In this document: piece after piece, positions 1 through 64,000 of the stretch | How the letters are laid out: the number at the start of each line of letters is the position of its first letter | How positions within the stretch are numbered: position 1 is the first letter of the stretch | Source of the DNA: Tridacna crocea | Taxonomy: Eukaryota > Mollusca > Bivalvia > Cardiida > Cardiidae | Direction of reading: 5' to 3' | NCBI GenBank assembly: GCA_943736015.1 | Contig: OX031061.1 | Location: forward strand, 57,232,192-57,296,191 | DNA length: 64,000 bases | Made by a program: the position numbers and the translations under genes | Notes under the pieces: model-generated | What the model was told of the DNA's origin: nothing | The model's database searches: none | The model's input: only the letters and a program-made list of their open reading frames with translations

Positions 1-390
1 AAAAATGACAATCAGACAACGAAAACATTCTCCATAATTTTACTTTACTTCAAAATGGCACTAAATTTTCAGGAATTATAGCAAATTAACACTTACAGTG
101 TTGATTAAACCCCACAGATTTGTTATGTTTAGAAATAAGACTTAAATAACGATCTATCACAGTTGCTTTTGCCTAAAGTGTAATAGGAAATCAGACAGTT
201 TAGATCAAAGATCAGACTGCATGTTTTATGCAGTCTTATCTTAAACTATACTGTCTGCAAAGACAACTTTATAGGTGCTTTATGGGTTAATATACATAAA
301 ATACATCCACATGTTGTTTGTTAATCTGAAAAATTTTATATTTACTTAAAAAGAAGGCATTATAAACATACTGACATAAACTATTTTTAC

Positions 391-552
391 CTCCTGTATA
401 AAATCTTTGGTCCTTCATCTTTTTCTTGTTTTTCTTCTTTTTACAGAGCCATATGGAGAAAATACACAAAAACAGCCATAGCATCACCCCCACAGTCCCA
501 ATCAACAACCCCAAAAACCAGGGCTTCTTGAATAAATCTATCTCCTCAGGTT
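391..552 (-). CDS. robo: robo exon, transmembrane helix and start of cytoplasmic tail
   Basis: Phase 1-1, 162 bases. A short acidic juxtamembrane stretch ([12 protein letters not shown]) leads into a hydrophobic helix ([18 protein letters not shown]) ending FSIWL, which matches the end of the helix in Robo proteins, then a stop-transfer run [18 protein letters not shown]. Acceptor tatttacag, donor gtaaaa. The conserved cytoplasmic motifs would be encoded before base 1. Confidence 0.93.
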
Positions 553-3500
553 CTGTAAATACATAATTCCCATAATGTTATAGCCTAAATACCTGCATAG
601 AGAAAACAATGAAAAGCATTCAGATTCAAGTCATACCAGGTAAAACTATTGAAATCATTATGAAAATGAGTTGATCCAACAATTTGTATTAGCCACTGGT
701 AGACACATGAATCTTGGAAGGAAGGTCAAAAGTTGCCAGGGAAACAGTCTTTTGTTAAGTTTTTACATTGTTTTAAAATTCATATCTCTGCCATTGAATT
801 TCTCGTGAAATGGGTTCAAATCTAGAATGCCTGCAGATATCGAAATTTTAAAAGTCACATGCACAACTACACATCATAGAGATTCATTGTGGTAAGTTTG
901 AACTTATTCCAATGAAAACTGTAGGTGTAGTTGTGGACACAAGAATCTGCTAATAGTCGGACAAATGGACGAAAAACCGAGGCCATAACATAATACATGT
1001 ACGACCCTTCGGGTGTATAAAAAAGGGGCATGGTCACCTTCCCATGTGATATAGGATCCTCTTTGTATAATAATTAGTAACTTGTCCAAATTTGAAGTAT
1101 ATTTATTGAAAGATATCATTTAAACCTTTACCACACATTGACAACTTTTAACGTCCCTGAGGAAAAAGCCTTTTAAAAACATTGTGGGAAAAGGAGAAAA
1201 TGCTGGTAACCAGCATTTTCTCCTCTTCCCACAAAGTTTTCTACCCAATCAAAAGCAAAATTGCACCATTTGAGCAACTTTGAAATTGTCATCTGCAAAT
1301 GCTTTTATTTTGGATAAGTCTAAATTTTTGCTGTGTGGTAAGGGGTTAATGTTCATGTCAAAGTTTTTTCATGATGTAGACCCAAAAGCCAGGGCTAAGA
1401 CCATAACTCCATGATTTTCGAAAAAAATTTCAAGCTAAAAAATTTCAAATACTTACCCTCATTGGTTATTGGTTTCAAAGTCGAGGCATCTCTACTGTCA
1501 GCTGTATAAACTTCTCCTTTGCCTGAAAGTTATGAAAACAGGAAGAAAATATAAGCAAAGCCATGTTTCTCTTGAAATCTCATTGTGCAACTTAACCCTT
1601 TCCCACACAATCCTAATTTTTATCGACTTTGAGGTAAATGGTATTTGAAAACATTGTGGGAAAAGGAGAAAATGCTGGTAACCAGCATTTTCTCCTTTTC
1701 ACACGTTTTCAACCCTTTCTGATACATGAGCCATCATTTGAATTTCATCTTATTTGTTGTCTTTCAATTTGGTTAAGTCTTAAGTTTTGTGGTTTGGTGA
1801 AGATTTAACACCAGCACTTTATCCTTTTCAAAATATTTTCTAGCTTCTTATTCCTTCAACCCTCTACTGCATAATGATAACCCTGTAAAAAGAATGCTAT
1901 AGAAAACACTGGAAAGAAGAGAACATTCCAGCGAGCAGCATTTTCTCTTTTTCAAGATCAAGTTCACACTTCATCAGGGTAATTAACTCATAACCACAAG
2001 ACAATATTTTAGACTGGTCCAAATTGAAAGCATTTGCAGACGACAAAATAAAAGTGACTGAAAATTTGAAATTTGTATTGTGAAGGGTAGAAAACATTGT
2101 GGGAAAAAGAGAAAATGCTGGTTACCAGCATTTCCTCCTTTTCCTACAATGTTTTCTAAAGGCTTCTTTCTCAGTAGCGTCAAAAGTAGGGATTGTGTGG
2201 TAATGGGTTAATCCTTTACCAAACAACAACGTTTTAGATTGGTCCAAACTGAAAGCACTCTGAGATGACAAAATAAACATAACTCAAAAATTAAACTTTG
2301 TTTCCAGCAGAGTAGAAAACATCATGGGAAAAGTAGAAAATGCTGGTTACCAGCATTTTCTACTTTTCCCCACATGTTTCTCAAAGGCTTCTCTCTCAGG
2401 GCCATAAAAAAAACCAGGGATTGTTTGGTAAAGGGTTAAAACTTAGAATTGCTTGGTACAGGGTAAAAAGCTTCAGTTTGTACTACATAAAATTGCCATA
2501 TTCTTTTTATCGAACAATCTTTTAAAACTTAAAATCTGACAAACAAAGCAATGATTCAACAGCTATGATCTCATTGAAAATAACTCAATCTAGATATAAA
2601 ATGACCAATACAGCCATTTGAATGGGATATGCGTGTTTCGCATTCGCGATGATGGAATACCATTTCATGATCCTGAATATGCACACAAAAGCTGTAATTC
2701 AATAATATTTGCATTAGAAAACAAATTTCATAAATAGTTGATAGCTTCGCACATTAGCAAACACAAAAATACAGGTTTCATGTTCTCACAAAGACATTAA
2801 TCTGTCAACTTTTGACCAAACTAAAAGTATTTGGACTGGACCAAATTGAAAGTATTTGCAGACAACAAATTCGGTGTTGCTTAAATGTTGATTTCTGTTT
2901 ATAATTGGGTAGAAAACAATGTGGGAGAAAAGAGAAAATGCTGGTTACCAGCATTTTCTTCTTTTCCCACAATGTTTTAAAATGCCCTCTATGTCACGGT
3001 CCTCAAAACTCGGAACTGTGTGTTAAAGAGTTAATGTACAATGCCGACCCTTGAATAGAAAGCCTTTGAAAACATTGTGGGAAAAGGAGAAAATGCTAGT
3101 AACCAGCATTTTTTTCTTTTACCCACAATGTTTTCTAACCTTATCAGAATAATTTCAATCATTTGATTGATATACAATTTGTTGTCTGCAAAAGCTTCCA
3201 ATTTGGACCAGTCTTATAAATTGTCATTAGACAAAGAATGAATTCTGATCTCCCAGAAATCAATTTTCACATCTATCAGGACATTGTGATGCCACTTTGA
3301 ATGCAGCAATAATTCTTGTCCATTTTCACAAGGCATTTTTTCCCTGCAAGTTACTTTTCCGGAACAAACTCTTCTTCGCCCTTTATCAAATTATCCTTGT
3401 TTTAACAATAGTGAAGAAAACATTGTATGAAAAGGAAGAAATCCTGGCAGCAAGCGAGCTGGTAACCAGTATTCCAGCGAGCTGCCCACCATTGTTTTCT

Positions 3501-6500
3501 CATTGTCCCTCAATTTTTTCAAAAGCCTTTTTTCTTGAGTGTTCTTCAAACAAAGTAATGTTGAGTAAATGAAAAGAAATATTTGTCACAAATCGTCAAA
3601 TATATCATGTGAAAGTATTTCATGTCAGGCTTAATCTGCTATCAGGATTGGAGCGACTTTAATTCTGTTGTCTGCAAAATTAAATGGTTTCAATTTGGAC
3701 CAGTCTTAAATTTTGCCCTTTGGTACAGATTTAACCCTTTCCCAAACGACAAACTTTTGGACTAGACCAAATTGAAAGCATTTGCAGATGACAATTCAAC
3801 TCTTGCTGAAAAGATGATTTCGGTCTATGATAGGGTAGAAAACATTGTGGGAAAAGGAGAAAATGCTGGTTACCAGCATTTTCTCCTTTTCCCACAATGT
3901 TTTCAAAAGGCTACTGTTCTAGACCTGTAAAAACCAGCAATTGTTTGGGAAAGGGTTAAAGAACTCTGGTCTTCATTCTCTCAATGGCTATTGTGGTTGA
4001 GCAACTCATATCATTAAGACAATTTTTCAAAACTCAATTTATTACCCGAAGAATATTCTACGTCATAATTCTTAGACTACAAATAATTCAATCCCATCGT
4101 TTTATTCACACCATCTAACGAGCAGAATGGTTAATAATTCCCGAGTCGTGGTATTGTATGTGTCAATAATCGTATCATTTTGTCCGATCAGTTTACAAAT
4201 ACCATAAATTCTGTAATAATACACCGCTCAGCATCCGTCCCTCCTACCCAATATCCATTTATCACTGTGGTGAATGAACATGAGTTATCACTCAGTTTAT
4301 CATTAATCTATATTGAATGACAAAATACATTAACCCATTACAAATAAACATACAACTTTTTCTAATTGCCCATGCAGTGATCAGTCTTTGGAAACATTGT
4401 AGGAACAGAAACAATAATGCCTGTTATAGGCAATTGTTTCTTTTCCCACAATGTTTTCCTAATCCCTCTTAAAGTACATTTTGTTTCCTTAACCCTTTAC
4501 TACACAACAAAATTTAAGACTCTTCAGAATTGAAAACACAAGCAGCGGAAGAAATTAATGTTTAACTCTAAAACTGAAATTTGTTTCCAGCAGGGTAGAA
4601 AACATTGTGGGAAAAGGAGAAAATGCTGGTTACCAGCATTTTCTCCTTTTCCCACAATGTTTTCAAAAAGCTTCTATCTCAGCATTGTAAAGACCAAACA
4701 TTGTTTGGTAAATGGTTAAAATATCAAGTTGCTTGTAGTATTACAAAGAAAACTGCCTATTATGGTTATGGAATTACCAATAGTCAACAACTCGTCAATT
4801 TCTCAATACCCTGCAATCGAGGTTTATCTCTTGAATTAGTGATTCCTGGCAATACTTTTCTAATCAAAATGATTTTTTCCAACCTATATTTGACTGATCC
4901 TATCCTAAGAAATTTGACACAAAGCTAGAGCTATCACTATATGTGATTATACCCCCCACCAGCTCCTTGTCATAAAAACAGGTCTTTATCACATCACAGA
5001 ATACAGAATGGTATAGTACGATAGTAAGAGTTGAAAAAAGTTCAAGGGGAGATAATTCCGCTACAAATCACAGCAGGATCATGAAAATTGTACATGGGCA
5101 ACTTCACATATATAGCAACCATGTGCATTAATTTAAGTTCAGTATTTGAAAAGCTGTAGGAGTATTGCTTCGGACAAATTTGTGTCGATGGAGGGACAGA
5201 CATAGCGATTGCAGTATACCCCCTCCACTACGACGTGGGGGGTATAAAAACAAGAAAGCTAATTCCCATTATCAGGAAAATACATAAACATTTTTTCATT
5301 TTGTAGCAAGTGCAGGTTGAGATCAGCCTGCAAAGAACACACTGGAACACTTTTTCTACAATAAACTTGATTAGATATCGTTCCCTAAAGCTTTTGGCCA
5401 GGGCAGCAAAGACAACGCAGAAAATGAGTCACTATTCCCGGCGTGAAATGAAAATATCTATTTTGTACTTGACAGATTACAAACAAATCTCAGGCTAAAA
5501 AAATACTCCCAATATTTCAGAACTTATTCATTCCTTGGTACAAGATCTTTTTCTTCCATTAAATAAACAAAACCATTTTATCAAAAATCATATTTATACA
5601 TTGTCAAAGATACCTGTTAATCCTTCAAAGCACTAAAAGCATTTCGTGAAATCTAAGATTTTCTAAACAACAAGTTAAATCATACAGAAATACAGCCCTG
5701 AGTCCTGAGACAGTATTGACTGTATTAAGTTAATGTACCCAAGGGACACACAAATCATTGAGGTTTCAACAGGACGCCTATTAACTCTTTACCAAACAAC
5801 AAAATTTTGGATTATCCCAAATTGAAAGCATTTGCAGATGACAATATCAATGTGAATCAAAAATAGAATTTTGAATTGGAAAAGGTAGAAAACATTGTGG
5901 GAAAAGGAGAAAATGCTGGTTACCAGCATTTTCTCCTTTTCCCACAATGTTTTCAAAGGCTTTCTTTCTCAGGGTCTTTAAAAGTCGGGATTGAGTGGTA
6001 AAGAGTTAAACACATTACCAAATGGTACCCTGTTTTGATGACCATGTGAAAAAAAGGATTTTCAAAATATTGAAGAAAAAGGTGAAAATGCTGGTAACCA
6101 GCATTTTTACTTTTTCTTCCATGTTTTTTCCCACAATGTTTTCAAAGGCTTTCTTTCTCAGGGTCTTTAAAATTGGGATTGAGTGGTAAAGAGTTAAACA
6201 CATTACCAAATGGTACCCTGTTTTGATGACCATGTGAAAAAAAGGATTTTCAAAATATTGAAGAAAAAGGTGAAAATGCTGGTAACCAGCATTTTTACTT
6301 TTTCTTCCATGTTTTCTGTCCTTTCAAAGAAGAAAACCAGTATCAGAGCAAAATCAAAATGCCAATGCTATCAATCGAAACAAATCTAGAATTTTGTACT
6401 GCAAGAAAAAGAGTTGAACACTCTTAAAGCCAAGCTGAGGAAGAACACTTTGGAAAATATTTTGCAGACTTCTAACCAGTCATTAAGAAATTTAGTTCAT

Positions 6501-9500
6501 TTGAACCGTTTTTAAACTTGGTGTCCGCAGATGCTTTCAAATTTGAAGGTTCTAAAGTTTGTCAAATGGAAAAGGGTTAAATCTTTATTCTAACATGACA
6601 CTCGAATTTGGCTCTATAAACACAGTGCAAGGAAAACGTGGTAAAATCTGCGACAATCCATGTAGAGTGACGTCATTCAATGAGTGAGTTATTCAATGGA
6701 ATATAATCTTCATCAGCGTTTTTACTCTTAGTTTGAACTTGTTTTCCTTTCATTAAGAATTGGCCATGTTAGAATCGAAATAATCTTCTTTCTATCGTGG
6801 TATATCATTCAATAAACCACGTTATGAGTTATGAGGCGCAATGAATAACCCACTTGGGCTATCGCCCTCGTGGATTATTTATTGTGCCTCATAACTCACA
6901 TCTGTGGTTTACTGAACAATATACCACGATAGAAAGAAGATTATTCTTAAATATCTTCTGTCAGAGAAGCTTTCTGTTATTATCTAACCCTTTACCAAAC
7001 AATTCTATGTTTTCAAATCAGTAAGGATAGAGTCTTTTCAAAACATATATGAAGCTTCCTTTTTTAATTCTTTACCACATAATCCCGATTCTTAACGACC
7101 TTAGAAAGAAGCCTTCTGAAAACATTGTGGGAAAAGGAGAAAATGCTGGACACCACAAAGTTTTCTACCCTATCAAAGAAATTTGCATCATTTGATTCGC
7201 CATGAAATTGTCGTCTGCAATTTCTTTCAATTTGGATAAGTCTAAAATTTTGCTGTGTGGAAAAGGGTTAACTAAATCCTTTTTTTCCTTTATAAGGCAC
7301 ACATAATTATTTCAAGTGTTTTTCATTTGTTGTATGCAAAAAAGATCATCTCTAAATTTTCATGGAGTGAGATAGAGTTACTCTCTACATAGCTTTCCTT
7401 TCCAGAAAAATTCTTTTGAACATATCACCATTTACTGCACAATGCCAACAACCTTGAGAAAGAAGCCTATTGAAAACACTGTGGGAAAAGGAGAAAATGC
7501 TACAGTTTTCTAAACCTTCCTCAAACAAGTTTTAACCCTTTACCACACAATGATGACTGTTAATGACCCTGAGGGAGAAGTCTTTTGAAAACATTATGGG
7601 AAAAGGAGAAAACGCTGCCGAACACCATTTTCTCCTTTTCCCATAAAGTTTTCTACCCTATCAAAGAGAAATTGCATGACTTGAGCCACAATGAATTTAT
7701 TGTCTGCAAATGCTTTTAATTTGGACTTGCCTTAACCCATTACCACTCAATCCCTACTTTTGACGCCCCTGAGAAAGAAGCCTTTTGAAAACACTGTAGG
7801 AAAAGGAGAAAATGCTGGTAACCAGCATTTTCTCCTTTTCCCACAGTGTTTTCTACCCTTTCCAGAACAAATTTCTATTTTTCAGTCACCTTTATTTTGT
7901 CGTCTGCAAATGCTTTCAATTTGGACCAGTCCTAAATTTTCTCGTGTGATAATGAGTTAAAATTTGCTGTGTGATAAAGGGTTAATTTTCGTTCACATTT
8001 ATTTTTGTGTCCGCAAATGCTTTCAAGTTGGACCAGTCTAAAACGCTTTTATTTTGGTCATGAGTTAGAGAACCAGTCAAATATTTAAGAATGAGAGACA
8101 TCTTTTATTATCCAACCCAATTCATCCACTGCTATAAACTTTAAAGCAAAATAATTTCCAGCTGTTAAACATTGATAATGCTTTTAAATCTACAGAGAAA
8201 CCCACTCAAAGGAAAATGATCCATCAATTGGAGCTGCCATTACGAAATCACATTTATCTTGAAAAAACAGAATACTAAAATCCTTTGAAATTTCATCAGA
8301 TATTTGACATAACAGATAAAATGCTTAAAAAGAACTATTTAGAAATCACTGAATATTTAACAGCACATTAATGCAAACAATTGTAAAACAAATGCTTCTA
8401 TTTTGAAACAAAAAGCAAGGACAGGAAAATAAATGAGAACTGTACAACCAAACTTTAGTATAGCATGATTTACCTTGTCAGTACTGCAGTTTTGATGAAG
8501 CTGTTTTTTATTTATTAATGGGAAAACCATTTGCTACAGTATGGAAACCAAATGTAGCATAAAGTTTCTCGTTATAGAATAAATTTACCTTAGATGACAA
8601 ATCTGTAACATCAACTAACAGACCTTTTGGAAAAGATACAGTATTTTGTGGAATATAAATTTATCATGACATATATTTTGGCCTGTATTACCAAACACTG
8701 TAAACTGCATTCTTACTGTGACTCCAAAATGAAAATACAGAAATTCTGATTAGCCAAACCTTTCATGGATACTAGTAATACAAATATGGTTTAGCCAATC
8801 AGATTCTGTGTTACTTAGAATGAATTTATCTATACACTAAAACCACAATTACAAGCCAGTCTCCAATGATTGGTGAATGGATCACAGCCCTACCTAAGTA
8901 TGGTATACTTTTAAAAACTTATAAACTGTTCTTTACCCTTTCTGAAACAACCTTTTCTTTGAAAAGAAGTACTTGGCTGTCCACAAATTTTTTGAATTCA
9001 ATCCTGTCAAACATTCAGTGAACCATTTACCACACAACCTGCTATGATACCTTCTGAAAACATGGTGGGAAAAGGAGACAATGCTGGGAACCAGCATTCT
9101 CTCCTTTTCCCACAATGTTTTCTACCCTTCACAAAACAATTTTCAAATTTTCAGTCACATTTTTTTTGTCTTCTGCAAATGCTTTAAATTCGGACAAACC
9201 TAAAATTTTGTCATTTGGTAACGAGTTTAATGTGGCTAAATGATGGAAAATATCTTTCATAAGGTAGACAACATTGTGGGTAAAGGAGAAGATGCTGTTT
9301 ACCAGCATTTTCTCCTTTTCCCATAATGTTTTCAAACTACTTCCTCCTCAGAGTCTGTAAAACTCGGGATTGTGAAGTAAAGGGTGATGGGTCCTTATGA
9401 TAATGTAGCTTTCAGCTCTCCTGAGTGTTCCAATGAAGTATGTAAACAACAAGAGGGCCAAGATGGCCCTGGATCGCTCACCTGAATTTTTGAGATGACC

Positions 9501-12500
9501 ATAGTCTATTTTTTTTTTTAGGTATTGAAACATTGGAACCAAATTTATAATTTTGCCAAGCAATTTTCAAAAGGTCACCTGTAAAAATCATTTCGAAATC
9601 TGACCATCAGTTTCAAAAAGAAGAATTTTTAAGAATTCTTCATTTCTGTATAAGAGCAAGTAGCCCCCATCCATGAGAGCCATGTTTCTTGATGGATCAA
9701 AATTTACAAACAAGTTTTGAAAAGGGTCACCCAAGGAACATCTCTCTGAAATAATTTCAAAATCTGACCAGGGGTTTTAGAGAAAGAGAATTTTAAAGAA
9801 TTTCATCATGTCCATATAGTGCAAGTAGCCCCCATTCACAAGACCATGTTTCTTGATGGATCAAAATTATATGTACAGCTTTTGGAAAGGGTCCCCCAAG
9901 GAACATCTCTGTCAAATTATTTTAAAATCTGACCACAGGTTTCAGAGAAGAAGAATTTTCAAGAATTTCTTCATTTCCATATAGAGCAAGTAGCCCCCAT
10001 TCACTAGAGCCATGTTTCTTGGCCTATCAAAATTTTGCGAACAATTTTAGAAAAGGGTCACCCAAGGAACATCTCTGTGAAATTATTTCAAAATCTGTCC
10101 AGCCATTTCAGAGAAGAAGAATTTTCAAGAATTTCTTCGTTTCTATATAGTGCAAGTAGCCCCCATTCACCAGAGCCATGTTTCTTGACCAATCAAAATT
10201 TTGCGAACAATTTTTGAAAAGGGTAACCCAAGGAACAAGTCTGTGAAATTAGTTCAAAATCTAACCAGCGGTTTTTGAGAAGAAGAATTTTTAAGAATTT
10301 CTTCATTTCTGTATAGTGCAAGAAGCCCCCATTCACCAGAGCCATGTTTCTTGACAGATCAAACTTTCGTGAACAATTTTTGAAAAGGGTCATCCAAGGA
10401 ACATCTCTGTGAAATTATTTTAAAATCTGACCAGCGGTTACAGAGAAGAAGAATTTTTAAGAATTTCTTCATTTCTGTACAGTGCAAGAAGTTTTTCTTG
10501 ACGGATCAAAATTTCACGAACAATTTTTGAAAAGGGTCACCTAAGGAACATCTGTGTGAAATTATTTTAAAATCTGGCCAGCGGTTTCAGAGAAGAATTT
10601 TTAAGAATTTCATCATTTCTGTATAGTGCAAGAAGCCCCCATTCACCAGAGCCATGTTTCTTGACGGATCAAAATTTCACGAACAATTTTTGAAAAGGGT
10701 CACCCAAGGAACATCTGTGTGAAATTATTTTAAAATCTGGCCAGCGGTTTCAGAGAAGAAGATTTTTAAAGAATTTGCTAAAAAATTCCATTTCGTTGCC
10801 ATGGCAACCAGAGTTTTTGACGGAATCAAATTCTGTGAACAATTTTTAAAGAGGACCTCCCAAGGAACATTCCAGCCAAGTTTGGTCCAAATCCGCCCAG
10901 CGGTTTAGGAGGAGTTGATGTTTAAAGAATTGTTGACGACGCACTGACGCACGACGGACACCGGGTGATCCTAAAAGCTCCCCTTGAGCACGTTGTGCTC
11001 AGGTGAGCTAAAAACCAGGGAAATCCGAGCAGAACTTTCTGAATATCATCCTTGTTTATTTAACTCTTTGCCAAACAACAAAATCTTTCAATTTGTTCAA
11101 TTAAAGCAACTGCAGACAATATCAGTCGATAATATGTTGCTCAAATGAAAATACTGGTTTCAAAATGGCCGAAAAAATTGTCGAGTACAGGAAAGTTTGT
11201 TACAAGCACTTTCTTTGTTTCCCTCTACATTTTCAAGTCTTTTATCTGTTGTTAGTCCAAACAAAGGGTTCTTTGCTAAAGAATTAAAACTTTTCTCTAA
11301 TGATAATAACTTTAGATCAAACATCAATTGATTTTTTTCCGTTTCTGACATTGATTCCTTCAGATATATTGAGATCTGCCTTGACATTAACCTTTAACTC
11401 TTTACCAAACGACAGAATTTTAGACTGGTCCAAACTTAACCCATTACCACACAATCCCTACTTTTGACGCCCCTGAGAAAGAAGCCTTTTGAAAATACTG
11501 TGGGAAAAGGAGAAAATGCTGGTAACCAGCATTTTCTCCTTTTCCCACAGTGTTTTCTACCCTTCCCAGAACAAATTTTAATTTTTCAGTCACCTTTATT
11601 TTGTCGTCTGCAAATGCTTTCAATTTGAACCAGTCTAAAATTTTGTCGTGTGGTAAAGAGTTAAAGCATTTGCAGACGACAAAATAAAAGTGACTGAAAA
11701 TATCAAATTTGTTTTGTGAATGGTAGAAAACATTGTGGTTACCAGCATTTTCTCCTCTTTCCACAAAATGTTTCCAAAAGGCTTCTTTCTCAGGGTCGTT
11801 AAAAGTCGGGATTGTGTGGTAAAGATTTAAAACAAAGTTTATGGCTGACAACATTAGAATCTGCCTTTTAGCTCTTTATCACACAATCAGAAGCTTTAAC
11901 AATATCATGGGGGAAAAAATATTTGAAAACACTGAGGGGAAAGGAGAAACCAGCAATTTCTCCTTTCCCCAAAATGTTTTGTAAACCTTCCAATAGTTAG
12001 AATCAATATAAGGCTACATGCGTATAAACTTTGTAACGAAAGTCTGGAAAAAGATCAAGTCTGGGGAAAAAAATTCTTTTCATCTCAAGCAATCTTTTCT
12101 ACCACACATGAAACAATATCTATGTTATATGACATTTCACAACCCAAGCAACCTTTTTTAACCCTTTACCACACAATCCCGACTTTTAACAACTCCATGC
12201 ACAAAGCCTTTTGAAAACATTGTGGGAAAAGGAGAAAATGCTGGTTACCAGCACTTTCTCCTTTTCCCACAATGTTTTATACAATGCTGGAAACAAATTT
12301 CAATTTTTGAGATATGTTTATTTTGTCATCCGCAACTGCTTTGAATGGACCAGCCTAAACTTTTGTTGTTTGGAAAAGAGTTAACGCACATGATAGAGTA
12401 TCTATGATTATGACATTTCATAGCAATGTTGGTAAAACTGGTTTTCTGTACCAGAAGTATGATTGCCAGCAGGTTATAATGTCAACTTCTAAAAGGTTTT

Positions 12501-15500
12501 TATCAACCATAAACCTTTCCTTGTGCACATAAAACCAGATCTGCTAAGGGTGGCATTTGTAACAACAAAGATATTGCAAAGCATTTGAATTCTATTTTTA
12601 TCAAAAAAGTTATCAAGTTTATTTATTTCATTACCAGATGACAAAATTAACGACTCATCCTTTTGGCAACATTTACATGAACCATGCTCTGTGATAACGG
12701 GGCTTAATGCATCAACGAAAAATATCGACCCTGATCAGCTTTCGCTGTCTGCTCAGGCTGATCTGGGCCAAAACTTTTTGCTACTGGCCAATTTTCTGTA
12801 TCTTAACCCTTTCCCAAACAAGCCCTGGTTTTTATGTGTCTGCAGTAAAAATTTTCTGAAAACACTGCGAGAAAAGGAGAAATTGCTCGTAATTTCTCCT
12901 TTTCCCATAGTGTTTTCTACCCTTTTTGAGAACTTTCTGCCATTTTCTCAAAATCTAAAATTGTCCTCTGCTAACTCTTTCAGTATGGAAGAGTCTAAAA
13001 TTTGTCGTTGGGAAAGGGTTAAGGAATTACTTTACTTCATGACTCAGTGAGTTGTTCACTCTTTGCCACCTTATTTCTGCTGACCATTATTTCTTTGATG
13101 GTTATCGGGGAAAGCAGCCAGTGGCTTGGAAAGAAAATTGTGCAGAGTACTGGAAAAAGAGACTCCAGGAGGACATGGATAGGTACACTGGCTGCTGCGA
13201 TATAATTGAAATAATGTTGAAAGCAGCCTTAAACACCATACAATCAATCAATCAATCAAAGTACTGGGTGTCAGTAAGCTTAGCTTGTTTATATCCTTTC
13301 AAAATGAAGAAAGAACCATCGCAGTGAATACATAACTCTTTACCAAACAACAAAATTTTAGACTTGTCCATATTGAAAACACTTTCAGACAACAAAGTAA
13401 ATATGAATTAAAAATTGAAATTTGTCTTGGGAAGGGTAGAAAACATTGTGAGAAAAGGAGAAAATGCTGGTTACCAGCATTTTCTCCTTTTCTCACAATG
13501 TTTTCAAAAGGCTTTCTTTCTCAGGGTCATTAAAAAGTCGGGATTATGTGGTAAAGAGTTAAAACAGTGCTGGATATCTCTGGGCTAAACCTGCTACACA
13601 TTTCTATCCGTACCAAGTAAAGGATACCATTATTGTATCGAATTCAGTGTTCCAGATAACAATCTTTAGTAATCAAGTTACACATTGACAAAACGTGTGT
13701 AAATTGATGCTTTATATCAATAGACTAAAATAAATTATGGTTTATTTTCTCTGTGACAACATTTAACCCATTACCAAACGACAAAATTTTAGACTTGTCC
13801 AAATTGAAAGCATTTGCAGGCAACAAAATAAAGGTGATTGAAAAATTAAAATTTGTTCTGAGAAGGGTAGAAAACACTGTGAGAAAAGGAGAAAGTACTG
13901 GTTACCAGCATTTTCTCCTCTTCCTACTGTGTTTTCAAAAGGCTTCTTTCTCAGGGGCGTCAAAAGTAGGGATTGTGTGGTAATGGGTTAATGCAATGTG
14001 GACAAGATTACTAGCACAGAAACTGTCCCAAAGGAGCTATCCCAAATACTTCACTCTTAAACCAACTAAAGGATAGAAAACATTTTGGGGAAAAAAAAAT
14101 CATGCTGGTAACCAGCATATTCTTCTTTTCCCATGATGTTTTCAAAGGCCTTATTCCCACAGATCATTAAAATGTGAATACTTTGCACAGGATTAACACT
14201 TTACTAAACAACAAAATTTTGGACTCGTCCAAATTGAAAGCATTTGCAGACAACAACATAAATGCAAATAAAATTGAAATTCAATTTAGGAAGGGTAGAA
14301 AACATTGTGGGAAAAGGAGAAAATGCTGGTTACCAGCATTTTCTCCTTTTCCCACAATGTTTTCAAAAGCTTTCATTCTCAGGGTCTTTAGAACTTGGAA
14401 TTGTGTGTTAAAGTTTTAAGTGACTATAAATTCTTTATCTGGCACACCTTTGGACCCTGCAGTAGACTGATTTCATCTTGCATTGGACTTGTTTAGTAGA
14501 CATTGCGGCAAAAGGAGAAAATGCTTGCAACTTACTGTAGATAAAAGCTTCACTCCAGCTGCCTTTTCCTAGGTGTGTTTCTGCGGCTACTCTAATTACA
14601 TAATCTTTTCCGTCTCGAAGCCTCTTTATGACAGTTTGACGTGTTCGGCCATTTGTTGTAATACTGCAGTTGTCTTTTTTATCTTCACTCATGCAGTATA
14701 TCTGAAAGAGACAGGAATATGTAATATAATGGATTAATCCTTTGACCTACAATCCTGCCATTTGATGACCCTGAGAAAGAGGGCTTTTGAAAATGGTGTT
14801 CGAAAAGGAGAAAATGCTATTAACCCTTTATCCCATAAGGCATTTCTATGGTATCTCTAATTGACCCTAAATAACAGCAAGGATGAAGCTGTTTCTTATG
14901 TGTATATGACATCTTTTGATAGCATAGAAAACTTTGTGGCAAAAGGTGAAATTGCTCGTCACGAGCAATTTCACCTTTTGCAACAATGTTTTCCAAAGGC
15001 TCCTACAAGCAATGCGTAGAAATGAGTATCTATGGAGTAAAGGGTTAAATGCATTTCCGCCTATACTTACAAGTTTTTTCAAGGATAAATTTTGTCATTT
15101 TGGCCTCTTTTCAATTGTTGTTTTCAAATACTTTCAAATTTGACCTGTCTAAAATTTTGCCGGTTGGTTAAGAATTTACTTATTTACAGACAATAACTTC
15201 CATTAACAACTTAGTAGTAAAATACAGATTATCAGCATGAATTCAAGTTTAATCAACATGGAAATAAAAGTGAAAACATTGTGATAATATTATGGTTATA
15301 TTCAGACACTTAACCCTTTACTCCATAGATACTCATTTTGACATATCAACAACAGACAGCTTTTGAAAACATTGTGGGAAAAGGAGAAATTGCTCGTAAC
15401 GAGCAATTTCTCCTTTTCCCACAAAGTTTTCTTCTCAATCAGATATTTGTATTCTCATTAGTCCATATTTGTGACATCATATCTTTATTTGCTGCTGAAA

Positions 15501-18500
15501 TGGAAGAGCCTCAAATTGGTGTATCAGGTAAAGGGGTAAGGTACCAAAATCATAATTTCTTTAACTCTTAACACCCACTGACCACTAATAATGACCCTGA
15601 GGAAGAAGCCTTTTGAAAACATTGTGGGAAAAGGAGACATTGCTAGTAACCATCATTTTTCCTTTTCCCACAAAGTTTTCAACCCTATCAAAGAAATATT
15701 GCGCCATTTGAGCTAGAATGAAATTGTTGTCTGCAAATGCTTTTAACTCATTACCAAACAACAAAATTATAGACCGCACCAAACTGAAAGCATTTGCAGA
15801 TGACAAATAAACCTGGCTAAAAACTTGAAATTTGTTTTGTGAAGGGTAGAAAACATTGTGAGAAAGGGAGAAAATGCTGGTTACCAGCATTTTCTCCTTT
15901 TCCCTCAATGTTTTCTAAAGGCATCTTTCTCAGGGTTGTCAAAAGTAGGGATTGTGTGGTAATGGGTTAATTTGGATAGGACTGAAATTTTGGTGTATGG
16001 TTAAGAGTTCAATCAAAGCTCAATACCTGATATCCAGTGATAATAAAGTGTCCTTTTTCCATTTTTGGAGGTTTCCAAGCCACAGACACCATGCTGTTTG
16101 AGATCCGTTCTATTTCAATATCTTCTGGTGGCCCCGGTGTATCTGAAATCATGCATATACAAGATATTACGAAGGTGTGTAAAAATATCCAGAGAGGATG
16201 GAGAATTCATAGTGACTTGGCTTGTTAAATAATCATCATTTCTGAAAGTCACAAGTCACTAAGTATAAGTTTCTGGGGAAACTTAGTTGATGAAAGCATT
16301 TGCTGAAGACAAAATTAATGCGACTCAAAAATAGGAACTTGTTCTGTGGGGGTAGAAAATATTGTGGGAAGAGGAGAAAATGATGGTTTCCAGTAATTTC
16401 TCTTTTTTCCCCACAATATTTTCAAAAGGCTACTTTCTCAGAGTCCTGAAAACCTAGTGTTTGGTAAAAAGATTTAAATTCTTAACCCTTTACTCCATAG
16501 ATACTCATTTCTAGGCATTACTTGAAGGAGCCTTTGGAAAACATTGTGGCAAAAAGTGAAATTGCTTGTGACGAGCAATTTCAGCTTTTGTCACAATGTT
16601 TTCTATGCTTTCAAAAGGTCTTACATACACATAAGAAAGGAACTTCATCCTTGCTGTTATTTAGGGTCAATAAGACATACCAAAGAAATGCCCTGTGGGG
16701 TAAAGGGTTAAAGAAATACCCAACAGACATGGTAACAAAACTCTACAATTTTTTGACACCACTAGTTAGCTCTTTACCTAACAACACAATTCAAGGCTGG
16801 TCCAAACTGACATGCCACAAATGGACTAATTGTAAAAAGTTTCAACCGAGGTCAGAGCATGGCGTATGCAAATAGCAAATGTGACAAAATTTTTCACATG
16901 TCCCAAATTTGTTTTGGCTCAACATATGAGATTTATCTTTTAACGACTATACAACAAAATTGTACACTGGTCCAATTTGAAAGCACTTGCAGACGACAAA
17001 ATAACGGCATCTCAAAATTTGAAATTTGTTTCCAGCAGGGTAGAAAACATTGTGGGAAAAGGAGAAAATGCTGATTACCAGCATTTTCTCCTTTTCCTAC
17101 AATGTTTTCGAAAGGCTTCCACCTCAGGGACGTAAAAACCAGGGATTGTTTGGGAAAGGGTTAAAATGATAGAAAAACACAAGAGCTTTGCAAGGCAAAA
17201 GCATGTAATCCAAAAGCCACTTGTCAGTGAAAAAGGTTAAAATCTAGAATGCCTGCAGATATCCAAATTGTACCAGCAACAAGCACAACTTCAAATCATA
17301 GAGATTTATTGTTGTAAGTTTAAACTTATTCCAATGAAAACTGTAGGAGTTGCACGCACAAAAAATTGCTAACAGGTAGACAGACAGACGGGCAGACGGA
17401 CAAAGGACTGGGGCCATGACATAATACCACTGTTCAAGCGTATAACAAAGTGGAAAAAAGGACAAAATGCTACTAGTTACTAGAATTTTTCTCTTATTTC
17501 CACAATGTTTTGAAAAGCCTTTTCAGGATAGTTTGGTAAAGATTCCATACTTACAATTTTCAGCAGTCTGCACTTTTACAGGACTACTACAACGAGACTT
17601 GGTGTTGTGACTGAAGCCGAGCACACACAGCTCGTACCAGCTGTAACTTGTTAGCCCAGTTATCGTGTAGGTGGTCAATGTTGGTGGTACTCTCACAGAC
17701 AAAACTTTACCGTAATCAAGCCGTCTAATGTCTATGATGTGACGGTATTCTATCTGAAAACCTTCTATGATGTCGTCAGACTTGAGTACCTATTGAGTGA
17801 AGTAATCCAGATTGATCAATTTTCCCAGAAGCCTACTACTTTTTTCTAACTCATTACCAAACGACAAAGTTTTAGGTCTGTCAAAATCAAAAGCAATTGC
17901 AGATGACAAAGTCAAAGTGACTGAAAATTTAAAATTTGTATTGTGAAGGGTAGAAAACATTGTGGGAAAAGGAGAAAATGCTGGTTACCAGCATTTTCTC
18001 CTTTTCCCGCAATGTTTTCTAAAGGCTTTTATCTCAGGGTCATCAAAACTAGGGATTGTTTGGTAATGGGTTAAATATAATAAAGCCTTTGAATATATTA
18101 CATCAATGTTGTTGAAACCAACAAAATGAAAAAGGCTACTTCTCTATTCTGTCAGAAATGTGTTCTTAATCGATTCCATATGGTCTGTAATATCCAAATA
18201 GGAGCTTTCAGGCATTTGCATAGTGTCATCTTGAATCAGCCTGCACAGTACATACAGCCTAATCCGAGACGGCTCTTTACCTAAACATAAGATTTTGTCC
18301 AATAGCTGACTTGTGTGAAACAAAACATCACACATGATCGGAAAGTGTTATCTCGGATCAGCCTGTGTGGACTGCACAGGCTGATCCGAGCTGACACTTT
18401 CACACTGACACTCATGTCCCAATGCCCCTTTTCACATGTTGCATAGAGTAGCAAATTAAACGTTTACCTAAACATTCGCTGATTTTAACGACCCTGAGAT

Positions 18501-21500
18501 AGAAGCCTTTTGAAAACATTGTGAGGAAAAAAGAGAAAATGCTGGTAACCAGCATTTTCTCCTTTTCCTACAAGGTTTTCTACTCTGCTTGAGACAAATT
18601 TCAATTTTTGAGTAACCTTTGTCTTCCGCAAATGCTTTCAATTTGGACAGGTCTCAAATTTTGTCCTTTGGTAGAAAATTAACTCTTTACCAAACGACAA
18701 AATTTTAGGTTTGTCCAAATCAAAAGCATTAATTTGCAGACGACAAAATAAAAGTGACAGAAAATTTGAAATTCATTTTGTGAAGGGTAGAAAACATTGT
18801 GGGAAAAGGAGAAAATGCTGGTTACCAGCATTTTCTCCTTTTCCCACAATGTTTTTCAAAGGCTTCTTTCTCAGGGTTGTCAAAAATAGGGGGATTATGT
18901 GGCAATGGCTTAACCCTTTACCACACAACAGAAATTTATGCATATCTAACTCGAAAGCATTTGCAGACGATAGTTTCATAGTGGCTCTTATGATGCCATT
19001 TTTCTTTGATAGAATAGAAAACTTTGAGGGAAAAAGAGAAAATGCTGGTTACCAGCATTTTCTCCTTTTCCCAAAATGTTTTCCAAAGGCTTCTTTCTCA
19101 GGGTCATCAAAAGTAGGGTGATTGTGTGGTAATGGGTTAATGAAAAGGAGAAATGGTTTGCTAAAGAGAGATAAATTATGTACCTTCCATGTAAGACTGA
19201 TAGCAGAAGCATTGAGAGACTGGGTATTTGTCAGTTCTATAACTTTGCCACTCAACATTCGTTTGATGTCCTCTTCTGACAACACACCACTTTGGTTTTT
19301 ATGATCTAGCTTTTGAGCTGAAGCAAAAAACAACAACAATATATCAATTCAGCCCTGCAGAATATAAAAACAACCTAAATGAAGAGGGTTTTAGAAAGAG
19401 AAACATTTTCCCCTCAATGTTTATTAGTTTTTCAATGACAAAACCCATCCTGTTTACAATTTCTTATTTCTACTTTACTTTTTAATACTTTCATTAAAAT
19501 GATTTCCTAGTTTGCCATCTGGTAAACCATTAACCCTTTACCAAATGACAAAATTTTTGACTGGTCCAACTGAAAGCACTTGCAGACGACAAAATAAACA
19601 TAACTCAAAAATTGAAATTTGTTTCCAGCAGGATAGAAAACATTGTGGGAAAAGGAGAAAATGCTGGTTACCAGCCTTTTCTCCCAATGTTTTCAAAAGG
19701 CTTCTATCTCAGGGTCGTAAAAATGAGGGATTGTTTGATTAAAGGTAGTCATTAGTAAGTATTGGAGAAAGTAGACCAAGTTTAAGTCTTTACCAAACAA
19801 CAAAATTTTAGACTGGTCCAAACTGAAAGCATTTGAAGAAGACAAAATACATATCATTGCAAAATTGAATTTTTTTTTTGATAGGATAGAAAACATTGTG
19901 GGAAAAGGAGAAAATGCTGGTTATCAGCAATTTTTCCTTTTCCCACAATGTTTTCAAAAGCATTTGTTCCCATTAAAACTTGGGATTGTGTGTTAAGCAG
20001 ATAAAAATGACTGTTGTTTCTTTAACATTCCAGTTCATTTAACCCATTACCACACAATCCCTATTTTAAACGACCCTAAGAAAGAAGCCTTCAGAAAACA
20101 TTGTGGGAAGAGGAGAAAATGCTGGTAACCAGCATTTTCTCCTTTTCCCACTTTTTTTTCTACCATTCACAAAACAAATTGCAAATTTTCAGTCACTTTT
20201 ATTTTGTCGTCTGCAAATTAAGCCTAAAATATTGTCGTTTGGTAATGAGTTAAAAATGCAAAGAGGTAATTAAAACATGAACAAGAGCTGCCTTTCATAC
20301 CCAGTGTTCTGACTGGTTCCGAGAGAAGACTCGGTGGCCCAGCACCATAGATGTTTACCGCTCTCACCATGAACACATACGATGTATTCGGACGAAGTTT
20401 CTCAACGGTGTAACTTTCTCTCTTTACATTGTTACTTGCTGTTTTCCATCCCTGTAACAACAAAATCATACCTAAAATAGATACAGCAAATCCACTACTC
20501 TCTCAAACCTTGACCAGACGACAAGTTTAAGCACTGTCAATTTCATTTTCAAAGGAAGGCAACACTACTAGCAAAAAGACACATCAGGGACTATTTCCAA
20601 AGAAAAAATATTTCATACAGTGCATTTGCTACCAACTAACATTCTTAATTCATTGTGATAAAAGAACAGCGTTCTGAGAAATAGGCAATTATATGCATCT
20701 CAGAGATCAATCACACCAAGCAAAATACTGTAATTCTAGTCCCATGCCATCAGTTTTAGGTATAGGCACCTGAATCATGAGACAGACTGCTCCTTTGACA
20801 TGCACAAAAACTTGACCAATGGCTAAAAGTTTCGACCGGGGTCAGCCTGTGCTGAATGCGCAAGCTGACCTGGGTCGATACTTTTTGCAGACACATTAAC
20901 TCTTTATCAAACGACAAAATTATATACTGGTCCAAATTGAAAGCATTTGCAGACAACAAAATAATTGTGACAGAAAAGTTGAAATTTTGGTTTGGGAAGG
21001 GTAGAAAACATTGCGAGAAAAGGAGAAAATGCTGGTCACCAGCATTTTCTCCTTTTCTCACAATATTTTCAAAAGGCTTCTTTCTCAGGGTTGTTAAAAG
21101 TCGGGATTGTGTAGTAAAGAGTTAAAACCCACTTTTCATAGAACACAACTCCTTTATGAATTCACAGCCTGATGACGTAGTTTCGACTTTTAGCACCTCT
21201 TATTTTTTTCCTATTTTCAAACTTTCCCATAATGTTTTCAACAGCTGCACTCACAGAAAATTACCATAATTATTAGCATAATATGCACACGCGTATGCAA
21301 AGCTACTCAAATAATTACATAATAACTCACATCCATTGTTTCATATCCGAAATACTCCACTTGAAAAGCAAATACAGGTGATGGTCCAACTTGTACGCCC
21401 GGAGCCCATGACAGGTGGACAGACGTGTCTGTGACATCACTCACGACAGGTTTGGTGGGTGGATCTGGCAATGATGAGGGCGCATAGGATCTTACTGGTG

Positions 21501-24500
21501 TGTAATCTCCAGTTCCTGAAAAAGAGAAGTGAAAATGTTTTGTTTAACTTTTTGTTATTCTTCAACAAAGTATTCTTTCTAATCAGATTCTTCCAAAATC
21601 ACGAATTCAGAATTTGTACAAATGAGCTTTAGGTCCCTGATATGTTAAAAAACATTGTAGGAAAAGGAGAAAATGCTGGTTACCAGCATTTTCTCCTTTT
21701 CCCAGAATGTTTTCAAAAGCCTTCAATGTCAGGGTCATAAAAACCAGGGATTGTTTGGTAAGGGATTTAAAAATTCATGCAAGTTTCAGAGAACTGTACC
21801 CAAAAAGTGGACTGTATTGAGCAAAACAAGACTAAGTTGTCTAAACTGATTGCTGGATTTTTCTTTATTTCTCATCAGGGTAAATCTCTTCACAGTATAA
21901 AATTAATGATCTGTGCATGTTTCAAAAGGAAGAGGGGTTGGTAACCAAGCTTATCTTTAATACTCACCATCCACCAGAATATAGGCACTCCTAGTTGTCT
22001 CCCCTGTCTCACTGATTGCTTTACAAGTATAGGTCCCAGAGTCTTGCACCATTAAGTCTATAACATATATAAAAACATTTAAGGTATTACATTTGAACGA
22101 TGCTCTGTGAAAGGGGGTTCAAAGCATCTTCAAAAAGTATCGACCCACATCAGCCTGCCTAAGTCAAGCAGCTGACCTGGGTCCAAATTTTTTGCTACGA
22201 GTCAATTTTTTGCCTGTCAAAGAATTGGTCCTACCACTTATTTCAATTGACTATCATGTAAATAATAGTTCTTTGATAGTTATAACTGTTACAAAGTCTG
22301 TAACAAAGACCCAAATAAATGTACAGCTCAAATACAAACCGCATCTGGCGGGATTCGAACCCTTGAAGGGACAAACAACCTCATTTTTCGAATATTAAAA
22401 GACCAATACCATAACCATGGAGCCAAAGAGATATCTCTCTGGCACAGTTGTCAGGTATTATTTAAATCCAGACAAAGCTATGCAGGAAGGAGTGGTCTCC
22501 CCTAACAATAACAAATTCTTTAAAAGCACTTTTGAAAGCACTTTTAGACCACTAATTCATTGTAGCTCAAATGATGGAGTTAAGGCCAAAACACCCTTTG
22601 GAACAAAGGAAAAAAAAAATGTTTGTTACGAGAATGATCTCATTTTCCTTTTATATTTTCAAAAGCACCTTTCTACATGGTCATTAAAATGCTAATTTTC
22701 TTAGTGTAAATAGTTCACTTTTATGAAATTATGACTATCGTAATTGACTTGAACGAACAACCAAATTTTGAGCTTTTGCAGATGGCGAATTAAGTGTGGC
22801 TGTTTTAATGGAAGTTTTCTTTGATACGGTAGAAAATATTGTGGGAATCAGAAAAAATCCTGGTTTTCTTCTGGTAAGCCCTTGTCCTCAGGTTTGTTAA
22901 AAATTCTGGATTGTTTTACACTTACCCAAATTTTATAAGCCCTTGAACTCCACACGAACCCAACTTTTAACGACTCTTGAGAAAGAAGCCTTCTGAAATA
23001 CTGAGGAAAAAGGAGAAAATGCTGGTAACCAGCATTTTCTCCTTTTCCCACAATGTTTTCTTCCCTTCCCAAAACAATTTTCAAGTCACTTTTATTTTGT
23101 CGTCTGCAAATGCTTTCAGTTTGGACCAGTCTAAAATTTTGTCGTTTGGTAAAAAGTTAAAAAAGGAAATTCATCAGATTTGGCTTATATAGTAAAAACT
23201 GACATTCAAGGGAAAGAAAATATTGTGGTTGGTTGGTTGTATTATAGGGTTAATTCATGTTTTTGAGGTCGTTAACATTCGCAGAGGCCCGAAAAATGCT
23301 TTAACGCCCGAGTGCGAAGCACCAGGGCGTTTAAGCAATTTCAGGGCCTCTGCGAATGTTAACGACCGAAAAAAACGAGAATTAACGCTATTATTGCATG
23401 GAGTAAAGGTATTTTAACAATAACTTCCAAAGATTGCAAAAATATTTCCATAGAAATGCAGTAAGCGAACTTCTAATGTACTGTTCATAAACAGGTCAAA
23501 ACCGGAAGTCGGCAAAGAAGTTTTTGTTACGATTAGTAAAGGGCCGTTGGTCCTGTATGCCAGTTTTGATTCTCCCGGTGTAAATACACTACTATTGATT
23601 TTTAATACACACTGGACTAATATGTCGAATAAACTTGCACACGTTTGGATGATTACACCTAGGATGAATGAGTGGATACGGATTTCTGTACCTGGAAGAC
23701 TATAGTGGGTTCGATCGACATCAAGTGAGGCGGACCGATCACGTCAAAAAGTGGGTGGGATGCAGCTGGTTTAAGAGTACATTTCACAGGTGAAGTTTTG
23801 TTCAGATCTCGATTACACTGAGATCCTGTGCAAAATTTTGTTCATGGTGTACTAATGTCATCAAAGACGTGCCGTAGAAAGGATCTAATACGGTACAAAT
23901 TTCTACAGTTTGATGTCGGAGTCTAGGGAAAATCTGACAAGGGCAGACGTTGTTTACAAGGTAAGCCGGAATCGAGGATATTGATAGTACAAAGCCGGTC
24001 ATTAACAGCGCGTGAATTTACTGATTGATACACGTTTTCTCCCGTTAACCGCCCGATTTCTACCCGTTAATACATGCTTATAACGGCCCGAAAAGGCACG
24101 TTTTATGCAATAATATGGTTTAACGCCACTTTAACAGCCAAGGTCATATCATGGCGGTCGGTGACGAAAATAATTATGTTTCCTGGCTTTCTCACACCAG
24201 TACTAACACAACTTTCTTTCCAAAGCCACCGACTACTTTTCTTACATGCTTCAGCAGAGGTAAGCGGTGAAAATATGCCGGAAGGAAAGTTCGCCTCAAC
24301 TGGGTATCGAACTCCCAACAACCAGGTCATGAGTCTGACATGCTCACCACCGAGCCACCCGGGCAGGCAAAAATATTGTGGAAACAGAAGAAAATGCAGG
24401 TTACCAGCACTTCTCCTATTACACGAGGGCTGTTGAAACATGGTATTGTTTCCTGTAGAATTAATCTTTCACCACAAAATCTAGAGTTTTTACAAACCTG

Positions 24501-27500
24501 ACTGAGATGGCATATGAAAACATTGTGGAATAAGGAGAAAATGCTTAAGTAGTAACCAGCATTTTGTCCTTTTCTCACAAAGTTTTCTAAATTTCACAAG
24601 CAAATTGCCATCATTCGAGCCGTATTTGACTTGTTGTTTGCGATTGCTTTCAATTTACAGAAGTCTAAAATCTTGCCATTTGGTAAAGAAATCATTGTAA
24701 ATACTCGAAAGATACATTTTATCTGAGTTTAAAGTTCTTCTGCATCAATGATGTCTGGTTCTGTATTCACCAACTTTCTTAAGAACATTCTTAGTCTTAT
24801 TCTTCAGAATTTGGTCAATGCAAAAGTAACAGAACTTCTGATTGGCTAAACCATTTGGTTTAGCCAATCAGAAGTTCTGTTATTTTCACATTTACACAGT
24901 CTTGAAGAACAAGACAAAGATCGTTCTTAAGAAGGGTTGGTGAATATATATACGGGTTCCAAATGGAGTTTTACACATGATAAGAGTAAAATGTATGAAC
25001 AATTCAAAATGATACTTTGATCCCTCATTTCAATCCAATTTTCAAGCTTATATTGTATTCTGCCCCATAATCACAGAGAAAAGTAGTCAACCGAAAACAG
25101 TTCTGAATCCATACCTGAAATCTGAAGAGTTCCAGAATCCAGCAGTGTAAACCTTGGTTCCGTCATGGCAACCGGTCGGCCATCTTTATACCACCTGATG
25201 ATTGGATGCGGGTCACCACTCACCATACATCGTAGAAGGCCCAATGTGTTTGCTGGAAGTGTCTGGTTTTGTGGTCCGATCTTTATGATGGGTGGGGGTC
25301 TTGGATCGTGTTCTGGAACATGAAAATGACCGTCTGCTGAAAGTCAGGTAAGAGAATAAGGAATGTTAGTAAGTGATTAATGAAAACACACAGCAAGATT
25401 GTTAGGTATTATTAGGTTTAGAAGTCTATTTCTAAAAGCCATGATAAAAGCTATGTCTCCACGGGTTAACTCTTTACCAAACAACAAAATTTTAGACTAG
25501 TCCAAACTGAATGCATTTGCAGATGACAAAATAAATGTGACTAAAGAAATGAAATTTGTTTCCAGCAGGGTAGAAAACATTGTGGGAAAAGGAGAAAATG
25601 CTGGTTACCAGCATTTTCTTCTTTTCCCACTATGTTTTCAGAAGGCTTCTCCTAAAGGCTTGTTAAAACCAGGGATTGTTTGGTAAACAGTTAATTTCTG
25701 AGACAATGACAGGGTAAATTCTTACTTTCCAATAATCTTTTCTCTCCTTCCAAAGACAAAGAGCCAATCACTAGGGCTAAATCTAACTTGTCCTTGACAA
25801 ATACTTTCAATTCAGACAAGTCAAAAATCTTGTCATCTGTTAAAGAATCAATAAAAGAAGAAGTCTTTCTTGAAAATGCTCATAATCCCACGTAATCCTG
25901 AATTTTTAACAACCCGGAAACAGAAGCCTTTTGAAAACATTGTGGGAAAAGGAGAAAATGCTGGTAACCAGCATTTTCCCATTTATCCACATGTTTCCTA
26001 CCCATCCAGACACTTTCTATCATTTGGGCCACATTTAACCCTTTACCACTCATTGACGACTTTTTACACTCCTGAGGAAGAAGCCTTTTGAAAACATAGT
26101 GGTTACCAGCATTTTCTCCTTTTCCCACGAGGTTTTCTACCCTATCAAAGCAAAATTGTACCATTGGAGCCGCTTTGAACTTGTCGTCTGCAAATGCTTT
26201 CAATTTGGATAGGTCTAAAGTTTTGCCACGTGGTAACGGGTTAACCCTTTACCTCACAGAGCTATCCAACTTGAAAACATTTGCAGGAGCCAATTTCATA
26301 GCAGGTTAAATGGAGCAATTTTTCTTTGATAGGGTAGAAATCTTTGTGGGAAAAGGAGAAAATGCTGGTTATCAGGGTCGTTAAAAGTCAGAATTGTTTG
26401 GGAAAGGGTTAAATTATTGCCTGCAAATGCTTTCAAAATGGGCAAGTCTACACTTTTGGATCCAGTCTAAAACTTTGTCACTTGGTAAAGAGTTAAAATA
26501 GCCCAAACAGTAAATTAACCTGAATTGATAAAATCTTAAGCGATCTTTTTAATAACGCATATTGATGACAAATACAGGAAATATAAATGGTCGTATTTTT
26601 CCCATGTCACAAGTTGGAAAAAACAAACCTCAACAAATTTTCCACTAGGTGCATTTTTCTGTAATGCTGCAATGGTTTCCATTAAAGCAACAAGAAGCAA
26701 TTTGTCTTGCTTACAAGAATAAATAAATCTGTAAACCCTTCAATGGCTTAACTCTTTACCAAACGACAATATTTTGGGCTTGTCCAAATCCAAAGCATTT
26801 GCAGACAACTGTGAAGGATAGAAAACATTCTGGGAAAAGGAGAAAATGCTGGTTACCAGCATTTTCTCCTGTTCCCACAATGTTTTCTAAAGGCTTCTTT
26901 CTCAGGGTCGTCAAAAGTAGGGATTGTCTGGTAATGGGTTAACTCTTTAACAAACGATAAAATTTTAGACTGGTCCATATCGGAGGCCTTTGAAGATGAT
27001 ATGTGAAAAGTGTCTTAATGAAATTTGTCACTGAAAAGGCAGGAAACATTAAGGGAAAAAGAGAAAATTTTCTCCTTTCCCCACAATGTTTTCATACAAC
27101 CTCTTCTCCAGAGTCTTTTAACTCCCAGACTGTTTGGTAAAGGGTTAAGCATGGAAACAAACATGTTTTCTCCATTCTTGATTTTTCCACTCAATTTCAT
27201 AAAAATTTTCAGTATAAACTTATTACATGCATGGCTAGAATTTTCCTCCCCTATGCCTGATCTCTTTTTCATATTTGCTAATCCAATCCAAAAGACTTTG
27301 TTTGATAAACAACACGAGCATCATGTGGCGGTGCCAAACTTCTTCAAAATGCTTTTCATGAAGTGATTTAAAAAAAGGCAGAACTGGTTAACAATATTTT
27401 GATGCTTACCTGCCTATAACTACATTGCTTGCCATTTTGTTCGTTAGAAATCAGTCCAGGGCCTGTATTCACCAACCATTCTTGAGAATATTCTTTTGTC

Positions 27501-30500
27501 TTATTCTCCAGGATCTTCTTTATTTGTAAGTAACACAACTTCTGATTGGCTAAACCAAATGGTTTAGCCAATCAAAGTTGTGTTACTTTCAAATACAGAA
27601 AACCCTGGAGAATAAAACAAAGAACATTCTTAAGAATCATGGTTGGTGAATTCAGGCCCAGATTGAGGTATAAATCTTCAGAAATGTCAGGAGATATAGT
27701 AAAATGTCAAAGCTTCTTGAAAATATCAGTTTTGAAAATGAAGCTTCTGCATGATGCAAGTGATGATAATTATGCAAAGGACTCCAGAGCTACAATCATT
27801 CAATGTTTTCTCCAAAAAACAAACAAGCTATAAAAGCTGAAAGGACTATTTTAAAGTTCAGTGCAGGGGCTACATTTTAGTAATTCAACAACTTCTTCAT
27901 GATTTAGTTACACATCTTATCACATTTTACTTTCATCCTCCTGTTACTTATATTATGATTTTATTTGTGTTGAAATTTTGATCTGTAGCCACAGAGCGTT
28001 ATCATTTTAAAATCCCCTATAAAGAAAGTCTTCATTAGAACAAATATGGGATAAAACAGAATATAGAAGTTTGCTGTAATTAACTCATTACAAGACCACA
28101 AAATTTTGAAATCAACCAATCTGAAAGCATTTACTACAAAGTAAATGTAGCTTGAATTATTATTTCTGTCTCTAACTCTTTACCAAATGACAAAAATTTG
28201 GACTGGTTCAAATTGAAAGGATTTGTAGACGACAAATTAAATGTAATTAAAAATGATAATTTCTGTTTTGGATGGGGGAAGAAAACGTTGTGGGAAAAGA
28301 AGAAAATGCTGGTTACCAGCATTTTCTCCTTTTCCCACAATGTTTTCAAAAGCCTTCTCCTACAGTGTCCTTAAACTTTGGGATCATGTGGGAATGGGTT
28401 AAAGGGTTGAAAACATTGTGGGGAAAAGGAGAAAATGCAGGTTACCAGCATTTCATCCTTTCTCACAAAGTTCAAAGCCCTCACTGGCAGGGACCTTTAT
28501 GTCAGAATTGTTTGGTAAAGGTGTACAACGCTTGGAAAAAGAAATTAGCAAAATGGGAAGCAATCTCTTGGCAATGAACTGTTTTGAATGATTGACAAGT
28601 TGGAACCTTCTCCAGTAATCTATAGGGTATACTTTACATAACATAAGGTAAGGACTTTGAAATGCGACTCAAAGATTAATTCCCCTGAAAGAGGTGTTAA
28701 ACTATTCCATCTGTTTAACAAATCAGCTTCCTTCACTCTATTTTACTGTATACAAAACTACACAAAATTTTAAACACGTCCAAATAAAAAGCATTTGCAG
28801 ACAACAAAATAAAGGTAACTCAAGAACTGCAATTTCTCTTGGGAAGGGTAGAAAACATAATGGTAAAAGAAGAAAATGCTGGTAACCAGCATTTTCTCCT
28901 TTTCCCACTATGTTTTCAAAAGCTTTCTTTTTTAGGGTCATTAAAACTTTGGATTGTGTGGGAAAGGGATAATTCATCTCTTAAACAGACCATAAAAATT
29001 ACAGAATCATCATTTGCTTACAAGTAAAAATAAGAATTGTCTTCAAATGGGCAGAAAATGTTTGGAGGAAAACAGACGTACTGCCGTTAGCAGTTAGCCT
29101 TTTTCTTTGCCAAATAACATTTTGGACTGGACAAAATTCAGGCATACTCCAGGAAAAGAGAGTTTAAAACAACTGCAGAAAGTTTTGACCCTGGATGTCA
29201 GCCTGCACAAAAAGCATTTTTCAATGCCAACCAACACTCTGCTCATAAAGATTGGATCTACATATTCTGACAGAAGCATTCATGTGATTGTTAACCCATT
29301 ACCACACAATCCCTACTTTTGACGCCCCTGAGAAAGAAGCCTTTTGAAAACACTGTGGGAAAAGGAGAAAATGCTGGTAACCAGCATTTTCTCCTTTTCC
29401 CACAGTGTTTTCTACCCCTCCCAGAACAAATTTCAATTTTTCAGTCACCTTTATTTTGTCGTCTGCAAATGCTTTCAGTTTGGACCAGTCTGAAATTTTC
29501 TTGTGTGGTAAAGAGTTAAGAGCATGGAAAATGCCTTCTTGCATTCTACACATTGTAATGCAGCTTTCAGATTCATTGTGAGAAAAGGAGCAACCCCCCA
29601 CTCCTCATACATGCATATTGCTGATAATAGCAATAATAAAATTTCTGACCCATCACCCAAAAATGGACCATCTGGGAATTCAGTACCTCAATTAGATGAA
29701 AACAGATCAACGATAGTGCAGGTCAGTTTAAGTCATGATTTAAAAATGATTGTATAACAAGGTACAATGTCCACTTTTCATGCAGAAAATGTCATCAAAG
29801 AAAAATCCTTTGATACGATCCACACTGAAACTGTCATCTGTAAATACTTTCAATTCAGTCAGGTCTGAAATCTTATTGTGTGGTAAAGGGTTAATAGACC
29901 ATTATAAAGCAGGATAGAATAAAGCACAAAAGGGGAGAAAACTCCTTTACAGCTGTAAATTGCATAACAAAAATACCAATTAAAAACACATTCTAGCTGG
30001 CAAAAAAATTACATTCTGCGAAACAAAAACTGGTAATTATAGGCCTGAAGTGTAAGAATGATTATCTTAAATTTTTTTTTAACATTCTTTTTGTTCTTTC
30101 TTCTCAAAAATACCTAGATTCCTTTCCTCATGTAAAATGCAATTTTTCAATTCTGTTCTACACCTAGCTTTTGTCCGTTTGAGCTCTAACATGTATCAAA
30201 AATTAACTCTGTATCACACAATCCCGAATTTTAAAGACCCTGAGAAAGATAGCTTTTGAAAACATTGAAGGAATAGGATAAAATGCTGGTAACCAGCATT
30301 TTCTCCCTTTCCCACAATATTTTGAAATATTCTTCTAAGTCGGGGTCATTTGGAACTCAGGATTTTATGGCACAAAGTTAAAGGGGATTCTAAAGGAATT
30401 TGGTAGATAAAAAAAAAAAATCAAAAAGAGATTAACCCTTTCTCCAACGACAAAGTTTGGACTCTTCCAAACCGAAAGAGTTTGCAGACGACAATTTTAG

Positions 30501-33500
30501 ATTTTGAGAAAATGGCAGAAAGTTCTCAAAAAGCGTTAAAAACACTGTGGGAAAAGGAGAAATTGCTCGTTACGAGCAATTTCTCCTTTTCCCACAGTGT
30601 TTCAAAAGACTTTTACTGCAGACCCGTAAAAATCAGGGCTTGTTTGGGAAAGAGATTAACATACCTCTATTTGTCCATTTATCTTCTAACAGCCATTGTG
30701 GCATTAAAATGTGCATTATGACATTGGTTCTGTAAAATTTTGCCAACAGCCAAATTTTATCATAACTCTACCAGACAACCCCTAGTTTTAACAACACTTA
30801 GGGAGGCTTTTGAAAACAGTAAGGAAAAAGAAGGATTTTCTCCTTTTCCCACAATATTTTCGAACCTTTTCAAAAAATCTCAACATTTGAGTCATGTTTA
30901 ATCATTTGAAAATATTGTGGCAACAGATGAAACTGCTTTGTCATGACAAATTCCCCACAGATTTTTCAGCAGTAATATTCTGCCTTATAAAATAAAGGTA
31001 TCTGTACAGGTAATGAGTTAATTAAACTGTGAACTGGGAGGGGGAAAAAATACAAAATGTGGGCTAAACAGGAAGCAGATTAAGTTCAAACAGATTTATG
31101 TCCCTTTAATTGTCTTCTTCATTGTAGAAGGCAAGAAAGTCATTCTTCTGCAGTTAATTATAGCCCACTAAAATGTTGAGCATTTTGCCATCTTTTGAAC
31201 ACATTGAAGTACCATACACATAAATTTCTCATAAAAATAACACTAAAGAACAATCTAGTTTACAAAAGTACCTAAATTACATTTACCAAATAACCCCACA
31301 GTAGGTCTAATAAATAAACTGAATAAAGGTCAAATGTCACCTCTTCTGTGAGAAATATTTGAACATCTTCTTTTCATGCAAAATAATTATTGTGTCAACT
31401 TGAAACAAAAAAAGAACCCAAGCACTTTCGTTGAAATGATATCCCCCGCCCAAAACAACGCTCAACTTAAAATCGCTCCCAGTCAGCCATTTTGCATCAA
31501 ATAAAAAGAACAAAAAAGTGTCTCGGCAGAAAGGTTATTGTACACATGTGTAAAGTTTCACAAAATTCTGTCAAATGGTAATAGGTATTCATCGGGATGG
31601 AAGGACGGACAGAAGGAAGGAAGGACAGACGATGCCAACACAATATCCCTCCGCCTATGGTGGGAGATAATAAAGGTCAGGCAAGGTATATTACAGGCCA
31701 GTGTATCCGATTTGCAGACGAAAAAATAAAAGTGACTGAAAATTTGAAATTTGTTTTGTGAAGGGTAGAAAACATGGTGGGAAAAGGAGAAAATGCTGGG
31801 AACCAGCATTTTCTCCTTTTCCCACAATGTTTTCAAAAGGCTTCTTTCTCCGAGGCGTCAAAAGTATGGATTGTGTGGTAAATGGGTTAAAAAAACATGT
31901 TGCTCAGAAGCTGGGATTTGTGCCTAGAGGTGTAGAAAATATTACAGCCAGGAGGAAACACTTTCAACGAACGAAGTCTAAAAACAGTTTTTTTATCTGA
32001 ATCATTAAAAATTGAGGAATCTATGATAACGTTTCGTATCTCATCAAGTAAGTCTCATAGACTTTTTGGCCTTTAACCCATTACCACTCAATCCCTACTT
32101 TTGACGCCCCTGAGAAAGAAGCCTTTTGAAAACACTGTGGGAAAAGGAGAAAATGCTGGTAACCAGCATTTTCTCCTTTTCCCACAGTGTTTTCTACCCT
32201 TTCCAGAACAAATTTCTATTTTTCAGTCACCTTTATTTTGTTGTCTGCAAATGCTTTCAGTTTGGACCAGTCCAAAATTTTGTCATGTGGTAATGAGTTA
32301 AATGCTTTCTATTTGCACAAATCTAAAATTTTGTTCCCTCCAAATATTTTGAATGGATGTCTACTGTGATGATGTAAGAAGTGTTTTTTTCTACACAAAG
32401 ACAGCACATAAAATGTACAAGTTATCATAATATGCCAGACAGAGTCGTTCATAACACTGCAGGTTTCCTTTTATTCTTATTTTATGCAATGATTTCTTTT
32501 TATATCTTCTGTATGCATTTTCATTGAACAAATAAACCAGAGCAAATAATAAATCCTATGAAAAGAACTTGCATGGCTTTTTATTATGTTTCTTTCACAT
32601 TTTTTGCATTGTGACAGGTTTTTATCGTAAATCATTTTCTCATAAAAACACTGAAATTATCCGTCTGTACGCATACTTGCACTTCAACAAGTCTTTGATA
32701 GACTTCATTCAACAGTATATAAAACTTGATGTCATTTTATACATGTTTTTTATTCCGCACAAAACATGTCTATACCCCATGTAACTGAATAAAAAACATT
32801 CTTGATGTTTTTTTTTTTGTTTTGTTCTTTCCTGTATTAACTCTTTACCACACAATCCCAACTTTTAATGACCGTGAGACAGAGGGCTTTTGAAAACATT
32901 GTGGGAAAAGGAGAAAGTGCTGGTAACCAGCATTTTCTAAATCTTTTTCCAATATGTTTTCTACCCTTGCCAAACCAAATTTCAATTTTTCATTCACATT
33001 TATTATGTCATCTGCAAATGCTTTCAATTTGGATCAGTCTAAGATATTGTCGTTTGGTAAAGAGTTAACTCTTTACCAGACTTAACTCTTTACCAGACGA
33101 CAATATTTCAGACTGGTCCAAATTGAAAGCATTTGCAGACTAAAAAATACATTTAATTTACGAAGAGTAGAAAACATTGTGGAAAAAGGAGGAAATGCTT
33201 GTAACCATTTTTTCATTTATAACGATCATTAATTTCTAACCTGACAGATTAAGTTATTAACCCTTTATCAACAATTTAATGTTTTAACTCTTTACCACAC
33301 GAGAAAATTTTGGCCTGGTCCAAATTGAAAGCATTTGCAGACGTCAAAATAAAGGTGACTGAAAAATAGAAAATTGTTCTGGAAAGGGTAGAAAACACTG
33401 TGGGAAAAGGAGAAAATGCTGGTTACCAGCATTTTCTCCTTTTCCCACAGTGTTTTCAAAAGGCTTCTTTTTCAGGGGCGTCAAAAGTAGGGATTGAATG

Positions 33501-36500
33501 GTAATGGGTTAACTCTTTACCAGATGACAAAATGTTACACTCGTCAAAATTGAAAGCATCAGCAGTTGACAAAATTAATATGACAAGAATTAGAATTTGT
33601 TCTGGGAGGGTAGAAAACATTGTTGGAAAAAGAGAATATGCTGGTTACCAGCATTTTCTCCTTTTCCCACTACGCTTTCAAAAGGCTTCTTTTCCAGGGT
33701 CATGAAAACCAGGGATTGTTTGGGAAAGGATTAACAACCTAGTGAGACAAAACTTTCAAAAACATACAGAGCAAAGGAGTAAGTGCAGTTAAGTAGCGTT
33801 TTCCTCGTTTGCGGAGAAATTATTTACATAATGCCAAGTCATAATTAATTTTGTCACCTGCAAAATGCTGTTTAACCCATTACCACACAATCCCTACTTT
33901 TGACGCCCCGAGAAAAAAGCCTTTAGAAAACATTGTGGGAAAAGGAGAAAATGCTGGTAACCAGCATTTTTTCCTTTTCCCACAATGTTTTCTACCCTTC
34001 ACAAAAACAAATTTCAAATTTTCAGTCACTTTTATTTTGTCGTCTGCAAAAGCTTTCGATTTGGACAAACCCAAAATTTTGTTGTTTGGTAATGAGTTAA
34101 GTTAAAAAAGTCTCATATTTTGTTGGCTAATTAGTTGCAAAACAAAGACACCCACTTTGGAATAAATTAATTTTATAATTCCGCTACTTTTTGTTCGGAA
34201 ATAGTCCCGGGTTTCAGTGACCCTGAGGAGGAAGCCCTTTGAAAGCTCTGTGGCAAAAGGAGAAAATTCCATCACTTGAGCCATATCCAAATTGTTGTCT
34301 GCAAATGCTTTCAGTCTGGATAAGCCTATGACTTTGTTGTGTGGTTATTGTAACAGTAATAGAGAGAAAATTTTAGGCTTGTCCAAATTGAGAATATTTG
34401 CAGACGACAAAGTAAATGTGACTGAATAATTGAAATTTGGTTTAGAAAGGGTAGAAAATATTGTGGGAAAAGGAGAAAATGCTTGTTACCAGCATTTTCT
34501 TCTTTTCCAACAATGTTTTTAAAGGGCTTTCTTTCTTGGCATCATTAAAAGTCGAGATTGTGTGGTAAAGAGTAAAACCCTCTCTACTGATTTTCTTTTT
34601 ATAAACGCTTTACCAAACAATCCACAACTGAATGCTTTTTTCCAAGGGTTGTTAAAAGTAGGGCTTATGTGGTCAAGAGTTTACATTGTTTACTTCACCA
34701 CACAATTCCAAGTTTTTACGAAAGCTTTATAAGAAGCATTGTGTGAAAAGGAGAAAATGCTGGTAATCAGTATTTTCTCTATCTATGTTTTCCCAGACAA
34801 ATTTATACCATATTTCTTTTGTCATTTGGATCTGCTTTCAAACCATACATTATTTCATATATACAATTTCATATATATATATACTGGGGCCAGTGCACAT
34901 GTGCATGTTTTCCTGGATTTTCTTTCATTCATTATGACTTTGCACATTGAAACAGTGGTAAGCCGTAAAAAGGGATCAATCCTGTAGCAATGATGATTAT
35001 CAATGCAGTATTGGGTAAATATCAGACAAAATTTGATAACTCATTTTTCTTTACATAGCCCCCCCTCCCTTCCAAAGTAAAATAATTTTTATCACTTGTT
35101 CTTTGTCTTTAATCATACTGCACTGACAAATATCATAAAAAAAAATAGAATATACATCTCACCTTTCATATACTGTGATTTCAAAACTGTTTCAAAACTG
35201 TAAAAGTATCTAGCAAAACTGAATGCACATGCATCAAACTTGCAAATGCACTTTTCTTGCAGTCTACTTTCTGCATAAGCAACCTAACCCTTCACCAACT
35301 AATCCTGTATTTTAGCATTATCCTGAAGAACAGATGTTTTAAAACATTGCAAGTAAAGAAGAAAATACTGCTTTACAACATTTTCTTCTTTTCCAACCAT
35401 GTTTTCAGTCATATCAAAGCTAAATCCCATCATTTGAAATGCAGTTTGTCATTAACCCATTACCACACAATCCCTACTTTTGACGCCCCTGAGAAAAAAG
35501 CCTTTTGAAAACACTGTGGGAAAAGGAGAAAATGCTGGTAACCAGCATTTTCTCCTTTTCCCACAGTGTTTTCTATCCTTCCCAGAACTAATTTCAATTT
35601 TTCAGTCACCTTTATTTTGTCGTCTGCAAATGCTTTCAATTTGGACCAGTCTAAATTTTTCTTGTGTGGTAATGAGCTAAAAAATGATTTCCTTAACCCT
35701 TTACCCCATAAGGCATTTCTGTGGTATCTCTAATTGACCCTAAATAACAGCAAGAATGAAGCCATTTCTTATCTGTATATGACACCTTTTGATAGTGTAG
35801 AAATCATTGTGGCAAAAGGTGAAATTGCTCGTTACGAGCAATTTCACCTTTAGCCACAATGTTTTCCAAAGGCTTCTACAAGCAATGCGCAGAAATGAGT
35901 ATCTATGGAGTAAAGGGTTAACATCCTTAAAGTCTTGTATCATTATTTAAAAAATTCTTCCCCAAATAAAATTATAGACTTGTTTGAATTGAAAGAACAT
36001 GCAGACCTCAAATTAAATGTACAGGTAGATGAAATCATGATAATTTTCTGTAAGAGTGCAGAAAAATGTGAGGAACAAAGGAGAAAATGCTGCTAACCAA
36101 CATTTTCTTCTAATTTTTTACAAGGCTTTCAAATTTTTTTTTTCCTCATTGTATTATATCTCAGAATTGTGTGGTACGGTTGAATTCTGGTGCATAGAAA
36201 AGGCAGTCCACTGCCTGACTATAGATATAAATACATTAGATACATTAGATAATGTTTGAAAAGAAAGGGAGACACAAATAGCCATATCTGTCCATATAAC
36301 ATATAAATTGGAATATGTTATAAAACATGATAGTAAGGAAATAAAAGCTTTTTTGGCAAGGAAAATATAACTTTCACCATTGCCAATTCTTAACCCTTTA
36401 CTCCAGATACTCATTTCTACACATTGCTTGTAGGGGCCTTTGGAAAACATTGTGGCAAAAAGGTGAAATTACTCGTGACAAGCAATTTCACCTTTTGCCA

Positions 36501-39500
36501 CAATGTTTTCTATGCTATGAAAAGGTGTCATATACACATAAGAAACAGCTTCATCCTTGCTGTTATTTAGGGTCAATTAGAGATACCATAGAAATGCCTT
36601 ATGGGGTAAAGGGTTAACAAATACAGCACTTAATAAAGGTATGAATTTCTTTGCCTTTTCAGTCAGTCCGGAGTTTGAACTACTCTGAGGAAAAGGCTTA
36701 AGAAAACATTGTGGGTAAAGGAGAAAATTTCGTAAGCAGCATTTTCTCCGTTTCCCACAATGTTTTCTATCCATTCACAAACAAAATTTATTATCTGATC
36801 CATCTTTGGTTTCATTTTGCCTTCTGCAACTGTTTTTAATTTGTGAATGGAATGCATTTTCTCCTTTTCCCACAATGTTTTCCACAGACTTTTTCCTCAA
36901 GGTTATTCAAAATTGGGACTGTTCCGTAAAGGGGTGAAGCTTAATGCCACTTTCCTATTTTCCCAGTCTGTCTCTGTCTTTAAGACTATTTTTATTACTC
37001 TAAACACTCAAGGGAAGTGACCTTTTATAACTATATATAAGAAAAAACATCATAACAACTAAATAACAAAGGTTGTGTTCACTTTTATTCGCTATTGTTA
37101 AATTTCCCGGCAATTCTTTATTGCGGTTGCATTAGATACAGTTTTCATACTTTTTCTCATTAGCTAAGGAACATTTAGCCAAGTGTCTACAGTTTATATT
37201 AGGGATGGGAACGAGTACTCGATTAATCGAGTACTCGATTAATCGAGTACTCGATCAAACGTCTGATTACCGATCAGCAATTTCAATAATCGAATACTCA
37301 GAAAAAATAAAATCTTCAAAAAAATTTTTGCTTTCCTCGATATCTAGAACATTCTTACATTTAAAATTTAGAGATTGACAAAGTGACTGAGGGAATGTGA
37401 AGGGTCACTTATCTCTGACCATCGACGACAACTTATCAGCCATAAATTGGTAGAGTCTGGTCTGTGTGCAATCACAGCATGTGATTTCCTCAATTTGCAA
37501 TTTGGTGACAAACCCTGATTGTGACCCACCGTGCAATAGTTTGTTTATCAAAGCATGTTAATTGGACGTCCATAAGATTTACACGCTTGTAGATTGGTTA
37601 ATCCGTCAACTAATATTGACAGACAATAAAAAATGCGAGATAGATAATCCATCATTCTTTTCTGATCACTGAACGAGGTAACTTCAATATTCAGAGTAAA
37701 ACACCTTGACATAATCAAAATTGATCGTTACAGCAGTGTCGGTTATGTTACCGAGTTTTCAAAATTCGTCTGCTTGTTAGGCATGCAATATTGTCAGTAC
37801 TGGGACTGCAAATTATAGAAATATTTCGAAATGAGAATGTGCTCTCATTTTATAAATGTGCTCATCTATTTTATGGCATAATGTGCCAATCAGGGTGCGT
37901 TTTTTAAAACGGTACATAAGGATAACGTCAATGTACTGATTATTGAATGAAGCCTGTTTGTATTTAACAGAGCATGTAAATATTACGGACACCTACTGCC
38001 AAGTAAAAAAGACATATGCAGAGAATCAAAGTTAATTACTTTTTTATTGTTTCTTTTTTCATTATTTTAAAATAAATTCTAATATCCACTTGTAGATAAC
38101 CTCTCTGCATGTTTGGCATCCAGATTGTCAAGATGCATGAATGTAATAGCTTACTTTGAACAACGATGATTTTCAATTTGAAAACATTTCGACCACAGTT
38201 GACAAGTTCTTTCGAGTACTCGATCGAAAAGGTGACCAAGTAATTGATTACTAAAATGAGTGGCAGACCCCATCCCTAGTTTATATTACCATTCTTTGTT
38301 ATAAAGTAATAACTTACCATTAGCCCTTTACCAAACAATCCCTGGTTTTCACAACCCTGAGGACGATTTAGCCTTCTGAAAACATTGTTGGAAAAGGAGA
38401 AAATGCTGGTAACCAGCATTTTCTCCTTTTCCCACAATGTTTCTACTCTACCAAAGTCAAGTTTCATTTTTTGAGTCATGTATATTTTGTTGTCTGCATA
38501 TGCTTTCAACTTGGACATGTCTAAAATTTTGTGGTTAGGTACAGAGTAGAAAATATATGATTCAACGGATTACAACCAAAACACAGCTTAAATTCACTAG
38601 ATCACACAATTCCAAGTTTTCAAGACCTTGGGAAATTAAGACATCTTTTGAAAACTTTGTGGGAAAAGAAGAAAATGCAGGTAACCAGCATTTTCCTCTT
38701 TTCCTACAATGTTTCCTACCCTTTCTAAAATGAGTTTTGATTTCAGTCACTTTTATGTTATTGTTTGTAAATAGTTTGTATAATTATGAACTAGTGTAGA
38801 AATTTTCTGCATAATAAATAGTTAACCCATTACCACACAATCCCTACTTTTGACGCCCCTGAAAAAGAAGCCTTTTGAAAACACTGTAGGAAAAGGAGAA
38901 ATTGCTGGTAACCAGCATTTTCTCCTTTTCCTACAGTGTTTTCTACCCTTCCCAGAACAAATTTCAATTTTTCTGTAACCTTTATTTTGTTGTCTGCAAA
39001 TGCTTTCAATTTGGACCAATCTAAAATTTTGTTGTTTGGTAAAGAGTTAAATACATCATTTAACTTTTGACATTTTGGAAAACATAGGGCTGCCAACAGC
39101 ATGATCCTCATTTGATAACTTGGAAAAACATTGTGGGAAAAGAAGCAATTGCTTGTAATGAGTGTTGCCCATTTCCCAAAAATGTTTTCTATACTGTGGA
39201 AAAACAATATCCAAGTCTTTGTCCCTTTTCTCCTTTGTCTAACTCATTACCAAACGACAATATTTTAGACTTGTCCAAATCAAAAGCATTTGCAGACGAC
39301 AGAAATAGAAGTGACTGAAAATTTGAAAATTGTTCTGTAAAGGGTAGAAAACATTGTGGGAAAAGGAGAAAATGCTGGTTACCAGCATTTTCTCCTTTTC
39401 CCACAATGTTTTCTAAAGGCTTCTTTCTCAGGGTCATCAAAAGTAGGGACTGTGTGGTAATGGGTTAAGGTGTTAATTGCTTATCCTTAATGTTATTTTT

Positions 39501-42500
39501 GACTGGCACAATTTTAGAATTTCTCCTTGATAGCTTGTTGACTTCAGAAAGGAAAAAAAAAAATGATTCTGACAAACAAATCTACTCCCAATATAACAGT
39601 ATGACAAGATGAAAATGAAACTGGCAATTATTGCAATATCCAATGATTTATTTTTCCTGTGACTGAAAAAAAAAAAATGCTGTCTGTCTAGGAATGGGTG
39701 GAGTGCTCACCGGAAGGTGAGATAATATATGAGAAAGATGCCAGAGTTTGTAATAAGTATCTAGATTTTGGTGTTGAAAGTTCCCCAGAACAATTACAGC
39801 ACAACAGTGCTACAGTAATTTACAGATTTACTCTTCAAGCATTCGTCATACAAAAATGTGTCCACTTGCATATTGTTAGTTGTATTTTAACTCTTTGCCG
39901 AACAACAAAATGGTAGAACAGTCCAAACTGAAAGCACTTGCAGACAACAAAATAAATATGGCTCAAAAATTGAAAACTGTTTTGAAAAGGGTAGAAAACA
40001 TTGTGGGAAAAGGAGAAAATGCTGGTTACCAGCATTTTCTCCTTTTCCAACAATGTTTTGAAGCAGCATCTTTTCCACGGTTGTTAAAAGTCAGCATTGT
40101 TTGGTAAAGAGTTAAATTTGGGTCCTTATTTACCAATCAATCTCAGGAAAATTCTTGGTCTTATATTTATTTTTCTCTTTTCCCCCAATGTTTTCTAATG
40201 GTTTTTTTTTTCCTGCAGGGTTCTCAAAACTTTAAGGTAAAGGATTAACTCTTTACCACACAATCCCAACTTTAAAAGACTTTGAGACAGATGACTTGTG
40301 AAAATGTTACCAGCATTTTCTCCTTTTCCCACAGTGTTTTTCTAACCTTCCAGAAACAGATTTCAATTTTCAAATCACATTTGTTTTCTACAAATGCTTT
40401 AGAAATTTGGACAGGTCTAAACCTTTGTTGTTTGGTAAAGTGTTAAACAGTTAAACCAGTATCACAAGGTACTACTGCATCAATGGTTCCCCGTTTTGAA
40501 ATGCCACATGGTTTCTAAAATGAGTCTATAATTATCAACACATGGAAGAGCCATCAAAGCCTACATGAGATGTCAAAATACCTCAAGTTTAACAGTCAAT
40601 CTTGACTCTCTCTTACCAGATGACAGCATTTTTGTATAGCCTACGGTTAAATCTTTACCGCACAATGACACCTTTTAACCACGCTAAGGAAGAGGCCTTT
40701 TGAAAACATTGTGGAGAAAATGCTCCATATGAGCCACTATGAAATTGTCATCTGCAAATGGATATGTCTAAAATTTTACCGCAAGCTATAGGGTTATCTC
40801 TTTACCAAATGACATATTTTAGACAAGTCCAAACTGGAAGCATTTGCAGATGACAAATTTTATGTGACTTAAAAATAATAAAATGTTTTGAGAAGGGAAG
40901 AAAACTTTGGGGGAATAGGAGAAAATGTTGGTTAACAGCATTTTCTCCTTTTCCAACAATGTTTTAGGACACTTCTTTCTAAGGGTCCTGAAAAGAAGGG
41001 ATTGTTTGGTAAACGGTTAAGAAAGATTTGCAGAAGAAAGTAAATGTGGTACAAATAATAGGATTAATCTTTGAAAAGGTAGAAAACAATGTGGAAAAAG
41101 GAGAAAAGACTGGACTTGAGTATTTTCTCTATTCCAAACATGTTTTCAAAAACCACTTGCCTACTTTAGTAAAAATTAGGACCGTAGCGGGTTTACAAAA
41201 TTAATGCTATTTTCTTAGCTACTATTAGAAATAGATTATCTCAACAAAACAGGATTAAATTTCAATGTTGCTTGATAGGATAGAAATCATTGTGGTAAAA
41301 GGAGAAAATGCTGGTTACCAACATTTTCTCCTTTTCCCATGTTTTCAAAATGCTTCTTTCTCAGGGTTGTTCAAAGTCGGCACTGTGCAGTAAAGGGTTG
41401 TGTATAAGACTTGCCATGTGACTAGTAAAGGAATGCAAAGTCAAGAAAAAATTGTGGCAATGAGAGAAACTTCAAATTTTTTTCAGCAAGCTGTTAATAC
41501 AGACACTTGTGGAAAAGAAGCCAATATTTCCTAACAAGCAATCTCTCCCATCATAATGTATTCTAGTATTTATCTTAAGCTCTTTACTACCCACCAACTG
41601 CGGAGTAGGAAGACTTTTGAAAGCATTGTTGAAAACCAGCATTTTCCCACAATGTTTTCTAACCATTCAAATATAAATCTTATTTTTTTTTAGTCATATT
41701 TAATTTGTCATCTGCAAAAATTTTCAAGTTGGACAAGTTTTCAATTGAAATTATTTCCGTTCATTAAAGAGTTCATTCATGTTAATTATCCAGGTATGTT
41801 GTCTCGATGTAATTTTTTTTCAAGTAATTATGAGTAAGCAGAAAGGTAGCAGACACGGCAAAGCATGCATTAGGTTTTAGAAGAAACAGAAAAACTACTG
41901 CTATATGAATCATAAGGCACAACCAATTCTGTTTTACTGTTTAACAAAAAATCAAGAGTATAAACAACATTGAAGAAGCAGGCATTTGAAAAAATTGTGG
42001 GAAAAGAAGAAACTGATGGTTACCAGCAGTTTCTTCTTTTCCCACAATCTTTTTCAACATGTTCATGAAATTCAACAATCTTTTTTCAAAAAACAACAAT
42101 TTCACTCTTTACCAAACAATAAAATTTTAAACCTGTCTGAATTTAAAGCATTAGCAGATGACATAATAAACATGATTTGAAAATTGCAATTTGTTTTGGG
42201 AAGGGTAGAAAACATTATGGGGAAAGGACAAAATGCTGGTTACCAACATTTTCTCCTTTTCCTACAATTTTTTCTAAAGGCTTCTTTCCCGGGGTCATTC
42301 AAAGGTAGGATTGTGTGATAAACAGTCAATATGTTCTCTGCAATTGCTTTCAGTTTTGACAAGTCTAAAATTTTGTCAACGTGTAAAAATTTCAAAGAAG
42401 ACACTGACCTACAACTTTGATCTTTGCATTGGCAGATACTTGTCCTTTTGTATTCAAGGCTTCGCAAGTGTATACACCCGCATCTGTCATGTTAACTGCC

Positions 42501-45500
42501 TCAATTCTAAATGTTCCGTCCTCCGCAACCGATATTCTACCACCAGAGTCCCGATTTGGAAACATCAGGTTCTGCAAAATAGTTATGGTAATAGTTTCTA
42601 TTTCAGAGTCTTTTGTCAACTGCAAATTTCTGTTTCAAAATCTTTTGTCAACTGCAAATAACTTACGTATCAAAGATCTTCACCATACAATCCTTGACTT
42701 TTAACAACCTGGAGGATGAGGCCTTTTGAAAACATTGTGGGGAAAAGGAGAAAATGCTGGTAACCAGCATTTTCTCCTTTTCCACAATGTTTTCTACCCT
42801 TCCCAAACCGAATTTCAATTTTTCAGTCATGCTCATTTTGTCATCTGCAAATGATTTCAATGTGGACTTGTCTACAATTTTGCTGTTTGGTAACGAGTTA
42901 AATTTTGACGTCTAAAAAGGAGGTCAGACTGCCATGCCTCATAAATTAAAACATCTAAGATTAATTCAACATATTTGTGAACAACATAAAAATGGATCTT
43001 ATATTAGATAATCAACAGGGAAAAACTGTGACAAATCAAACCCTCTACTCTTTTCCAGATGAGAAAACCTTCTTCAAGACTTCTTCAAAATAATAAGCAA
43101 GTTCATCAATACTGATAATATTTTGTAGGCAACAATGACCCTAAATAAAAAGAATTGTGACAACAAAATTGATGTTGGGTAAAGAGTAAACCCTTTAGAA
43201 CATCAAATTACCTCTTTACAACACAATGACCCAAAATAAGAAGAATTGTGACAACATTTTGGGAAATGGAGAAAATGCTTGTAACAAGCTGATTCTGGCT
43301 GATAAAAAGCCCATGAGTTGAGCATCGTTTTATTTGTTGTATGCAGATGCTTTAAATTTAGACAAGTCTAAAAAACTTCCCTCTAGTAAAGAATTAATGC
43401 AATGGATCTTTTTATCTGCTTAACTCTTTACCAAACAACAAAATTTTAGTCTGGTCCAAATTGAAAGCACTTGCAGACAACAAAATAAACGAAACTCAAA
43501 AATTGACATTTGTATCCTGCAGGGAAGAAAACATTGTGGGAAAGGGAGAAAATGCTGGTTACCAGCATTTTCTCCTTTTCCCACAGTGTTTTCAAAAGGC
43601 TTCTATCTTGGGTCATAAAGACCAGGGATTGTTTGGTAAAGGGTTAAGGAATGATATTAGAAAGTAATTTTGGTCAAAAATACATTACAAGGTAGCAGAC
43701 AGTGAGTATCAAAAATCAAACAACACATTCTGATCTTAGTCTACACTGTCTGGCAAAGGAAAACATTTTTTTTCAAGTTAAGGTCAGAAGAAACTTATGT
43801 TGTTCATTGAGAGATTAGAGTGCTGCTCAGGTGGCATCCGGCACAAATCAAGTTGTACATTTGTGAGTTTTTTATCGTGAGATAAGCTGGAGCCACCGAC
43901 TAAATGCTAAGTTATGTTACACAGTATGTCGTAGACCAAAATCTTGGATCTTACATCCGATCTGCACAAAGATAGAGTTTTTAGAAGATAACATAAACTG
44001 ATAAGTTGATAATCAGTGTCAGAAAAGTTTATGTTAGATTTCTGCAGTTTGAGCACCTTCCCTCTAACTGCAGTTTTTTTATCTCCCTTGACCCTTTACC
44101 ACACAATACCTACTTTTGATGCCCATGAGAAAGAAGCCTTTAGAAAATATTGTGGGAACAGAAGAAAATCTGGTAACTAGCATTTTCTCCTTTTCCCACA
44201 ATATTTTCCACCCTTCACAAAACAAATTTCAAATTTTCAGTCTCTTTTATTATGTCGTCTGCAAATGCTTTTGATTTGGACAAACATAAAATATTGTTGT
44301 TTGGTAGCGTTAACCCTTTACCACACAATGACGACTTTTAACACCCCTGAAAGAGAAGGCCTTAGAAAACATTGTGGGAAAAGGAGAAAATGCTGATTAC
44401 CAGCATTTTCTCCTTTTCCCACAACATTTTCTTCCCTTTCAAAGAAAAATCATTTCATATAAGCCACATTGAAACTGTCATCAGTAAATGCTTTCAATTC
44501 GGACAGGTCTAAAATCTTGTTGTAAGGTAAAGGATCAACCCTTGACCACATAATTATAGCCACCTTTTAATAAGGCCTTTGTAAACATGGTGGGAAAAGG
44601 AGAAAATGCTGGTAACCAGCATTTTCTCCTTTGCCCACAATGTTTTCCATTCTTTTTTATATAAATCCCAGAATTTGAGTATCATTCTCTATGTGCAAAT
44701 GACTCAAATTTGGACCAGTATAAGATTTGTTGCTTGGTAATGGCTTAACCCTTTACTCCACAGATACTCATTTCTACGCATTGCTTGTAGGAGCCTTTGG
44801 AAAACATTGTGGCAAAAGATGAAATTGCTCGTGACGAGCAATTTCACCTTTTGCCACAATGTTTTCTATGCTATCAAAAGGTGTCATGTACACATAAGAA
44901 ACAGCTTCCTCCTTGCTGTTATTTAGGGTCAATTAGAGATACCATAGAAATGCCTTATGGGGTAAAGGGTTAAAACATTGATTTTGGCAGGCGGCCTTAC
45001 TAGTCTTGCCATGCAAGGCTTTAAAAAACATTGCCAAAAATGACATATTACGTGTGGCGACAAATCTTTTCATTTGCTATAAACAATTTTTTCAAACATG
45101 ATCAAATATCTAAAAGTTATTTCCTTTTTCCACACTGTTTTTTTTAAAATAAGCTCCAATATCCGAGCTAAATTTCGATTGATTTCTGCAATCTCTTTTG
45201 AGGTGGAAAATACTGTAGCCTAGTAGACTTGATCATTATTGTGTAGAGAGCAAAATCATCAACTGTGTATTTCGTCAAGAGCTTTGCAAAGTGGAGCATA
45301 ATTTATACGCCCAAAGGGGCTCATCAGTGAAATAGGATAAATCTCTAATACCTGCAGATATCCAAATTTTAAAAGTCGCATGCACAACTACATATCATAG
45401 AGATTCAGTGCGGCAAGTTTGAACTTATTCCAATGAAAAGTGTAGAAGGAGTTGCGTGCACAAGAAATTGAAAATGGCAGACAGTCAGACCTACGGTCAG

Positions 45501-48500
45501 ACAGACAGACAGACAGACAGACAGAAGATCGGGAGCCATAACATGCCTTTGAGTGTATAAAAATGAGAATGCAACATTCAAACTTGCTATCTCTTTGTAC
45601 TTGTGTGCAGTCTGATCTTTGCCTTCACTAAGGAAAGGCAACTACTGTTATGAAAGCTACTATATGGATCAACATGTAGATTTTGTACTTACGTCTTGTG
45701 AGTCTTTTCTCCAGAAGACAGTGGGTGGCGGGTTGCCCTTTGCAACACACTGTAGTGTTACGGTTCTGCCCTTGGCAACAACCTGATCTTTGGGCCGGAT
45801 TAAAAACGATGGTGGAGCTAAAATATAAACATTCGTTTTGCAGGGGTATAAAAATCTTTCTTTAAGCTACATTTAATTTGTTGTGTGCAGAATCTGATGC
45901 TTTTAATTTAGCATCCAATATTTTGTTGTTTGGTAAAGAGTTAACTCATTACCACACGAGAAAGTTTTGGACTGGTCCAAATTGAAAGCATTTGCAGACG
46001 ACAAAATAAAGGTGACTGAAAAATTGATTTTTTTTCTGGGAAGGGTAGAAAACACTGTTGGAAAAGGAGAAAATGCTGGTTACCAGCATTTTCTCCTTTT
46101 CCAACAGTGTTTTCAAAAGGCTTCTTTCTCAGGGGCGTCAAAAGTAGGGATTGAGTGGTAATGGGTTAAAAAGACAAAACCCAATTGTACCAGAATAAAA
46201 CAAGCTTACATGCTTATATTCATATACTTACATAGTACAACCAGTCGTGCGGAGGCTTTTGTTGACCCTGCTGCATTTTCAGCTGTACATTCGTACACCC
46301 CCTCATCACTGGGTTCTACATTGTCAATGCGCAAAGTTTTGTCCGATAAAATTCGAGCCCTGAAATAATATTACACATGATAGTTACCAACAACAACATA
46401 AAACCTATTTGTAGATACAAGGCTAAATCCTTTATGACTCTTGAGAAAGAAGCCTTTTGGAAAACATTGTGGGAAAAGGAGTAAATGCTGGTAAACCAGC
46501 ATTTTCTTCTTTTCCCACAATGTTTTCTTGCTGGAGACAAATTTCAATTTTTGAATTACATTTAGTTTGTTGTCTGCAAGCGCTTTCATTAATTTTGTTG
46601 TTCGGTAAAGAGTTAACTCTATAGCTTATTTGCGGTCACACGACTAGCCGAAATACCGGAATACCGCCGAAACACCGGAATACCCCAAAAATCGATAATC
46701 CCTGTTACGTTTGTTGGCCGGGCCGGAATACTGATATTTACCGATACTATTTCAACGTGAAATTCTTTTAAATGTGATGATGTTAACAATATCGACTCAA
46801 AATCAGAGAGAAGTGGGAAAAAAAGAAGTTACCGGGATCATTTCGAGACCATGATTTGTTTATACTAGATTTTCACGCGAAAGTTCTTCTGTCGGTCTTC
46901 TTGTGTCATAATGTTTACCAATTCAAAACAAAACCTGGTAAAGATCGGGAAAATGTGAAGTATCTAGAAGAATTTTGCGACGTAAATTTTCCATTCTTAA
47001 AAAAAACACACAAATCACTTCTAGTACAAGACATTCGCCACCATGTCATCTTCTAAAACACCGGAATAGCCCCCATCATCGAGAAATGTACAGAACGCTG
47101 AAGTCGAGCCGGAATACCCGTAGGTCTACGCCACATGTATTTACTTTTTGATTGATAAAACTATGAATTCGGTCGTTTTCCGAATTCTGACTGTTTTATA
47201 AAAAAAAAAAAGCATTGAGAATGTGTGATTCTCTCTTTCCCCCGTCCCCCTTTCAGTTTTCAGAAAGTTCTTTTAACAGCCTTACAAATACCGAGAGAAA
47301 AATGGTGAAAAGGTCGCAAAAAGTATTATGTTGTTATGCCCGTAATGAGTTTGCAAGCAAAGTTTCTTCTCAATGATAAATAATCGAAATTGCACGTTAT
47401 AAAAATAATTCGCAACCACGTCAACTTCAAAAACACCCGAATAGCCCCTAAAACAGTACATGTACAGTACGTTGAAGTCGGGCCGGAATACCCGTAGACC
47501 TCTCTCTTTTCTTGTATATCTGTAACATTTTGATTTTGGTTTTCATTGTAGGGTGATACGCCATGTCTTTTTTTTTTAATTCTTATTTTGGTTTTTTGAC
47601 AAATTGCTGCTCTAAATTGTAATGGAATGCGGAGATTATTTTTGTGTAACAAATTAACCGTGATGGACGCGAGTATAATTCAGACACAGAGCGCAAAATC
47701 AAGAGGCCAAAGGTAAGTAATTTTGGTTTTTCAGTTTCTAACGATTCCCTTTTCCTTTTAAGTTATGAAAAAAAAGGAAATGTTGTTTGATCATCAATGA
47801 TGTAAAACTTGATATGTTTGCAAGCCAGCCGGAATACCGCTACTGCTTGTAATTTTAGTATACAGTGTTCCTACATGTGAACGGTTCCTATGCCAGTTTC
47901 GAATATTGGGAAAATGTAAATTGCCCGAGATCGACTCGTTGCTCGAATTCTCTCTCGTTTTCCCCACATTATTCACATGCGAAAGTTCTAAAGAAAGCCT
48001 TGAAACTGTCGAGACAAAATCGTGAAAAGATCGGGGATGGTACGAAGTACTTGTAATCAGCGTGGAAACAGAATTCTTCTCAAAAATTTTCTCTTCCAAA
48101 TCAAAAAAAGAAATTCAGGGACATACGCAACCACGTTATCTTTAAAAACAACGGAATAGACCCTCAATGGTACGGTGAAGTCGGACCGGAATACCCATAG
48201 TTACACACTGTTAAATTGTACAGATTTAGCTCTCGCATTATGACTTGTAAGTTGTATAACGTTACCTTACATGTAAGTCGGCTGGAAAAGTCGTTAAGAA
48301 TGGGGGAAAATCCAAAGACATTCTGAAAGATCTGATTGAAAAATGCCAGTTTGGAACTTGCTTGGACATTGTATGGGTTATCATGTTTTTTTCCCCCCAT
48401 GTCAAGTAACTTTTGTTACGCATTTAAGCATTATATTGTGTTCCTAAGAACATTTCAAGAGCCCAGAAAAATTACAGTTACGGAGAAGAAGCAAAACAAA

Positions 48501-51500
48501 AAGAATACGAGTCTGGAATTTTTAAATTCAATCGATGTCATTGACTGGCAAGCATTACAGTATGTTTTACTTAATATGTAGTACTCTACTTATCTAATTA
48601 GCGTATGATGTTTATATCCCTTTCCTGTCATGGTAATTGGTAGACACAATTAGAACACACGTGATAATAAAGCATAACGAAGCGTGTGCCCGAAGTCCAA
48701 CAGGTCTCTCGAAGGTTTATGGCCCTTTGGATAGTACAAAAGTATACACTTTTCCAGACCGAAACCACTTGCAGACAATAAATAAAATCTACCCATAGTA
48801 ATAGGAGTTGTCCTCGACATTCTATGGAAAAGTGGAAAAATTTTCATAATCAATATTTGCACCATTTGCCATGGCGTTCCTGGCGTTCTCTTCCCCCTTC
48901 CCCCTATTCCCCCTGTCCCCCCCCCCCCCCCCTTGAAAAGGTCAGGGCCGTATTTCCACAACAATACAATGCAATAGACTGTAGGACACCGGCCCATAAT
49001 ACAAATAATACAGTTCTTACAATGCGTACACACAAGATTTGAAACTGACTTTCCAATTATTTTATTTCATAATATAACCTAGATTCAAGAAACCGTTTTG
49101 TTTTCTTTAATCTTCTTACATTATTGACTGTACATCACAATTAGTGTATGAAAAGGACAATTTGCTCACACCGAGCAATCTCTCACTTCCACAAACAGTA
49201 GTTTTCATATCAAAAACAGCATGACCACTTCGGACGATACATGGTTCCGTGCAAATCGATATATAGTTTGATAATTCCATGATTTTACCGAGAGAAACGG
49301 TCATGACAACAAGTTGTAAGTTGTCTATCCACTGTACTGTATGTCTGTTTACCGCGTTTGTCTGGGTGCATATAGCAACAGGCACCAAGAAAAGCGGTTT
49401 ATTTGCCACGGATCCATGTGTTCTAAAATCTTAAAAAACAAACTGTATAAGACGTCAAAATCGCTGATGACGAACAACGTTCCTTTACAGACTGAAACCT
49501 AGACAAACAAGGTTACAGCAAGTAAATCCGCTGTAAAACCCCTGAGAAAATAGTGTTTGAGAAGAACAAATCGAAACAAAAAGGTAAATTAATGTATGAG
49601 AAGGACTGCACAAGCAAGAAATTTGCAGAGTTCCAGATAGAGGGAGTGATTTTAGTTTCAAATTTGGAAATATTAATTATTCTCCACTAAATCATATGTA
49701 GGGCTATCTTTCACCCCAGGGCTGTAATTTTAACTTGTTCCTCGTCTGTCGTGCGTCCGTCCGCGTTTTTCTTTTCAAACGTCTTTTCAAAAAAATACCC
49801 ATCCAGAGACCAAACTGCATGCAACAAGGGTTGTCTATAGTGAAAACTTTAAAAAAAAAAATTCTAGTTCCTTGTAATTATTGGGCCTCGGGTAACTAAA
49901 TTTTGCACGTAAATTCATCAAGGCGATCTACCCTGAATGTCCCAATTATATTGGTGATGCTTTCTGTTGCAAATGTACATTCAATAATGTGAGAAGATTA
50001 AAGAAAACAACATGGTTTCTCGAATCTAGGTTATATTATGAAATAAGTTAAAACAATATTGAAAAGACAGTGTCATATCTTGTGTGTACGTATTGTAAGA
50101 ATTGTATTATGGGCCGGTGGCCTACAGTCTTTTGCATTGTATATTGTATTGTATTGTTGTGGGAGTACATATTCTGTTATAAAACATATACATGAATCCT
50201 GCTATTTCGTGTATTCTTTTAAAATCATTTACCAAAAAAAAAGAACTCTACTTTACGGCCCTGAGTTAGTAGACCTTTTCAAGCGGGGCAAAAAACCCAT
50301 GGCAAATGGTGCAAATACTGATAATCTAAATTGTCCCCTTTTCATGGAATGTCGGGGACAACTGCTATTACTATGGGTAGATTATATTTATTGTCTGCAA
50401 GTGCTTTCAGTGTGGAAAAGTGCATATTTTTGTACTATGATGAGGATACAACCCTAATTGAGAATTTTACAAGAAATTTCACGCTTTTTGCCCCATGCAT
50501 ATAAGAAAAGTTAGTCATAATCTCAAGAATTTACACATCCAGTATCCACAAGGCCATAAACCCTACGAGAGACCTGTTGACTTCGGGCACACGCTTCGTT
50601 ATGCTTTATTATCACATATGTTCTAATTTTGTCTACCAATAACCATGACAGGAAAGGGATATAAACATCATACGCTGATTAGATAAGTAGAGTACTACAT
50701 ATTAAGTAAAACATACTGTAATACTTGCCAGTCAATGACATCGATTGAATTTAAAAATTCCAGACTCGTATTCTTTTTGTTTTGCTTCTTCTCCGTAACT
50801 GCAATTTTTTTCTGGGCTCTTGAAATGTTCTTAGGAAAACAATATAATGCTGAAATGCGTAACAAAAGTTACTTGACATGGGAAAAAAAACATGATAACC
50901 CATACAATGTCCAAGCAAGTTCCAAACTGGCATTTTTCGATCAGATCTTTCAGAATGTCTTTGGATTTTCCCCCATTCTTAACGACTTTTCCAGCCGACT
51001 TACATGTAAGGTAACGTTATACAACTTACAAGTCATAATGCGAGAGCTAAATCTGTACAATTTAACAGTGTGTAACTATGGGTATTCCGGTCCGACTTCA
51101 CTGTATCATTGAGGGTCTATTCCGTTGTTTTTAAAGATAACGTGGTTGCGTATGTCCCTGAATTTCTTTTTTTGATTTGGAAGAGAAAATTTTTGAGAAG
51201 AATTCTGTTTCCACGCTGATTACAAGTACTTCGTACTATCCCCGATCTTTTCACGATTTTGTCTCGACAGTTTCAAGGCTTTCTGTAGAACTTTAGCATG
51301 TGAATAATGTGCGGAAAACGAGAGAGAATTCGAGCATCGAGTCGATCTCGGGCAATTTACATTTTCCCAATTTCAACTCGATATCGAACATACGAAGGAA
51401 TATTCGAAACTGGCATAGGAACCGTTCACATGTAGGAACACTGTATACTAAAATTACAAGCAGTAGCGGTATTCCGGCTGGCTTGCAAACATATCAAGTT

Positions 51501-54500
51501 TTACAAGATTGATGATCAAACAACATTTCCTTTTTTTTTCATAACTTAAAAGGAAAAGGGAATTGTTAAAAACTGAAAAACCAAAAGTACTTACCTTTGG
51601 CCTCTTGATTTTGCGCTCTGTGTCTGAATTATACTCGCGTCCATCTCGGTTAATTTGTTACACAAAAACAATCTGCGCTTTCCATTACAATTTAGAGCAG
51701 CAATTTGTCAAAAAAGCATACAACAAAATAAGAATTAAAAAAAAAGACATGGCGTATCACCCTACATAGTACAATGAAAACCAAAATCAAAATGTTAAAA
51801 TACACAAGAAAAGAGAGGGTCTACGGGTATTCCGGCCCGACTTCAACGTACTGTACATGTATTGATTTAGGGGCTATTCAGGTGTTTTTGAAGTTGACGT
51901 GGTTGCCAATAACTTTTATAAAGTGCAACTTCTATTATTTATTATTGAGAGGAAACAACTTTGCTTGCAAACTCATTACGGGCATAACTACATAATACTT
52001 TTTGCGACCTCTTCACCATTTTTCTCTCGATATTTGTAAGGCTGACTAAAGAACTTTCTGAAAACTGAAAGGGGGACGGGGGAAAGAGAGAATCACACAT
52101 TCTCAATGCTTTTTTCTTTTATAAAACAAAGTCTGAATTCGGAAAACGACCGAATTCATAATTTAATAAATCAAAAAGTTAATACATGTGGCGTAGACCT
52201 ACGGGTATTCCGGCTCGACTTCTGTTCGACTCGTTCTGTACATTTCTCGATGATGGGGGCTATTCCGGTGTTTTAGAAGATGACATGGTGGCGAATGTCT
52301 TGTACTAGAAGCGATTTGTGTTTTTTTTTTAAGAATGGAAAATTTACGTCGCAAAATTCTTCTAGATACTTCACATTTTCCCGATCTTTACCAGGTTTTG
52401 TTTTGAAATAGTAAACTTTATGACACAACAAGACCGACAGAAGCGTAAAAATCTAGTATAAACAAATCATGGTCTCGAAATGATCCCGGTAACTTCTTTT
52501 TTTCCCACTTCTCTCTGATTTTGAGTCGATATTGTTAACATCATCACATTTAAAAGAATTTCACGTTGAAATAGTATCGGTAAATATCAGTATTCCGGCC
52601 CGGCCAACAAACGTAACAGGGATTATCGATTTTTGGGGTATTCCGGTGTTTCGGCGGTATTCCGGTATTTCGGCTAGTCGTGTGACCCGCTTATTTGCAT
52701 TCATAGTGGTGGTCTGCAAAATGCTTTCAATTTACACAATATCTGCATCTGGCAAACTCTGTACTTTGATCAGATGGGCTGATAAAGTGAGACTTTAACC
52801 CTAAATCAACTAATCCTATGTTTTTAACACTGACAGAGAATGCCTTTCGTAAACTTTGTGAGAAAAGGAGAAAATGCTGGTTACTAGCAATTTTTCCTTT
52901 TCTCTACAATGTTTTCTCCTCTTTTAAATTTGATTCTTTGAGTGATATTTCATTTATGATCTGCAATTAGTTTAAGTCCAAATTTTTGTCATCGGCGAAA
53001 AGGTAACGATATCTCACACTCTGACAGTGAAGATCCAAGATCTGGATCAGAATTCACCAGTTATTTCTTAAAAAGTTTTCAGTCTAATTCTCCAGAATTT
53101 CCTCAATTTGCAAATAACACAACTTCTAATTGGCTAAACCATTTGGTTTAGCCAATTAGAGGGAGTGTTACTTTCAAATGATTGTTGAAAATCTTGGTGA
53201 ATAAGACGACTATTCTTAACCCTTTCCCAAACGATAAATTTTGGACCATTCCAAACCGAAAGAGTTTGCAGACGACAATTTCAGACTTAGAGAAAATGGC
53301 AGAAAGTTCTCAAAAAGGGTAGAAAACACTGTGGGAAAAGGAGAAATTGCTCGTTACGAGCAATTTCTCCTTTTCCCACAGTGTTTTCAAAAGTCTTTTA
53401 CTGCAGGCACGTAAAAACCAGAGCTTGTTTGGGAAAGGGTTAAAAGAAAGTTGTTGAATACAGACCCAGTTTGCATCAACTGATCTTGCTGTAAACCATC
53501 ATAATTATACTTAATGCGATATCTTGGCTAAAATGACCTTGACACTTTCAACAGCTGGGCTTTTTCTGTTGACTGAAGAGTATTATTTTAAAGCTCTATT
53601 TTTTTCCTTTTGACTGTGATTCCTAAGCTGTGTGCCATGTTTCTGATGAATATTGTAACCCCTAGTCTTGGAATCCTTAATTCTAAATAGTTTGAACCTA
53701 CAGGCTACGTTCTACACCTTACATCTATCTGTAGCCTTATAGGCCATCTTTACATTTTGACCCTCTGTCAAACAATCCTGGAAAAGAAGCCTTCTGAAAG
53801 CATTATGCTAAAGGGAGATAGTAAAACTTTTGCTATTTTTCCAGCATTTTTTCAAAAGCGTCAAACTGCAGGAATATTGTGTCACATTACTATAAAAAGT
53901 TATTACTAAAGGTTACTCCGTTCAGAGGTGGTTGACCCCTAGAATACACAGATGTAGAGACCAGTTTGTTCGACTAGCTAATGCTGTGAGAAAAATCTCT
54001 GTCTCGCTGACTTCTGTAACACTGCGAGATACTTGTCGTTGTCTAGATGACAGCAATGGATAAATATTTACGCATTACTCACAACATTTGCATCTATATA
54101 AACTTTTATTAGCCAAACTTTTTCTCAAATTACAGACTCCTTCCAAAATGCCGACAATTAAAGACTACAAGTTAAAATCATCCCCAAATGCTGACATCCG
54201 TCTTCAATGTGGTAGAAAACATTGTAGGGCAAGGAAAAAATGCTGGTAACGTGCATTTTTTTCCTTTTCCAGCAAGGTTTTCACAAGTAGCTCTCGTCTG
54301 GGTCATTGAATGAAAGGATTTCTAGGTACAGGATTCAGACAAGATGTTTGTTTATTCCAACTGTTCAGGAAAAATTGAAACATGACAGACAGAAAAAATA
54401 TAGTCCTCTTAAGGTGGTTATAATTCAAATATAGTCCTCTTAACTCTTTACCACACAAGAAAATTTTAGACTGGTTCAAATTGAAAGCATTTGCAGACGA

Positions 54501-57118: not shown

Positions 57119-57141
57119 CTGAAATAAAAACAGCAGGTCCC

Positions 57142-57369
57142 TTAACCCTTTCCCAAACAACAAAATTTTAGACTGGTCCAAATTGAAAGCACTTGAAAAC
57201 AACAAAATAAATGTGACTCAAAAATTGAAATTTGTTTCTAGCAGGGAAGAAAACATTGTGGGAAAAGGAGAAAATGCTGGTTACCAGCATTTTATCCTTT
57301 TCCAACAATGTTTTAAAAAGGCTTCTATCTCGGGTCATAAAAACCAGGGATTGTTTGGTAAAGGGTTAA
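57142..57369 (+). mobile_element. TTAA-hairpin MITE, type A, next to the Ig2 exon acceptor
   Basis: ttaaccctttcccaaacaac to gtttggtaaagggttaa; only 22 intron bases separate it from the acceptor AG-exon border. Confidence 0.92.
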
Positions 57370-57485
57370 AAACCAAAATATCTATTGCATCTTTCTTTAC
57401 ACAAAATACCAGTAAAGTTTGCAGAAATTTCTGCCATTCACAGTCCAACAACACACAGCTGCCTGGGTTTCATTAGTACTAGATC

Positions 57486-57690
57486 TGACCCTTTACCACA
57501 CAATGATGACTTTTGAGGACCCTAAAAAAGAAGCCTTTTGAAAACATTGTGAGAAAAGAAGAAATTTCTCCTTTTCCAACAATGTTTTCAACCCCATCAA
57601 TAAACAATTTCACCATTTAAGCCACATTGAAATTGTGGACTGCAAATGCTTTCAATTTGGACAGGGCTAAAATTTTGTCGTCTAGTCAGG
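57486..57690 (-). mobile_element. TTAA-hairpin MITE, type A, palindrome centre deleted
   Basis: tgaccctttaccacacaatg; gaagaaatttctccttttcc lacks the core; tail ttgtcgtctagtcagg. A separate short hairpin, gggtcttgagtgag/cactcaagacctcc, lies at 57729-57760. Confidence 0.75.
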
Positions 57691-57899
57691 AGACAAACTG
57701 AAGTTTGTGCCTTACCCCATATGCAACAGGGTCTTGAGTGAGAAAAGCACTCAAGACCTCCAAGTTAAACGACATACACCTTTACCACAAAGCATTGCAG
57801 GACAGCAAAGACATTATTGTATATTCAAATACATTTGAACATTTTCCATGTCCTTTGAACATTTCAACTTCTTGTCGTTTTGACCAGTCAGCCATCAGT

Positions 57900-58095
57900 T
57901 TTTTTCTTTAAAACAAAATTTGGCACTCTTCCAAATTCAAAGCATTTGCAGGTCTGAAACAAATATTTAAATATGGCCAAAATTTAAGATTTGTGTCTTG
58001 AAAAGGTAAAAACATAGGAAAAGATGAAAATTCTAGTATCCAGATTTGCTGCTTTTTCTCAATGCATTTAAAAGCTGTCTTCCTTTGGGTTGTCT
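57900..58095 (+). mobile_element. TTAA-hairpin MITE relic
   Basis: aaacaaaatttggcactctt, caaagcatttgcaggtctga, gaaaattctagtatccagat. Confidence 0.45.
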
Positions 58096-58264
58096 CAAGC
58101 ACTGTACAGTAGTACCATCTGTGCTACAATAGTACTGGTGAGTCACTTGGCAATAATGCCATATAAAACAGTGATGTTTACAGTTTGAAATCTGTAGATG
58201 TAATTGTAATAATGTTTATTACAAATGCCTGACTTGACAAGTCCAACCTGTGTACTAAGATGCC

Positions 58265-58493
58265 TTAACTCTTTACCACACGAGAAAATTTTAGACTGGT
58301 CCAAATTGAAAGCATTTGCAGACGACAAAATAAAAGTAACTGAAAAATTAAAATCTGGTTTGGGAAGGGTAGAAAACACTGTGGGAAAAGGAGAAAATGC
58401 TGGTTACCAGCATTTTCTCCTTTTCTCACAGTGTTTTCAAAAGGATTCTCTCTCAGGGTCGTTAAAAGTCGGGATTGTGTGGTAGAGAGTTAA
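58265..58493 (+). mobile_element. TTAA-hairpin MITE, subgroup A1, 229 bp
   Basis: ttaactctttaccacacgag to gtgtggtagagagttaa. Confidence 0.92.
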
Positions 58494-58718
58494 CCCTTTC
58501 CCAAAAAATCCCTGGTTTCTACGACCCGGAGCAAGAAGCCTTTTGAAAACATTGTGGGACAAGGCGAAAATGCTGGTAACCAGCATTTTCTCCTTTTCCC
58601 ACAATGTTTTCTACCCTGCTGTAAACAAATTTCAATTTTTAAGTTGGGTTTATTTTGTCGTGTGCAAGTGCTTTCAATCTCGACCAGTTTAAAATCTTGT
58701 TGTTTGGTAAAGGGTTAA
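58490..58718 (-). mobile_element. TTAA-hairpin MITE, type A, 229 bp, sharing TTAA with previous
   Basis: ttaaccctttcccaaaaaat to gtttggtaaagggttaa. Confidence 0.9.
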
Positions 58719-58772
58719 GGTCTGTGAGATTAGAATTCTACAGACAACCATAGGTACTTTTTCTGAAACCAT

Positions 58773-59049
58773 GACTACATGCATCCTCGGATACCCCGGA
58801 GTCTCCCTATTTGCTACGCTACATCGACCCCTGGGACAATTAATTGAATTTCCCTCGCTTTACCGCTGGCCGAATGCTGGCTTTTCATTGGTTCCATCAT
58901 CATTTTGTGATGGGCGAGTGGACTGTACGCTATGACGTTTCGTATCGATTTTTGGCTGCTGATTCAAAGTTTTATTAGTCAATTGTCCCAGGGGTCGATG
59001 TAGCGTAGCAAATAGGGAGACCCCGGGGTATCCGAGGATGGACTACATG
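58773..59049. mobile_element. 259 bp inverted-repeat element with 9 bp target duplication
   Basis: Element 58782-59040, flanked by GACTACATG on both sides (58773-58781, 59041-59049). Terminal inverted repeats of about 60 bases start CATCCTCGGATACCCCGG and run through ctatttgctacgctacatcg. It is GC-richer than its surroundings. Nine-base duplications suggest a Mutator-like MITE. Confidence 0.88.
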
Positions 59050-59127
59050 TTGGGTACACACATTTTAAATCTTCCTATACCAGGCTATAATTATGAAGGC
59101 TTCTTCCTCAGTGCCAATCAAACTTGA

Positions 59128-59345
59128 TGCATTGATTATATGGTGTTAAACACCTTTTAAACACTATTTCAGTTATGTTGCAGCCAGTTCACCTATCCAT
59201 GCTTTCCAGGAGTTTTCTTGAACAGCACTTTGCAAAATGTTCTTTCCAAGTTACTGGCTGCTTTACCATATAACCATAATCTAAACAATGGTCAGCAGCG
59301 AGCAAATAATGAATATGGTTGCCATGACCATAATCAATCCTTGGA
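59128..59345 (-). repeat. second copy of the KQPV-type SINE-like repeat
   Basis: Minus-strand frame includes CLDYGYMVKQPVTWKEHF, matching 13040-13270 in order; the tail (gtttaacaccatataatcaa on the minus strand) also matches. Confidence 0.55.
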
Positions 59346-59419
59346 AAGAAATTGCTCAGCTGGGGATTGTACCAGCCTCTCCTTTTTCTCACGTGCTGTA
59401 TGCTACCAAATAAGCTACC

Positions 59420-59496
59420 GGGGCTCGGCATTAAAACTATGGATAAGGTGGTAAAGGGTGGCTCGGCATTAAAACTATGGATTAGGTAGTAAAGGG
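59420..59496. repeat. 38 bp tandem duplication
   Basis: ggctcggcattaaaactatg occurs at 59420 and 59459, each followed by a gat(a/t)aggt(g/a)gtaaagggt ending like a MITE tip. Confidence 0.8.
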
Positions 59497-59597
59497 TTAA
59501 AGCATTATACTCTTTAATAAAGGGTGAACAAGGCATATAAACATTTTCAAAATATGTATAAAACATGATTCAAACTGTCTGAATTTTAAAACTAGTT

Positions 59598-59829
59598 TTA
59601 ATTCTTTACCAAACCTTTACAAAATTTTAGACTGGTTCAAATTAAAGCGTTTGCAGATGAAAAATTAAAAGTGACTGAAAATTTGAAATTTCTTTTGGGA
59701 AGGGGTAGAAAACATTGTGGGAAAAGGAGAAAATGCTGGTTACCAGCATTTTCTCCTTTTCCCACAATGTTTTCAGAAGGCTTCTTTCTCAGATTCGTTA
59801 AAAGTGGGGATTGTGTGGTAAAAAGTTAA
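59598..59829 (+). mobile_element. TTAA-hairpin MITE, type A
   Basis: ttaattctttaccaaacctt to gtgtggtaaaaagttaa. Confidence 0.87.
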
Positions 59830-60211
59830 ATGCATTATAACTGTAATAACACTCCAGACCGCCATAAAAATGAGCACATATTGTTTGAAAATGAGGCGTG
59901 TTGCATTTCGAAAAAAATAAATAATTCACTCAATATTAATATAACAAGAGTTACAAAAATGAATCACTGAAACATCAAAGACAAGTTGAAAATTTCTACA
60001 TGTTTATTACTCAGCTGATGTCAGTATCTTTTTATTGTTAAAATATTACTGTTCAATTGCGGCTATATTTCTCATAACCAAACCCTTTAGCTCGTAACAA
60101 ATAATAGCCGTATTTACATTTGGTAAAGGAAGACCGTAACATAGCAATTTGAAGGCTCATTAAACTATGTTTATCACACAATCCCACGTTTTAACAGGCA
60201 ACTTCTTTGAA

Positions 60212-60573
60212 ATGATATCCCCTGCCGAAAAAGGCCTTGTTAAAAATAAACCACGTAGCTCAAAATTGCTTTCAGTAATCCATTTTGCACCAAATAAAAA
60301 GAAAACCAAAGTGGTGGAATAGACTATTGTGCACATGTATAAAGTTTCATGAAATTCCGTCCAAAAAAGTTCAAGGACAGATAATTGCATAGGGTCATAA
60401 TAATATCACATGTACAACTTCATATAATTATATATACTGTGTGTAACTTTGAGTTCAGTGAGTGAAAAATTGTTGGGAGTATTGCTGAAAACTGATCGGC
60501 GTCTACGGACAGACAGATGGACAGCCATGGCGATTCCAGTATACCCCCTCCACTACATTGTGGGGAGTATAAA
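60212..60573. mobile_element. element E, copy
   Basis: atatcccctgccg left, tgtggggagtataaaaa right; shares agtataccccctccactaca with 4947-5248 and aatccattttgcaccaaata with 31439-31672. Confidence 0.65.
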
Positions 60574-60744
60574 AAGCAGCCACTATACTAAACAACAGAA
60601 AAGCAGACTTTTCTTTTAGTTTACAAGACAGAATGATTATGTCATGAGTCTGCTGTTAAACTACCTTTATTGAAATCTGACTGAATAAACCTCTTTCAAA
60701 TTTGTAATAATGGGTAGACACTGGTAATTGATGAAACCACCATT

Positions 60745-60893
60745 TTGAAATGATAGCAGGAAAAGGAGAAAATACTGGTACCCAGCCTTCCAAAATTGAG
60801 CTCTAATTGTTGAATCATGTTCATTTTGTCGTACATGTATGCAAATGCTTTGAATTTGGACAAATCTAAAATTTGTTTGCTAAAGAATAAAAG
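60745..60893 (-). mobile_element. TTAA-hairpin MITE relic
   Basis: caggaaaaggagaaaatact, gcaaatgctttgaatttgga, tttgctaaagaataa. Confidence 0.5.
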
Positions 60894-61494
60894 CACATTT
60901 AATTCATTGTCTCCATAGTCTTTAAACATGGTCTAAAATTTTGTCTTCTTACAAAGACCAAACTTTTGAAACACAATAAAAACCAAGCCCATTTCCATTG
61001 GAAAAGAAATAGCTATGGGGGCCACCGATGGGCCATAAAACTTTGCCACTAAAAACATAAAGCCCCCACAAACTTCTTTATACTCATATTTCAATACTAT
61101 TGAAAACACAATAAAAGAAATTATGTAATTTTCTCCACATCTGCCATTACTTGTTGCAAGATCTAATTTTGTGTTTTAAGTCCATTTATTCAAGTATTAT
61201 TACTATGAACTTAAAAGGTTTCAACTCACAGTGAACAGTCACTTAAGTCAATTAGTTGTTTAATTCAAATAAAGGTCTGATCTTGATCTGCACTTTCTCC
61301 CGTAGCAGCTGTTGATTTGATTCTTAAAACATTGTTTAACTTTTAGAGTGCCAAATAAACTCAACGGACAAATTTGGTCTTTTGTCTTTTTTATTTTCAG
61401 CAGGCAGTGTTGATTAAAGATCAGACTATGTATCTTATGCAGTCTGATATGAATCTAAATTAGTTGTAAAGGCAACTATAGTTTCGAAAGAAAC
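60894..61494. other. intron sequence without recognised features
   Basis: No exon-like frame or repeat; in particular nothing resembling Robo Ig1 or a signal peptide on the minus strand. Confidence 0.4.
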
Positions 61495-61725
61495 TTAACC
61501 CTTTACCAAACAATCCCTTACTTTTATGACCAAGAGAAAAAGACCTACAGAAAACATTGTGAGTAAAGGAGAAAATGCTGGTAACCAGCATTTTCTACTT
61601 TTCTCACAATGTTTTCCACTCTTCTGAGGAAAGATTTCAATTTTTTAATCACACTTTATTTTGTTGTCTGCAAATGCTTTCAATCTGGACAAGTCTAAAA
61701 GTTTGTCGTTTGGTAAACAGTTCTT
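61495..61725 (-). mobile_element. TTAA-hairpin MITE, type A, right tip cut by the CAGAG element
   Basis: ttaaccctttaccaaacaat; palindrome 61550-61616; ends gtttggtaaacagtt and then the CAGAG element begins. Confidence 0.85.
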
Positions 61726-61871
61726 CAGAGCCCCAGATAATTTTTTAAGTCAAGGGGTATTTAAGCATAACTTTGTTAATGATAGGGGTAAACTGAAATG
61801 ACTTTGCTTAGGCAGCAGATTTTTAAGCAACAAAATTGTAATGGTAGAGTAAAAATAAACTTTTACTTACC

Positions 61872-62023
61872 GTAACTCTTTACCAAACAACAACTTGAGA
61901 CGTGTCCAATTTGAAAGCATTTGCAGAGAACAAAATAAATGCGACTCAAACATTGAAACTTGACTTTAGAAGAGTAGAAAACATCGTGGGAAAAGGAGAA
62001 TATGCTAGTTACCAGCATTTTGG
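61872..62023 (+). mobile_element. TTAA-hairpin MITE, right half lost, inside the CAGAG element
   Basis: gtaactctttaccaaacaac to gctagttaccagcatttt, then abrupt change to gatttttggggtaccat. Confidence 0.75.
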
Positions 62024-62264
62024 ATTTTTGGGGTACCATCTGAAGCCCACACGCTTTTGATGTTATATGTGAGCACGAATCACATTTCAGACGCGTTTTC
62101 ATAATCGTCGTGCGATAGCATACATCCCTTTCCATTTCTCTAACGTTTTCTGCCTCACATTTTAACCTCGATGATTGCATTTGACTGCAGTATTAACGAT
62201 GTAGTTTACAATGATAGAACACATCTCATGTGTCGTTTGTTCTCTAGTAGGCAGGAAAAAATTG

Positions 62265-62705
62265 GGTAATTCGGTTTAGTTCGGTATAATTCGGTAAATC
62301 AGCCGTAACATAGCGTGATACCAATCATAGTATATAGTGTAATTCGGTAATGTGAATTACCGAATTAAACAGTTAAGGGCCAGAAAAAGCTTAATGATAT
62401 AATTTTAATAAGTTTTATTCATATATTACTTAAAAAATAAGTGTTTTGAATGTATAACTCGGTATCACTATGTGTAATTCGGTAAATCCGGTGAAACATA
62501 GTGTGATACCAATCAAAGTATATAGTGTAATTCGGTAATGTGAATTACCGAATTAAACAGCTAAGGGCCAGAAAATGCTTAATAATATAATTTTAATAAG
62601 TTTAATTCATATTTACTAAATAAATAAGTGTTTTGAACGTATAATTTGGTATTACTTTGTGTAATTCGGTATAATTCGGTAAGTCAGGTGTAATTCGGTA
62701 TTTCC
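62265..62705. repeat. ~188 bp direct repeat with ATTCGGTA palindromes
   Basis: Two full units and a partial third start at about 62288, 62476 and 62663 (aattcggtaaatc). Each unit carries taattcggta...taccgaatta, a short inverted pair, and agggccagaaaa. About a dozen attcggta words lie in 440 bp. Confidence 0.82.
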
Positions 62706-63631
62706 ATGGACCGGGAAAAAATGATTAAATTTTACATTGCGTGGAAGTCATATTTTTTCGGTAGGCCTACTTGATTCCCTGTAAGCGAAATGAGCCGAAC
62801 ATTAGAGTGCCTTACGCTTGCGAAGGAATTCGTCGAGTCACTCAGCCGAGAATTGTTAATACGTTACGGATATATTTTCAAAGTGATTCTTTACATTGAT
62901 AATTGGGTAAAACAATTTATAACTTGAATTTTAAAATTGTTGAAGTATGTTGAAAAGAATTTTCGACAGGTGTTAGAAGGAATTAAAGTACATATAGATG
63001 ATTTCTTAATGTCATTTTTAATCTACGATAAATTATCAGTTATGTGCATTGTTTGAAAATGGTAATGTGCCAATATCATTTGGCCATAGAACGGTTTTGG
63101 GGAGACACAATTCCATATGCATGCGCCGATTTCCGAATCAAGTACACCCAATCGAAATAGAAGCTTGCAATCCCTCGGAACGTGATATGCAAGCGTTTTG
63201 GTGACATAAACACCGATCGAGACCCCCGATTTCGGCTGCAAACAAAAATACGCGTTAAAAATCGGACGACTGCGTATCCTAGGATGCATCTGCGTATTTG
63301 ATACGCTTGAAAAGTAGTTTTGTTGCTTTTTCCTATTCCACCTTGCGTAAAATAAGCAAATACGCAGCTTATCTGGGGCTCTGGTTCTTGTAGTGTTTTC
63401 AGTTTCAAAGTCATTTGTAGATTATAAATTATATACAGTGCAAATGATGGTATGCTTAAATGAGTTCAAAACATTGTACAAAAAAGAATTAGATATCCTC
63501 TTCCCTCAATGTTTTCAAAAGTCACCACAAGTCATCATTGTCAAAGTCTGTAAAGTGCAGGTTCATTGGATAAAGAACAAATTCTTCATTTTGCTCATAT
63601 GATGCAGTTTTCCTGCTTGCAAAAATTCATG

Positions 63632-63837
63632 TATAGTCAGAGCTCCAGATAAGAGGGAGTAATGGTATTCTAAAACTATTATTTCTCTTCCAAACCCTAT
63701 GTTGTGGGTACTCATAAGAATCGTCTCAAAGAGACGATTGTAATGAGTACCTGCAACATAGGGTTTAGTGGGAAATACTTAACATTTTCAATTTTGAAAG
63801 CAAAACCTGACTCCCTCTATCTGGAGCTCTGTATTGT
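63632..63837. mobile_element. 194 bp CAGAGCTCCAGATA-ended MITE
   Basis: Element 63638-63831 with ends CAGAGCTCCAGATAAGAGGG and its near-complement ccctctatctggagctctg; flanks TATAGT and TATTGT. Central hairpin aaccctatgttg...caacatagggtt and tcgtctcaaagagacga. Same tip type as 61726-63383. Confidence 0.82.
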
Positions 63838-64000
63838 CAAAAGCTGCCTGTTGCAGACAAAAAAAAAATCCCTGAATTACAGGATTAGCATAAAATGTAA
63901 CAAGATAGAGCTACTCGGATGTCATTTAATCCAATTATTACGAAGCCAAAACCCTGCCAAATACAACAAATTGACTCAAGCCAGACGATCATTACATGGA

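Follow-up and report, generated by a model that had tools for sequence, protein, structure and literature searches.

The introns of the robo gene in the window, by which we mean the whole 64-kb stretch of Tridacna crocea DNA analysed here, are packed with copies of a TTAA-bounded MITE of modal length 229 bp. We find that these copies probably form one large piggyBac-derived, non-autonomous MITE family, whose internal hairpin has probably been kept since intact copies amplify better. Transposases of the PB-D/PB-E type, described below, would excise the MITE and reinsert it at TTAA. At least one MITE subfamily appears to have followed a transposase lineage (PB-D), because tip and subterminal alleles are common to both. 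The better amplification of hairpin-intact copies would keep the hairpin as a cis-acting DNA or RNA structure. Tentatively, we also put forward a fuller reading, doubtful as a whole: the hairpin might be a selected amplification module kept by paired substitutions, and the MITE might out-multiply its piggyBac source, changing transposase lineages through swapped tips/first subterminal repeat and filling about one eighth of the genome.

The gene had been called robo from the sequence, and this assignment held. Both segments searched against the PDB gave Roundabout homologs as best matches. Among ten coding segments, five carry a domain above the cut-off and three show sub-threshold FN3 matches only; the remaining two, the TM segment and 12492-12734, gave no relevant domain family. 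The nine Ig/FN3/TM exon segments contain no MITE sequence.

1..64000, robo locus, coding segments on the minus strand; the MITE family covers 38.3% of bases
25100..25343, minus strand, exon segment of robo with an Ig domain; matches Roundabout homolog 2 best in the PDB; free of MITE bases
56840..57110, minus strand, exon segment of robo with an Ig domain; matches Roundabout homolog 2 best in the PDB; free of MITE bases

Counting family palindromes over 66 paired positions, we found 52, 67, 75 and 96 in the window at ≤6, ≤10, ≤14 and ≤22 mismatches, respectively. The reversed window gave 0 at each threshold, and one shuffled window gave 0 at ≤22. With these empty controls, the density first given, about 75 recognisable copies besides relics and one copy per ~600 bases, holds. 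The expected length of 229 bp is indeed the mode (24 pairs), and 51 of the 109 tip pairs span 226-232 bp, where pairs are tips 100-400 bp apart with ≤3 mismatches and include chance pairings of neighbours. The statement that nearly all copies have this length was too strong, as fragments and pairs of ~190-217 bp are also present. Besides fragments, the window holds 58 copies of nearly full length (222-236 bp), each with a single palindrome; their alignment takes in six copies at ~0.58-0.63 consensus identity, perhaps of sister families.

Genome-wide, exact palindrome cores number 191,599 in 1,048.8 Mb, and the full-length pattern with TTAA at both ends matches 111,311 times (control 0). The window holds 31 exact cores vs 11.7 expected from the genome mean, a ~2.7-fold higher density. 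In twenty random 2-kb samples (40 kb total, drawn from those 14 of the 31 contigs whose length is known and landing on 11), the mean family share was 13% (bootstrap 8-19%), with 4 exact cores vs 7.3 expected from the genome mean. The MITE was present in 13 of these 20 samples and is thus dispersed. Roughly one eighth of the T. crocea genome is made up of this MITE. In the same assembly, COX1 lies on a 29,009-bp contig (C31) and can be read through with the invertebrate code. The following copies in the window illustrate its structure.

1983..2211, plus strand, MITE copy; right TTAA common to the next copy, 2208-2439
2208..2439, plus strand, MITE copy; palindrome 2317-2379 with a symmetric arm change
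3731..3959, plus strand, MITE copy; CCCTTTCCC tip class; perfect 33-bp arms 3838-3870 / 3872-3904
5781..6009, plus strand, MITE copy; perfect palindrome, arms 5888-5920 / 5922-5954
7732..7960, minus strand, MITE copy; CATTACC tip and GACGCCC subterminal motif (PB-D-like)
11436..11664, minus strand, MITE copy; 95.2% to window consensus; inserted into a TTAA of an older MITE
13332..13562, plus strand, MITE copy
13763..13991, plus strand, MITE copy; single-strand RNA fold of -77.4 kcal/mol, z -6.8
17846..18074, plus strand, MITE copy; CATTACC tip paired discordantly with the TTTTGATGACC motif
18456..18682, minus strand, MITE copy, first in a three-copy chain sharing single TTAAs
18679..18913, plus strand, MITE copy, second in this chain
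18910..19140, plus strand, MITE copy, third in this chain
29291..29519, minus strand, MITE copy; 95.2% to window consensus; CATTACC tip and GACGCCC
32073..32301, minus strand, MITE copy; CATTACC tip and GACGCCC
33284..33512, plus strand, MITE copy; TTAA common to copy 33509-33734
33872..34100, minus strand, MITE copy; CATTACC tip and GACGCCC
35452..35680, minus strand, MITE copy; CATTACC tip and GACGCCC
38822..39050, minus strand, MITE copy; CATTACC tip and GACGCCC
45941..46169, plus strand, MITE copy; CATTACC tip and GACGCCC
54440..54668, plus strand, MITE copy; 94.8% to window consensus
58265..58493, plus strand, MITE copy; TTAA common to the oppositely oriented copy 58490-58718
58490..58718, minus strand, MITE copy; TTAA common to copy 58265-58493

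The element carries a near-perfect palindrome, as had been predicted; its length is 67 bp (33 + 1 + 33) rather than the 65 bp first given. The hairpin is perfect (33+1+33) in all four consensuses built by tip class. These are majority consensuses of 6-26 copies each, in which minor subfamilies can stay hidden. They differ from one another at 4-15 of 126 arm sites; within the palindrome, either 0 of 66 sites differ or one pair is changed on both arms. Tip differences among the classes arise partly by construction, and 6 of the 58 copies are without a tip class. Per-column conservation reaches 94% at positions 106-172 vs 85-87% at the tips and 77-79% in the arms. Across the 58 copies, shared variants are about five-fold rarer in the palindrome than in the arms.

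We asked what keeps the hairpin. Arm-to-arm correction, by quasipalindrome template switching or gene conversion, could let it persist with no function in transposition. Symmetric arm changes numbered 83 vs a permutation mean of 18.0 (maximum 32; 500 permutations of 106 non-redundant palindromes, ignoring relatedness of copies), an excess that such correction would produce. Six recurrent pairs hold 67 of these 83; the 16 outside them compare with 7.7 by permutation (maximum 17), which still leans toward correction. Against it, one-sided arm changes are far commoner (373 vs 83), and 46 one-sided types recur in at least 4 of the 119 palindromes that could be oriented (14 of 133 could not). Singletons give a mixed picture. 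Over all 58 copies, their rates per site are equal (0.011-0.012 in the palindrome vs 0.009-0.011 in the arms), which argues against correction. In the other three of the four copy sets, palindrome singletons are lower, at about half the arm rate for identity ≥0.88, under half for ≥0.92 and ~0.8 for 0.75-0.88, so some protection after insertion may also act. We therefore disfavour the view that arm-to-arm correction is what conserves the palindrome, and regard such correction as unlikely to be the whole account. We hold with moderate confidence that an amplification advantage, rather than such correction alone, has kept the hairpin, and the choice between source-level selection and correction is only partly resolved.

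The hairpin could also act at the RNA level. Intronic copies would then fold as dsRNA, evading or decoying host silencing or yielding small RNAs. The copy at 13763..13991 folds strongly as RNA and copies lie throughout the introns of a gene, as this account would have it. No Rfam match was found in the window at gathering thresholds, however, and DNA forms such hairpins equally. We consider an RNA-level role rather improbable.

The preferred piggyBac origin is drawn from partner elements in the same genome. From at least 118 PF13843 matches, we cut out 30 piggyBac loci, some with resolved ends. PB-D is 7,217 bp long with TTAA tips TTAACCCATTACCGTT / TTAACTCATTACCACT. A 7.2-kb block bounded exactly by TTAA, with tips CCCATTACCGTT / CTCATTACCACT, is common to two of its loci (C3 and C5) at 99.64% identity. 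Its transposase exon is open for 492 codons (PF13843, E=2.8e-88). PB-E is 6,376 bp long (L044 1266-7641), has TTAACTCTTTCCCACACA at both ends and encodes a transposase exon with a PF13843 E of 4.4e-89. Homology between PB-D and PB-E extends over the coding part as well as both ends. A further locus, L045, is a PB-D relative. Performing phmmer comparisons, we find that the PB-D transposase aligns with piggyBat 9c0f and piggyBac 6x67 over the SVDE, YFDN and GGVDLHDQ stretches, and its C-terminal Cys/His tail aligns with 9c0f. Its conserved D positions, taken as the catalytic DDD triad, align to 6x67/9c0f.

The MITE right end corresponds to the TIR of PB-D/PB-E type piggyBac elements together with the first unit of their 35-bp repeat series, and matches the PB-E left end at 34 of 38 positions. 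Allowing one mismatch, TTTTNACGMCCC units lie 35 bp apart at 27, 62 and 97 in the PB-D and PB-E left ends, with another at 132 in PB-D; the MITE carries a single unit, at 27. With the first 14 bases removed, none of 500 shuffles scores as high as the real match to the PB-E or PB-D left end. For PB-A, PB-B and the L020 family, 24-483 of 500 shuffles equal the real match at the five ends tested, and we rejected these as partners. The MITE left end resembles PB-D/PB-E in the tip only, and outside nested MITE copies neither element offers a source of the MITE interior or hairpin. The proposed piggyBac-type nature of this TTAA MITE is supported by partners encoding PF13843 transposases. For a tip-matched autonomous partner, the outcome was partial: PB-D and PB-E have closely similar tips, but we found no autonomous element with exact CYCTTTACC tips among the 30 loci, only some of which have resolved ends.

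The MITE tips form a CCY-type terminal inverted repeat, CYCWTTMCC. Three tip classes occur: CYCTTTACC, CYCATTACC and CYCTTTCCC. The originally predicted CYCTTTACCA tips are present as just one of these. The tip is linked to a subterminal base. We read by hand the first 100 full-length matches in the list: ATTACC tips carry C in 17, A in 4 and an unreadable base in 1, and TTTACC tips carry A in 16 and C in 1 (Fisher p=3e-6). A looser script parse gave p=4e-5, with 24 rows unparsed. The window alone gave 11, 5 vs 1, 5 (p=0.056), and the window with L001-L008 and the random loci gave 13, 6 vs 2, 7 (p=0.04); the counts leave out the ends of PB-D and PB-E themselves and duplicate PB-D loci. PB-D combines ATTACC with C, so that both its tip and its subterminal allele are common to one MITE tip class. 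Among TTTCCC-tipped (PB-E-like) MITEs, the A of PB-E occurs in only 2 of 14 readable copies (T 6, G 6), and following of PB-E is therefore unsupported.

TTAA target site duplication is evident in the 111,311 TTAA-bounded matches and in a nested insertion: the flanks of the copy at 11436-11664 rejoin into continuous consensus (1-120). Spread mainly by tandem duplication instead of transposition is very improbable. It could explain chains with one common TTAA (6 junctions among 48 elements) and a 188-bp, 98% tandem at 5937-6315. However, random TTAA targeting predicts a mean of 4.7 shared junctions (95% 1-9), in agreement with the 6 observed, and both the dispersal seen in 13 of 20 random samples and the clean rejoined site speak against it; we rejected it as the main route. 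A Kolobok-type (T2-MITE-like) identity has next to no probability: the TTAA target and abundant MITE subfamilies recall Xenopus T2-MITE as reported in the available part of that work (PMC6004289), but the tips begin CYC (CYCWTTMCC, not AGGRR) and autonomous elements with matching ends encode PF13843; we rejected it on these grounds.

The case bears on the question of how certain MITEs come to number in the hundreds of thousands. Since a single assembly contains the MITE, its hairpin, its tip classes and related piggyBac copies that are very similar, the contributions of tips, subterminal repeats and hairpin to amplification are directly testable.

We did not meet this MITE as a named family in the literature searched. 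Its closest precedent, going by the part of the report available, is the CMITE families of Acropora corals (Wang et al. 2010, PMC2872659). Both use a TTAA target, and most CMITE families have CCCTTT-type tips; the CC[C/T]T wording there fits the CCC ends here, and some of our ends read CTC. In both, the interior is better conserved than the TIRs, tandem arrays occur, the piggyBac partner is similar only beside the TIR, and the rest of the interior has no known source (PMC2872659). CMITEs are ~100 bp long with about 1,600 copies in A. millepora, compared with 229 bp and 111,311 full-length matches here. The available part of that paper describes no 33-bp-arm hairpin like the perfect consensus hairpin here, and linkage of tip class to subterminal allele likewise sets our family apart from CMITEs as presented there (PMC2872659). 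After corals, ours would be the second animal lineage with a piggyBac MITE interior more conserved than its ends, as far as that account goes.

piggyBat and T. ni piggyBac are autonomous, unlike this MITE; their transposases are homologous to that of PB-D over the DDE core, and piggyBat also in the C-terminal Cys/His domain. According to the portion of the piggyBat study available (PMC11707139), its left end bears three motif copies and then an imperfect palindrome, an arrangement that recalls the 35-bp repeats of PB-D/PB-E. The CRD-bound palindromes described there are short and near the ends (19 bp in piggyBac, 12-14 bp in piggyBat), in contrast to the 67-bp internal hairpin here (PMC11707139). 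Xenopus T2-MITE, in the accessible part of its description, has AGGRR/RR tips and Kolobok transposases, unlike our family, and resembles it in TTAA targeting and in long-lived MITE subfamilies with coexisting transposases (PMC6004289).

Allowing up to 6, 10, 14 or 22 mismatches over the 66 paired positions, a sliding match for the hairpin of the repeat (33 + 1 + 33 bp) located 52, 67, 75 and 96 palindromes in the window, respectively. The reversed window gave none at all four thresholds, and one shuffled window gave none at up to 22 mismatches. The original prediction of about 75 recognisable copies agrees with the count at up to 14 mismatches. Pairing of tips (up to 3 mismatches, spacing 100-400 bp, chance pairings included) yielded 109 pairs with a mode of 229 bp (24 pairs), 51 of them spanning 226-232 bp. 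The consensus from 58 copies (222-236 bp, one palindrome per copy; 37 plus, 21 minus) is also 229 bp, the modal length foreseen. The palindrome, predicted to be 65 bp and almost loop-free, does have a single-base centre, while its length needs correction since the arms are 33 + 1 + 33 bp; it lies off-centre, at positions 108-174 of the consensus. The gene in the window is robo. The 58 copies match 38.3% of the window bases (E < 1e-8), and the same match detected no MITE sequence in the nine Ig/FN3/TM coding segments.

The consensus contains TTAA at its ends only. Among 48 strict elements, neighbours have one TTAA in common at 6 junctions, and random TTAA targeting predicts 4.7 (95% 1-9); the chains therefore need no special mechanism. 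The copy at 11436-11664 sits inside an older MITE; once it is taken out, the two halves of the latter join up again across one TTAA. Other repeats of the window are as follows.

46634-52687: 6.05-kb element distinct from the MITE, with terminal inverted repeats (~250 bp) that are nearly identical and GCTTATTTGC on either flank (~10-bp duplication); no frame >141 codons was seen, so it is probably non-autonomous
9585-10776: 166-bp unit in tandem in the robo locus, 7.3 copies
5937-6315: tandem duplication of 188 bp, 98% identical, holding the right part of a MITE and the beginning of the next copy; it looks recent
62287-62680: 188-bp unit, 2.1 copies, 90%

We searched the genome (1,048.8 Mb, 31 contigs; the window is C6:57232192-57296191). 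Exact TTAACCCTTTACCA occurs 49,668 times forward and 49,843 times in reverse, against only 9 and 7 matches for its backwards control. Exact 31-base palindrome cores number 191,599, and the full-length pattern TTAACYCWTTMCC-N188..218-GGKAAWGRGTTAA occurs 111,311 times (control 0 for both). In 40 kb of randomly sampled sequence (20 samples of 2 kb, drawn from those 14 of the 31 contigs whose length was known and landing on 11), the family makes up 13.2% (bootstrap 8.1-18.7%; reversed control 0) and is present in 13 of the 20 samples, with 4 exact cores observed vs 7.3 expected. Extrapolating from these samples, the MITE would total roughly 139 Mb. The 29,009-bp contig C31 (L039) is mitochondrial; it carries COX1 in the invertebrate code and is large by animal standards.

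Searching with PF13843, the piggyBac-type DDE transposase domain, we obtained at least 118 matches, and the 30 loci cut out hold several piggyBac families with recognisable ends. Transposase fragments cluster at C8:56.71-56.76 Mb (~50 kb) and C13:4.48-4.61 Mb (~130 kb). The tips of PB-A (~2,766 bp) read CCCTTTATATAC; its copies reach 99.9% identity and four of them keep an intact 602-residue frame, which argues for recent transposition; six of its copies (L014-L019) are each TTAA-flanked and ~2,766 bp long. PB-B has the tips CCCTWGTCATGC, and one end of the L020/L035 family is CCCTTTCAGTGC. PB-D is a 7.2-kb block at two loci, 99.64% identical, bounded by TTAACCCATTACCGTT and TTAACTCATTACCACT; PB-E (L044 1266-7641) has TTAACTCTTTCCCACACA at both ends. 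The two align at 72% in the left end, 71% in the right end and 71% in the coding part, and nested MITE copies were found within each.

An autonomous piggyBac-type partner had been suspected for the MITE. In both PB-D and PB-E the DDE domain lies in a second exon, and we read the acidic open frame upstream in each as the first. The PB-D exon aligned to piggyBat (9c0f) and piggyBac (6x67) across the SVDE, YFDN and GGVDLHDQ stretches. The PB-E left end and the MITE right end agree in 34 of 38 positions, a stretch that takes in the first TTTTNACGMCCC unit; PB-E and PB-D have such units at 27, 62 and 97, and PB-D one more at 132. With the first 14 bases removed, the scores of the PB-E and PB-D left ends against the MITE were reached by 0 of 500 shuffles, those of five ends of three other piggyBac families by 24-483, and those of the PB-D and PB-E right ends by 54 and 89. 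The MITE left end showed no likeness to any of these ends past the tip. That the family is piggyBac-derived, of a known kind, is well supported.

Tip and motif alleles are linked in part. Among the first 100 of the listed full-length matches (right end visible in 53), ATTACC tips carry motif base C in 17, A in 4 and an unreadable base in 1; TTTACC tips carry A in 16 and C in 1; and TTTCCC tips carry T in 6, G in 6 and A in 2. The ATTACC vs TTTACC contrast gives p = 3e-6 in this set; restricted to the window it gives p = 0.056, and the window together with L001-L008 and the random loci gives p = 0.04. PB-D itself combines ATTACC with C, and ATTACC MITEs therefore look like PB-D followers. PB-E pairs its TTTCCC tip with A, a base found in only 2 of the 14 MITEs of this tip class, so their following of PB-E is unsupported. 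The T or G of the other 12 (C1 copies among the matches listed) hints at a further autonomous partner, so far unseen. We infer that MITE lineages may follow transposase lineages.

Column conservation reaches 94% at positions 106-172, compared with 85-87% in the tips and 77-79% in the flanks beside the palindrome. The four tip-class consensuses (from 26, 12, 8 and 6 copies; 6 of 58 unclassed) each show 0 mismatches between palindrome arms. Between classes, 4-15 of 126 flank sites differ, as do, partly by construction, 2-7 of 36 tip sites; the palindrome differs at 0 of 66 or only in pair 8, where T>C on one arm is matched by A>G on the other. In 106 non-redundant palindromes we counted 83 symmetric changes vs a mean of 18.0 (maximum 32) in 500 column permutations. 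Six recurrent pairs account for 67 of the 83, the other pairs giving 16 vs 7.7 (maximum 17); the 133-palindrome set with near-duplicates gave 104 vs 23.4. One-sided changes outnumber symmetric ones (373 vs 83) in the non-redundant set, and 46 one-sided types recur, each in at least 4 of 119 oriented copies. Across all 58 copies, palindrome and flanks have the same singleton rate per site, and the palindrome holds about five-fold fewer shared variants. By identity, palindrome singletons are about half those of the flanks at ≥0.88, under half at ≥0.92 and ~0.8 at 0.75-0.88. We lean to selection among transposing sources as what maintains the hairpin, with arm-to-arm correction as a less favoured candidate. 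As RNA, one MITE copy has a folding energy of -77.4 kcal/mol (z -6.8). We infer, in a form that can be tested, that the hairpin functions in the MITE.

Our literature search, with subscription journals, Repbase and Dfam outside its scope, found no description of this family. A bivalve survey leaves its MITEs unclassified (PMC10294476), and another study describes palindromes in transposon ends as binding sites of piggyBac-type CRDs (PMC11707139). The conserved hairpin of this family is unusual, and its abundance is very high. Among the published families found, the coral CMITEs come closest: their interiors are better conserved than their TIRs, and their piggyBac partner is similar near the ends only (PMC2872659).
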